From Cymbomonas tetramitiformis (Eukaryota; Chlorophyta; Pyramimonadophyceae; Pyramimonadales; Pyramimonadaceae), in assembly GCA_001247695.2 (NCBI GenBank), contig LGRX02013910.1:1-64000 (forward strand): DNA of 64,000 nucleotides, in the 5' to 3' direction. Both the position numbers and the translations under genes were made by a program. Below the pieces are notes generated by a model, which saw only the letters and a program-made list of their open reading frames with translations, searched no databases and was not told the DNA's origin. Below are positions 1 to 64,000 of the stretch, one piece after another. The stretch's first letter is position 1, and each line of letters starts with the position of its first letter.

Positions 1-75
1 TGGACGGCTCCTTCTTCTTGTGGTCTTTGCGCATGTCTCCAGTCCTCCTGGCAGAACCAGAGCGTCGCATGGCAG

Positions 76-1364
76 TCACCAGCTCGGGGAGGTCAAGTCC
101 CAGCTGCCTGGCCTCATAGCAGGAGTAGACGCAGCTTGACCTGCGCGTGAGCTCCTGCTGGAGACGTGGAGAGTCAGCGCCCAAGCTTCCGCGTCATTCT
201 TCAGCTTGTCCTGGACCTCCACGATGATCTCCAGGTCCTCCCACGTGACCTTGCTGGGGGCGGGGTGGCTGAATCTTAGTTGCTCTGAAACGCGCTCCTT
301 GTACTCTTTGATGCGCAGCCCCTTGACGCACTCCTCGATGTCCTGCCTGATGATGACGTCCTCCACCTTCTTGCCAGCATTCAGCGCGGACTCCCTGCGC
401 CTGCAGCTCTTCACATACGCGAGGCCGTCCTGTTCAGGGGTCTGCGACTTGGCCACCAGCAGGTCCTCCTTCTCCTTGGTGCCCTTCATCAAAAACTTGG
501 CCTCAAGTTCTGCGACGAAAGCCCGCAGAGCCCAGAAATAATGAGCATCTTCAGTGCCACCCACGCCTGTAAGGCCCCTGGTCGAGGTTCCCACCTCTTC
601 CCATTCTCCAGACACTTCACCATCAGCATCACCATCCTTAAACTCTCTGCAGATTGTCCATGTCTCCCCTGGCTTCATCTCATGGAAAGGGGGTAGTGCA
701 CAACGCACAGAGCCCTGAAAAGAGTCCGCCCTCTCAGAAATGTCCTTCAGGATGTGAAACGCGTGGGAAGCCATGGTGCCATTCTTTACATACACAGCGC
801 ACCACCACACATAAGCGATCGAAGTGGCATGATCCTCTCCTGCCAAAATAGAGGGCAGGAGATCCCATACAGTACTGATCTGTAGTCTGGCCAAGAATTC
901 CTGAGAGCCTGCTTCGCTTCTGCGCTGAGGCCCTGGAAAGCTGCTGACCTCATCTGCCTACGTATCTTCGACTCATGGGCTCGCTGTACTCTTCCCACCA
1001 ACTCCACAAAACGCCTGATGAACGCTGCTCTATCCGCATTCTTGCCACCAGTGTAACAAAGCTTTGAGTCAATCTTGTCAAGGCCATCACTGTCTTTGTC
1101 AGGATGATCCATATCCTCTAAGCTATCGAGTGCAAACAGAAGGTTGTTGGCTGGGGGCACTGAAGCTGGCACGCCTCTGAGCGCCGCGCTTGCTGCTGCT
1201 GCTGATACTGGTGTTGGGGGACTGGTTTCTGGGGCCGATCCCTCTGTGCTCATATAGCCACTGATTCGCCTCTGAGTGCTCCTCTCCCGAGCCAATCGCC
1301 GTGCCTCCCGTTCTGCGGACTGGACAGCGGCGGCGCTCAACTCTGTCTCACCCTCCGTGGTCAA
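76..1364 (-). pseudogene. Gag-like protein of a retroelement, copy 1, frameshifted and cut by the window edge
   Basis: The reading frame is broken once. Residues from 1364 down to about 890 are in one frame and the continuation to 76 is in another. The second part aligns well with the gag-like ORF at 44818-46509: both carry WDLLP/WDIVP, PPFxEM, a YFxALR motif, KFxMKGTxEK, and VTWxDLExIxEVQDKLKNDAE at matching spacing. The 5' part is rich in Ala, Arg and Glu. Gag proteins form the particle of LTR-type retroelements; no zinc knuckle or protease is visible before the window ends. The start near 1364 would be a non-ATG codon, so the true start is uncertain. It lies downstream (minus strand) of the hairpin-repeat leader. 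The assignment as gag is inference from the protease-bearing second copy. Confidence 0.7.
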
Positions 1365-1467
1365 GTGCTACTTCAATACGCGACAAGTGGGGCAAAAGAG
1401 GTGTGCCTTCTCCCAGCGTGAAGCTCGTTTACAAGTAGAATGTAGGCTGAATTCAGGCTGGTTTAGG

Positions 1468-2882
1468 CCAGTGCACAGAGTGCCCCTGGATTCACACCGT
1501 TCTGAACAAGAAGAAGGGTGTGACGCGTGTGACCAGCGTGACAGGCGTTGATGGACCAAGGTCAAAGTGACAAAGAGTCCCCAGCACCGTCCCTTGTGGG
1601 GATGCGAAGCGAATGCCCAAGCTCTCCACCACCAACCAGGCTCAGACACCCAGCCACAATAAGCCAAGTCAAACTAGCGTGCTGAGCACACTCTGGCTGC
1701 AGTGGTCGCTCGTCACAGTTCAGCTGCAAGAACGCAATAAGTATGCCTTGATACTCCAAATCAGCGGTGAATGCAGGATATCCGTACAAAAGGGTCTGAG
1801 GCTAAGCCAGTGTGCTGAGCACCCCTGGATTCGCGAAGCCACTGCTCATCAGGAGCACAGAAGTTGTCATAAGAGCTCGTTGCTAGCCAAGATACCAGGA
1901 GTAAAAGTCACTACGCAGACAGAGCTCAAGCTAAGCCAGTGTGCTGAGCACCCCTGGATTCGCGAAGCCACTGCTCATCAAGAGCACAACAGTTGTCATA
2001 AGAGCTCGTTGCTAGCCAAGATAACCAGGAGTAAAAGTCACTATGCAGAGCTCAAGCTAAGCCAGTGTGCTGAGCACCCCTGGATTCGCGAAGCCACTGC
2101 TCATCAAGAGCACAACAGTTGTCATAAAGGCTCGTTGCTAACCAAGATAACCAGGAGTAAAAGTCACTATGCAGAGCTCAAGCTAAGCCAGTGTGCTGAG
2201 CACCCCTGGATTCGCGAAGCCACTGCTCAGCAAGAAGGTGAAAGGTATCATAAGTGCCTCACCGCAAGCCAAAAGTTGCCAAGAGCCGTAAGAGGACAGA
2301 GAAAGTGTCAAACGCTATTCCACAGGTGTTTCCAAGATAACCAGCGGCGTTCTAAGCTGAGCCAGTGTACAGAGTACCCCTGGATTCACTAGACACCGTT
2401 GCCAGAGCAGTCCTTGCTGTGTACATAATATGTAAAGTTGACTCACTCGCTGCCTTCCAGGCTGATGCCGCTGCTAATTACCTTCTAGTGACACACCTGC
2501 TTAGAGCTAGGCCAGTACACCGTGGGTGTCCCTGGATTCACTGTCAGACAAGGTGGCCAAGCTAGAGGAACCGCAGGATAAGAAACCACTCATTAGGATA
2601 GTAATTAGCTGCTGATTCGCTGTCGCCGCCGCTGTCCAGGCTGATGCCGCTGCTAATTACCTTCTAGTGACACACCTGCTTAAAGTTAGGCCAGTACACC
2701 ATGGGTGTCCCTGGATTCACTGTCAGACAAGGTGGCCAGGCTAAAGGTAACGCAAGATAAGGAACCGCTCATTAAGATAACTGCTGATTCGCTGTCACCA
2801 CCACCAGGAGCCTTTTCCGTGTAGGCACCGCCAAATATAAAAAAGGAAAAAGGGTGCGCCAGTACAACGAGGGTGTCCCTGG
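1468..2882 (-). repeat. Leader of gag element copy 1: nine copies of a covarying hairpin
   Basis: Nine hairpins start at CCAG and end at CTGG: 1468-1489, 1807-1828, 1936-1957, 2062-2083, 2188-2209, 2362-2383, 2512-2535, 2691-2714 and 2859-2882. The outer CCAG/CTGG arms are constant and the inner stem changes in pairs: GCAC/GTGC, GTGC/GCAC, GTAC/GTAC, ACACC/GGTGT. Each is followed by GATTC(A/G)C or a near variant. They lie upstream of gag on the minus strand, so they would be in the 5' leader RNA. Confidence 0.8.
1801..2240. repeat. Tandem repeat, about 126 bp per unit, four units
   Basis: The block beginning GCTAAGCCAG recurs at about 1801, 1930, 2056 and 2182. Each unit also holds small hairpins such as GCTC-atcaa-GAGC and ACAAC-ag-TTGT, so the leader RNA would be a chain of stems. 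Units 2-4 are nearly identical, which indicates recent local expansion. Confidence 0.85.
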
Positions 2883-3319
2883 AGTCGCCAGTCTCCCGAA
2901 TCCGCTGTTCTCAACCGCTGTCTACTTGTCGCCAAAGAGCCTCTCACTTCTGAATTCGTATCGAAAAAAAGGCGCTCCGCGCAGGACATTACTGTTTTGT
3001 AAAAAGATAAAAACAGCAGTATAACATATTCATCAAAAGATCAACAAAATAACCAAAAGTACGAATTATTGTACAAAACTGTGAGCAGATCTGTCTTAGC
3101 AGTCCAGCACTTGGCACGCGAACAGCCACCTAGCACTTGCGAAGGCAAAACAATAATGAGTCCACTAGTCCTGACCTGCGGTCAGAGCTTACTTATTCTC
3201 AAGTCATTGTCACATCTGCAAAAACTGTAACAGGCTTCCGCCCTAAAATCTTCATCTGCCAATAGAATGTCACTATTCTATGCCAGCTTTAATGATGTTA
3301 CCGTTCCCCATCTTCTGAC
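2883..3319 (-). other. Rest of the leader of gag element copy 1
   Basis: No ORF of note. The stretch around 2985-3030 (a TTTTGTAAAA core) resembles 47520-47555 in copy 2. This shows that the leader continues up to the hAT insertion and resumes at 5068. Confidence 0.5.
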
Positions 3320-3665
3320 TAAGGTGGGCAGGTATTAAAAATGGTATAATACCGGTATGGGTAATACCGGTATTTTACCCGGTAATACCAACCCCTGAAA
3401 TCACAATACCTCCCATACTTAAGCTTTTACCGGTATTTTACCACGGTATCCTGGTATTACCATGGTAAAATACCGATTACCCCCTCGATAATACCAGTTT
3501 GGCCATATTTCCGCGGATTCGAAATGAGACACGCAAGTCGGCGGACACCCACCGACCGCCACGCAGTGCTCAGCCTAACCGAAGCTGAAACCCATCCACC
3601 CAAAGGAAAAAATCAGTTTCAAGAGCACGTAAAATAAATTTTTATAGACCGAAATCTACATCAAC

Positions 3666-4468
3666 ATGGCACCCGACTGTGGGGACGCGGATGATCCAGC
3701 AGTCGAAGAATTGTCATGGCCCGATCCGAGTGGGACACGGCACAAAGTTCCAGAGGAAGTCTACAGAGCTCTCCGTGCTCCTTACCGTGGACAAAGTGGC
3801 TTCGGGAAGCAGCACCTTACCCTCCTATCTTTGTTTCACGACACGCCAGAACTTAGGCTCTAGCTCGACGCAGTAAAAACCTGTAAGGTTAACGTTCGTA
3901 CGACGCTCACTTGCAAGCACGATTCTTCTATCAAAACCAACGTCGCTTACGGTCAGATCAACCCGGGCAAGTTTTTGAAGAAAGTAATCGATAGTCCCAA
4001 CGTTCCTGAATAAGAGAAGTTGAAGCTCACGGAATCATCCATTGCAGAAATATGCAAGGAGTGGCGACGCCAATTCTTTGTAAGCGCAAGCAGCAAGAAA
4101 CATCTGACGAGGTTGGTTTGGCTGCTGCTGAGGAGGCAGTTGTCGAAGAGCACGATCCCACAGCTGCCTCACGCCGCGAACGTCAGTCTGTTTTGAAAGA
4201 TTTTGGAATGAGCTCAGTTTCAAGAGCGCAGGCGGCAGCGCTTACTTTCTTGCTTGGCACGTTGTTCTTTGCGTGCCGGATTCCTTTTCACGTGGTCGAC
4301 ACCGTTTTTTTTCGGGCGTTTATAAAAGCCTTATGTCCAGGATATATGGCGTGGCCGCCTTGCAAAAACACGCTTCGCACAACCACCCTTGACAATGTTT
4401 ATGAAGAGGCTCTAAGTTATCACTTGAGGCTAATTTGGACAAGGATAGCTTGGAATTGCAGCGTGTAG
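3666..4468 (+). pseudogene. hAT transposase remnant
   Basis: Two short open stretches, 3666-3863 and 4052-4468, lie in different frames. The second contains the segment conserved in hAT transposases just after the BED finger: a run ending in CRIPFHVVDTVFFRAF, then ALCPGY, then a Pro-rich turn and a leucine-rich helix. Residues 60-110 of that stretch carry the match. The first stretch could be a degraded N-terminal region. The catalytic RNase-H-like core and the C-terminal dimerisation domain are absent, so this copy could not make active transposase. Confidence 0.65.
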
Positions 4469-4539
4469 GCGCTTGGGCATATGTGCGCAAGGTTGATTGA
4501 AGTGAATACACATACTAGCCTTATTTTCGGTATTATTTT

Positions 4540-4770
4540 CTCATGTCATTACGATATCTGATATGACGTCTGTTGTGATTAATAATGATATTTGCGGTGA
4601 GTAATGATATCTGCTGTGATGAATAATGATATCTGCTGTGATTAATAATGATATCGGTTGTGATTAATAATGATATCTGCGGTGAGTAATGATATCTGTT
4701 GTGATGAATAATAATATCTGTTGTGATTAATAATGATATCTGCGGTGAGTAATAACATCTCCGCGCCCCG
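4540..4770. repeat. Minisatellite, about 22-bp unit
   Basis: The word TAATGATATCTG followed by (C/T)(T/G)GTGA recurs about nine times inside the small hAT. Interstitial GATATC sites make each unit partly palindromic. Confidence 0.85.
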
Positions 4771-5067
4771 CGCCTAATAAATATTCCAAAATTCTGCTGC
4801 TGCTGTCGGTTCCGGATTCATGCCACCTCTTTTGAGCGCGATAGTGGTATATATCTTCCACTATAACCCACCAAACATCATGCGGGTGAGCCGTGGCTAC
4901 ATGGGGAGCTATCTATAGTCGATATCTGATGGCGTAAATGAATATTGGCTCATGCCTTGCTGACGGTATAACTTTGGTAATACCACCGAAAGTAATACCG
5001 GTATTATACCCGGTATTACCACACCCTAGTTTCAAAATACCGGTATTATGCCCACCTTACTTCTGAC

Positions 5068-5275
5068 TGACACGTCAGTGGCAACATTGTAACTGTCATA
5101 TCTTCTTATCACTTCGCGTTCATCTGACAGTGACCATATCTTCTTCACCAAGTCTGTTACTCTCGAGCAGTCATCCCGCGCGAGGTCTGTCACACTCGCC
5201 ATAACTGTCACGCCTGTCACTAGCTGTACAAACCCGGCTCCGGTACCATGAGAAGCCGGCGTTTGTTACACTGGG
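5068..5275 (-). other. Distal leader of gag element copy 1, beyond the hAT
   Basis: Around 5229-5272 a block (AACCCGG, then GGTAC, then AAGCC, then GTTTGT) matches 47880-47920 of copy 2 in order and spacing. This marks the shared outer part of the gag element. The LINE starts immediately after it. Confidence 0.55.
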
Positions 5276-8200
5276 TTTAATTAAAGCCGTCCTCACGACC
5301 CGAATATTTCCGGATCAGCTTATGCGAGGAGTGATTGTTCCACTCTTTAAGAAAGGAGATAGTAGGGACCTGGGGAACTACAGAGGTATCACCTTGCTTC
5401 CTATCATCTATAAGCTCATCACTAAGATCATCAACAACCGGATGCCGTCCATGATATCCGATGCCGACGGCATCACGCACGCGCAAGCCTCAGGCAGAGC
5501 AAACTTTAACTGCCTCACTCAAGTAAACGTTTTCAATAACGTGGTGAAACACGCTCAACGAACGGGCAAGTCATTATTTGTCTTATCGACTGACGTAAGA
5601 AAAGCTTTTGACACAGTGGACTTTGGGGCGTTTATCAACTCGCTGCGATCGCATGGGCTTCGACGAGAACGTTATGGACTTAATCCATAACCTACAAACG
5701 GGTTTCGAATGCACAGTGAGATCCCCAGTGGGCTACACAGAACTCTTTCCGATTGAGCAAGGGTGTAAACAAGGGTGCGCGTTGTCCCCCTTGAGGTTTA
5801 ATATGGTTTATGACATTTTCCTCAAATATATCGAACACTCCAGCAAGGGTTACAAATGGGAGATGAACTACGTGATAATCCAGAAGGCACAAGAGAACAC
5901 GAACGGAAGGGGCACCACCCTTAACATCCCGGGTTGTGCATTCGCCGACGACAACCTCATCATCAGTGACAACCCGGAGGAATTCGTGGACATGGTGAAC
6001 TCGTTCTCAACTTTCCTGCAAATGGTGGGCCTTCACCTTAGCCCATCAAAGTGCCGCTACACGTCATACTTGCCCTATGAAGGGACTCCCCCGGAAGTTC
6101 GGATCAGAGACCATACGGGGGCCGTATGCTTAGTCCCACATCGGCCAAACTCAGTCCCCCTGGAATATTTGGGGTACCTCATCACGGTTGGAGATGCAAG
6201 CCCCGCAGAAACATGGAAACACCACAATATGAAAGTGTACAGGGAGATAAACAAGGCCATGGAGCAGTTCTCCAAGGGAAGCTTTAGGCAGACGGAACCA
6301 GTACGCATTCTAAATTCTGACGTGCTTAGTATTCTCCAATATTTCTTTGCTGCTAACTGGATGGCCAAGAGAAAAGTGCCAAGATCTGGAGACGGCGAAG
6401 CAGATGACACCACACTCGCAGGGATAGCTCATGAAATTTGGCTTTTGGTGAGCAAGAAACTTAGTTGCATGTTGAACACCCCAAGGGCAGCCGTTTTTAA
6501 CAAATCCACGGGATTAGGGTTCGGGGAAGACAATGTTGAGGCGATCTACTACACCGCCAAACTCGACAACTTGCTGCAGGCATTACATTCACCGAGCAAC
6601 TACTACTCCCTCACCACAATTGACACGATAGGGAGCTTGCGAGCGACAACCGGATGGAATGCCCTACGAGGGGGCGTTCATGACAACAAAGAGAACCGCA
6701 TCCCATCAATGAAGAAGTGCAGGCTTTACCCTGAGTACATTAGGGAGGCAGGGGAGGGCCTCCGCAGGAGCTCACATTACATTAACGTAAATCCTCACTG
6801 GTACAAGGGGGCGGATTGCACTCTACTCAATTTTATAGGGTTGCAGACCAAGGGGATAAAGAATAAGCCATCATTGCAGACTTTCCTAGAGGCGCATGGC
6901 CACCTCACGTCGGGGGAGTTGTATGGGAGAGCTGGCCATAGCGGAGGAGTGTTTGCCACGATACTCAACTCCCCGGACATGGGGGGCCTGTCATACTACA
7001 CATCATTCCGTGACATGACACACCTAGGCTTGATTTCTTCGGGAGTGAGCATGGAGGCCCGGACCGAGCGGGAGTTGTCACGGTTGCTTTGGAGCAAAAC
7101 GGAGAGATACCACGGAAAGATGTGGGATAATCCTGCAAACTTCTCGAACACTGGCATTATGACAGGCCGCATGGACCTGTTCTCGTTGGATGAGAGGCAC
7201 ATGGCTACAGATGGGAGTTACGATCCATACACGGGCAGTGCAGTGGTCACAGAGAATGGGACGTATATGAGCTCATCCACACCAGGGGAGAAATCGATAG
7301 CACGGGCAGAGGCATATGGGGTTGTGTCAGCACTGCTGCTACAAAAACCGGATAAGGATCTCATCATATACACCGATTCGCAAAACACCATAGATAACAT
7401 CCGCAAGGTGCAAGTGAAAGCCTGGATGGACCCTAGAATGTGGAGGACCATGAATGGGTACTCCTTGTACAAACTGGCTGCTGAACCGCTGAACAAGAGG
7501 GACCACATGGGGGCCACGACGGATTTGGTCCATGTGAAGGCACACACCGTGAGCAACGAATGGCCGAGCGTTCTGAATTCAAGAGCCGATGAGCAAGCCA
7601 AACAGGCTAGAAGTGGGCCGTGTATCTTCCGAGAACCATACCTATTCTTGCCCAAATACTACGCGGTAGCAGCAGGGGGCGGACGTGATGGCCCCACCGT
7701 CCGTACGGACTACATGCATTCAAGATGGTACCGCGATTGGGACGAGCATCTTATGCAGGCCGCTTGGAGAAAAGCCGGAGACGCGAATCACATCAACTTT
7801 CTAAACAAACCGCAAATTTGGAGGGAGGCCTCTGTGACAAAGGGGGCAATCGGGGATAAAACTAATATTTTTGCGGCTAAACTAGGTGTTGGTAGTCTGC
7901 CGACACCGAGAAACATACAGGTAACAAATGATAAATATTTCCCGGACCTGTACCCAGGGTACTTCTGCCCCCTCCACCCGACAGATGAATCGATCGCGAA
8001 TGAGCACCACATTTTTTGTAAATGCCCAGCCACTGCGAGGATTCGGGAAACCGGACTAGAGGAGTTGTTGGGAAGGATTCAACAAGTGTTACCGGATACG
8101 GTGACTAAATTGCCTATGGAAGCATTGCGACGTATGCTACTCCCGGCCAGGCGGGAGGACTTCTTGTACGGCCGTACCCCGGGAGAACTTCGAGAATGGG

Positions 8201-8310
8201 TGGAGAAGGAACACGGAAGGAGGGTGGCGGAGAAGCTTGGCCGGAAATTGAGGCCGTGGGTCACGGAGTTTTTCTTTAGTGTATGGTGCCAATATAACAA
8301 AAAATGGTAG
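5266..8310 (+). pseudogene. LINE (non-LTR retrotransposon) ORF2: reverse transcriptase, RNase H and C-terminal zinc motif
   Basis: The open frame begins abruptly near 5266 at the junction with the gag element, already inside the reverse transcriptase (PLFKKGDSRDLGNYRGI is the usual RT-0/1 block), so the endonuclease is lost by 5' truncation. A one-base frameshift near 5655 separates this stretch from the 900-residue frame 5608-8310. That frame has the RT active site FADD (about 5940-5952). From 7200 it has an RNase H domain starting ATDGSYDP with a later TDSQNT, HVKAH and SRADEQAK. Near 7965-8030 there is a C-terminal C-x2-H-x9-H-x5-C cluster, as found in many LINE proteins. The presence of RNase H points to the I-like or related clades, but the clade is not resolved. 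One frameshift in otherwise clean coding suggests a fairly recent insertion. Confidence 0.9.
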
Positions 8311-8612
8311 AGGGGGAACACGAGTTCTCGAGCCGTATCCAGAAGCGATATGGGATCTGTGCGGGTGATTTGAGGAGATACGGGAAGAGCGCGCGCCCGA
8401 CTACGATGGGACAGGACCGTACGGTGGAGCCGGAAGAGGGACAGTCGGAGAGGCGAGAGGGAGTTTGTGATCGACTAGATTCGAATCAGGAGGGGGACAC
8501 GGGGGGAGACGTAACCGGTATCTTGACACGGCAGGTGGAAATGGGGAATGCGGACATGCCAACCGAATCTAACCGCACACCACCGCCTCGTATCCATTTT
8601 CAAAATGATTGA
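8304..8612 (+). CDS. Small hydrophilic ORF overlapping the LINE stop codon
   Basis: This 102-residue frame starts at an ATG that overlaps the stop of the LINE ORF in the string ATGGTAG. The product is polar and rich in Arg, Glu and Thr, with no recognised domain. It could be LINE 3' UTR that happens to be open, or a small ORF translated by termination-reinitiation. Sequence similarity cannot be judged here. Confidence 0.25.
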   Translation: MVEGEHEFSSRIQKRYGICAGDLRRYGKSARPTTMGQDRTVEPEEGQSERREGVCDRLDSNQEGDTGGDVTGILTRQVEMGNADMPTESNRTPPPRIHFQND

Positions 8613-8929
8613 AACGCCTTGCAATATCGGAAAACCGAATTTTGAACGTCCTTTGAATATCCTTGTAGAGTCTCAGTACCGCTAAACACCTACTATAGTA
8701 AAACCCGCACGAGGTCATAGGCACATGGGTTCTTGATAGTTACTTACTAGCATATTCATGGATGCATCCGGAGCACCCCCTCTTCTTGGACGTCCCACCC
8801 TCACCCCCGGTTTTCAGAGCACACCCGTTGACTTTGGTATTGCCATGGGCTTACGCCAAACTTTGGTGGGCTTGAGGGGGGTGGGGGAGGGTGTGGCGGT
8901 TGACGGGAGGGGCGTGGGAGCAGGGGGTG
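8613..8929 (+). other. Putative LINE 3' UTR and target region
   Basis: No gene seen. The end of the LINE is not marked by a clear poly-A or target duplication. The last 60 bases are very G-rich and form the target of LTR element A. Confidence 0.4.
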
Positions 8930-9191
8930 TGATGAAAACGGAGATATATATATATGATACTATAACTTATATATATCACGGTCCCCGAACGAACGAAGCT
9001 GGACAGCGGAGATCCCGGAGGTCACAACAAACTAAGATGAGATAATAAAATACTTAGGTTGTTTTATTATCGCAGAGCGAAACGAACACACGGACAATCA
9101 AGATGCAAGTGACACCACAGGGCGAGGGGTGACACAGGAAGAGACAGTCACCCCCAATTTATGGGGGGGGCAAAAGTCTGTCTCCCCGTGA
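8930..9191 (-). repeat. 3' LTR of element A
   Basis: Nearly identical to 10560-10820, including the AT-rich core GATAATAAAATACTTAGG and the end CTCCCCGTGA. Confidence 0.9.
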
Positions 9192-9433
9192 CACCACCTC
9201 ACCCCGAAGGCGTGAGGTGCCACGACGCAAGCTGGCCAAGGCGGTCCTAACATCCTACGGTTGGCCACAAAGGCAAAACCCTAACAAAGCAAGCATCATG
9301 CGAGACCCAAAGGGGCCTTTTTCAACCCAGCTAGCACGGCTACGTCAACGCCGGTCTCAAGATGCATGCTCTAGGGGCTTACGCCCATGCACGTGCTGCG
9401 GGGATGTCTACTCCCGCAGGCCTACAAAGGCTA

Positions 9434-10015
9434 CTAGGCTCCAGCGTGCGAGGGTGGATGGCGCCGGAATCCTCGATCGTGGATGGAGTCGAGCGCCGCT
9501 GGGATGTCGTCAACCAATGCCCACGCGGCGGTGCAGTGCCATGATGCATGACACCACCAGAGCGAGTGCGGGGACGAGGACACCCCGAGGGGGGCGAAGG
9601 TGGAAAATGCGGCGTGTGCCCACTCCGCTGCACACGAGTGCGAAAGCAGAGAGGAGAATCGGTGGGATGGCGGGGTATCGCAGCACCACCATACGCCACC
9701 AGGCAGTGGCCAAGGGGCACGCACCACGCAGGGTGGAGGGGAGAGTGGAGGCCGCTGCGGACGCAACTCGGTGTGGTCAGAGTTCTCGTCATTGGCGAAG
9801 GCGATGGACTCGCGATGTCGGTGTCCGGCGCATAAGCACCACCCGACACCACCAGACCATAGCCAGGGGTAAGATGCTGTCGACGTAGTCGGAGATATGC
9901 CACCATTGAGCGCACAGCGGCCATACGCGCATGCTGACGTGCGGTGGACATGGGTGCAGACCGCAGGCTGCAGAATTCTGCGAGTGAAAGATAGGGTTTC
10001 ATGGCGAAACTCCAA
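9434..10015 (-). CDS. ORF of compact LTR element A, unknown product
   Basis: Several frames are open here because the DNA is GC-rich. This 193-residue frame is preferred because its C-terminal part (around WALVDDIPAALDSIHDRGF) is best preserved in the A-family copy at 38742-39032, where WALDDDVLAALDF is found and length differences are multiples of three. The overlapping 283-residue frame 9379-10230 is less conserved. No domain is recognised. The position between primer-binding site and polypurine-like tract would suit a gag-derived protein, but that is inference only. Confidence 0.35.
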   Translation of the reverse strand: MEFRHETLSFTRRILQPAVCTHVHRTSACAYGRCALNGGISPTTSTASYPWLWSGGVGWCLCAGHRHRESIAFANDENSDHTELRPQRPPLSPPPCVVRAPWPLPGGVWWCCDTPPSHRFSSLLSHSCAAEWAHAAFSTFAPLGVSSSPHSLWWCHASWHCTAAWALVDDIPAALDSIHDRGFRRHPPSHAGA

Positions 10016-10559
10016 CTTTTCGTAAAATTGACAATTTCAAGTGATGAAAAGGTCAAATTGGGGTAGATTTTGACGCTGAAAACGGCGGTCGCGTCAGAAA
10101 CGTCGTGCGGTAAGCCAAATTTGCTGCAGTTGAGGTACTGCTGGCCAGAGTGTAAAGTAGGTTGACGTGACATGTTGTTCGCGACACTGGACACGTGTCG
10201 AAAAAAAATGTAGAAGCGAATGCCGCTCAAAGCCCGCCGTAGAAGTCAAGCATGTGATGAATTCTACTCGAACAAGATGTGGCTTGACGCGCTCAAGGTC
10301 GTCGTCAAAGCAATACGTCGTTGATGTCGCGATGTCGTTGTTGGACGTGCAGATGCCGCACGCGAAGTCCGGGAACTGGTTCCGTTCCGGGGAGACGACC
10401 GGTGCGGCGGCTTCTGGAGGCACGCGGAGTCAGATGCGTCGGTGAGCAATGCGCCCGCCAGGTGTGAGTAGCTTGTTCCGCTACGATAACCGCTGGTTCC
10501 GCGGGATCAAAGTAAGATGAAATCTGAAACCACCACTGAACAATGGTGAGGCCATAACC

Positions 10560-10820
10560 TGATGAGAACGGAGATATATATATATGATAATATAACTTAT
10601 ATATATCACGGTCCCCGAACGAACGAAGCTGGACAACGGAGATCCCGGAGGTCACAACAAACTAAGATGAGATAATAAAATACTTAGGTTGTTTTATTAT
10701 CGCAGAGCGAAACGAACACACGGACAGTCAAGATGCAAGTGACACCACAGGGCGAGGGGTGACACAGGAAGAGACAGTCACCCCCAATTTATGGGGGGGC
10801 AAAAGTCTGTCTCCCCGTGA
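10560..10820 (-). repeat. 5' LTR of element A
   Basis: Pairs with 8930-9191; only a few differences, so insertion is recent in relative terms. Confidence 0.9.
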
Positions 10821-10825
10821 GGGTG

Positions 10826-11678
10826 CGGACCATTATGAGCGCGGAGGTTACCGATTTGACGCAGTAGTTAGTCTCGACCAGTGGGAGAGGATTGGTTGTC
10901 ATGGCGGCTGCTGTAGAGTTAGATTACGGTAGTCGGATTCTCCATGTATGTGCTAGCAGGGGGAACTTTTAGGATAGGGACTGCCCTTGACCCTGTATGG
11001 TAGCCGGGGGCGAATTGGCTCCCCGAGGTAAATTAATACCGATAGAGATACCTAGAGCCCTACTCTTGTCCCCAGAGCTTATGGACGAAAATGGACATTT
11101 AGGGTTTGTAACTCTGTGGGGTCCATAAGCTCTGGCATGACTCGGCAGGCCTCCAAATCGATGTCCTCCAAAGTGCACACCACTTCAGGGGCTTCAGCAG
11201 GAGGGCCAAACAAACAGAAGTTCTGCTCAACACATGCCCAGAAATTGACCTGAGCTCAAGTTATGGAGGTAAACGTCCTGAAAACTGCCAGGTTTTCAGT
11301 GAGCTGCAAAAGTCTGGCACCAAAATCATTCAAAACTACATAACTTTAGCGCACTCTATCCAAATTCAACAAAGTACATAGATAACTTCATCAGTTTTTC
11401 ACGACTTACGCACTCCAACCATTTGTTTGTACAAATTAATGGGCCAAATCACCATATTGTGACTTGGCCGATCTAGATGTTGATTCATAGGGGATGGTAT
11501 CGAGCCGTTAATCTTCCGTATTAATGCTCTTTCCGCATGATTTCGAGTATTCTATTTGTATGCTACCTTTTGATGTTTGGCCACTACGATATGGTTCATC
11601 ACATTATCCCCGGTTGAAACACCTTTGAGTAATGTTGATAGATCGATAATGCCACATTTATTATTATTTGTATGACAT
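10826..11678. other. No gene; one 15-bp inverted repeat
   Basis: No coding frame worth calling. CCAGAGCTTATGGAC at 11072-11086 is repeated in inverse at 11121-11135 with a 34-bp spacer, giving a possible hairpin. The rest is AT-rich single-copy-looking sequence up to the CACTA end. Confidence 0.6.
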
Positions 11679-12905
11679 CCCTACAGATCTGCAACCCTTG
11701 GGAAAGCTTTCCATAGGCATGGAAACGGGTGAAAACCCTATGGAAAAGCCCTATGGAAAAGGGAAAATGGATACTGGAGGTTATCTCGAAAACAAAAATT
11801 TTGAGTTTCCATCCCTATACTCACCCTTGGGAAGGTTTTCATTATTTTCCAGGGCATTCCATAGGGTGATTGTGCTTTCCATAGGGTTTTCCAAGGCATT
11901 CCATAGGGATGATTGTGGCGTCCATACCTATGGAACGTTTTCCATAGGGATGGAAGGAATCGTATGGAAAATATCGTATGGAAAACCCTATGGAAACCCA
12001 ATGGAAAGTCCTGGAATATCAAGCGTTTTCCGTACCTATGTCATCCCTATAGCATTCCTATGGAAAGCCGTATGGAAAACCCTGTGGAAAAACACACGGA
12101 TATGTTCCATCCCTATGATCACCCTATGCTGGCCCTATGGAACCTAATAGGTCATACCTATGGAAATCTTTTCCCCAGGCATGGTACCCCTTGGGAAACC
12201 TGTTTCCATACGGACGGTGTACCTATGGAAGCGAATTCCATAGGCATGGTATCCCTTGGGAAGCAATCTTCCATACGGTCGATATACCTATGGAACATTT
12301 TCCACAGGTATGGTATCCCCTGGGAAAGATCTTTCCATACGGACATTATGCCTACGGAAGACGGGCCCATACACTTAGCGTCCCTTGGGAAATAGGTTTC
12401 CATACGGCCGACATACTTATGGAAAGGTTTTCCACTGGGTGGCTCACCTTTGGGAAAGATTATTCCATAGGATGGCTATACCTATGGAAACACAATTCCA
12501 TACGTGCTGTATACTTATGGAAAGGTATTCCATACGGATATTATACGTATGATTCCGTTAACAGCATCAGGAGTATACCTATGGAAACGCTTTCCGTAGG
12601 GTGACCCGCCCTATGGAATTCATTTTCCATACGGTTATTATACTTATGGAGAGCATTTTCCACAGGTGTACTATACCTACGGAAAGCTTTTTCCCCAGGG
12701 ATACCATGCGTATGAAAACCGTATATTATAGGTATGGAAAACATCTTTCCCTACGTATGTTATCCGTATGGAAACTATTTACTATAGGAATAGTATAGGT
12801 ATGGAACCAGTAGATATATATGGTTTCCATAGGCACGATATAGGGATAATATCGGGATGCTATACGTATGGAACTTAATTAATATTTACTTTCCATAGGC
12901 ACGGT
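11679..12905. repeat. Left subterminal repeat zone of the CACTA element (TTTCCATAGG array)
   Basis: TTTCCATAGG, CCTATGGAAA and one-mismatch variants (CATACGG, CACAGG, CGTAGG) occur every 20-60 bases in both orientations. Such subterminal motifs are binding sites for the TnpA-type protein in EnSpm elements. Open frames across this zone (for example 11668-12147) are artefacts of the repeat. Confidence 0.9.
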
Positions 12906-13194
12906 AGTGGGGCAGTATAGGGATACTGTACGTGTAGCACTGACTGTGTAGCATACATATTGCACATTAGCAACATGCAGTGTGTTCACTATGTTTCCAC
13001 TATGCGAGATAAACAAAATACTCGAGCATCTTTACTACGATTAACATGTATCTAGCTAGGCAGAAAGGAATACGAATGGGACTATCAAATTTTATCATAC
13101 CAACGAATACACAAAATTATGTTCTACTCGTGCACTTTCTATTTACAATACGCAAAATAATGTTCTTCTCGTGCTCTTTCTATTTACAAGATGC

Positions 13195-13520
13195 CAACCT
13201 AAACGTTGACGTTGTACTCGAGGCCGTCGATTTTCTCCATCTCGCTTCGCTCCAAAACAACCGATCTAAAATGGAAAGTAAAGAGCCAACACTTAGTAAA
13301 AAAGCGGAAACGCACAAAAGAATATTCTATTGAAAACATAAAGGACTTATCAACCTAGAATGTTTGAAGGGATGCTTGAAGTTGACGTTGTACTCGAGGC
13401 GGTCGATTTCCTCCATTTCGCCCTCCTCGAAAACAGCCAATCTGAAAAGGAAAGTAAAGAGCCAACACTTAGTAAAAAGCGGAAACGCACAAAATAAACC
13501 TTTATTGAAAACATAATTAA
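13195..13520. repeat. Two imperfect direct repeats, about 180 bp
   Basis: The block containing GTTGACGTTGTACTCGAGGC and AAAGAGCCAACACTTAGTAA occurs at about 13200-13330 and again at 13380-13520. A third, weaker trace follows at 13600-13640. Function is unknown; it lies inside the CACTA element. Confidence 0.8.
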
Positions 13521-13699
13521 CAACCGAGCAACCTCAAATAAATGCGAATATGAACGCGAGATGAAAACCTAATATGACTTCGCCACGCGAACGTTTTCAG
13601 CGGATCTGAAAAACGAAACCAACCAACTAACGTTTAGTAAAGAAGAAAGAAAATAGCAGTCGTCAACGAAAGAAGCAAAGGAAAGTAAAAGGGGGATGT

Positions 13700-13766
13700 G
13701 GAGTGAGTTGGATTTGAACCAACTATTTCGAGTGCAAAGGACTCGCGGGAATTTCCCGTTCACTCC
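13700..13766 (-). tRNA. tRNA-like sequence, probably a tRNA relic
   Basis: Read on the minus strand, a 7-bp acceptor stem GGAGTGA/TCACTCC, a T arm GTTGG-TTCAAAT-CCAAC (box B is GGTTCAAATCC) and an anticodon-like stem CGAGT/ACTCG are present. The D arm is tiny (GGG/CCC) and lacks the conserved GG, the whole is only 67 nt, and the base before the would-be anticodon is not U, so the anticodon cannot be assigned. A degraded or organelle-type tRNA, or a tRNA-derived element carried in the transposon, fits best. Confidence 0.45.
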
Positions 13767-15381
13767 TAGTCAAAGTTTCACGCATGCCAAGTATGAGCGC
13801 GCGAAGCACACACAAAATAATACACACGCATAACCAAAACATGCACTGCAAACCAGTGCCATATTGCAACCTGTGAGAATTAAAAATATCACAGCACGCA
13901 ACTCACTGGCGAGGCTGCTGCAACATTGCTGACGGCGAACTGTGAAGAGTGCAATAACGTGAGTTTGAACTTGACCGTTCAGAAAAATCGAAGTGCTCAA
14001 AAACTTTGCCGTTCAGAAGTCACATCGGATCGACTCGTCATGCGAGCACGATCGACGATGACGACGATGATGACGATGCGATGTCTCAGACTCTCAGTGA
14101 CATTACAGTCATTTCATATTCGTTTTCCGCAAGGAGAATGATGACATCGTGCCGCATGGATGGGCCCGGACGGGAGTCAAGCTTGGCGATGGCGATGCGG
14201 CATTCGACTCGGGAAACTTCGGCATGGTTGCGGCAGGTCATCGAAAATGCAACGTGCGGATGCCGCAAACATTTCAGGAGTGACACAGGAGTGACGGTCA
14301 TCGCTCGACACGGAATACCGACAGTTATCGATGATTCGTGGATAAATTATCGATAAGCTATCGACAAAAGAACCTTTTAAAGTATGCGTTTGGCTGCTCC
14401 GTCCCCGCTCATGTAATTGCAAGCGGTTTTTACACAATTCACATCAACTACTAAAATACGTTCAATTTGTTTTTACTATGATATATACGCGTAGTTAGAC
14501 ACTCGAAGCGCAGCGAAAGATGCTGTACTTCGCGTTTTAGGATTCTCGCGGAGTGCGGGGGTACCCTTGCGGTATGCAACGATTGCGCGGTGATACGTAC
14601 AGAGATTAGTCTCCGGTAAGTTTTCCCCCAAAGTTAACTTAAGTTAACGTTGAGTTAAAGCGTGCTTGGCTTCACATCACCCGTATTCGCGGATGCAAGC
14701 AACCCGCGAAGAGGGTGAAGAATGTGGTTGTTCAAGCGCGTTTTGGGCATCCGCGTTTCTACGGATGCTCAAAGTAGCGGCTGAAACTCGCTAAAACACT
14801 TCATGATATATATACGAAGTGTTTGAGAGAGTGTCACACGGTTTGAACACGAATAAGCCTGCGGCTGCAAACATTTTGTTCCAAAATCCCCCGCTTTTGT
14901 GGTACCATGATGAAGAACGTAAGCCGTTCTTGACACAAGCGCTCATCATCTCCCTAAAAAAAACAAGTTACGGAAAGATCAATAAATTATAACATTACGA
15001 AGTTACAAGTATCATAACTTCGAAATAATATCATACACATCTGCTCACTGTAGCAGAAATATGAGGTTTTGTTCCACAGCGGGCCGACGTTCAAGTCTTC
15101 CACAGTTGATTTTTTACTTGCGGAAATTTCCTCACCGCTCCTCTGAGGAGCGGTGAGGAAATTTTGCGGGATTCCGCATGGATCGGACCTCGAACGTCAT
15201 CCTTTTTTGCGGCACCGATCGACGAGAAATCGTACCCGATCTGCGGGAAATTTTGGAATATGAAACACGTCGCGCCCGCATGGGATATCGGGATTCCCAT
15301 GCGGAAATTTAATATGAAATGACTGTATTGCATCGGAGATAATCGACTTATAAAATTTAAACTGGGATTAAATGTAATCAA
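13767..15381. other. CACTA interior without a recognisable gene
   Basis: Short ORFs at 14006-14356 have no recognisable motif. At 15124-15164 lies a perfect inverted repeat with 20-base arms and a one-base loop (arm begins AAATTTCCTCACC). A second small hairpin (CCGCATGGGA inverse) is near 15273-15302. Confidence 0.6.
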
Positions 15382-15769
15382 CAGGGCCCTGCACAGGTAA
15401 TACCTTTACCTTCAGGTACTCTCGATTTTGAGATTGTGGGGGTCAGGTACAGGTATAGGTACTTTGGGTCTAGGAAGAGTAGGCACAGGTACAGGTACAG
15501 GTACTGGGGGGGGTTGGACAGGTAAGGTACAAGGTAGTACTCAGGTACCCAGGTACTTTATCAGGTACTTTCCACATTATTAGGCTTGGCGTCCTATACA
15601 GTTCGCACGGATGAAAACGGACGTTACCATCGGATTTGGCTTGGTCCAACATGGCGGTTAGGGACATACACGCCTTATCGCTTTGATATGCAACGGGGTG
15701 TAATACACAAATACAGTGATATACGGTTAGTATATAGTCACAAGATATTATATTATTATTCACCGCAAG

Positions 15770-16068
15770 TTGATATATTATTCACAGCAAGGTGTTATGC
15801 AGTAATATCCCGCAGGTTCATATACACTTGTGATGATTATGTACGATTCATTGCAAAATCTTGAGCTATCATGTTATCACATACTTATATGCAAACAAGC
15901 TAGCTATTTACTATAAGTTGATATATTATTCACAGCAAGGTGTTATGCAATAATATCCCGCAGGTTCATATACACTTGTGATGATTATGTCATGATTCTG
16001 TATTCAATGCAAAATCTGGAGCTATCATCTTATCACATACTTATATGCAAACAAGCTAGCTATTTACT
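15770..16068. repeat. Two direct repeats of about 148 bp in the hAT 3' region
   Basis: The block starting TTGATATATTATTCACAGCA occurs at 15770 and 15918 with few changes, just downstream (minus strand) of the transposase stop codon. Confidence 0.9.
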
Positions 16069-16314
16069 GGGGCATTACTGTATTATTATGTTATTGCATC
16101 TGCACACATAGTTATGCCCTAACACCCAAATATGCTACTAGGCACTGCACCAAGCTCAAAGCTTACGGCTTAATCATCTCATTCAGTCCTTTCACAAGCT
16201 GCTGGTTGCGGTGCAAAAACAGCATAGCCTCTACCTTCCAAGCCGACATGCTCGCACGGAGATGGTCCATCAAGCGCCCAGCAGAGGAGAAAATACGCTC
16301 CACCTCACAACTAG

Positions 16315-16550
16315 TGCTGGACTTTAGGTTCAGGGTTATTATTATGGGCTCTGATAGCCCCTAGCCTGACCCGTCTCTGATCGGAACCGTGACTCCGCTA
16401 GTAGCTAGGATGACAGTACAGTAGTACTGTACTGTCAGTCATCACTTCGTATTATCCGGGTTTCCGAGATGCATGATAAAAGCACTCGGCCGGACTGATT
16501 ATGGGAGCTTAGCCAGTTTGCTTTACCCGAGCGGAACACCTGTTCTCGCA
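16315..16550 (+). repeat. 5' LTR of element B
   Basis: 236 bp, TG...CA; contains a short palindrome AGTACAGTAGTACTGTACT-like near 16416-16436. Confidence 0.95.
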
Positions 16551-16743
16551 GGTTATGCGCGTCACCACTTCCCTAGTAATTCTGATGGCACAGCGCCAAG
16601 CTGTTGCCATGATTGGCTAAGTTTTGACACAGAGATGGGGTGGGCGCCCCCTTAGACAGTAGCTTTCTCTCCGCAGTATGGCCTACTTTTGAAGTGGAGA
16701 TCGGTTTTTTCGGCATTTATTCGGCAGAGTATCGTCGCTGAGT

Positions 16744-17535
16744 ATGGTTACATTTTACGTTCCGTTTGATCAGCGGGCAGGACACTCCGCGTTTTGTGGG
16801 TCGCTCCCACGGCTAGCCACTTGGCTCATGACCTGCTTGATTTTGCTCTTGCTTGTTGAGGCTCCTGCAGGAAATGGCCGCTGCGAGATTGCCCGTTACT
16901 GTCGCACCACTAGCCCGCAATCCCATCTCACCGTCATTTTAGAAATGGACACAACGCCTAGACCACGTACACGCGCTAGAGCGCGTAAATTAGCGACTAT
17001 TTTCGATGATGTTGGGGCATTAAATTCGGCTACCCCTACAACGCCGCATTTGGATTCGGCTAACGAGCCGGCTGCAACTGCAACGCTCGTGCAGCGGTTG
17101 AGGAAAGATTCTTTCGATGTACAGTGCGGTGAATTTACTCTCAGTCTCTTCATGGTGGCTACATTTCTCTTCAGTGCTACGGCGATGCCGACACTCGTGG
17201 TCGGCGGTGGTGTCAGGGGCCTGGTTGAGCCCGGAGCCACTTACGACCACGGTGCGGTTCATCTCGGTGGTGCATTGCTGGATTCTCCTTGCCCGGCTGT
17301 GGTTACCGCTGGTTCGTCGTTGCCGCCGCGGGATGTGGCACAACTCTTTTCTCAATCGACCTCAGCGGCTTTGGAATCTGATGGTTTTGCCGCTCTACTT
17401 TGGGATCCGCCTGACCCACTTGGGTCTGGTGGTGTCGGTTCTTACAAATTCTCTTCTCAATTGACTTCGGATGTTTTTCTTGCTTGGAATCCGTCTGCTG
17501 AACTCGGCTATGCCGACCAGCTTTACAGTGGCTGA
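16744..17535 (+). CDS. Gag-derived ORF of compact LTR element B
   Basis: A 263-residue frame. The first ATG is at 16744, but an internal ATG at about 16945 (MDTTPRPRTRARARKL) gives the region shared with element D: RKLATIFDDV here against RRTLSTIFDSV there, then a Pro/Ala/Thr-rich stretch, then LRKDSFD against LQREHFD. Immediately after comes a hydrophobic segment (SLFMVATFLFSATAM), which in D sits near the C-terminus instead. The large gag centre of D (capsid-like helices and zinc knuckle) is missing, so B looks like a deletion derivative joining gag N-terminus to the hydrophobic tail. Function beyond element identity is unknown. Confidence 0.6.
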   Translation: MVTFYVPFDQRAGHSAFCGSLPRLATWLMTCLILLLLVEAPAGNGRCEIARYCRTTSPQSHLTVILEMDTTPRPRTRARARKLATIFDDVGALNSATPTTPHLDSANEPAATATLVQRLRKDSFDVQCGEFTLSLFMVATFLFSATAMPTLVVGGGVRGLVEPGATYDHGAVHLGGALLDSPCPAVVTAGSSLPPRDVAQLFSQSTSAALESDGFAALLWDPPDPLGSGGVGSYKFSSQLTSDVFLAWNPSAELGYADQLYSG

Positions 17536-17715
17536 GTCTGCTTGTTTCAAACCCTGGAGGTGTGATTAGCCTTAGCCGCAGTGGTGGGCTGTGCCGGGAC
17601 AAGTCCCCGGGCACCCAGCTAGAAGTATATCTGTTTCCAGTGAATGCTGTTTGTTATCTGCTCACTTAGCTCCGCTTGCCTAGCCCTATTAGCTACGTCA
17701 CAGCTCCGGGTGGTG

Positions 17716-17951
17716 TGCTGGACTTTAGGTTCAGGGTTATTATTATGGGCTCTGATAGCCCCTAGCCTGACCCGTCTCTGATCGGAACCGTGACTCCGCT
17801 AGTAGCTAGGATGACAGTACAGTAGTACTGTACTGTCAGTCATCACTTCGTATTATCCGGGTTTCCGAGATGCATGATAAAAGCACTCGGCCGGACTGAT
17901 TATGGGAGCTTAGCCAGTTTGCTTTACCCGAGCGGAACACCTGTTCTCGCA
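17716..17951 (+). repeat. 3' LTR of element B
   Basis: Same sequence as 16315-16550. Confidence 0.95.
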
Positions 17952-20528
17952 ACTAGTGGGGTCAATAGCCAAGTGGCACACACCCACCACGTGCATAACA
18001 GGGAAGTTCTTCTTGTTCTCAGGTTTCACCCACACCTGGCCAAGGTGCTGGTCAGGATCTATCTCAAACAGGTTGTTGTCAAGCAAGTACTTGTACCTGT
18101 CAACCTCGGTCGATGCTTGTGCGCTGGATGCTGCAACAACTGCTTCCGTGCCAGAGCCGTCCGTCTGCTGAGTGCCAGGCAACACCAACTTCCGCTTTGC
18201 CAACTGCTCACGGAAGCGCTCACGAGCTGATACCTTTGCCTTTTTCTGCTCAGGGCTTCTTTCAGGATCCCGCTTGGCAGGCTCCTCCTCCTTGACCTTC
18301 TCAAAAAACGGCCGGGCCTTCTCCAGTTCCTCAGCAAGCTCCTTGAAAGCTTGCGCCCTCACGCCCTCATCCTGCCAAGGGAAAGTGGGGTGCAATGCAC
18401 AACAGATACGGTCCTCCCTGGTGATTGGCACACCTAGGTCATACTCCTCATATTTCTCACGGAGCACAGTAACCAAGATCTGAGCGACCTCGGGAAGATC
18501 CTCCAGCTCCACGAGCTCGTACTGTGGGTCTTCCTCATTCACAACCTCTCCCATAGGAGACAGCTCACACCCTTGGACTGTAGATAACTCGAAGGTGGAG
18601 GAGTTCACCATTGCCCTTGTCTCCGCCAGAGCCTCGATCGTGCTCGCAACGAAGCTCGTGCGGCCTCCCTGAATATCAATGTGCACGTCGTGGTGCGCCT
18701 CTAGCACGCCAATACACGCCCTCACCTCATTCCACTCAAACAAAGTGAGCTGCACCTTGTTGTCGCCATCGTGGATGTTGAAGTACACACTTATGGCAGT
18801 TCGCAAACGCCACACCTTCGCAAGCATCTTGAAAGTCGAGCTCCACCGCGTGTCATTGCGGCTTTCAAGCCCCTGGAAGTCGTCATACAAAGCGAGCATG
18901 ACCGCCTTAAACTTGCCAGTTGCCTTGGGCGAGTGGGCAAAATGTCCAACCAGACCAGCCACGCGCCCTATGAGAAGGCGCATCTTGGGGTTCCTGATTG
19001 TGCCCTGGCTCTTGGCACTGGGAGGAGTCCCAGCTATACCAGTGCTCCACTGCACCGCAGAATTCAAGCGATGCCCAAGGCACACCTTGCAAGGAATGTC
19101 CAGCTCCTTCGCGAAAGCGTTGAGCTCTTTGCCAGCACCATCAGTAGTTCCAGCGATAAACACCTCAACCAGTTCCTCAGGGTTTATGCCAAAGTCAAAG
19201 CACAACTGCTTCATCCACTGCGAGCAGTCCTTCGAGGTGTGCTCGCCAGGAAACAAGCGAACCGCCAAGCATATGCGCTCTCGCTCACCAGAAACAGGAT
19301 CCACGTAGCACACTGAGAACGCACCATATGGCTCGCCATTAGAAGAAGTCCACAGGTCAAGCTGGCCATGCATGGCAGGTCCATACTTCACGTATTTCAG
19401 GTGCTCCTTCATACGTCCGATAGCAGTCTCCTTGGCAGCAGCGTACTCTTCCAAAAGAACCTTGTCGAGAGTGTGGTGATGGGGAGGCTCTATAGCCCAA
19501 CGTGAATTGAAACCGGCCATGTAAAACTGGTAGCCAATGCCATAACGCATTTCTGGAGGGCGAAGGTCCACAGCACACATAACCACGAAGTTACGAGTGT
19601 GGAACGCTCGAGTCTCTTTGCTGAGCTTGGCAGTCGAGCGTTCCTCGAGAGTGACCCCTAGTTTATCGAAGCTGGAATTCTGAACTGCCTGCTGAGCCAC
19701 CTTGGCCTTGTTCTCCTTGCCTACCTCGCTTTTCACACTGCCCATCTGAACTCGCATTGTGGTAGCTGGGTGTGCACTCTTGAAGTGTTTGATAAGATTG
19801 CCAGTGCTACAGAAACGTGGCTCATGTTTGATCAAGGCACCACAGGTTGTCTTGCTGACATTCTCGTCGCAAACACACATCGCATTCTTGCCGGATATGG
19901 GAAGAGCTGGCGTAAACGAAACCACGTGCTTCCAATACCCAGAGGTCAACGGTTTGCCATTTTTGCCCAAACTATCGCAAACCTCAACTAGATGCTCTTT
20001 TCCATCGCGGTCGCGACAGAGGATCGTACTGCCAACAGCTGGAAATATTGGCGCAACAACATCTTTCACGTTGGAAGCAGGCGAACCACCCGCCTTCGCT
20101 TCACAGTCACCGCTCGCTTGAATACCACCAGAGCTCGCTCCACCGGCGCTAGCGCTACTGTTGACGCCTGAAGATGCACTGCCAGTGACCTCATCTTCTG
20201 GAACCTCTTTCTCGGACGAATCTTTTGGCTGTAGGTCAGTCATGATTGCTAAAATGCCACGCAGGAGTGTGCCGCCGAGAACGGGGACCTTTCTCCTCGC
20301 AACATGTGAAATTTCGGAAAAGTACCTGAGAAGTACCTGAATTCCACAGGTAGGACCTGGCAAAATCCTGACCGTCAGGTAAGGTACAAGGTACTTTCAA
20401 TTCTGAAAATCGGACACAGGTACAGGTACAGGTACTAGCCAACCAGGTACAGGTACAGGTAAAGGTAGTACCTAGTACCTGTACCTGGCAAAAATACCCG
20501 AGTACTTTTGTACCTGTGCAGGGCCCTG

Positions 20529-23500
20529 TAATCAACCCTTCGTAATGGTCTAGAGGTGGCCGTCGTTCTCAGTCTCAATCGAACCTATGAGATCCCGATT
20601 TTTTTTGAAGTTCCAGAAATAAAATCTCGACTAGCCAAAACAGCGCATACAGGCCGCAATTTTGTTTTTTTGCCCCCCTCGTCAGTGAACAAATGGTTTG
20701 TTTTCTTGGGGGTGATCGAACAAGCTCATTTTATTTGGGGGGGTTTTTGGCGGCGGTAGGGGGTCTTCCATAGGGGTTTCCATAGGGATAGGCTCTGGAT
20801 TTCCCATAGGGCACACCACTTTTTCCACAGGCTCCGGATTTTCCATAGGGTACATTGGTGATGTTTTTTAACCTGTTTCCAGGCCATTCCACAGGTATGG
20901 ACGCCACAATCATAGGGATGATCTCTGTGGCATTCCTTAACAGTGTAATTCTGCATTTTCCATAGGCATTTTCCAAGTGCGGCGTGTTGCTGTTGTAGGG
21001 TCCAAAAAGGGCCTGTTTTACCCTGCCCTATTTTTCATTTTTTTAATTCCATCCCTATAAATAACCTATGGAATCCCGAAAATGGGGTGAGCCAACCTAT
21101 GATCACCCGGTGGAAACGATTTCCATTGGGGCCTGTGGCAAATTTTCCAGAGCCATTCCATACGATTTTCAGATAGGGGATTTAAAAGTGCCCTATGGAA
21201 AGGTTTTTGCCCTATGGAAAGCCCATGGAAATGCGTTCCCATAGGTTTTACATAGGGTTTTTCCATCCCTGTGTAATTATTTCCAGCCCTACGGACGCCA
21301 CTATTATAGGGTTAACACCTCGACCGTTCATAGAATATCAACCCAATATCCCTATGGAAAGTTCAAGTTATTTTCCCATAGGTTGTATAGGGTGGGCATC
21401 CCTATGGAACCAGAATACAGCATTCCTAACGTATGTCCACCCTATGTCCACCCTACGTTCATGGTATGGAAGGTATTGAACACCTTCCATAGGGATGTCA
21501 TTGGGCGGACCGCCCTATGGAACACATCGTATTGTTTCCATGCCTATGCCCACCCTACGCCCACCCTATGACCACCTCATGATCACCCTATGCCTAGCAA
21601 ATGAAAAGTTAAAAAGGAAGCAACGGTTCCAAGTAGTCATGCGTGCTGGTATGGATGGTGTGTTGTGGGCCAGTATTAAACAACCACGGGGTCGACATGC
21701 CACCATGTCCTTGCACCGTGTGCCGACTACAAGTTGAAAAACCTCTTCGAACGATACAACGACATACGAAGCTATACAAGAGATGGCAAGGAGCGGTATA
21801 CATGGGGGAAAGTAGTAGTGAAGACGATACTTCAAGTGATGACGGGGGTGACCGTAATGGTGGTGATGGTGGTTCCCTTGGAGGTGATGATGACATGGAA
21901 GATGCCAATGCAGAAGCGGACGAAATTCTCCAGGATCATTTGAGAAAGCTGGAAGAACATTGTGCCCGTCTCCTAAGTCCTGCCGCCAACGATGAGGATA
22001 TGGATAACCAAGAGGTACCCCTCTTTCTGTATTTCCCAAGGGTGGGCGTACGTATGCCGACAGGTGGGCATAGGTTGGGAAATCGTTGAACGTTTCCATA
22101 GGGTGGGAACAAGCATTCCCAGAGGCGGGTATAGGTAGGGCGCTGGGTAAGTATGCCTATGGAAAGCATTGGACGTTTCCAGTGGGTGGGCATAGGGCGA
22201 GCATTGGGCGGGCATAGGTTGGGAAAACATGGAATGTTTCCATAGGGTGGGCCTGAGCATTCCCAAGGGCGGGTATAGGTGGTTCACTGGGTAGGCATGC
22301 CTATGGAAAGCATTGGATGTTTCCATAGGGTCGGCATAGGGTGGGCATAGGACGGGCATAGGGTGGACATGCGGAGGGAAATGCCTTTATTTATTTATTT
22401 TGCAGTTCCTGTAAAGTTGGGGATGCCTCTCGTGATTTCACAGGTCGTTGATCACGTCTATGCCGAGAAGGTTTCAACAATGCATCGTCTTGTCATTGAT
22501 CTGCTGGAAACGAAATCCGAGCACAATGCTACCCAATCCATGTTTGATCAAATCTTCAATCTCATGCGGCAAACGGTGATTGGCAACGTTGACATCATCG
22601 GCAATCAGAGACGAAATGGTTTCCCGACCTCCTTCAAACAAGCTTTGTCTATGTGGAAGGATTTTGCCCTGCCGTACCATACCGCCGACGTTTGCAGGAA
22701 TGAATGCACGATCTTCACTCCGGGCCGGCATGACGACCTTACCCAGTGCCTCCATTGCCACAAACTTCGGTGTCACCCCAGCTCTCGACGTAACGGACGG
22801 CTTATTCCGGGAAAGCCGTACACGGTATTTAGGTTTTGGCGCTTGGACGAACTCCTGCCGATGCTATATTTGATACCAGAGATGGCCGAGCTCTTGGTAT
22901 CATGGAAGATAACTACACCCGCGGAGAACGACGATCTGCCGGTTGTGACTACGTTTCATCGTAAGTGTATCCCTCCCACATGCTCACCCTATGCCCACCC
23001 TATAACATCCCTATGATCACCCTATGTCCACGCTATAACATCCCTATGATCACCCTATGTCCACCCTATGCTCACCCTATGCCCAATTCACAATTGCCTT
23101 GCATCCTATGTTGACCCTATGCCCACCCTATAGCCGCCCTATGTCCACCCTGTGCCCACCCTATGCTCACCCTTTGGAAAGTATGTGTTGCAGGTACGGC
23201 GAGCTTCTGAAAATTTATAGCATCCCGATTGGCAGGAAACAATTTGTTTTCCTCAAAGTAAGATGGTTTCCATTGAAGGCAGCATTTCAAGATACCGTGG
23301 CGAACAATATGATGTTGAGGTCGGACTTGCCATGGGACCTTTCCGAGGTTTTCATCCAAGCATTTGAGATTGAGTGCTTGGTGTGCATTGTACCCATTCC
23401 ATGGAACTTTGACCGGTTCATCACGACCAAGAGAATTCCAGCTGGACGACCCGATGCAAATAGGTTGGTATATTATCTCGGCGAGCACAAACTCGGTTTC

Positions 23501-25018
23501 AATGATCCACCATGGAGATATGATAAAAACAAGATGATGCTCATACTAGATAGGCATGTAGATTTTGTGGGCGACTTACATGACGAATAACTTGTTCATT
23601 TCATAGATGGAATTATTCTGTATATTAATATGTATATATGTAGTAAAAGCCCTATGGAAAGCCTGGATATATCATGAATCATCACCCTATGCTCACCCTA
23701 TGAAACCTGAATGGTTATACCTATGGAAACCCTTTCACAGGTACGGTATCCCTTGGGAAACATGTTTCCATACGGATGATATACCTACGGAAGACCTTTC
23801 CACTGGGTGGCTCACCCCTGGGAAAGCTCATTCCATAGGCTGGCTATACCTATGGAACTCGGTTCCATACGTACGGTATACGTCAAGGTATGGCTTACGC
23901 GAGGTCGACTTTACACAAAACTTCGGAAAATATTATTATTCGATAAACATGTCGCTTAAACCAATCTAAACATATTGCGCGCTCTGGGTATACAATTGAC
24001 CCAGGCATTGAAAAGTTATGGCCGATACCGCTCGGTTACCTCCCATACTTAACCATACTTAAGAGCACACTTCAATCGCATTTATCTCACGATCTAGAAA
24101 ATCGGAAGTTTTGTGTAAAGTCGACCTCGCGTAAGCCATACCTTGACGTGTGGAAACGTATTCCATATGGATACTATAGGTATCGACTTTGCCACCTGTA
24201 TCAGGAGTATACCTACGGCATGCTCACCCTGTGTTATCCCTATAGCTAACCCTATGGAAACCCCTATGGAATTACGTCTTTATTGACCGAGAATACGCAG
24301 AATGAATTGTATATTTCCATAGGTATACTATCCCTATGGGGGCCCTATGGAAAGCCCTATGGAATTACGTTGATATTCCCGAGAATACGCAGAGTGAATT
24401 ATACGTTTCCATAGGCCTACCATACCTATGGCATCCCTATGGAAGGCCCTATGGAATTACGACTTTATTCCCGAGAATACGCAGGGCGAATTGTACATTT
24501 CCATAGGTGTACTATCGCTATGCCCGCCCTATGGAAAACCTTGTGGAAAACTCATAGTATACGCTAAGTTTCCATAGGTGCGCTATCCGTACGCCCGCCC
24601 TACGCCCGCCCTTGGACATGCCTATGGAAAGCGTATGGGAAAGTTATATTTTCCATAGGGCTTTCCATCGGCCCCCTATGCCTATAGCCGCCCTATGGAA
24701 GGGTTTACATTTTCCATAGGGTTTTCCATAGTCCTGGTTATGCCTATAGTCGTCCTATGGAAATGTTTACTTTTCCATAGGGTGATTATACGGCCTTCCA
24801 TGCCTATGGAACGTCCTTTTCCATAGGCATACAGCCCTATAGAAACCCTATGGAAACTCCAAAAGGGGGTATCCCTATGGAAATACCCTATGGAAAACTT
24901 TCCAAGCCTTTGGAAAATATTTCCGGATTTTCCCGAGCGTTCCCAAGGGCGGGCATAGGGAGGGCACAGGGATGACATGCCTATGGAAAGCTTTCCCAAG
25001 GGTTGCAGATCTGTAGGG
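20529..25018. repeat. Right part of the CACTA element: TTTCCATAGG and CCACCCTATG arrays
   Basis: TTTCCATAGG motifs crowd 20765-21600 and 23640-25018. Related CACCCTATG words fill the introns of the transposase remnant at 22085-22370 and 22975-23170. The motif therefore spread into introns as well as the subterminal ends. At 23890-24160 the stretches starting CGTCAAGGTATGGCTTACGC and its inverse form an inverted repeat about 240 bp apart. Confidence 0.85.
21697..23590 (+). pseudogene. CACTA tnp2-type transposase, internally deleted
   Basis: Exon 1 (21697-22014) begins MPPCPCTVCRL and includes the His/Tyr/Trp stretch usual at the N-terminus of tnp2 proteins, then an acidic Asp/Gly-rich run. 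A 429-bp intron (GT at 22015, AG at 22442-22443) joins in frame to exon 2 (22444-22960). Exon 2 has the tnp2-like C-x3-C and C-x2-C pattern (VCRNECTIF, TQCLHCHKLRC) followed by SRRNGRLIPGKPY. A strong donor GTAAGT follows at 22961. The last block (23194-23590) has YGELLKIYSIPIGRKQFVFL and a WFP motif like the C-terminal DUF4216 region of these proteins, but the join with exon 2 is out of frame. The DDE catalytic centre, which should lie between the last two blocks, is missing. It is not a functional transposase. Confidence 0.7.
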
Positions 25019-25134
25019 CATGTTACGCCGTGAGAAGTCGATGACTATAATCATATCAAATTTTAATTTACCATCATATCACAGTCTTCATCGGAGCATA
25101 ACACAATGACACAAGGAGCCGGTGTCTCTTTATC

Positions 25135-25731
25135 TTAAGCAGGGGCGGATTTCCGCCTTCGACGAGCATCTGCCCGTGGAGGTGAGGAAGCAGCTCTCTT
25201 CCCAGCGATTCCCGCGCTCGCTCGCCGTGGCCTCGTTGATTTTTGGGGGGCCGAGGATTTTGATTCACAGCAAGCATCGCACATACCGTTACACAACTTT
25301 GTGTCACCTTCCTCCGCGAAATGCTCCATAAGTAAGCGATGTCTGCATATTTGCTTCACATTTTGAGAAAACTGTTCTATTTCGACCAATTTGCGCCTCC
25401 GTGCCTCCTTCGTGACCAAATCCTTTTGAAAGTTTTTCCTGATCACTTGAACAGTTTTTGCTGAGAACAACATCAGGCACTTGGCAATTGCCCCATCTCT
25501 GCCGGCCCTGCCAACCTCTTGGACATACCCTTCCATAGATTGTGGCATGCTGTGATGCACGATCCAACGAACATCGCCCTTGTCCACCGACCCCCATCCC
25601 AAATGCGGTGGTTGCTACCACTATTCTAGTTTCTCCTCGCATCCAAGCATTGTACACTTGCGATCGTTGTGCCGTATTCAATTCTCCATGATAGTGAGCT
25701 GCTTTAATACTGTCACCGCCTTGCTTTGCTC
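25135..25731 (-). pseudogene. RecQ DNA helicase, C-terminal fragment
   Basis: On the minus strand from about 25731 the frame reads GDSIKAAHYHGELN, then ATTAFGMG (motif V), then, after a 4-bp insertion near 25580 that shifts the frame, VDKGDVRWIVHHS and QEVGRAGRDG (motif VI). The RecQ zinc-binding module follows (ICRHRLLMEHF, then CNGMCDAC) and a basic Ser/Arg-rich tail. The N-terminal helicase domain with the Walker motifs is absent upstream, where a tandem repeat begins. The fragment lies 117 bp outside the CACTA right end. RecQ unwinds DNA in repair; this copy is broken by both truncation and frameshift. Confidence 0.88.
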
Positions 25732-25732
25732 A

Positions 25733-26090
25733 ATCATCTCCGCCACGCTTAGCTTGCGCTATTCTGCGAAAGTACCCTATCAGCCATGCGTTTTAAAGGG
25801 CCCTAGAGGCCTCCCATTCGCAAGCAAGCAAGAAGAAATAAAAGTTAGAGTTCACACCTGCAATATGCCGTCGAGATTGAGCGATTCCGTTAACTATAGA
25901 GCGTTTAATCCATCATCTCCGCCACGCTTAGCTTGCGCTAATCTGCGAAAGTACCCTATCATCCATGCGTTTTAAAGGGCCCTAGAGGCCTCCCATTCGC
26001 AAGCGATCAAGAAGAAATAATAGTTAGAGGTCATAACTTGAATATTCCGTCGAGTTTGCTCCATTACGTTAACTACACAGCTTGCAATAA
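25733..26090. repeat. Two direct repeats of 179 bp
   Basis: Copies start ATCATCTCCGCCACGCTTAG at 25733 and 25912 with about 90% identity by eye. The first begins exactly where the RecQ reading frame ends. Confidence 0.9.
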
Positions 26091-26184
26091 ATTATCGTAT
26101 CCTCGTTTTCGGCTGTTGGTTTAACCTATTTGCGGGGAAAAGAGATAGCGAAAACGGGCATTTGAGCGCTTTTGCCAAGTAATG

Positions 26185-26274
26185 CCAGAGTTTCTCCGAG
26201 CCTCTTCCATCAACTGTAACGTCGACCCTCGCGTGTCGCAGGCCGCGCAGCGGCCGCGCTCGGAGAAACTCTGG
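26185..26274. repeat. Inverted repeat, 17-bp arms
   Basis: CCAGAGTTTCTCCGAGC (26185-26201) is repeated in inverse at 26258-26274. It encloses GC-rich DNA with GCGGCCGC. It lies 150-240 bp upstream of the phosphatase start and could be a foldback element or a regulatory hairpin. Confidence 0.7.
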
Positions 26275-26427
26275 GAACAAGAGTACCTAGAGCCCCTACT
26301 GTAGTAGTTTCACAGATTTCCGAACGAAATTGAATTTCTTTGATCTTTTGTTTGAGGCCAGACTCTCTGATGCAAGCAGGTCTCAACGTCTCAACACTTC
26401 AAATTCTCTTCCCTCAGGAGGAATCGA

Positions 26428-27944
26428 ATGGCAAGGCAAAATACCGAAAGTTATGCCATCCTGCTTCGGCATGCAAGTGCCGTTAAGGAGGAGGTACCGA
26501 ATTTACTGTCCTTTCCGTCCTTTTCATAGAACACGCCACTTCCAGAGCCTTGAAACAACCGTGTTTTGTGCAGGTTAATGGCGAGAACCCTTTGAGCGAT
26601 GAGGGTATCGTGCAATCAGGGTGCGTCGCGATAGAAATTTTTGCTGCGCTCACAGGTCTAAAAGTAACCAAAGTGCGTATATTGCACTCCCACAAGCTGA
26701 GGGCGCAGCAGACAGCAGAAATAATACATAAGGTTTGATTTTCGCAAACTGCACGTTTACTTGGCTGAAGTGACCGTTCGAACAGCGGCACTGGCACTTC
26801 TGGCTCTGGTTTCTGGACTAACTTTTTCGTTTATTTTGCTTCAGGAGTTCGAAGCTAATAACATCTCAGCAGAAGTGCGAGCGAAACCCAGCTCCTGCCT
26901 TCATTTTTAGCCTTTTCTCATCGCTTGTTGTGAAATTGCGTTGACTGCTATCTGGGAACCCCTTGTTTTCCATGGTGATTCGTCCCTACATGTCCCGGTG
27001 CTGGTATACTTTCGAGCCATTTGTGCATTCTGATGGCCGCACGTTCACATGGCCGACATTTTCCGCACTTCCACAAATTCACATGACTGAGATATGTTGA
27101 TGAAGCACAGTAAAGAAAATCGGCTCCCAATAGCGGAGAGGGTTTTCCCGCTTGTGGTGACAGTCATTCTTCAGCCAGTGGTTTTCTGTGGCAGATTGCT
27201 CTGGCTAAAGAGTTAAAAGCAGGAGAAGCTCCGGAAAAGATGCAGGTTTGATCGATTTTTCAACCCTAAACCCTGAGTACAAGTTACCAACTTGAATAAG
27301 CAAAGTTGTGACGCAACCGCTGTCGGATGATGAACACTTCACAGTTGTTTTCTATGAATATTTGCAGGCTAAGCTAATTCAAGAAAGACTTGTGGGAAAT
27401 GGTGCGACAGTCTTGGTAATAATTCTTATTGTTCACCTTTCTCTTTCGTCACACTTCAATCGCTATCTGAGGAAACGGCCTGTATGAGGCTTGAAGCGCA
27501 GCTTGCGTGAATTTACGTGCCTGTGATTTCAAACGTCAGGTGGGCCACCTCCCTCACCTACATAAGCTAGCCCAAATTCTGGGTTTCGACGCCTTGTCCG
27601 AGGAAGATTTCCCAAACGCGAGTGGGGTGCTTTTCGAGGTACATGCCTATTCGTGCCAATTCCACACTTCATACAGATCTTACGTGCAAGCACCATGAAC
27701 ACTTCTCCATCCCAGCTGCCTGTTCACGCTTTATATACTCTTATGCGCAAGCGTCATGAAGACCTCTCCATATCCACACCTCTGGGTTGAATGTCGCAGA
27801 GTTAGGCATATTGATTTTTTCCTTCTATTTTTTTACTGTTTTTACTAACTCCTTCTCAAGCAAGCTTCTCATTCTTCTGTGCAGTTTCCGTACCTAGACG
27901 ACACAGCCGAGGAGTGGGGTATGATAAAGAAAATTGGCGACTAA
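26428..27944 (+). CDS. SixA-type histidine phosphatase, six exons
   Basis: Exons: 26428-26493, 26574-26732, 27195-27245, 27368-27415, 27540-27638, 27885-27944 (160 codons plus stop TAA). All five introns begin GT, end AG and are phase 0; their sizes are 80, 462, 122, 124 and 246 bp. The product matches SixA phosphohistidine phosphatases in length (about 160 residues) and motifs. LLRHASA at residues 12-18 holds the catalytic His of the RHG family. PLSDEG, then ILHSHKLRAQQTAE, carries the second Arg, and VGHLPHLHKLAQIL carries the second catalytic His. Such enzymes remove phosphate from phosphohistidine proteins. The start is the first ATG before LLRHA. No signal peptide is seen, so the product is probably cytosolic or imported by an unseen signal. 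It is the only intact host gene in the window. Confidence 0.93.
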
Positions 27945-29648
27945 GACGCATGGATGAGATGTAAAAGTTGGTTGGCTAGATGTGTACCATCCCACAAGAA
28001 AGAGTATCGGAGCTATGCATTTTTATCAGTTTCCACTTCTTTCAAAAGGGAAATGGAAGTGTGGACGGGGACCTTCTGAGCCCGGAAATGCGTTTGTCAA
28101 ATTGATGCCATATGTGCTTCGGTCAGGGCGTTCCCAATATCCGTAGCTTTTTGAGATGTAAAGAGGGACCATCGGCGCAGACCACCACGTCCGGGGCTTA
28201 TTACGGAAATTACGGATGTGTGGACCGTTTATCGTGCATAGTAGTTTGATTGATTGGCCTCTTCTCTCAGACTCAACCCACGAGACACACGGAAACATGA
28301 TACGCATAGAAGCGTCTTTTCAGTAGACTCGCTCCACTATAGTTGTTGCTTGCATCGGGAAGAGGACAAGCCAAACTACTGACAAATGAAAATGCAAGGG
28401 CTGCCAGCCCGACACGTCGGATTGCACCTAACTTCATAGTTAACGGTCTATGCTGCCGTCGATCATAAATGGAGAATAACGAAGATGTCGTTCATGTTCG
28501 TTGTGAGGCAAGGATATCCAGGTTCGCTGAACAGTGCATATATGAGCCTTTATTTCACCATCACTGGGACATTCGAGACCGCAGATGACCATATGAGTAG
28601 GAAAGAGTTTATATCCAAAACCTTATCCTTTTCACCTCTTCTTCTGAGCAAGCACGACGATCCGTCAGTCACGGCTGGTGAGAATGAATATATACAGTAT
28701 GGACGGTAATATGTGTAGAAAGTTTCCCCTTTATTACTTTTCAATTAAGAATAACGTATCCAATCAGATTGTATGCGTTACACTGTACACTTGTGGATCT
28801 GTTTGTTGCAAAATCAATTAGCTTGAAAAGACACCAAAAACTAAGATACCGACGACTCTCAAAGCCCTGTGGTCATGTCCTAGGTTTTTGGCGGGGCTGG
28901 ATTAGTCGGTAAATGTGACTAATTTTGGGCGATCTGAAATCTGATGAATCTTGTGCGATCGATTCACCAACAAATCTTGTTATTGTTACCGTAAGGACCC
29001 CTTATCTTCCATATCCGCTTCCTTTGAGCAATCAGGTGACATTCATTTCAATCATTTGCGGCTGATTTGGATTTTGGCTTGGTAGAGTAGGAAAGGTGTC
29101 GTATGCCATCATACGAGTTCCTCGCACAATAGATGTGCGTGCCGCCCTGAAGGGGATGGGATATGTTAACACTTAAATGACATCTCCCCAAAATCAGTAT
29201 ATGAATATCAGCTTTGGCATATGCCTTCACGTTTATGAGCACCAAATGCATGTTTGGCAAATTGTCGAGGCACACATGATATATCTCCATTGACCAGACA
29301 CATCCCTGGGCCCATCTCAACGCCGCCTAAGCGTTTTAGCTCACAAATTGCACCCATGACATCGGCTCGAAGGGAAGCGATTTCTCAAGAACTGCAAATT
29401 ATATTACATGATATTCGATTGAACGTTATGGGCACCCAATAAACACAATGTTATGCATTTCTGGTATTTATAAGGGCAACCCCGATATTTGAAGACACTC
29501 TGACAATGTGCCGGTTCGGGCCGCGGCGTACATACCATGTTCTTGGAAATCGCCGTTTTAGCCGGTTATATCCGGCATATGCCGGTAATCAACCATACTT
29601 ACCGCGTTACTGGTAATAGTGCAGTAAGTGTTGGCGAATCGTATTTAG
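27945..29648. other. No gene recognised
   Basis: AT-rich sequence with only short, featureless ORFs on both strands (for example 28026-28307 and 29048-29320, minus). It may hold the 3' region of the phosphatase gene. The target of the outer hAT, GTATTTAG, is at 29641-29648. Confidence 0.5.
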
Positions 29649-30201
29649 CAAGGCCCGGTATCCATAACGCGATAAATCCGATAAATCGGTTGATCGGACT
29701 TATCCTTATCGATCGATACGTAAGTTCTCACGACTTATCAAAAATAGCATTATCGGTCGACGAGTTCGATGGACTTATCAGTCGATTACTTCGATAGTTC
29801 GATTGACTTATTCATATCACTCGTCGACAAGTTCAATTGACCTCGATTATCGATCGATTAGTTCAAACACGATTGCAAAATCGATTAGTCGTTATTTCGC
29901 GTTCGTGGTAGATAACGATAATACTGCACAATTGCACAATACGTGAGATTGAAATCCATATATCACGATATCGTATCTTATATCATGGAGGTACCCATCT
30001 AAACAATGATATCCAGGATGTCGTCGATCCTGAGATCCAAGCACATTCTGGTTTGATTGGCCTGCAGGCGATGCCATGCTTGCGTATAGACCATATATTA
30101 AAGAGAGGGATGAGTGGGATTTATCCATTCCGTGTCACAATTCAGCAACGCCTGCCGCAGCCAGCGCCTCATATCATCGTTAAATATCATCGTTCACCGC
30201 G

Positions 30202-30393
30202 ATGGCTCGTGGCAAATGCCCTAAGCGCAAGAGGACCGCCGAGGTCGTGTTGTTGTTGTTAGCTACCCCTGCTATAACAACAGGGGTAGAACGTACCTTC
30301 AGTGCATGTGGGCAGATGCACTCTGATTTGCCGGAAAGTGTGCCTGAAGGTACACTAGAACAGTCACTTATGGCTTCTATTAATACAATTTAA
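30202..30393 (+). pseudogene. hAT transposase C-terminal dimerisation remnant
   Basis: The frame ends with ATPAITTGVERTFSACG, the hATC signature (ER-FS-G), then a helix containing LEQSLMASIN and a stop. Only about 550 bp separate this from the left end of the element, so the BED finger and catalytic core are gone. It belongs to the outer hAT (29649-63105), not to the hAT at 15382, whose own C-terminus differs (VERIFSSAGR). Confidence 0.75.
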
Positions 30394-30766
30394 AGTTGAA
30401 TTTTTGGAACCTGTCTTGTCATATCGATAGTTATCATGTGCAGAATCGATACTTATCATGATTAATCGGGCACACTTTGATTATTCATATCGATCGATTA
30501 GTTCAACAGACTCATTCATATCAATCGATTATTACTTCGATTGACTTATTCATATCATTCGATAAGTTCAATTGACTTATTCACGTAATGTCATATCAGT
30601 CTTAGGGGTTTGTATGCAATGTACCGACGGCCAGGGCGGTGAGACACAGTGCAAGTGACACGGCTCTCCGAGGGGGGAAAAGAGGAGGCAGACCTAGTCC
30701 GAGAAAATGGTACTGGGGCCACGGGGATGTTTTTCGTCATCAGGGAAAAGGGAGGGGGGGAGCGGG

Positions 30767-30786
30767 NNNNNNNNNNNNNNNNNNNN
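30767..30786. other. Assembly gap, 20 N
   Basis: Twenty N bases just before the 185-bp satellite, after a poly-G-rich stretch. The real length is unknown, and the satellite may be collapsed here. Confidence 1.
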
Positions 30787-31450
30787 GCCAAACAGCCGAG
30801 GCTTCCCGTGCGTCCTAGAGCACGAAACTTGGCACGAATACTGCCAAGATACATATATTTAAGTTACTTGAAGCTCAAGGCTTCAAGTTACTTGTGCGCG
30901 AAACGCGCAATTTATTTCTAAGGCGGATGTTTTGGGTTTGGGTTCGAACGTGACACCCAAACCCAAAGATGCCAAACAGCCGAGGGCTTCCCGTGCGTCC
31001 TAACGCACGAAACTTGGCGCGAATACTACCATGGTACATATATTTAAGTTACCAGAAGCTCAAGGCTTCAAGTTACTTGTGCGCGAAACGCGCAATCTAT
31101 TTCTAAGGCAGATGTTTTGGGTTTGGGTTCGAACGTGACACCCAAACCCAAAGATGCCAAACAGCCGAGGGCTTCCCGTGCGTCCTAGAGCACGAAACTT
31201 GGCACACATACTGCCAAGATACATATCTTTGAGTTACTTGAAGCTCAAGGCTTCAAGTTACTTGTGCGCGAAACGCGCAATTTATTTCTAAGGCAGATGT
31301 TTTGGGTTTGGGTTCGAACGTGACACCCAAACCCAAAGATGCCAAACAGCCGAGGGCTTCCCGTGCGTCCTAGAGCACGAAACTTGGCACACATACTGCC
31401 AAGATACATATCTTTGAGTAACTTGAAGCTCAAGGCTTCAAGTTACTTAC
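30787..31450. repeat. Satellite, about 185-bp unit, four copies
   Basis: GCCAAACAGCCGAGG recurs at 30787, 30970, 31156 and 31339. Each unit holds the pair CAAACCCAAA/TTTGGGTTTG and CTTGAAGCTCAAGGCTTCAAG, so units contain palindromes. Unit 2 is the most diverged. The array stops at the assembly gap on the left. Confidence 0.92.
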
Positions 31451-31572
31451 TTTTTTCAAGCAGAACACGCCGTGAGTGTCTATTGTGGCAAAGATGGCAA
31501 ATAATAAAAGTCATTATGCGTAAAGAGTCGTTATTCACGGCCGTGACTTTTAGATTCACGGCCGTGAATCTT

Positions 31573-31630
31573 TCCGAATGGAACCAAAAACCGTTCGATT
31601 AAAATCGAACGGTTTTTGGTTCCATTCGGA
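31573..31630. repeat. Perfect inverted repeat, 28-bp arms, 2-bp loop
   Basis: The arm TCCGAATGGAACC...TTCGATT (31573-31600) is followed by AA and its exact inverse (31603-31630). Two CACGGCCGTG palindromes lie just upstream (31538-31567). Such a structure would extrude as a cruciform or form a hairpin in RNA. Confidence 0.97.
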
Positions 31631-31904
31631 CATATGGACATCACGGCAAGACAACTCTTCAGTGTAATATTTCGCATGGCATGGGGATAGCTCAACAGGT
31701 GCAGTACAGCGTCATGGATGCATGCACCGGTCATAGCCGGATGACATAAAGAAAACTTATTCTAAATTAACGATGAAAATGGGTTATTCTAAAATTATGA
31801 AAAAATATTCTAAATTAAATAGCCTACCGGCCGAAGGTCTGCGTTTAGGATTTTAGGGATTTTGGATTTTTAAGGGTTATTATTATTATTATTATTATTG
31901 GGGG

Positions 31905-32080
31905 TTGTTCCCGGGCGCGTGGCTCGGGGAAAGGAGGGGAGAAGGGGGGGTAAATATTGGCGGGCCGAAGGTGCGTGAGCAGGGGAAAGGAAGGGGACAT
32001 GGGGGCAGAAGGGAGGGGGAATTGCGGGCCGAAGGTACTCAGCCCGGGGAAAGGAAAGGGGAAGGGGGGGATGAGAAGGG
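31905..32080. repeat. G-rich imperfect repeats
   Basis: Units starting GCGGGCCGAAGGT, followed by GGGGAAAGGA-type runs, recur two to three times. Many G-runs are present. Compact LTR element C inserted into the final G-run. Confidence 0.7.
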
Positions 32081-32082
32081 GG

Positions 32083-32258
32083 TGCTAGAGACATGCACAG
32101 CAGCCAAGGGGAGAACGCTCCTGGCAGACATAGAACGCACTCAATAATAGATAAACTTACGGGATAAATACCCGGACAGACACAAGCAGAGTCACCGAAG
32201 ATGACATACCGGAAATGATACGTGACAATACGAACATGTCACAGTGTCAATTCTAGCA
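32083..32258 (-). repeat. 3' LTR of element C
   Basis: Pairs with 33860-34038; a few substitutions and one 3-bp length difference. Confidence 0.93.
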
Positions 32259-32700
32259 CACCACCTCACCTGAGGTGGCTCTACAGCTTGATGTGAATGT
32301 CACCACCCTAGCTACTAGAGTGTACATCTAATGAGAATGTTATGAGTCTCGTAGCTAGTCCGGATCACAAGTGAAAAGAAATGAACAGAGGATGCCGAAT
32401 AAACATATAACTAGTCAGTTCAGCCCACATGGGAAAGATTGCTGAGTCAAATTCCTGCCGGCTAGTGGTCAGCAACTAGCACCTGTGCCGCCTGTCTGTT
32501 CATAAGAAAAATGTCTGCAGGATCGGAGCTGCCTGTCGGCTTAGCTGGGCATCGATTGCGAACTGAAAGAGGTCTTATCTGCCTGAAGAATTCGACTTAC
32601 TGAAACCAGCTTTCCGCAAGTGGTCAACACTCCAATCACAAAATACATCCCAGCTAGTGGTCGAAACACGAGATAAGAGCTCTGCCTGTTCGTTTAGAAA

Positions 32701-33783
32701 TTATGATGACCCAGAAGAATAGCCCTCGTAGGAGTCGCTGCTGGCACCACCAGGCCCAGAGTCGTAGTGGTCTCCATAATCGTAATCGGAGTGGTCAGCC
32801 TCGTCCTCGTAAGCACCACCAGAGTCGTGCCCCTCGTGATCGTCGGAGTGATTGATGTAGAACTCATCGTCGTTGTCATCGAGAACTGGGTCAACGCGCT
32901 CTGAAGAGAGCGAAGCGTTACCAGTCGAAATAAATGTTGGCGGTAAAAATTCTGTTGCTGCAGCGTCGAAAAGACCGCCAGATTCCCCCTCCTGGAAGCC
33001 TGTGCCCAGAGAGGAGTGCTGTACCAATTGAGAGGTAAAGAATTTCGGAGAAGCCAAGTGGCCATGATTCCCCTGTTCCCCCTCCAAATCGTCCTCAGAC
33101 TCATCGTAGTACCCAAGTGGGTATTCCGATTCATCTTCGCTCTCACTACCTTCATAAACTGCACGATTGTCCTGTCCAGTGTCAACCATATAACGCGAAT
33201 CCGCAGAATGATAGATGTGACGCTCGACACGAACAGGAGGAGCCTGTCGTGTGAGCCTGCGCGTACTGGATGAGCCAGTCGCGGGTCTCGTGGTCGTGAT
33301 CTGTGACGAAACAGATTGGGTGTCCAAAATCGCGGACCCATTGCCAACGCCCTTCTCACAGAAAGTCACGGCCGGAATCAAAGAGCAATCGGACGCAACA
33401 CCACCAACTGCTGCGTCCCCTGAAACAATGAGATTCAAAATATTCGGCTCGAAAGTTGCTGGAGGCTGCGGTAATTTCTGTGAAGCACTCCGAAAATGAT
33501 CGAGCGCTCTAGCTTGGGCTTGGCACAAAGAAATGAGCTGAGCGCGTTTGGAAATAGAGACCTTCCCCAATTTCCCGTCACACGATAACAAAAGAGCATG
33601 AAGCTCTCCATCGGACAAAACATCTACGAGAGCCATCGCGGAAAAATGATCCGTCGAAGAAAGCGAACGTGCGAATAAAAATGCCGATACCACACTGTCG
33701 TAATTTCCCCGAACGACTGCCGACTGTCCAAGCGAGAGCGAGAATGTGATTCCGTAGGCCGCGATAAAGATGGCTACGCTCAA
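32701..33783 (-). CDS. ORF of compact LTR element C, acidic protein of unknown function
   Basis: A 360-residue frame fills the element between the LTRs. It starts with a hydrophobic stretch (MSVAIFIAAYGITFSLSLG) that could be a signal or anchor. A Leu/Ala-rich helical part follows (residues 45-100). The C-terminal half is low-complexity, dominated by Asp, Glu, Ser, Tyr and Gly, and ends in an Asp/Tyr/His-rich tail. No zinc knuckle, protease or polymerase motif is visible. By position it should replace gag. It has no obvious similarity to the ORFs of B or D. The frame is intact, which suggests recent activity or selection. Confidence 0.6.
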   Translation of the reverse strand: MSVAIFIAAYGITFSLSLGQSAVVRGNYDSVVSAFLFARSLSSTDHFSAMALVDVLSDGELHALLLSCDGKLGKVSISKRAQLISLCQAQARALDHFRSASQKLPQPPATFEPNILNLIVSGDAAVGGVASDCSLIPAVTFCEKGVGNGSAILDTQSVSSQITTTRPATGSSSTRRLTRQAPPVRVERHIYHSADSRYMVDTGQDNRAVYEGSESEDESEYPLGYYDESEDDLEGEQGNHGHLASPKFFTSQLVQHSSLGTGFQEGESGGLFDAAATEFLPPTFISTGNASLSSERVDPVLDDNDDEFYINHSDDHEGHDSGGAYEDEADHSDYDYGDHYDSGPGGASSDSYEGYSSGSS

Positions 33784-33859
33784 AATAAAGATAGAGCGAA
33801 TACGAAATAAAATTCACGCTAAAAATCACAATACGCAAGCGTAAAGTGGTCCCATAACC

Positions 33860-34038
33860 TGCTAGGGACAGGCACAGCAGCCAAGGGGAGAACGCTCCCG
33901 GCAGACATAGAACGAACTCAATAATAGATAAACTTACGGGATAAATACCCGGACAGACACAAGCAGAGCAGTCACCGAAGATGACATACCGGAAATGACA
34001 CGTGACAGTACGAACATGTCACAGTGTCAATTCTAGCA
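33860..34038 (-). repeat. 5' LTR of element C
   Basis: Pairs with 32083-32258. Confidence 0.93.
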
Positions 34039-35218
34039 GGGGGGAGGGAAAAATTGACGGGAAAAAATGATCGGAGAAAATTAACAAGTGGAAAACCACA
34101 ACGAATGCATTTGTTACTTACTAAGCGAACATGAGAAAAATATACACAAAAAAATCGCGGCATTTTTTCTAGCACTTCGGGCTCCAAAACAGGGAATCTG
34201 ACCGAAACACTAAAATATATACAAGGGGTAGGTGGATATATATTAGGTTTCAACGGAAACTCAGGAAACAGGCAGGTGTAAACCCCGAGTGCGGTCACAG
34301 TCTAAGATTAGATAATAAAATAACTTATGTGTTTTATCATCGGCCGGAACTGACGGCAGGCAAGATGCAAGTGACACCACAGGGCGAGGGGTGACACAAG
34401 AAGAGACAGTCACCCCCAGTTTATGGGGGGGGAGGGGCGAAAGTCTGTCTCTCCATGACACCACCTCACCCCGAAGGCGTGAGGTGCCACGATGCAAGCT
34501 AGCCAGGCCGGGTCTAACATCCTGCGGTTGGCCACAAAGGCGCAAAACCCTAAAAAACACGCATCTTTTGAGACCCTAAGAGGTCTTTTTCAACCCAGCT
34601 AGTGTGGCTCCGCCGCGCTGGTCTCTAGATGCGTGCTCTAGGGGCTTATGCCCATGCATGTGCTGTGGGGATGCCTCCTCCCACATGCCAGCCGGCGAAG
34701 GGGATTAGTATCGGGCCCCTCCGTCCGGCCGCTCGGGCCGCTCGGGCCCCTGCGGCCCGAGGGGCCCGAGCGGCCCAAACATTCTTAACATTCTAAGATT
34801 TCGCAAATTAGGGCTCCCATACTTAAGCCCATACTTAAGCCCATACTTAAGGAGGGTAACGCGTCGGCCCGCGTCGACGCCTGCGTTTTCCCATACTTAA
34901 GAAAATTTAAATTTTTCTTCATACTTAAGGAATATACACTGACTCCCCCCTCCCACCCTGACCAGGGACTCAGGGGGCATAACCCAGTCGCATGCGAGTG
35001 TCAAACGTGCGTCAGTGAATCGAACCCAACGACAGAGCTTGACAATCGTATACGATTGTCACACGTGAGTTTGGTTGTCGGACCTAGTGCACCTGCTTGA
35101 CAATCGTATACGATTGTCACACGTGAGTCTGGGTGTCAGGTGTGCTTCACATAGACATATCGGGGCGTCCACGAAGGTTCAGAGTTTTAGAATATATATA
35201 TTGGAGGAGTCGTAACCG

Positions 35219-35701
35219 GTGGTCATTTGCACACACCTGCGTTCGTCACATAGAACCACAACCCGCACCTTAGACTACCTCACCAGTATGTCCAATATTG
35301 GAATATTGCAGTATTGGATATGGCCTTTCGATACTTTTACGTTTCGCGACTGCCAGTTACAACAAGCCCAATGGGTTCCTGAAGACCCTTTAATTCATCT
35401 CCGCTTGTGGCGGCAAGCGCGGCAACAAGCTGAAGAAGACTGGGAGGACTTCAGGCAACATGCAGTTAATCTCAGGACCTATCACTGGTGGAGTTTTTGG
35501 CCGATGTACGTCCACGGCCGTAGATCCAGCGAAAGGTTCGGTGTGAGGCATCTCGTGTACTGGTATGAGGGCGGTTGGATCTACCACCGATACTCAGATT
35601 TGGAGTGGCGGGGCTGGCGAAATAGACACCGCTACAGCGAAACTACGCACGGTGCCCTGACAGAGCTGGAAAGCGATCTGCTGCCAAAAAATGTAATCTG
35701 A
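35219..35701 (+). CDS. ORF inside the Mutator-like element, unknown, Trp/Arg-rich
   Basis: A 160-residue frame and the only sizeable ORF of the element. It is exceptionally rich in Trp, Arg, His and Tyr (clusters such as YHWWSFWPMYV and WRGWRNRHRYS). An internal ATG (MSNIGILQYWIWPF) is an alternative start. It is not a Mutator transposase: no DDE or zinc-finger motif is seen. It may be a captured host gene piece. It lies just downstream of the left terminal repeat and two palindromes. Confidence 0.4.
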   Translation: MVICTHLRSSHRTTTRTLDYLTSMSNIGILQYWIWPFDTFTFRDCQLQQAQWVPEDPLIHLRLWRQARQQAEEDWEDFRQHAVNLRTYHWWSFWPMYVHGRRSSERFGVRHLVYWYEGGWIYHRYSDLEWRGWRNRHRYSETTHGALTELESDLLPKNVI

Positions 35702-35944
35702 AATCTAGCGCAGAGCAAAATTAGCAAAATTTGAAAAAAGGAAATCTAACGTAGAGCAAAATGACAGATGTAAAAAATCTGAAATCAAGCATTCCAAAAA
35801 ATGTGATCTGAAATCTAGCGTAGAGCAAAATTGGCAAAATTTGAAAAAAGGAAATCTAACGTAGCGCAAAATGACAGATGTAAAAAATCTGAATATCAAT
35901 CTGATTGTCAAAACCAGCTTTTCCGCAGACTCTAAAAGACTTAG

Positions 35945-37075
35945 ACGTTAGACCCCAAAAAAGCCTGCAACCATGAATACCCCATTTTCGAAGAATGTAT
36001 GCATGAATAACCCAAAAAACAAAATGAATGGGGCAAACCGGTGCCAAATTTTTCGAAGAATGTTTGCAGCAATAACCCAAAAAACAAAATGAATGCCGGG
36101 CAAACCGGTGCTAAATTTTTCGAAGAATGTATGCATGAATAACCTTAAAAACAAAATGAATGGGATAAACCGGTGCTAAATTTTTCGAAGAATGTATGCA
36201 TGAATAACCTAAAAAATAAAATGAATGGGGCAAAACCGTGCTAAATTTTTCGAAGAATGTATGCATGAATAAACCAAAAAATAAAATGTTAAATGGGGCA
36301 AACCGGTGCTAAATTTTTCGAATGTATGCATGAATAACCTTAAAAATAAAAAAGAATGGGGCAAACCGGTGCTAAATTTTCGAAGAATGTATGCATGAAT
36401 AAACCAAAAAATAAAATGAATGGGGCAAACCGGTCCTAAGTTTTTCGAAGAATGTATGCATGAATAACCTTAAAAATAAAAAGGAATTGGGCAAACCGGT
36501 GCTAAATTTTTCGAAGAATGTATGCATGAATAACCTAAAAATATATAATGAATAGGGCAAACCGGTGCTAAATTTTTAGAAGAATGTATGCATGAATAAC
36601 CTTAAAAATGAAAAAGGATGGGAAAAACCGGTGCTAAATTTTTCGAAGAGTGTATGCATGCATAACCTTAAAAAATAAAAAGAACAAGGCAAACCAGATT
36701 ATATTTTTCGAGAAGAATGTATGCATCAATAACCTAAAAATCAAAATGAATGGGGCAAACCGGTGCTAAATTTTTTTCGAAGAATAATGCGCATGAATAA
36801 CCTAAAAAAATAAAAGAATGGGGGCAAAACCGTGCTAAATTTTTCGAAGAATGTATGCATGAATAACCTTAAAAATAAAAAAGAATGGGGCAAACCGGTG
36901 CTATTTTTTCGAAGAATGTATGCATGAATAACCTTAAAAATAAAAAAGAATGAGGGCAAAAACCGGTCCTAAATTTTTCGAAGAATGTATGCATGAATAA
37001 CCTTAAAAATAAAAAGAATGGGGCAAAACCGTGCTAAATTTTTCGAAGAATGTATGCATGAGGATTGCATTCCGC
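35945..37075. repeat. Tandem array, about 66 bp by 17 copies
   Basis: CGAAGAATGTATGCATGAATAA-type words recur from 35987 to 37043 at 60-72-bp spacing. They alternate with GGGGCAAACCGGTGCTAAAT-type words. Length drift between units is mostly in A-runs. The minus-strand ORFs here (36372-36560, 36741-36959) are repeat artefacts. Confidence 0.95.
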
Positions 37076-37759
37076 ACATAATATAGTGAAGTTTAGTCAA
37101 CTTTGAAATTCGCAACCAATTGTCAAAACCAGCTTTTCTACAGACTCTGAAAGAATTAGACACACACAAAAAAAAACGTCGCCAGCTTTGACAATCGTGT
37201 ACGATTGTCAAACCCAGCTTTTATACAGACAAGAATTAAAAATAAAAAAAAACGTCGCCAGCTTTGACAATCGTATACGATTGTCAAGCCCAGCTTTTCT
37301 ATACAGACTCAAGAATTAGACTTAAAAAAACGTCGCCAGCTTTGACAATCGTATACGATTGTCAAACCCAGCTTTTCTACAGACTCAAGAATTAGACTTA
37401 AAAAAACGTCGCCAGCTTTGACAAGATTCGTATACGATTGTCAAAGCTGAGTCCGAGCCTGCCGTAGTCGCAAGCTTTGACAATCGTATACGATTGTCAA
37501 AGCTGAGTCCGAGCCTGCCGTAGTCGCAAGCTTTGACCGGTCCCCTGACTCACGCGTGACAATCGTATACGATTGTGAAGCTTGGGCGCTAGGTCCGGCC
37601 CCCCAGTGACTCACGCGTGACAATCGTATACGATTGTGAAGCTTGGGCGCTAGGTCCGGCCCCCTTTCGTAGTCGCAAGCTTTGACAATCGTATACGAAT
37701 GTCAAAAGCTAGTCCGAGCCTGACGTCGTGGTCAGTTTTGACAATCGTGCACGATTTTC

Positions 37760-38450
37760 AAAACTGTGTCCGAGCCTGGCGTAGTCGCTGCCTCAGTGTT
37801 TATTCGCACGAGATATCGCAGGATTCGCAGGAAAATCGATGTTACGCCAAAACTTGTCAGACCAGTTCAGAAGTCAATTTATAGCCTCTACCGGGCTTTG
37901 ATGCGCATTCACTCCGACATTCGATTGATGCAGTTGTCGTGGAGTTTCCTTGCAATAGCTAGCAAGTACGAAGCAGACTACTGTGACGGATTATAATTTT
38001 TATTTTACTTATAACAATAAGACGAGTTTTTTTTTGAAAAATCTCGCCCACCTCCCTACGAGCCCCCCTACCGACTTGGACTCGAGTTTGGAAATGAAGT
38101 CGGGGGCCGGGGGGAGGACTACCAGCTTGTATCTGCAGCTTGTATTATAATAGAGGGTTTTTTTGAAAAATCTTGCCCTCACTCCTGGTCCCGAAAAAGT
38201 GGGTAAGTGGGGAGGGGGGGGGGGGGGATACCGACTTGGGATTCCGAGTTTCCGCTTCGAGTGGGGAGGGGGATTCCATTTTTAAAATTTTGCTAATTTT
38301 CTAGATTTTTTTGCTAATTTTGCTCTACGTTAGATTTCAAAGATCAGTTTTTGGAATGCTTGACTTCAGATTTTTTACATCTGTCATTTTGCTCTACGTT
38401 AGATTTCAAAACTGGTTCGGACCCCCCCCCTCCCCCCATATTATTACTCG
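37760..38450. other. Right interior of the Mutator-like element, no gene
   Basis: Contains poly-G/C and poly-T runs and the block 38317-38412, inverse of 35738-35830 (AACGTAGAGCAAAATGACAG-type). Confidence 0.6.
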
Positions 38451-39412
38451 CATACTCGCATACGACTGGGTTATACCCCCTGAGTCCCTGGTTAGGGGGG
38501 GAGGGGGGAGTCAGTGTATATTCCTTAAGTATGAAGAAAAAAATAAAATTTTCTTAAGTATGAGAAAACGTATGCGTCGACGCGGACCGACGCGTTACAC
38601 TCCTTAAGTATGGGCTTAAGTATGGGAGCCCTAATTTGCTAAATCTTAGAATGTTAAGAATGTTTGGGCCGCTCGGGCCCTCTGGCACCCGCGGCCCGAG
38701 GGGCCCGAGGGGCCCGAGCGGCCGGACGGAACGGCCTAATATTAACACTCGCCGGCGAATCTAGCCCCAGCAATCGAGGGTGGACGGCGGCGTAGCTCTC
38801 GATGGTGAACGAAGTCGAGCGCCGCCAGGACATCGTCATCCAACGCCCACGCGATGCGGTGCGACGATGTGTGGCACCAACAGAGCGAGTGCGGGGACGT
38901 GGACACCCCGAGGGGGGCGAAGGTGGAAAATGCGGTGTGGCTCCACTCTGTCGCACACAAGTGCGAAAGCAGAGAGGAACAACGGTGGGATGAGGGATGC
39001 AACACCACCAAACACCACCAGGCAGTAGCCAATGGGGCACGCAGGGTGGAGGGAAGAGTGGAGGCTGTTGCGGGGTGAGCTCGTAGTGGTCAAAGCTCAT
39101 GCCGGCGATGGGGGTGATGGACTCGACTTTGGTGTCTGGTGCATGAGCACCACCAGACACCCCCAGACCACAACGAACAGTAAAATTCTGTCGCCACAAT
39201 CCGCGAGACGCCAACGCTGAACGAACAGTGGTCATGCGCGCATGTTGGCGGTCAGTAGACATGGTCGCTGACCGCTGGCTGCAGAATTCCGCGAACGAAA
39301 AGTTAGGGTTCCCAAGTGAAGAGATAACTTTCTGTAAAAAAATGAACCAAATCCAGCAGTGGAAGAGTCAATTTGGAGTAGATCTCGACGAGGAAGACGG
39401 CGGTGACGGCAA

Positions 39413-40297
39413 TCACGTCGTACGGTAAGCCAGTTTCCCGGCAGAAGAGCCGCTCCTGGCAATGCAAGTCAGCATCCTCCACCCCCCCTGCATATGGCCC
39501 AAACCTCCTCCTGCCGATATGTAGATCACCAGCGCCAGGACCAACGCCATGTAGGCGTAATGGGTCACCCGGTAGCAAGCGGCCATGAGCCGCAGGCGCT
39601 GCAGACGGGCGGCAAAACGCGGCTTCTGCATGCGGCGCGGGATGGCCGCCAGCGTGGCAGGACCCGCCGCAGAGACTCGCTGCGCGACCGCCAGCGTGTG
39701 GTTCACTCGAGTGCGAAGCGCGGCAAACACAGGATTGTGCGCCAAGCAGAAGCCCGGCAGACCATGCCTCCCAACGTGAACGGCGACCACCAAGATGCCC
39801 CCCAGTGAACCGACTGTGCCCACGAAGCGCATGGCGAGCATGGCAAGCCCAAGCCGAAGCAATGACACATACCATAGCCCGCGCTGGGCATGGTGGAACC
39901 CAGCTACCTCACAGACCACTGCGCCTAGCAACAGCAAGTGCCTCGCTAGCTCCGATAGTACACGAAGATGCAGACGGCGATGCGCCCACTGCTGAAGCGG
40001 CGCGGTACGCACGGCCCACAACGCGCGCGCCATTGCTCTGCGAGGTACACCGGCACGACACATCCAGACTGCTGCCATCTCGCAAAGGCATCTGATCATC
40101 TCCATTGCCATCCATATGACCATCACCGCAAAGTGAGGCAGCTGCGGCCACTGCAAGCGCACGAACACCCCCACGAATAGGAAGCACACCTGAGCGTGCC
40201 CCACCCACCGCCTGGCGGCAGGCTGTGCACCCGGCTGTATGCCGGGGCTGCTTCTCAGTAACGGGTGCGCCGGGCTGCAGCGGGCCCGGCGCCCCAT
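39413..40297 (-). CDS. Putative multi-pass membrane protein of the long gag element
   Basis: A 294-residue frame with at least four hydrophobic segments: VCFLFVGVFV, HFAVMVIWMAMEMI, LLLLGAVVCEVAG and YMALVLALVIYIS. Between them are Arg-rich helices. It lies downstream of the gag-protease ORFs on the same strand, where retroviruses carry env. No signal peptide, furin-like site or known envelope family is recognised, so an env role is speculation. GC-rich DNA opens several overlapping frames here; this one has the most protein-like composition. Confidence 0.4.
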   Translation of the reverse strand: MGRRARCSPAHPLLRSSPGIQPGAQPAARRWVGHAQVCFLFVGVFVRLQWPQLPHFAVMVIWMAMEMIRCLCEMAAVWMCRAGVPRRAMARALWAVRTAPLQQWAHRRLHLRVLSELARHLLLLGAVVCEVAGFHHAQRGLWYVSLLRLGLAMLAMRFVGTVGSLGGILVVAVHVGRHGLPGFCLAHNPVFAALRTRVNHTLAVAQRVSAAGPATLAAIPRRMQKPRFAARLQRLRLMAACYRVTHYAYMALVLALVIYISAGGGLGHMQGGWRMLTCIARSGSSAGKLAYRTT

Positions 40298-41769
40298 TGA
40301 AAAGGCCCCAGTGCGCTATCTTTTCTCCGCTCCTCCCATATTTCGTCGTAACTCAGCTGTGCGTCTGAAGCACGCGGCGCGCTCCTGTCTGCGTGCCCTC
40401 TGCGAGCGGCACCAGGACGCCGGGTCTCCCTCCTGGGGCTCGGTGATCTTCTCCTGCGCTGGCCAGCCCGCGGTGAGCGTTGCTGTGCGAGCCCTGCGGC
40501 CGGGTTCTGCTGGTGCACCTCACGATGGCCGTCACGCTGGACTTCGGCGTTCGAGACGCGACCACAGGGCCGATCTGGGCTGTTGGGCGCTGTGGAGCCA
40601 AGGGTTGGCGATGGCACGACTGATGAGGTGGCCTCCTGGCCCCGTTCAGCTGGAAGCAGAGCATCGTTTTGTCGCGTGCAGACGGAACCTGTCGGTGGCC
40701 TCAAGATGTCGTCGACCGTCTGGTGCTCGGATCGTTGCGCAAAGTTGACCTCCAAGCCCTCGGAATGCAGCCCACCGAGTGCCTGACCAGAGCAGTACTC
40801 CCGTGTAGGTTGCGTTTGTGCGCCATGGCGACTGTCTAGGCTAGGGTTGTCGGAGCCACGCGTGCTAATTCTCGCAGTCGGACGAGTAGTGGGAGGTCGC
40901 GCCTCGTACTCTCTGATGATCTCTGTGCGCACCCTTATCTGTTCCTCAATCGCTGCGATGCTGGCGTCATTCGCCGCGATCTCGGCGCGCACCTGCGCCT
41001 GATCGGCAGCCAAACCAACAAACCTCTCGCTAATTTGCCCCACGTCCTGCTCTTCCGAATAAGAACGCTCCGACTGAGGCGACAGCGTTGCTGCGTAGCG
41101 CGGGCTGGAGCCCAAACCCTCACCAGCTGCGAGGTCGGGTGAGCGCCTCGAGGCGCTGTCAACCTCCTCATCCTCCTCTGCCTGTCTGTGATGGGAATCG
41201 CCATCCTCCACGGCGGGGTCCAAGCAACGCATGAAGTCGTCACACAGCTGCGTGTGTACCTCAGCTCGTCGTGCGTCAGCCAGCAACGCGGGTCCCACAA
41301 GAGATGCAAGCTTAGATAGTGGCTCCCTGTGCATCACGGCCGCCTTGTCCCATGTCACCCAGCTGCAGCGATCGAACTTGCGCGTCCCGGAGGAGAGGTA
41401 CTCCAAGGTGAACACGACCCCGTGGGATCCTCGCGCGCGGTAGTAGCGATGGTCCTCACAGAGGTAGTACACGGCCTTGGAACGGGAGTCGGCTCGCGTC
41501 TTGAGCACATGCAGCGTGCCTTGTTGTGGGCCGTCGACCAAATGGCTCGTGGCTATCCCCATCAGCTGCTCGCTCGTGCCGAGGTGCTCCACATGCATAT
41601 GTATGGTGCCAAGGAGTCCACCAGTGCATGCAGCCCTTCGACTGTCCGCCCAGCGGCAAACACTCACCTCGCTGCCCCACTGCTGCCGAGGAGGAGTATT
41701 TGTGCATCGTTTGCTTGCTAAGTTCGCACGTGTGCAGCCCTTTTCCTCGCTCTGCATAGGGCCTCCCAA
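40255..41769 (-). CDS. Unknown ORF of the long gag element (504 aa)
   Basis: The N-terminal half is ordinary globular-looking sequence (LCEDHRYYRARGSHGVVFTL, FDRCSWVTWDK). The middle is Glu/Gln/Ala-rich with coiled-coil character (QAQVRAEIAANDASIAAIEE). The C-terminal 200 residues are disordered, Arg/Pro/Ser-rich. It overlaps the end of the ORF 41456-42784 in another frame, and the globular half probably continues that protein after a frameshift. No reverse transcriptase or integrase motif is visible. Confidence 0.4.
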   Translation of the reverse strand: MGGPMQSEEKGCTRANLASKRCTNTPPRQQWGSEVSVCRWADSRRAACTGGLLGTIHMHVEHLGTSEQLMGIATSHLVDGPQQGTLHVLKTRADSRSKAVYYLCEDHRYYRARGSHGVVFTLEYLSSGTRKFDRCSWVTWDKAAVMHREPLSKLASLVGPALLADARRAEVHTQLCDDFMRCLDPAVEDGDSHHRQAEEDEEVDSASRRSPDLAAGEGLGSSPRYAATLSPQSERSYSEEQDVGQISERFVGLAADQAQVRAEIAANDASIAAIEEQIRVRTEIIREYEARPPTTRPTARISTRGSDNPSLDSRHGAQTQPTREYCSGQALGGLHSEGLEVNFAQRSEHQTVDDILRPPTGSVCTRQNDALLPAERGQEATSSVVPSPTLGSTAPNSPDRPCGRVSNAEVQRDGHREVHQQNPAAGLAQQRSPRAGQRRRRSPSPRRETRRPGAARRGHADRSAPRASDAQLSYDEIWEERRKDSALGPFQWGAGPAAARRTRY

Positions 41770-42784
41770 GCTGGAACTCGATCTTGCCCTTGAAGCACCG
41801 GTACTGGACGAGGAAAACCGTCTGCCCGTCCAGTGCCGCGAACTCTGAGATCTTCCTTGGGTTCAGCCAGTCGGACTCTCGAGCGGTGTCTTCGCTGTTG
41901 GTGCCCGACTCCGGTTCGTAAATGCCCTGGAACACCGATGGGTGATAATCCAGCTTCTGAGGGTCAAAAGCCCCGTTGGGCCAGGTCTGATGCCTCAGGC
42001 GCAGCGGCTCCGAGGATGGCGGCGGCGCGGAACCAGATGGCCCTGCCCCATCCTTTCTGACAGTCTTGAGTGTGCGGACTGGCGGCCCTGGTGGCGGGTC
42101 TCGCCTAGTCCCGTAGGTAGCCAGCGCGTCATGTGCTTTCTCCTCAGTCTTGCATGCAGCGAGCATCACTCTGCCGTCCCCCAAGTGTAGGTACTCCACG
42201 GCGGCGGCGTTCGTGCTGAACACCTCACCGTCTCCCCCTTCTCCATCAGTCACCGGGTAGAACTTTCCCACTTTGCAAGCTGCATCTGACAGCGTAAGCA
42301 GCGGGATGGCCCGCACACCAGCTACCACCTCATCGTACCTCACCTTAAGGCGAGCTCGGAGGTCAGAGATGTCAACTTTCTGCACGTACTTCAGGTGTTG
42401 GTATCGCCAGCGCTGGTCCTTCTCATAGTAGAAGGGCAGCTGGAATTCGCCAGTCACCTTCCCCATGGGGCTCATGCTGGCAGTGCCAGCCATGGTGTGA
42501 CGTACCATGTTCTCCATGAGCTCCCACTGGACGCGAGTCTGCTCACTGAGCACGCAGAACTGACGTGCCATCTTGTCCCACATAAGTTTGCCAGTTACGA
42601 CTCCCGTGGGGTACACCTGCTGGGCGTTGAGTGCCTCCTGAACGTTTGCCATGGTGTATCGCCCAGCTTCTCGATGGGCACCACAGTCAGGAAGCGCGAC
42701 CTGATCGCTGTCCTTCCTGTAACTCGCCCGCGTGGCCCAGGTCTCTGAGGGTACCTTCGTCTCCTTGTCAACCTTCTGGTCCAC
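41456..42784 (-). CDS. Unknown ORF of the long gag element (442 aa)
   Basis: Lies directly downstream of the protease ORF on the minus strand. It contains QLPFYYEKDQRWRYQHLKYV and DISDLRARLKVRYDEVVAG near residues 110-155, and VFLVQYRCFKGKIEFQLG near residue 335. These do not match retroviral polymerase, RNase H or integrase. The last 90 residues are low-complexity and probably read past a frameshift. It occupies the place where pol would be expected. Confidence 0.45.
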   Translation of the reverse strand: MDQKVDKETKVPSETWATRASYRKDSDQVALPDCGAHREAGRYTMANVQEALNAQQVYPTGVVTGKLMWDKMARQFCVLSEQTRVQWELMENMVRHTMAGTASMSPMGKVTGEFQLPFYYEKDQRWRYQHLKYVQKVDISDLRARLKVRYDEVVAGVRAIPLLTLSDAACKVGKFYPVTDGEGGDGEVFSTNAAAVEYLHLGDGRVMLAACKTEEKAHDALATYGTRRDPPPGPPVRTLKTVRKDGAGPSGSAPPPSSEPLRLRHQTWPNGAFDPQKLDYHPSVFQGIYEPESGTNSEDTARESDWLNPRKISEFAALDGQTVFLVQYRCFKGKIEFQLGRPYAERGKGLHTCELSKQTMHKYSSSAAVGQRGECLPLGGQSKGCMHWWTPWHHTYACGAPRHERAADGDSHEPFGRRPTTRHAACAQDASRLPFQGRVLPL

Positions 42785-42799
42785 CAGCGTGAAGTCGGG

Positions 42800-44470
42800 T
42801 CACAGCAGCTCCGTCTCCAGGATGCTCTTCCATTCCCCACAGCGTGGGAACTTGACCTGCACGAATCCTGCGTCTGGTTCGCCTCCATCGTCATCTTCAC
42901 AGAGTGTGCACAATCGAGCGTAGCCAGTGCGATCGACGTACAGGCGCTGCTGAGACCAGCTGCTCTCCTTGTCCCGATGGTCCCAAGGGTTCACTGCCAT
43001 GCCCGCCCACGGTTGCGCACTGGCCAACATGTACTCAGTTTCACTTCCAGCCTCTTGCTCCTGCGTGAGGTCTGGATAGCGAGGGTCGGTCTGGGTTGCA
43101 GTCAGACTGGCTGGCGTGACGGGCACCACATCGACTGGCTCTCCAGCGCCGGACCACTCGTTCCTGGTCGCCACGTTGGCTTCCCGCTGACTGCGTGATG
43201 TCGCTTGCAGCAGGCCCAACATCTGGCCCGTTATGGACGTACCGGACGCAGGTGGTTTGAACGTTGAGTTCTCGGCGTGCAGGCTGACCCGTCCAGTGAG
43301 CTCTACTCGCATAAGCGAGCTGGGTCGCAAGATGCCCGCTTCCACCATGGACTGGCAGCGTGCCTCGAGCATCTCCCTCTCCTCCTGGTTGAACCTTTTC
43401 AGTCTGAGCTCTTCTAGAAATGATGCCAGGAGGTCAACCAGCTCGGGGTGATCTCGTGAGAATGCACATGGTCCAGGTGCACACCTTTCCCCTGTGAGGG
43501 CCAGACGGTCCTCTCCAGGAAGCACAGCCTCGCGTGGAGGTGGAGCACAGTCATCAAAGACAGAGACAAGAGAGCGCTCTGGCGCGGCACCGTCGTCGAA
43601 GATCTCAGTTGCCAAGCACACCCTGGGGTCTTCGTTCCGTTTGCTCCTCGCGTCAGCAGGCGGCGTCAACTCGATCAACGGCAGTGTGACCTTCTCCCTC
43701 ATGCCCAGTGACACCGCGGCCTCAGAGGTGGCGATGCCCCGGTAGAGGTCGATGGTCAGCTTGAGCGCGTTCTTCAGGGGTCCCGTGCCCACCAGGAAGT
43801 CCCACGTGGTGTCGTTGGTGTACGTGACGAAGGCGTGGAGCCTATGCAGAGTCATGTACGGGGTGCCCGCGGCGAGGATCACGTCCACGTAGCAGTACTT
43901 GGTGAACTCCGCGGGGCTGCCGTCGCACCTGGCCACTCTGGCCCCTGTCTCCGCATCAAAGATGGTCAGACCGAGCCGGTCGACCGTCCTTATGGGGATG
44001 ATGTTGCAGTTGGCCCCGGTGTCTAGAAGCAGGGCCTTGTACAACATGAGCAACCCACCAGAGGCCACGAGAGCCATCCCTTGCGCCAGCGTCTCGTTTA
44101 GGAGCTTGCACACGGGCTGGACCTGTGCCATGGCAGTGAGCTGCTCTTCCGTAAGGCCACTGAGCATCCTCTTCTTCAACAACTCGTAGGCTTTGGCCTC
44201 CATGGTCCCAGCGTGTAGCTCGCCCTTCCCACTGAAGTCCGTCACCCCGAAGCTCTCCTGGACTGTGGCTGCTGCAGCGGTGACACGCACAGTAGCTCTC
44301 CTCTTCCTGGGTTGGTCCACCATGTCCTCCGGCATCTCGTCCAGGGGGATCTCTTCTTCATCGCTGTCATCACCCGACTCCATTCCTGGGCAGTCATCGT
44401 CTTCGTCGCTGTCATCACCAGACTCCATTCCTGGGCAGTCGTCGCCTTCGTCATCATCACCATCAGCCAC
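42800..44470 (-). CDS. Retropepsin-like aspartic protease ORF with a reverse-transcriptase stub
   Basis: Residues 1-50 are an acidic duplicated stretch (CPGMESGDDSDE twice). Near residue 150 comes LLLDTGANCNIIP, the retropepsin active site, and later WDFLVGTG, like the second conserved turn of these proteases. Near residues 370-400 the sequence MLEARCQSMVEAGILRPSS resembles the start of a retroelement reverse transcriptase (a helix leading to GIIRPS), but no palm motif follows, so pol is cut short. The start is a non-ATG codon overlapping the stop of the preceding linker ORF, so expression by frameshifting is likely. Confidence 0.7.
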   Translation of the reverse strand: MADGDDDEGDDCPGMESGDDSDEDDDCPGMESGDDSDEEEIPLDEMPEDMVDQPRKRRATVRVTAAAATVQESFGVTDFSGKGELHAGTMEAKAYELLKKRMLSGLTEEQLTAMAQVQPVCKLLNETLAQGMALVASGGLLMLYKALLLDTGANCNIIPIRTVDRLGLTIFDAETGARVARCDGSPAEFTKYCYVDVILAAGTPYMTLHRLHAFVTYTNDTTWDFLVGTGPLKNALKLTIDLYRGIATSEAAVSLGMREKVTLPLIELTPPADARSKRNEDPRVCLATEIFDDGAAPERSLVSVFDDCAPPPREAVLPGEDRLALTGERCAPGPCAFSRDHPELVDLLASFLEELRLKRFNQEEREMLEARCQSMVEAGILRPSSLMRVELTGRVSLHAENSTFKPPASGTSITGQMLGLLQATSRSQREANVATRNEWSGAGEPVDVVPVTPASLTATQTDPRYPDLTQEQEAGSETEYMLASAQPWAGMAVNPWDHRDKESSWSQQRLYVDRTGYARLCTLCEDDDGGEPDAGFVQVKFPRCGEWKSILETELL

Positions 44471-44963
44471 TCACACCCATCCAGCCCATCACACCTTCGC
44501 CACTGCTCTGACAGTCTGCTGCTAAGGCTGCTGGCATGGGGAGCTGACCGGTCTCAGCTAGCTCCACCAAAGTCTCCAAACCCCTGGGGGCTGTTATCCT
44601 GCCCTCCGCTACGAGCCCAGCAGCCAGCTTTCGGAAAGCCGCGCCCAGGCTCTTGATCACGGAGGCCATGAGCTGCACCTTCCTCTGCATCTCGTCCGCT
44701 GCTGGCGCCATGGGCACCTGCGCATCAGCCTCGTACTCCTCGGGTGTCTTCACTGGGAATCCCCTCATGTGTTGAGTACTACCCAGCGCTACCGCTGGTG
44801 CTGCTGTGAACTCGGGCTCACCGCCCTTGCCCAGTGTCTCGGGGAGTTCCCCTAAGCCCACGGTGTTGAGTGCGCTCGAACACCTCCTCGCCCATCTCTT
44901 CAGCCAGTGCTGAGAGCAAGCTGGTTGGAGAGCCAGATGACGCTCCTGTTCCTGTGATGTCAC
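44463..44963 (-). CDS. Linker ORF between gag and protease
   Basis: A 166-residue frame overlapping the 3' end of gag (44818-46509) and ending 8 bp inside the protease ORF. The product has a predicted helical middle (MQRKVQLMASVIKSLGAAF). It is probably the gag-to-protease part of one polyprotein read through frameshifts. No domain is recognised. Confidence 0.4.
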   Translation of the reverse strand: MTSQEQERHLALQPACSQHWLKRWARRCSSALNTVGLGELPETLGKGGEPEFTAAPAVALGSTQHMRGFPVKTPEEYEADAQVPMAPAADEMQRKVQLMASVIKSLGAAFRKLAAGLVAEGRITAPRGLETLVELAETGQLPMPAALAADCQSSGEGVMGWMGVSG

Positions 44964-46850
44964 GGTGGTCCACCTCGTGCGCGTCAGAGATGTATGTCTC
45001 CCTTTCCGCGACGTTCGCTGCGGCCGGCTCCTCGTCGGATCCTTCGTCCTCGGAGAGCACCTGCGACTTCACGCTGCCAGCACGACTGGCAGTCTTTCGG
45101 GCAGCCACCATGCCTTGGTACTCAGCCTTCAGTGCTTCTGGGTTGCTGGCTGTGCTCTTCTGTTTGTCCGCTGGTGACTGCTTAGCACGGTACTTGTCCT
45201 TCTCGTCGTTGGGCAGCTGCTGCCAGTCTGTCACCAGGATGCCCCAGTCGGAGCTCTTGAAACGGTTCTTCAAGTTGTACATCCGCAGAGCGGCGTTCTC
45301 CGCATCCCACCACTTGCTGGACCCCAGCCTGCTCTCGTGGTACCCCGCTGGCATCTTGACATGCTTGTAGCCACTTCTGCACTGCTCGGGATCAGACTCG
45401 TGCCAGCCTCCTCCGAAGCAGCGTAGACACTTGGGCTTGTCATTGGTGCGACCGCCCTCTGCCGGTGGCGGCGTCTTGTTGTACGCAGGCTTCTTGGTTC
45501 TCTCGGCGACGTTCACCTCCTTCTTCATCTTTTTGGAAGGCGACGCATCCACCTTCTTGCTGTTCTCCGGGTCGCCTGACTGCCCTTCCCCGGCTGACTC
45601 TATCTTCTTCATCGAGTTTTTGATTGCCTTGAGGTCAAGGCCGTGCTGTCGGGCCTCCCAGGTGGAGTACTGGCAGCCACATCGCCTAGTAATCTCCTGC
45701 AGGAGGGTGAGGATCCAGGACTCCGCATCGTTCTTGAGCTTGTCCTGCACCTCGATGATGGCCTCCAGGTCCTTCCAGGTCACCCGATTGGGCGGCGGGA
45801 ACTGTGCCCTCAGCTGCTCCTTCACCCGCGTCTGGAAGATCTTGATGCGAAGGTTCTCCACGCAGTCCTCGATGAAGGTGCGCAGCTCCTCGTCGCTCAG
45901 CACCTTCCCGGTGTTGAGCTGCATCTCCCTGCGTTGACACATTTTCATGTATGTTAGACCATCTTGCCCCAGTTCTTGTGGCTTCTGGGTCAACAGATCA
46001 ACTTTCTCTTGCGTTCCCTTCATCATGAACTTCTTGTCAAGGGCAGCAATAAAGCCCCTGAGTGCGTAGAAGTACTGCATGTCACGGGTGCCATTTTGTC
46101 CCGTCAACCCTTTCAGCGAAGTCCCATCGGTCAGATACTCGGTGGAAACCTCTCCTTGGGCGTCTTGGTCTGTCGCTGGTCTCGCTATCACCCACGTAGT
46201 ACCAACATTCATTTCATTGAAGGGGGGCCTAGCACATGGGATAGAACCCTCAAGTGGGCCATGTTCACTGGTGTCCTTGAGGACCCTGTCCATGTTCGAG
46301 GCCACTACACCCCCGCTCTCATAGTTCTCACGCCACCAACTGAGGCTTTGTGAGTTCTCACCCGCTAGACATGCGGGGACGATATCCCACAAGGTTTCCC
46401 AGTCAGGAGGTGTCTCTCTCAGGGCTTTGATTTGCGCTTCGGTGAGATTAGCGCTCGCCACGGACCTGAGCTTCCTCCTGACTGATGTTGGCGTTGTGTT
46501 GGCGTACAAAGTTCTCGCACATGAGGGAGAATTCCCTCAAAAACTTGGGCCGGTCTTCCTCCTTGGTGCCCGTATATATAGGCAGCGTACCAAGGGCAAG
46601 GCGAGTGGAGTCACTGTACTCCATCTCCTCCTCAAATATCACTACAGGCTCTTGGGCTTGAACCTGAGGCTGAACTGGAGCTTGAGCCTGAGGCTGAACT
46701 AAGGCTTGGACCTCAGGCTGGCCTCTGGCAGCCGCTTCCTCTTCTTCCAGCTCTGTGAAGTGCTGGCTCACCCGTACCGCTCTCTGGGTACGTCTCTCTG
46801 CTCTTTGCTGTTTCTGGTGATCAGTGTTCGACTCCGTTGCTACTTTCCCG
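44818..46850 (-). pseudogene. Gag-like protein, copy 2, one frameshift
   Basis: The N-terminal part (46850 to about 46490) is Gln/Glu-rich with repeated PQAQAPVQPQ-type units, then FLREFSLMCENFVRQ. A one-base shift near 46490 leads into the 563-residue frame 44818-46509. That frame shares the whole gag core with copy 1 (WDIVPACLAGE, PPFNEM, KFMMKGTQEK, VTWKDLEAIIEVQDKLKNDAE). At about residue 365 it has a zinc-knuckle-like CLRCFGGGWHESDPEQC. A Lys/Ser-rich tail follows. This would be the particle protein of the element; the zinc motif would bind its RNA. Confidence 0.75.
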
Positions 46851-47925
46851 GTAGTGAGAAGGTCCCAATGTGAAGGCTCTTTTCACTCCGCACTTCCAAG
46901 CTTACTTACCAGTACGGATACATCCGTCCCTGGCCTCACCTTTCAGTGCTTCGCTCTAAGTAGCAGTCACTGTAAGGATACAGTATTCTCACTCATAAAT
47001 TACGTGTCGAGTCTCGCAGGTAACTTGATTCCTGTCTTCCTCCACTTCTTCCAGATAGCCAGCACGGTTGATTTCACTCTCAGTGCAACTGGTCAGTGTT
47101 GTGCCTCAGCAGAATGCCAGAATGGGTCAGAATGCCGCAATGAACGCTGCCGTAATGATAAACACTGACAATCCCGTTTCGCTCTACGCCTTCAGGCGTA
47201 CCAGTACGGATAAATCCGTCCCTGGCTTTACCGTCCGGTGCTTTGCTCCAGCAGGATGCCATTTCCCAGAATAGTCCAGAATAACATTCTCAACGCTGTA
47301 ACCATAATGAACAATGAGCCCCCGGTTTCGCTCTAATTGTTGTCGCTGTGCCTTGCAAGGCTGCTAAACTTGGAGTGCCACAACAGTCTGTTTCCCTCAA
47401 CCTCTTCCAAGCTTACCATTACGGATGAATCCGTCCCTGGCCTCACCCTTCGGAAGCCTTGTTCTTCAGGACTGCTGTTACGCTCTCAGAATTACAGACG
47501 ACATGTCTGTAATAAGGCACATTTTTGTTTTGTAAAAGACTGTAAATCACAGTTCTGACGCCATCACACAAGAACAAGTTCAACAAATGTATGTCTTCAC
47601 AAGCAAAAGAATGCCATATATCATAAATCCTTATATCATAACACTGCTGTTTTCGCGGTCTGAGCGAGTACTTCCTATTTTCGGAATCGCTGTTACGAAG
47701 GCAAAACAAAAATGAGCGTCTGCCTCACCCTGCTATGCCGCCCTACTTATTCTCGCTATCTCTAAACAAGTGTAACACCCATCCGTATTTCCGTATCTCG
47801 TCACTGTCACAACTCCTCGCGCGTATCGTACTGCGCGTGTCATACGTTTGTCACAGAGACTGCTACAGCAAGTGTCACAACCCGGTTAAGGTACACGATA
47901 AGCCGTGGTTTGTGACATTCTGCTG
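46851..47925 (-). repeat. Leader of gag element copy 2 with three covarying hairpins
   Basis: Hairpins at 46909-46933, 47201-47225 and 47416-47440 have CCAG (or CCAT) and CTGG arms and the inner stem ACGGAT/ATCCGT (one variant ACGGAT-aa-ATCCGT), followed by C(C/T)TCACC-like sequence. The outer block 47880-47920 matches 5229-5272 of copy 1. The hairpins occupy the same place relative to gag as in copy 1 but with a different stem sequence. Confidence 0.75.
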
Positions 47926-48952
47926 GTACCAGTCTTCTTACACCGATTTGAGGCGTCCCTCATGGTGTTTTAGGATTTTGGGGGGAACTGGGTCCACTTT
48001 AGTCCCTCACCTTAGCATGATGCCTTACAGGCTAATGCCTTACAGTTCTCAGGATGTAGCCCCCTTTGAATTGCGTATCGTATTTCATAGTGACGATTCA
48101 AGGTTCAATGAATTGCGTTTCGTGATACAGATTGACGCTGGATTACTGATTGATCCACACGTATCGTGCGTCAGAGTGACGATTCAAAGTATCCGAGGTG
48201 TACGTTACGGATTATTGCGCTAGCCGTCGTCGCTTTAGCGAACAATGATCCCACGATTTAACGATTTATAATCGCACGATTCTCGGCCTTATATATACAA
48301 CTGATCGTTTGCTGTTCGTTTCCGCAGTTGTTATATATTGTGCACCCAACCCTTTCTCCCCTCTTGACGCAACTTCGGAGGTTCACAGGCGGTCATGGGG
48401 AGCCCTTTGGATGTTTCCGGAGTTATTTCACCGGGGGCTTGTTTTAATGCAAACAGAGTGGCGCTGCTTAACGGGATTGGACTTATAATCCTTTACCCGG
48501 TCTGCTTACTCTTGAATTATTGGTCCAGTACGCACGCTTTGACGAACATCTATCGCGATGAGTGAGAGTGGATTCGCCACGTACTAATGTGAAATTTATT
48601 TTAGTTATGTTTGTCAGGCATAACTTAGGATCACAACTCCGTCTACCTCAGTCGATGTCTCCGGTAGCTTCGGATGACTGGCCACAGACGGAATCCGATG
48701 ACTAACCACGGTCTTGGCAAAGGTAGCATTAGGCAGTTTTTATTTATCCACAGATATGATATCTCGCATGTGTGCGTATCTGTGCAAGGGTATGATTTTG
48801 TACAAGGCTCACTACACCTTTAGCAAGGAAGGATCAATTTCCCGCTTCTATGCAACATAATGATAAAACATTAAGAGCAAGGTACTGTATAGATGATCGA
48901 CATGTATTAGTATATATTACAAGAAGTAAGGGCATCAGGCTTAATATAATGT
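47926..48952. other. No gene; boundary between gag element and chromovirus
   Basis: The open frame 47735-48223 has no recognisable motif. No LTR of the chromovirus could be matched between this stretch and the region upstream of its gag. A poly-purine-like tract is not evident. Confidence 0.45.
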
Positions 48953-51900
48953 TTAGCCTTCATAGGCAGCTATCATGTCTGCTGCATTGGTCAACTCTGT
49001 GGCTTTGACCCAGGTGTCATGCTCAGGGCCGTAGCCTGCATATCGCACTAAGTAGTACTTGGCACCTCTAGTGATCTTATCTGAGAGTATGTGTGATATC
49101 TCAAACAGTGGTTGCCCTTCTTCGGTGATCATCTGTGGCAGAGGCAAAGGTGCTTGAATCGAGTCGTTATACAGCTCTAATCTGGATACAGGCTGTACCG
49201 GATGAATACGGATATCGAGGTCTCCGAAATCTAACTCGTATGCACGCCCATGGCTAAGCACTTTGGATATGGTGAACGGCCCAATATATGGCTGCTTAAA
49301 GTGTCTGCCTGCCTCTGTCAAACCAGTCCATTGAATAAACTCGGTCCGTAAAAGAACTTTCTGCCCAATTGCATATTGCCGAGGCATGTGGGTCTTATTG
49401 AATCTGGCTTGGCTAATTTCTGCTGCTCGGGAGATGTTGTCTACCGCGTTCTTGGCATGTACAACCGAGTACTGGTCAAAATAATCTCGAATAGCTCTTT
49501 GTACTGGAACAGGAGCTTCTGGCGGAATAGTGATTACCAGATCATGAGGCGAAAGTGGCTGCGCCATCGAGTCGAGATAAAATGGTGAATAACCAGTTGA
49601 TGCAGAAACTGTGTTGTTAATTGCAAACTCCACCAGAGGCAACTTGTCCTCCCACGAATTGGCTGAAGTATCATTGCAACAACACCTGTGGATGAAAAAA
49701 TACTATCTAATCAGTTTATAAACCAGAGGATGGCGAAATCGAATCATGAATCAACAAATTGAAAAGTACCTGAGGATATCCTCAATGAAGGCATGGCTCC
49801 TCTCATTGGCTGCATTCGATTGTGGATGGTGTGAAGACGTCATAGACAATCTCGTACCAGTAGATTTCCACAGTGTCTGCCAGAATGTAGAGGTGAATCT
49901 GGGGTCTCGATCTGAGATGATGTTCCTCGGAAGACCATGGAGCTTGAAGATATGCCGCATATATATAGAAGCAGTATGCTGAGCTGTCCAGGTCATGTTG
50001 AAGGGAATGAGATGACAGCGATGAGAGAATTGGCACATTACCACAAATATACTGTCGTGCCCATTAGTGGTGATAGGCAGGTCAGTAATCCAGTCAAGAG
50101 ATACATCTAGCCATTTTGTCTTAGGCACAGAATATCGTATGTGTGCCTGACCATAAGGCTTGTGTCGTCTCGTTTTCTGGCGTTGACAAACGGGGCACTC
50201 CCGAATGTACTGGATGGCTGCCGTTGTCATTCCTGGCCAATAATATCGGCTACGCAGAAGATGAAGCATGCGATTTTTGCCTACATGACCAGAAATAGTG
50301 GCTGAGTGGCACTCATGAAGGAGAATGTGGCGAAGCTGTGTGATCTCACCGTCATCTGTAGGGACTTTGGCTGTAGGTGGAATGTACAGCTGTCTGCCAT
50401 ATATGGTCTTACGGTAGATCAACCCCTGAATGAGCTCGAAGCTGAAGCTGCTGACTGACTGTGATGAAGTCGATGATGTCAGCTTAGCCAAAATAGTCTG
50501 TGCAAATGTATCACGATCATATTCGGATATAATGATGTCGTGTAGCTGATGAGCTGATGAAGAAGATATAAGAGCAATGAATGATGTAGAATCTGCAGGT
50601 GGCATGACTTCGCTGATGTCTATGTGTTGCAGACAATCAGTGAGTTCAAAGAGTGCAGAGATACGAGTGAGTGCGTCTGCAACCTTATTCTTCTCGCCAG
50701 AGATATGCTCAATTCGGAAGTTGTACTCGGAGAGCTCATCCAACCACCTTGCCTGTTTGGGGCTCAGTGTGGATTTGGACTGGAAATAAACCAGTGGCTG
50801 ATGATCTGAGCGTACAATAGTCTCAGGAGCTCCCAACAAGATGTGGCGAAAGAATCGGAAGCCCTCCACAATGGCAAATAGCTCGATCTCAGGAATATGC
50901 CAACGTCTCTGTGTATCGGATAGAGTGACGCTGTGATAGCCACATGGCTTCATACCTTTTCCTTGATCCTGGAGTATCACTTGACCAACGTGTGTGCCTG
51001 ATCCATCGACCTCCATAATAGATGGCAGTTTCTGATCTGGAAGCTGTAGTACTGGAGCATTGCAGATGGCACTTTTAAGGTTATCAAATGCCTGCTGCTG
51101 CTCAGATTCCCAGACAAACTCTGCATTATCTTTAAGGAGACGATTGAGCGGCTCGGCAATCTTGGAGAACTTTGGTATTAATCTCCTGAATTGACCGACC
51201 ATGCCCAAGAATGACCGAAGGGATGACTTGCCGTCTTTAGCCATACGGCGTAGAGGCTGCTTTCGAACGGTAGGACCATAAGACACTGGAGGCTGAATTG
51301 CCACGACTGCTCGGATTCTGTCTTCGATGATGGACAAGCCTGCTTCAGAGATGTGATGTCCGATAAAGTCTATAGATCTGACGAACAACTCCACCTTGGA
51401 AGGCCTGATGAAGAACTGGTGTTCTCTGCAACGCTGGAGAAACTGTCGGACATGACTCACGTGGCTGTCAAAATCCGGACTGTATACGATGGTATCGTCC
51501 ATGAAAATGACAAGGAACCGATCGATGAAGTCGAAGAATGCCCGATTTCCTACACGTAGAGCTGTTGCAGGAGCATTGGTCAATCCGAAAGGCATAACTG
51601 TCCACTCATAGGAACCGTATCTGGCGCGAATAGCTGTTTTGTGAATGTCATCTGGATGTATAGGGATCTGATGGAAAAACTGATTGAAGTCAAATCTGCT
51701 AAACCATCGTGCACCTTTTAGCTGTTCAAGAAGGGTGTCGTGAGGTGGCAATGGATACGTGTCCTTAATTGTGATGTTATTAAGGGCTCGATAATCACAG
51801 CACATCCTCCACTTCCCACCTGGCTTAGGAGCGAAAATGATAGGACATCCATATGGAGATGATGACGGACGAAGGATGCCCAAGTCGACATATTTGATGA

Positions 51901-52950
51901 TCTGTCGTTTGAGCTCTTCCATCATGGGCACTGGTATTGTACGTACTGGCTGCGATGGCGGCTTGTGCCCAGGTTCAATGTTGATTCGATGATAACCACC
52001 TTCAAACCGTTCTGGCCTATGACCAGCTGGAAGATCCTCCTGGAATATGTCTGAAAAGTCTTCCCTCATTTGATCACGTGCTGCTGTGACCTCTGGGTCT
52101 TCCATAGTGGTGGCTGAGTCTGCTGCTGCGAAGACCAGTTCACCATCGACCTCTGAGAGAAAGAAGAGATAAGCCACGGCTTCTTCAGCCGAACCACTGG
52201 ATCGAATACGACGCAGGTGCTTTCTCATGGTGGTGGCGCTGACCAATTCCATTTCAGGAAGGTCATCTGAGCCTGGAGTCTGTTCAACTCTGGATAATAC
52301 TGTGCGAATACTGGAGCCTGATGAGTGCTTCCTAGTGATCGTCAGATTTTTGGTCTGGAAGTCAATGTGTGGATTTCTCCTCTCCAACCAATCTTGACCC
52401 AGAATGACAGTGAATGGTTTCATGTCAATGATGTAGAAATCCTCTGTGTCCTTATACTTACCCAGCGTAAATGTAGCCTTGGGAAGATAGGATGTGCATG
52501 GTAGTTGGCTTCCTCCAGCCAATCCCACTGAAAACGATGAAGAATCTGTGGGTGCTATACCAAGCTGAGCAGCGAACTGTCTGTCAATGAAAGACGATGT
52601 AGCTCCTGGATCTACCAATATGTGAGTACTCTGTCCATATACTTTCCCTTTGTACAACAACAGCTTCTTCTGTGATTTCAGCTGTGCTGTCTGAGACTGC
52701 ATCTGTGCGATGTGCTCTGAGGGAGTGTCCATCTGCTGAAACTGCAATGTCAGACTGGAAAGGACTTCTTCTGAGATACTCTCAACCCGGCCACTTGCTT
52801 CAGTGGCATCTTCGGGCTGATTTACCTTGGGGGTGCTCTCAACACTGGTACCTGTGCAGTACCCTGAGAGTTTCCCTGAGGAGCTGGAGCTGGAGCTGGA
52901 GCTGGAGTTGCAACTGCTGCATTGATGCTGTGCTGACTCTTTAACTCCTT
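48953..52950 (-). CDS. Chromovirus Pol: protease, reverse transcriptase, RNase H, integrase, chromodomain, with an intron
   Basis: The pol frame is -1 relative to gag and overlaps its tail, so expression by -1 frameshifting is plausible. The protease site reads LVDPGATSSF (DPG where DTG or DSG is usual). The reverse transcriptase has YRALNNIT and IFMDDTIVYS. RNase H has MEVDGSGT. The integrase has the HHCC finger (GHVGKNRMLHLL ... CPVCQRQK), then DWITDLP, ISDRDPRFTS and a final Glu in ANERSHAF. At 49769-49686 (minus) an 84-bp GT-AG intron interrupts the integrase inside an Arg codon; splicing restores the frame into LPLVEFAINN. The C-terminus (49110-48956) is a chromodomain (YYLVRYAGYGPEHDTWV), which directs integration to chromatin. 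Confidence 0.93.
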
Positions 52951-53352
52951 AACCAGGGTGTTGATCGTATTGATGAGTTTGCCGGACCCATCCTTAGCAC
53001 CCTGATTCTGTTGCTGCTGTCTCCTGAAAGGATTCTGAGCTGGTGGCTTGCCCTTGATATCTTTTCCATCTGGGGTCTTGGTGGAAAAACAATCTTTTGT
53101 GACGTGATTAGTACGACCACAACGTTGGCAAGGCTGAGGATTCTGTGATTTTCCTTTCCCTTTACCTTTGCCTTTTCCACCTTTCCCTTTGCTCCGATTC
53201 TGATTGGCATTTGCGTTCTGACTGCCACTCTGGCTCTGATTCCAGTTCCTGTTGGATTTGTCATATGGCTTTCTGCCACGCCCTTTATCCTTGTCCTTTT
53301 TGACTGGGCCTCCTGATGACTGCTCCTTCTGCCCCCGATAGTGAAGGGTCTC
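52822..53352 (-). CDS. Nucleocapsid part of chromovirus Gag, after an in-frame TGA
   Basis: Downstream of the TGA and in the same frame: a Lys/Gly-rich run (GKGGKGKGKGKGK), then the zinc knuckle CQRCGRTNHVTKDC (about 53090-53140), then a Gln/Pro/Ala-rich tail, ending at TAA 52822-52824. Since capsid and zinc knuckle are one protein in this family, the TGA is either a readthrough signal or a single mutation. The ORF in the other frame (52941-53375) is a shadow. Confidence 0.7.
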   Translation of the reverse strand, partial: ETLHYRGQKEQSSGGPVKKDKDKGRGRKPYDKSNRNWNQSQSGSQNANANQNRSKGKGGKGKGKGKGKSQNPQPCQRCGRTNHVTKDCFSTKTPDGKDIKGKPPAQNPFRRQQQQNQGAKDGSGKLINTINTLVKELKSQHSINAAVATPAPAPAPAPQGNSQGTAQVPVLRAPPR

Positions 53353-54204
53353 TCACTGCTTCGAATGAACAACATAGTTCAAGTCGAGCAGTATCTGTGT
53401 GGTTTGTTGCCACGACAGATTATTCCTTTCTTGCTCTGTTAGGAATCTTAACTGGAACTGTCTGCGGAGATCTGGATCCATGCTGCTGACAAATCTGTCC
53501 TTTATTAACACATCGTTCAGATCAACTGCTGCTAAAGCAGCCAGTGACGTAAACGTGCGCAAATAGTCTGAGAAGATTTGGCTCCCTTGAGTCAGTGCCA
53601 TCAGGTGTTTTTTGGCTACTGATCTCTTATGAGGGTTGCCAAATTGGCTGAGGAATATCCTTCTGACCATCTCATATGTGACATCCGCTTGTTGTGCCAC
53701 GACCTGGAAATAGTGTCGGTCATTGGTTTGGATGAGAGTCAGGAATACTGTGATCAGGTCCTTGTCCTTGACTCCTGGATAAGTGAACTGAAAATACCGG
53801 TCCACTGTGCCCAACCAAACTTCTGCGTCCTGTCCAGATTTGAATTCCCTAGGTGGTGTCGTCTTCACCTTTGGAACCAAATTGGGTGGAGCTGGTGCTG
53901 GAACAGAATCATCGTCAGGATCTGTAAAGACTATTGGAGGATTGTCTTCTGTATACTCAACTTCTGGTTCCTTCGGTTCATTGTGAGGATCCCTATATCT
54001 GCTCATATCGGGCCTCATACGACTGATATTGTCGAAATATCCTATCTGGTCGAATCTGGTCTGAGTGTTGTCATAACCAGCGATCCACTTAGGAACCTTG
54101 AACCGGCTGTATGAATCATAGGAGCCTAAGATGTCGAAAAGCCATGTTGCTGGATCTGGATTGATGGCTGGGATTTCTGGTTCTTCCTCTTCGAATACCA
54201 CCAT
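53353..54204 (-). CDS. Chromovirus Gag (capsid part)
   Basis: 283 residues from MVVFEEEEPEIP. The middle holds the retrotransposon gag helices: KSGQDAEVWLGTVDRYFQF, ALTQGSQIFSDYLRTFTSLA and LRRQFQLRFLTEQERNNLSW. The frame ends at a TGA (53353-53355), after which the same frame continues with the nucleocapsid part. It forms the virus-like particle in which reverse transcription takes place. Confidence 0.88.
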   Translation of the reverse strand: MVVFEEEEPEIPAINPDPATWLFDILGSYDSYSRFKVPKWIAGYDNTQTRFDQIGYFDNISRMRPDMSRYRDPHNEPKEPEVEYTEDNPPIVFTDPDDDSVPAPAPPNLVPKVKTTPPREFKSGQDAEVWLGTVDRYFQFTYPGVKDKDLITVFLTLIQTNDRHYFQVVAQQADVTYEMVRRIFLSQFGNPHKRSVAKKHLMALTQGSQIFSDYLRTFTSLAALAAVDLNDVLIKDRFVSSMDPDLRRQFQLRFLTEQERNNLSWQQTTQILLDLNYVVHSKQ

Positions 54205-55539
54205 CTAAAAAACAAAACACAACACAAAAAATGCCTTCAGCTATCTGAGTGTGTGTTGGTATATATATATAGTATATATATCTATGTTATATACATATAG
54301 TATATCTGTATGTTTACATACATGTAGTACATTTGTACATTATAATGAGGTAATTATGTATATATATACACCTTCTTCCCCCCTCAAGGAAGTGTGAACA
54401 TAAGGCAGTTGTCAGTTGCCCTTGTACCTCATATATAGCATGCAGTCCTTATAGGAAGCAGCTGTTACAGTTTTAGGGTTGCAGCCCTACAGTCTTTGGG
54501 TTGTAGCCCTGCAGTTTTTGGGTTGTTGCCCTGCAGTTTTTGGGTTGCTGCCCTAGATATTATCATGTCTGTGCTGATTACAGCATGATATATATATGCC
54601 AAACACGAAGTGTATCCAATATTTAGGTGGCATTTAGGGCATGTTATGTTACAGTGGCCCATATCCCCCACAGTGTGTTTAGGGTGTTACTTGGTATCAG
54701 TAACCCTAAAATAGGTTAAATTAAAGCAGTATAAATATTTTGCAAATATATTTAAGCAAAACTGCATTTAATTTCACACTGTATGTTACGTGGTTTGCAG
54801 GAGGTATGCTACACCCCTGACACACACATTTAATTTTAGGGATGTTACAGGGTGTTACAAGTGCTGCATAAATCAGGGAATATTTGTTGATAGCTGAATA
54901 ATCAGATCAGCAAAAAAAATCAACCCGATTTTTTCATTTTGAAATCATGCGTGGAGCATTTTTACGCATTTTGTTACAGCCAATATGTACACCCCTATAT
55001 ATTACACACCTAATATCTAGGGTGTTACACGAGATATGACCATGGTCATTATTATTTTCTGATACCTTAATAGGTATAAAATCATAATATCAAATAAAAT
55101 AGGGTCGAAATTTCAATTTTGAAATCTATCGCAAACGAATTTCACCCATTTTGCTTATTTTTCGGCTATTTATTGTTTTCCATAGTAATATATCTGTGTG
55201 TGTGTGTAAGCTGCAAAGTACAGAAGTATTGCAACTTACTTCACTTTTGCACATGCTAATTTTCATGGCATAATAGTGAATATCTCTGTATGTCAACATC
55301 TGTGGTTGATCATAATTATGGGTTTTACGGATTTGAAACCCATGGAAGTTAATGCACTCCCTGATGATATATTAGGTGTACCAACTATAAGCGGATTATC
55401 CACTTTAGTGATAACTTATCAACCTATGATATGTTTGAGCATATGACTGTGCACTAAGAGTATATCAAAATGATATCTCTAAATTCCAAACATATTGGAC
55501 ATAGCTTGATAATAATCAAAGCAGTTTAGCACAACACAC
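54205..55539. other. AT-rich region, no gene
   Basis: Contains (TA)n and (TG)n runs and a tandem block at 54474-54556 (TTTTTGGGTTG then CCCTGCAG or CCCTACAG, about 30 bp by 3-4). TAGGGTGTTAC recurs between 54650 and 55030. Possibly the 5' untranslated region of the chromovirus. Confidence 0.5.
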
Positions 55540-55544
55540 ATATA

Positions 55545-55758
55545 TGTCAGATATATAGTCGGGTGTGTATATATCGGATAACGGAGAATAAACCCTGAGT
55601 TAAGGGGTTTCGATATCAGAACGGTAAAAGTCTCAGATTGATAAAAGAGGTACACATAAATACTAACGGGTGTTTCCCGTCTACTGGTGACGGTCACCCA
55701 GCCTACTATAGGAAGTGACAAGTGACAGATCTTGACTGTCGGTGTGTCACATCCAGCA
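55545..55758 (-). repeat. 3' LTR of element D
   Basis: 214 bp, same as 58696-58909. Confidence 0.96.
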
Positions 55759-56008
55759 CACCACCTAGGGTGGTGACCGGAGCTAGTAGTGAACGAAGCA
55801 AACAAACTCCCTACTCAACTTCAGGAGGAAACTAGCACAACTGGGGGCCTGTACTCTTGGTCAGGGCGGTCCCAGGTCACAGCAAGATTGTCAGATACTG
55901 CTGTTACTTTGCCAAAACCCTAAACATAGCTCAACTTCACAGAGCTCTTCTGCACATCTAGGAGGCTACACTATAGCTAACCCCCAGGCAGGCACGGCGT
56001 GACTAATC

Positions 56009-58342
56009 CTAGCCACTAGTGGTCTTCGGAGCTGTCTGCCCGGCTCGGAGCAGCGTGACTGTGAAGCAGTTGCCGGCCCCCGGGGCCGGTGATGAATCAT
56101 TCGTAGAAGAAATCGACGAGTTCTCGATCACGGGAGGCTGCACCGCACCGGGGTGCTGCCAAGTGCTGCCCGACGGTGGGGCCTCGCCATCTGAAGATGA
56201 AGCCGGCGACAGCGGAGGGCCGTCCACAAACAACTCGGCAGGCGGTGGCGGCCCGGGATGCCACGGCATCGGAGCCATGTAGAGTTCCTGCCGTCTCTGC
56301 TCCCGCCGTTGGCGACGAGGCGGAATAGCACATGGTATGTCACGAACCACGTCAGTCGGCGAAGCCTCCGCAGCCGGGACTGCCGAGCCAGTTGACGTAG
56401 CACCACCGACCGGTGGACCCGTGCATGTGCGCGCACCGGCACCACCGACACCGGCAACGGCGTGCGGTGCGGCGGTGGCACAAATTACAAAGAGCGCACA
56501 CACCAAGGAGGAAGTGAGGAGAGACCTCCCGAACCTCGGAATGCCGCTCCCACAGCCGTACCGCGGCCGTGGTAGCTCAACCGAGGCATCTTCGTCGTCG
56601 TCGTCGCTCGTGACGTAGGATGCGGGCTTGTACTCCACCACGCGCTCCGGCTCCTTAATCGCGGAGAGCAAATTCATGCTCGGGGCCGACTCGTCGGGCA
56701 CCAACGCAACCCCCGTGCTCCCAATGAAATCGGCAAACGTGCGGGTGACGGGAGGGCAAAAGGGGTTCGGCGGACCGGTCCACTCCTCCTCGGACCCAAC
56801 CGACCCGGGCGGGGAGTGCGCGGCCGGCTCCGACACCACCGGCAAGTCGGCAGTGAAGGTGTTGATGTTGAATGTTGAAGCTCCAGCCGCGTGTGCCATC
56901 TCAGAGAACTCGGCGACAGCGGACACGAGGACCTCACCGTCCTCCTCGCAGAACGAGCACGCCGAAAGATCGGTGAAGACCTCCGGCTTCCCGCCCGCAA
57001 GCATGCAGAGGGCGTCGAATTCCACGGGGTCGCCGTGGTCGATGGCGTGCTGGAACTTCGCGGCCAGCACGGAGTTCTCGGCCTCCTCGGCGAAGGCGAA
57101 TGCCGAGAGCCCGGTCCTGCCCCCGTTCGGGCAGTCCCGGTGCCAATGCCTCGCTCTCCCCTTAGCACACACCTGATTTTGGCAGTACGGGATTGTCGCA
57201 CCGCTGTCGCGGTGGAAGGCCACCTTTCGTGAGACGGATTGAGACCAATTCCCCCCTTTGGGGAGGGGCGAGGCTGCGAAACGGGTCTTGACACGGCGGT
57301 CCGGTTTGTCCGCGCGAGGGGTAAACCCCCGCGGAGACGGTTCGGACTCGGCGGTGACGAGGAAGGTGGCCAATTGCCTCTTCAAGTCGAGCACCATTGT
57401 CCGTAAGTCCGCGACCTCACTCGCCGCACCCGACTCACCAACGCCCTTCCCCATGAAGTGCGTGCCGTGGGAGTACCGGTGTGCGGATGCGGTGGCGGTG
57501 CCCGCCCGCACGTGCTCGCCGTAGCACTCCCGCACCCACTGCTGAATAGTGAGTAGGTCGTGGGCGGCTCGTTGGTCGTGAAGGAGCAAACGGGACACCA
57601 CCGGCTGGTAGAAGGTGGCGTCGAGGGCTTTGATGAAAAGGGACTTCACGTCCTCGTCCTGGAGCGTTGATCTGGTCCTCGCAGCCTTGAGCGCGGCGTT
57701 GAAGTCCTCAATGGGTCCATGAGGGTCCACGCCCGCAGCGATGCGGACGGCAAACATGTCCGCTTGCCCCTGGAAGGGGTCCCCAATCGGGATCATCCGA
57801 CGGGCGAACTCGAGCAGGACACGCTTACCGTCTGCCGGGAAGCTGGCGTGGGACGAGTCCAACCAGTCCGCTGCGGGCGACGAGGGGTCGATCAGCAGCT
57901 CGATCGTGGAGAACAATAAATTGTTGGCCTCCACGCGGACGGCCAAAGTAGCGTCGTCCAGCGTAAAGAGCGGGAGGAAACCGATGTCCTCAGTGGCGAA
58001 TGCCGCCTGCAGGGCAGACACCATTCTCGTGAAGATGGCCGCCGCGTGGGGCTCCGCACCGGAAAATCTCCCCTCTTTGCCGTCGAACAACTTGCGTTGG
58101 ACGTGCTTCGCCACCTTCATGTCGAAGTGCTCCCGCTGTAGGGTGCGTACCGATGCCAAAAATGTAGCCCCCGCCGAATTAGCGGCTGGCTGTGCCGCTG
58201 GCGGGGTCGCGGGCGTGTTGGCATGCCTGGCAGCAACGGAGTCAAAGATTGTGCTTAATGTGCGGCGGCGATGCGCCATGCTAGCCGTCGATCTAGTAGA
58301 AGCAACCATGATGAAGAAGACTACAGGGGTGGAGTGAGGCAA
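56009..58342 (-). CDS. Gag-like protein of element D
   Basis: An intact 777-residue frame. Two ATGs are close (residue 1 and MVASTRSTAS at residue 12); the second starts the part shared with element B. Residues 25-90 carry RRTLSTIFDSV and REHFDMKVAKHV. Residues 90-330 are capsid-like helices (ALDATFYQPVVSRLLLHD). Near residue 390 a zinc-knuckle-like cluster reads CQNQVCAKGRARHWHRDC. After an acidic Pro-rich part comes a hydrophobic segment (SLVCALFVICATAA, about residue 620), then a Gly/Pro-rich tail. A gag that ends with a membrane-spanning segment is unusual; the same hydrophobic block exists in B. The GC content of the ORF is far above its AT-rich surroundings. Confidence 0.75.
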   Translation of the reverse strand: MPHSTPVVFFIMVASTRSTASMAHRRRTLSTIFDSVAARHANTPATPPAAQPAANSAGATFLASVRTLQREHFDMKVAKHVQRKLFDGKEGRFSGAEPHAAAIFTRMVSALQAAFATEDIGFLPLFTLDDATLAVRVEANNLLFSTIELLIDPSSPAADWLDSSHASFPADGKRVLLEFARRMIPIGDPFQGQADMFAVRIAAGVDPHGPIEDFNAALKAARTRSTLQDEDVKSLFIKALDATFYQPVVSRLLLHDQRAAHDLLTIQQWVRECYGEHVRAGTATASAHRYSHGTHFMGKGVGESGAASEVADLRTMVLDLKRQLATFLVTAESEPSPRGFTPRADKPDRRVKTRFAASPLPKGGNWSQSVSRKVAFHRDSGATIPYCQNQVCAKGRARHWHRDCPNGGRTGLSAFAFAEEAENSVLAAKFQHAIDHGDPVEFDALCMLAGGKPEVFTDLSACSFCEEDGEVLVSAVAEFSEMAHAAGASTFNINTFTADLPVVSEPAAHSPPGSVGSEEEWTGPPNPFCPPVTRTFADFIGSTGVALVPDESAPSMNLLSAIKEPERVVEYKPASYVTSDDDDEDASVELPRPRYGCGSGIPRFGRSLLTSSLVCALFVICATAAPHAVAGVGGAGARTCTGPPVGGATSTGSAVPAAEASPTDVVRDIPCAIPPRRQRREQRRQELYMAPMPWHPGPPPPAELFVDGPPLSPASSSDGEAPPSGSTWQHPGAVQPPVIENSSISSTNDSSPAPGAGNCFTVTLLRAGQTAPKTTSG

Positions 58343-58695
58343 GAAGACGTGGAAAAAATGCGGTAGTCTTGGGCGGCCAAGAAATGCGGTGGGTCGTCGA
58401 TACGGCTGCCGTGAGAGAGCAGAAATTCCGAGAAGTCGTGTGGTAGATGGCGGCCGATACGAAACGGTGTGGTGACCAACCAGGATGCGTAAACCAATCC
58501 AACGTTAACTCCCGTAGAAAAGATGTCCTCAAAGGCCTACAGCTAGCCGCAAATCAACCCACAAAACTTAGGCCATACCCGCGACTGCCGGCACTTCCAC
58601 GCGCGGAGCGCCTCACTCCATCCCAAGCGTCTGGCTTTAGCCAATCATCCTTGCGGCGTCGCAGTGGCTAAATAAAGCGTAAGTGGGGCCAAACC

Positions 58696-58909
58696 TGTCA
58701 GATATATAGTCGGGTGTGTATATATCGGATAACGGAGAATAAACCCTGAGTTAAGGGGTTTCGATATCAGAACGGTAAAAGTCTCAGATTGATAAAAGAG
58801 GTACACATAAATACTAACGGGTGTTTCCCGTCTACTGGTGACGGTCACCCAGCCTACTATAGGAAGTGACAAGTGACAGATCTTGACTGTCGGTGTGTCA
58901 CATCCAGCA
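58696..58909 (-). repeat. 5' LTR of element D
   Basis: 214 bp, same as 55545-55758. Confidence 0.96.
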
Positions 58910-58914
<5 letters not shown>

Positions 58915-58941
<27 letters not shown>

Positions 58942-61440
58942 CCACAACAACCTATGTCAGCTCAATATATATATATGTACTGATCTGATTAGGTACATGC
59001 TTTTGTGCTGATCAATACTGAGTCAATTGTCAGAATGCAGTATAGTGGTTGTTGTTGCTCCAGCGATATGTGAGAGTGGATGGACTGTGCTCAACAGTTA
59101 CCAGCTGTTATAATGAGCACAGTATTCTGCCTTCGGGTCTGGAGATATCTCCATCCAGCCCTACAGCATGTTGTTTTATCCTGCTCCCATATCTATCGCC
59201 ATCTCTGACATTCCACACGCACATGTGTTTGTGGAATGGTATCCATATTATCATGCACATAATGGACATTATAGTTGATCAATTCACTCTGAGTCAGTGA
59301 ATGTCATCATATACAGTAATGTCAGTGTGTGTGCAATGTGCAGTACTTGTTGATTAGTACTTTTGCCAGTGTGTGTGTGTGTTCACTTTACACACTTACA
59401 GGAAGATAACTTCTGGTATTACAATATTCCCAGATAGTTTATCATGCAGGATGATGATCAGCATACCATGTACTGAATGAATCTAGCATGATATATATCA
59501 GGTTAGGAGTTATTGTAATCCTGTTATAATCTCATTCACAATAATGAGTTGCTTGTTTATTTTACATGTAGCTCTGGTGAGCATTCCATCCAGTAATCCA
59601 CCATAGAACGTGCATGTGATCCGAAGAGCATCTCGGCTCCACCGGACATGACGAGCTAATTATGGTGTTGAGATTACTTTCAGGCACCTTATGCTAACAT
59701 GGATTCTAATATAACTTAGCATGCACTGCAATATGCTTGTGCAATGTTCAGTATATTGCAATATGATGCTAATGTTCCAGTTGTTAACGTGATCAAACTG
59801 GTATATATATACTACAGCTGGTATCGTGATCAAGCTGTTTTGGTGATGCATGCACAATTTACAATATTGCAGTCACTCAGTATAGAATGTATATATGGTG
59901 TAATGCTGCATGTACTCACTATATGCTGCATGTTGGTGAATGCTGCAAGTGGAGTATGTGTGCATGTGTGTGTGTGTGTGTGTGTTGCAATCATTGCAAT
60001 CTCAGTACACACATATCTTGCACACTATATTGCAAATAAGTATACAAATTCTGATGATTTGAAATATCTCTGCAGTCATCAAGATATAGTGTGAAATGCT
60101 GCAATATGGTGATCATGCGTCCATCATGCGTCCGTCCAAAGTATCCCTGCGAGTATACAAATATTTTGCAGAGGATATTGACGCGCGCATACGATGCATA
60201 TATGATCGTTGCAACTATTTTGACATCATCATCGTAAAACTGCAAGATGACTGTCGTGCGCTGCAAGTAACTTTATGCAATCGCGCGCGCTGTTGATGAA
60301 AAGCATATATTGTCGCCATATTCTCAGCACATGATACGAGTGCTGACTTGTGCGCGGATCATGAATCCGCTGATGTTTTCTATGCCGTATCTCGTACTGC
60401 GTAATTTTTACAACTGCGAATCATCCATGCGCGTGCATATGATTGCCGCGCATACTTCTGACTGCGAATCGCTTCTGCGCACACTTATGATTGCCGCGCA
60501 TACTTTTCACTGCGAATCGCTTTTTCGCACATATATGATCGCCGTACATTTCTTACAACTGCGAATAGTTCTGCGCGCATATATATGTGACCACAGAGCA
60601 TTCGTATGCTTCATGCACACCTTTTCGCACAGTGTATACGACGGTCAGCTGTATGCACGATCCTGCGAATGCGACAATTATCCTCGCGCACTGTCTTCGC
60701 TATTGCAGCGGTATGTGCAGTATATCAATTATTCGTATTTATTCGACTGCGTCGCCAGATATGCTTGCGCTCCGCGTAAACACAAAATTATTGATATCTA
60801 CGCGCTGCACTCACTTGAGTTCTCGTTTCTCGTGCCTGACGAGTTAGAATACCATCTGATACGGGCTGATATGCGAGCCCTTAGTATATCATATAAAATA
60901 CTAGTAAGCGCTGTGTTATGGGACGGTAACACACGCGTAAGTTATTAGCGGGGATGAGTGCAGACTTCTGTGAGAAGATACTGCTCTAGCACAACGCTAG
61001 CTCATCTATACCGAATGTCTCCCATCGCATAGATGGTACCGCCATTGGGTTGTGAACCCGAGACATTGGTTGAACGACTGGTATCGGTAGAACGAATGAT
61101 GCGTTCGCCCTATGATACCCGCATGCTTGTTCCGCACATGCTTGAAGCGAAGATGATTTCTTGTTTGGTACTTCAAGATTGTATCTTGCTTCGCCATCTT
61201 CGAGTTCGACATACGAACTCTCGATGACAGGTGTCATTCAAGTCTTTCCTTGAATAAATGACAGATGATGTGACTTATCATCTCGGTGACATGTACAGTC
61301 ATAGTCGACCGTACTGACGACTGTCTGTCATTATAATATATGACATGACTCGACATGACATGACATGGTATGACATGTCTGACAGGTATGCCACGTATGA
61401 CATGTATGACATGTATGACACATATGTCATCGGTCATAAC
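58915..61440. other. AT-rich region with short repeats, no gene
   Basis: Starts with (GT)n at 58919-58940; a second (GT)n is at 59964-59984. TGACATG words cluster at 61335-61425. The ORFs at 59744-60094 and 60310-60948 have repeat-driven composition. Confidence 0.55.
60412..60605. repeat. 48-bp tandem repeat, four copies
   Basis: ACTGCGAATC followed by a GCGCA(C/T)AT-rich part recurs at about 60414, 60462, 60510 and 60558. Because 48 is a multiple of three, it creates a 16-residue repeat in the frame 60310-60948. Confidence 0.85.
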
Positions 61441-61559
61441 CCTGACAATTATGGGGCTCAATGTGAGAATTGCAAAGTTCAAAGAGCTTTTATGTTTTTG
61501 AAGTATACGGAACCACTTAAGATCATTGAATGGCGGCATCTGCAAGTAGGTGCAAGAAG

Positions 61560-62026
61560 TCATGATGAATGCGCATGGGAAGATGCGTGGAGCGTACAGT
61601 TATTTCGATACGTCACAACTGGGAGCAGAGTGGGGAACGCACGATGTGATATTTGTGCCAATCCATGTTTATTTGCATTGGACATTGGGTGTTTTATATC
61701 CGAAGGAGCAGAGAGTTGAATACTTTGATTCCTTACATCACCAACAACGGAAAACATTCATGGTGGAATCTCATTTTGTGTGAGCTAACCAACGCAATTG
61801 GGCAACGGCATCGAGCGAGTCACGTGAACATCACCGGAGACACAGTGCACTCGCGTGATCTTACTAGTAGCCAACAACGAAATCCTGTTGAATGCGGTGT
61901 TTTTTGTTAGCAAACATGCATGCGATCGCCAACGGGATTAACCATGAAGAAGTGAAAGAGGAAGACATGAAAGTCCGTAGATTGCACATGATTAGAGAGA
62001 TGCGCTTAGGTTGGCGGGGCGGCAAT
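61560..62026 (+). pseudogene. Ulp1-type (C48) cysteine protease fragment, frameshifted
   Basis: One frame has FVPIHVYLHWTLGVL with the catalytic His, followed by VEYFDSLHH with the Asp. A second frame has QQRNPVECGVF with the catalytic Cys. A one-base loss in the T-run at 61901-61906 shifts again into a helical stretch with NMHAIANGINHEE, ending at a possible splice donor GTAAGT (62026). Ulp1 proteases cleave SUMO; they are often carried by CACTA and Mutator-type transposons. At least two frame breaks make this copy inactive. The N-terminal part is not visible. Confidence 0.8.
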
Positions 62027-62404
62027 GTAAGTAAGGCATGTATATAAATGTAAAGGTGTGTGGGGCATGCAATATTTTGGGGTAGGATTGTCGGTGATAC
62101 AAGTAAACACGTGTTTCAGAAATGTGACCGTGGCAAGGAGAGTGTGGGCAAGTCCCCGACTACACAAAGGTATCGGGTTGGCAGCCCAAAATTTGTGTGG
62201 ATCCCTTCTTGTGGCGGGCCATGGGCATTCCGAGCAAGGAGGCAACTTTCTTGATTCAATCCTTAGCCACACACCGTGGAAAGCAAGGGGGGTTGTGTAG
62301 CGGTGTTAAGCGGCAATTATAGGTTGAATACCCTTCCAGAGGGTTGTCTACTTGGGAGGAATGCCCGTCACTTGCCTGAGTACACTTAATAATGGATAAG
62401 ATGA

Positions 62405-62965
62405 GTATCCAAAGGCATTTTCAGGGCCTGTAAGGTCGTTTTCAGGGCCTGAAAGGCATTTCCAGGGCCTGTAAGGTCGGTTTCAGGGCCTAGAAGGCAT
62501 TTTCAGCGCCTGAAAAGTCGTTTTCAGCGCCTGAAAGGCATTTTCAGCGCCTGAAAATCGTTTTCAGGCCTGATATGAATTTTCAGGGCTTGGAACACTA
62601 TAGAAGTTCAGGCCCTGAACTTTTTTTTCAGGGTGTTAGATAGCGACATGAGAATATATTTCTAAACTTTATATAACACGAAAAGTGAATACAAAGTTCA
62701 GGCCCTGAAAAAAAAGTTCAGGGTTGTTCTTAAGAGTGTGAATTCCAAAAGTTCAGGCCCTGAACTTTTGTGGAAAACTTATATTAACCAGGAGGTTTTT
62801 TCTAGGGTGTATAACTAGCCTAGTATAAAACAAGATCAGACCCTGAATGTGATTTTCAGGCCCTGAAAGTGAAGTTCAGGGCCTGAAAATAAAAATCAGG
62901 GCCTGAAAAAAAAGTTCAGGCCCTGAAAAAAAATTTCAGGGTCTAAATTTTCAGGGCCTGAAAAT
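62405..62965. repeat. Array of about 20 TTCAGGGCCTGAA palindromes
   Basis: Palindromic words TTCAGGGCCTGAA, TTCAGGCCCTGAA and TTCAGCGCCTGAA occur at about 21-bp spacing in 62415-62580 and more loosely to 62965. The pattern matches a transposon subterminal zone, possibly of the element that carried Ulp1. No partner array is seen in the window. Confidence 0.92.
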
Positions 62966-62984
62966 TTCAATCGTAAGTAGCCCC

Positions 62985-63043
62985 CCATCTGCCGGATTTA
63001 CTCCCCAACTTATGGGGGGTAAAAGTGTCTCTCCCCATGAGAT
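62985..63043. repeat. Relic of the A-family LTR end
   Basis: CCCCAACTTATGGGGGGTAAAAGTGTCTCTCCCCATGA matches the last 40 bases of the element A LTR (9152-9191) with a few changes. Right after it the outer hAT end begins, so this LTR end probably marks the right border of the large insertion in the hAT. Confidence 0.65.
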
Positions 63044-63113
63044 TTCTTCGATTGACTTATTCATAGTTATTCGATTAGTTTGAAAAAATGCGATACCGGG
63101 CCTTGGTATTTAG

Positions 63114-64000
63114 TTTCGTAACGTGCAAGAAATATCAATCCGACACGTAAAGTAAAAATAAAATCGTTACGCCAATTTTAGTTAAATTCGGCATTTGCGT
63201 TCTGACAATCAGCTAATCAGTATAAAAAACTGTCATTTACGTGTTTTGAGAAATTCATATAGGCCACGATTTTGAGACGCTTTATTTTCCCCCCCGCACA
63301 AGTACATACAAACCAACAATTTTAAACCCTCGGGTCACTCTTGAGACACCGAAAACCCCAACGAAATAGCCCACACATGTGAATTTGTTCATGATTTTTT
63401 GGGGGTTCCCTACACCCGCACCCTCTTCTACGAGGGTACCAATGTATAGTGCGCACCACGAAGGCGTATGGGTTATAATGATGTATTTTGGCGCGAGAAA
63501 AGGTCGATCGCCGAGAAACTCTCACCCCAACGATTCTGCAAAAGTAAAGCCCCTAAAGATGAATTTTCGACACGATCCGCCCAGATCGTTTTGATATGGG
63601 GTGAACGAAGTTACGGAGGGGGAGATCTTGACCCCGCCATAAGGTGGTGGCCTGTCTCCTGCTGTCCCCCCTCGGAGAGCTGTGTCACACACACTTGCTA
63701 GTTTCACTCAAGACACCCGATGCACAGTCATAAAACCCTTAAGCTTTTTATTTTATGCATCTTAGTCCCCGACAGTTTGTGCCATCAAATGTGTATCTCT
63801 CATAGATATTGCTTACATATATATCCCTCACCGCACTGTTGATTTCACCTTTCACCGCATTACGAAGAGCATCCGCTATCAAGGTTCAATGCCCGCGCGA
63901 AATAGATTCGTACCCGCCTATCTCAAAGAATACTGTACGTTTTTTTTAATGAATTGTTGAAATTAAATCGGGAAAATGCATAACTATATCAAGAGAAAAC
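63114..64000. other. No gene recognised
   Basis: Sequence outside the outer hAT. Short ORFs only (for example 63379-63594), without recognisable motifs. Confidence 0.5.

Follow-up and report, generated by a model that had tools for sequence, protein, structure and literature searches.

A repeated hairpin with covarying inner stems in the leaders of Cymbomonas tetramitiformis gag retroelements, a possible multivalent RNA signal

Two diverged gag retroelements (here A and B) lie in a 64,000-nucleotide stretch of the green alga Cymbomonas tetramitiformis genome (contig LGRX02013910.1, positions 1 to 64,000, hereafter the window), and the leader of each carries a row of short inverted repeats. 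The locus raises two questions, namely whether these repeats are a structure kept by selection or the residue of tandem duplication and, if they are kept, whether they act as RNA or as duplex DNA. The original prediction, made from the letters of the window, held that twelve hairpins with compensatory stem changes are repeated upstream of gag.

A descriptor scan of the window (CCAGGG-stem-loop-stem-ACTGG, with at most one arm mismatch and an inner stem of at least three Watson-Crick pairs) recovered exactly these twelve sites on the minus strand and none on the plus strand. The gag of both elements is also on the minus strand, and therefore the hairpin in RNA sense is the reverse complement of the one originally read: the sites stand, the orientation does not. 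In RNA sense it runs CCAG-GG-stem-loop-stem-A-CTGG, with a constant 2x1 internal loop (GG/A) which the prediction had left unnamed. The stem proposed as ACGGAT/ATCCGT was found, without its sixth pair (it folds as five base pairs and a 4-nt loop, and the sixth is not always kept), and the copy at 2859, described as weaker, has one inner mismatch. The coding regions and hairpins are the following:

76..1364, minus strand: gag of element A, in two overlapping ORFs (786-1364 and 76-894)
44818..46509, minus strand: gag ORF of element B, 563 aa; by comparison with P0001, the N-terminal part is encoded further upstream, in a different frame
42800..44470, minus strand: aspartic-protease-like ORF of element B (Pfam matches below cut-off)
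1468..1489, minus strand: hairpin nearest gag, element A; inner stem GCAC/GTGC (descriptor scan)
1674..1696 (approximate), minus strand: degenerate thirteenth copy; inner GTGC/GCAC kept, arms altered
1807..1828, minus strand: hairpin, element A; GTGC/GCAC (descriptor scan)
1936..1957, minus strand: hairpin, element A; GTGC/GCAC (descriptor scan)
2062..2083, minus strand: hairpin, element A; GTGC/GCAC (descriptor scan)
2188..2209, minus strand: hairpin, element A; GTGC/GCAC (descriptor scan)
2362..2383, minus strand: hairpin, element A; GTAC/GTAC (descriptor scan)
2512..2535, minus strand: hairpin, element A; ACACC/GGTGT, in free folds the tip of a long imperfect stem
2691..2714, minus strand: hairpin, element A; ACACC/GGTGT, in free folds the tip of a long imperfect stem
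2859..2882, minus strand: element A hairpin closest to the primer site; inner stem with one mismatch
46909..46933, minus strand: hairpin, element B; ACGGA/TCCGT, 4-nt loop
47201..47225, minus strand: hairpin, element B; ACGGA/TCCGT
47416..47440, minus strand: hairpin, element B; one arm base changed

Six dinucleotide shuffles of one strand contained no site with stems of at least four pairs and at most one mismatch. A looser pattern of the arms matched the window 11 times against 0.30 expected, a number reached in none of 100 shuffles (it misses 47416 because of the changed arm there). These shuffles and expected counts, together with the genome-wide depth of pairing given below, rule out a chance origin. 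Across the whole window, none of 4227 Rfam families matched at gathering score. When the window copies are aligned, 97.9% of the inner cells pair (13-43% in slid registers) and all four inner pairs have changed on both sides; none of 500 column shuffles reached the observed paired cells, double-change cells or covariation score, although in 135 of the 500 at least as many pairs showed a double change as in the real alignment. The array contains tandem units of 126 bp and 179 bp, and the four GTGC copies are duplicates of the 126-bp unit, so that twelve copies amount to fewer independent events. Such units are what would be expected if the hairpins were functionless products of duplication from one ancestor.

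In the C. tetramitiformis genome, the type A pattern GAATCCAGGG-N9..18-ACTGGC, which leaves the interior free, has 6,218 matches (its reversed control has none) and the type B pattern has 1,933. At least four inner Watson-Crick pairs are present in 91 of the 100 listed type A matches. The corresponding figures among listed chance matches elsewhere, taken from arms-pattern stretches in IMG/VR (110) and in prokaryote genomes (at least 116), are 2 of 90 and 0 of 116. The pattern used to collect our first loci largely prescribed a palindrome in the interior, a bias of which the 91 of 100 is free. At 46 loci from this genome (L232 and L234, which overlap L231 and L233, were dropped here and in later counts), collapsing identical 60-nt contexts reduced 340 copies to 271 distinct ones, in which, for interiors of 11 or 13 nt, pairing is kept and not lost in most stems: 1164 of 1185 inner cells are Watson-Crick, 13 are G.U, 7 are A.C and 1 is other. 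No locus of the 46 has copies on both strands. Type A leaders mostly hold 6-9 copies each, flanked mostly by GAAT and CYTA. For type B, the 100 listed matches (of 1,933) show very little variation in the stem.

Copies outside this genome were sought in IMG/VR, where a gag alignment search found no relatives and the type B pattern had no matches; the arms-pattern stretches inspected there as candidate relatives were chance occurrences (for instance in a collagen-like phage gene, L044). A plus-strand ORF runs across the array, and a protein search with it gave no match.

Covariation was judged against a tree-based null of our own construction (2000 simulations, with a tree built from interiors of 11, 13 or 14 nt). 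The observed covariation was reached in 1, 0 and 0 of the 2000 simulations at inner pairs 1, 2 and 3, but pair 4 shows no covariation beyond this null (1200 of 2000 simulations reach the observed value). On the same tree, both sides changed on one branch 6, 3 and 4 times at pairs 1-3. Additionally, in the 44 leaders with at least six exact copies, mean column identity is 0.978 in the arms, 0.963 in the stems and 0.881 in the loops, against 0.785 in the rest of the leader. The repeated double changes, and arms and stems more conserved than the remaining leader, both tell against a by-product of duplication; a tandem repeat without selection is thus disfavoured, and we hold that origin to be highly improbable. 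The hairpin is very probably kept under selection, in line with what had been proposed from the window.

It is less straightforward to say at which level selection acts. Palindromic sites bound as duplex by a host or element protein, forming a downstream enhancer or insulator in the manner of gypsy, would also preserve symmetry. The Drosophila gypsy insulator has 12 degenerate Su(Hw) sites in the transcribed untranslated region (PMC7800606), at the same place and in similar number, and Sirevirus LTRs carry palindromic repeat boxes (PMC2829016). The wobble bias expected of RNA is not significant (13 G.U against 7 A.C in the 271 contexts, p 0.26, small counts); genome-wide, G.U occupies pair 1 in 14 interiors of 13 nt, and the small sample of fetched loci has 2 G.U and 0 A.C in 75. 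Against a duplex site, the interior letters vary with pairing kept, the asymmetric GG/A offsets the arms, and in 13-nt interiors (n=133) positions 1-5 pair in 128-133 copies and position 6 in 1, so the symmetry ends at a 3-nt loop. The common interior lengths (11, 13 and 14 nt) differ with pairing retained, and this is easier to reconcile with a hairpin than with a rigid DNA dyad. On the other side, the loop of 11-nt interiors is constrained in sequence: T-A is still found at the fifth position, which belongs to the 3-nt loop, in 118 of 130.

Folding calculations contribute modestly. Mean energy z-scores are -0.72 in sense and -0.45 in antisense (160 segments), and restricting pairs to a span of 40 nt gives a mean hairpin probability of 0.22 in sense and 0.27 in antisense (181 copies), so that both strands fold about equally, as a DNA-level role would allow. 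With 60-nt flanks the mean probability is 0.17-0.47 in four classes, and in whole-leader sense folds 7 of the 12 window copies mispair; folding energy is therefore weak as proof of the hairpin. With this modest evidence and too few G.U and A.C counts, a DNA-level role keeps some standing, and we regard it as unlikely. In folds constrained to contain the hairpin, several classes have flanks that pair more strongly than shuffled ones (mean z -3.3, -3.8 and -5.6 in three larger classes), but not clearly so in the largest class, GTGC (z -1.1), or in the GCACCCACGGTGC class (z -1.1). Basal stems below the hairpins are a lead only, and the swapped-flank control for them is not a clean null, since many copies share a class.

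The position of the array is informative as well. It falls between the primer site and gag, on the gag strand, and in both window elements it is preceded by a self-primer-like helix of 13 bp between R and the LTR end:

2987..2999, minus strand: primer site, element A; 13 bp with 3146-3158, one G.U
3146..3158, minus strand: R-region partner, element A; pairs with 2987..2999
47520..47532, minus strand: primer site, element B; 13 bp, all Watson-Crick
47702..47714, minus strand: R-region partner, element B; pairs with 47520..47532
47531..47917, minus strand: 5' LTR, element B; limits judged visually, using the TGT...ACA termini and the position of the primer site

A second copy of the element B LTR was not found within the window. 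Both primer 13-mers are present in 35 of 48 loci (perfectly complementary in 33 of these), one or both being absent in the other 13. This LTR and primer layout suggests that the leader is transcribed. Among the 45 loci with at least four exact copies, 43 have gag downstream in the same orientation, and in 34 of these the last hairpin is 103-108 nt from gag. Such near-constant spacing, in combination with a leader some 1.5 kb long, would suit a translation element (an IRES or ribosome shunt for gag), as would upstream ATGs below the dinucleotide expectation (12.4 observed against 20.5 in 41 leaders), which are still many. We argue that an array of so many near-equal tandem copies, all presenting one constant surface, is better suited to multivalent binding by a protein, and we consider the translation reading improbable.

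The candidate partner is the element's own Gag, which has a capsid-like domain and a zinc-knuckle-like motif. Foldseek with a Gag model (mean pLDDT 54) ranked PNMA2 and MOAP1 at the top and HIV CA-CTD lower, all weakly (best E 0.67). A profile search of solved structures returned two matches, weak and unrelated. In the four main ORFs of element B that were scanned, Pfam found no reverse transcriptase and only weak protease matches; among 10 relatives scanned it found reverse transcriptase in none and an RT-type RNase H in one (P0045).

Our preferred reading, to which we give about an even chance, is that the array acts in cis as a multivalent RNA signal, a platform that Gag would bind for packaging or dimerisation. 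The transcribed leader of the LTR retroelement would form a stem-loop at each copy, in the interval from primer site to gag; the recognised surface would be the constant CCAG/CTGG helix with the GG/A internal loop, plus the flanks in type A, and the inner stem would be retained for its pairing, not its letters. With mostly 6-9 copies per leader, type A elements would then offer Gag a multivalent platform, used to choose the genomic RNA that enters particles and probably to dimerise it. Dimerisation alone, by pairing of near-palindromic tips between two RNAs without Gag recognition, draws on the near self-complementarity of GTGC-type and type B tips; since loops differ among copies, and the constant arms and GG/A would be left unexplained, it seems quite improbable. 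A bolder version of the Gag-binding platform, possible but doubtful, is an iterated packaging array, in which Gag recognises position-specific hairpins (mostly 6-9, kept in order along the row and differing in inner stem) that together, on one RNA, cooperatively nucleate the assembly of the capsid; if true, a green-algal genome carries thousands of copies of such an array.

Retroviruses and Ty1/Ty3 also have their cis-acting packaging and dimerisation signals in the leader RNA, close to the primer region and gag, where the algal array lies. The algal element differs from them in iterating one hairpin type with constant arms and covarying stems; retroviral leaders have a few unlike stem-loops where, on the Gag-platform reading, the algal array would repeat one. 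Su(Hw) sites are bound by a zinc-finger protein as duplex DNA of a consensus sequence, whereas in the algal array inner letters vary and pairing is kept. The Sirevirus RM boxes occur in at least 8 copies per element as a palindrome with a common core and a variable symmetric part, lie in the LTR upstream of the TATA box or in linkers before env, and are given transcriptional roles by suggestion of the authors (PMC2829016). The algal copies lie between primer site and gag, where RM boxes do not, and are thus set apart from them by location. Our literature search found no equivalent hairpin array, in agreement with the original prediction, and the RM boxes are a partial precedent.

With thousands of copies, a constant surface and swapped stems amount to natural mutagenesis, and the candidate recognition element is therefore directly readable and testable. 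The element may also allow multivalent Gag-RNA assembly to be studied in a lineage other than animals and yeasts. We know of no comparable hairpin array in Tf1. Kinship with the Tf1/Sushi or Tcn1 chromoviruses is not established, because reverse transcriptase was not found in the algal elements. According to a plant survey, self-priming is predicted among plant chromoviruses for Tcn1 only (PMC6317226). In self-primed Tf1/Sushi and Tcn1 elements the transcript start is complementary to the primer site, as R is to the site at the LTR end in the algal elements, and the 13-bp helix points to self-priming in a green-algal element.

The minus strand of the window carries two LTR elements, A and B, of Cymbomonas tetramitiformis, a phagotrophic green alga, with the following parts.

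Features of elements A and B
From 1364 downwards, minus strand: gag of element A
Up to about 2986, minus strand: leader of element A
About 3343-5052: likely insertion in the LTR region of element A, with GGTATAATACCGGTAT-like inverted repeats near both ends
46509-44818, minus strand: gag of element B, its N-terminal part lying upstream in another frame and a protease-like ORF next
40255-44470, minus strand: element B ORFs (the protease-like ORF and two more long ORFs)

The gags of A and B share 54% identity across 235 aa, and the gag relatives among the matches listed (7994 best candidates scored) were CYMTET proteins in 26 of 26 cases. No reverse transcriptase (RT) match was found with Pfam in the two further long ORFs of element B, nor was RT found in any of the ten Cymbomonas relatives scanned (nine via a protease-ORF search, plus the gag relative P0001), one of which held an RT-type RNase H; the family of element B may be a non-autonomous gag-protease one.

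A descriptor scan recovered all 12 hairpins of the original prediction, every one on the minus strand and none on the plus strand, each reading CCAG-GG-stem-loop-stem-A-CTGG in the gag sense, while six shuffles of the sequence gave 0 sites (at most one arm mismatch). The compensatory stem changes claimed for them were likewise found, each of the four inner pairs being altered on both sides across the 12 copies. Throughout the 852 Mb genome, the free-interior pattern of A-like leaders (type A, GAATCCAGGG-N9..18-ACTGGC) matched 2974 + 3244 times (reversed control 0 + 0), and that of B-like leaders (type B) 918 + 1015 times (control 8 + 17). Six to nine exact-arm hairpins were present in 43 of 49 leaders, type A copies keeping a similar order between leaders at spacings of mostly 125-183 nt; the three type B leaders held three each, one of them with an extra, arm-mismatched fourth. 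Downstream of the array, gag was matched in the same orientation at 43 of 45 loci (no match at two), and in 34 of those 43 it lay 103-108 nt from the last hairpin.

At least four Watson-Crick inner pairs occurred in 91 of the 100 type A matches listed (93 counting G.U). Among chance matches, that depth of pairing was seen in 2 of 90 distinct ones from viral contigs and in 0 of the 116 listed from prokaryote genomes. In 271 distinct contexts from 46 loci (interiors of 11 and 13 nt), the inner cells comprised 1164 Watson-Crick, 13 G.U, 7 A.C and 1 other. The stems include GTGC/GCAC, GCAC/GTGC, GTAC/GTAC, ACAC/GTGT, ACACC/GGTGT and GCACC/GGTGC, with ACGGA/TCCGT in type B, and five distinct paired stems occur within a single divergent leader (L278). 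In 13-nt interiors (n = 133), each of positions 1-5 is paired in 128-133 copies and position 6 in one; in 11-nt interiors (n = 130), the fifth position, which belongs to the loop, nevertheless reads T-A in 118, which may reflect shared descent or loop constraint. The sixth would-be pair of type B loops differs in some copies among the matches listed, and, in copies that otherwise pair, 33 of the 53 changes in the arms fall at the two internal-loop G positions.

Covariation was assessed on a tree of 281 copies built from 70 flanking columns (short flanks, poorly resolved at depth), against a null in which an equal number of changes was dropped randomly on the branches (2000 simulations). The covariation expected over many copies held for pairs 1, 2 and 3, whose observed values were reached in 1, 0 and 0 of 2000 simulations, but not for pair 4 (1200 of 2000); same-branch double changes numbered 6, 3, 4 and 1 at pairs 1 to 4. 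Mean column identity over 44 aligned leaders was 0.978 for the arms with GG and A, 0.963 for stems, 0.881 for loops and 0.785 elsewhere, with some bias possible, as hairpin columns were marked via hairpin finding.

The main rival explanation is that the hairpins could be insulator-like DNA sites, by analogy with gypsy (PMC7800606). The excess of G.U over A.C cells was not significant (p 0.26); at pair 1 of 13-nt interiors, G.U occurs in 14 cases genome-wide; in the fetched loci, the counts at this pair are 2 G.U and 0 A.C of 75. Folding energy was lower in sense for 109 of 160 segments and z for 92 of 160, mean z differing little (-0.72 sense vs -0.45 antisense; 0.14 and 0.48 in 80 gag-side segments). 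Mean probability of the sense hairpin, for classes of at least four copies, was 0.82-1.00 when flanks of 20 nt were included and 0.17-1.00 when they were 60 nt long; at pairing spans up to 40 nt, mean hairpin probability was 0.22 (sense) and 0.27 (antisense). Folded freely with 40-nt flanks, the window copies at 2512, 2691, 46909 and 47201 formed the hairpin, as did 47416 with three of four outer pairs; those at 1468, 1807-2188, 2362 and 2859 did not. The folding signal being weak, the case for structure therefore rests on evolution and not on energy.

Elements A and B each have a 13-nt stretch of R able to pair with 13 nt at the presumed end of the LTR (2987-3158 and 47520-47714, minus strand), entirely by Watson-Crick pairs in B and with one G.U in A, one pair being changed on both sides between them. 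Both 13-mers are present in 35 of the 48 own-genome loci that extend 500 nt or more upstream, with perfect complementarity in 33, and one or both are missing from the other 13; R lies a median of 277 nt from the first hairpin. This layout in green-algal elements is the same as in Tf1/Sushi-type self-priming, a mechanism that, according to PMC6317226, Tcn1 alone of the plant chromoviruses is predicted to use.

The hairpins lie after the primer site and before gag, share one orientation, occur in many copies and keep an asymmetric surface constant while the stem varies, as would be expected of a multivalent RNA signal bound by protein. One domain of the gag model weakly resembles retroviral and domesticated capsids, and the gag of element B has a CX2CX5HX6C stretch, presumably a zinc-knuckle variant. 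We infer, as the best reading, that the array is a putative packaging or dimerisation signal acting via Gag. Among the paper titles listed, none concerned such an array, in agreement with the view that no equivalent had been described; passages of two Cymbomonas genome papers discuss LTR elements in general terms, and the nearest repeated-palindrome precedent found, the Sirevirus RM palindromes (PMC2829016), has another location.

Upstream ATGs in 41 own-genome leaders fall below the number expected from dinucleotides (12.4 vs 20.5) and are still numerous. Elsewhere in the window, a nearby ORF at 49751-52747 (minus strand) has protease, RT, RNase H and integrase matches in Ty3/gypsy order, and a 900-aa ORF at 5608-8310 (plus strand), with RT and RNase H, looks non-LTR-like by eye. 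Long tandem arrays lie at 35985-37061 and 30787-31448 (a 65-bp unit in about 16 copies and a 185-bp unit in about 3.6), and arrays of about 20-bp units with TTCAGGGCCTGAA-like palindromes at 62411-62969.
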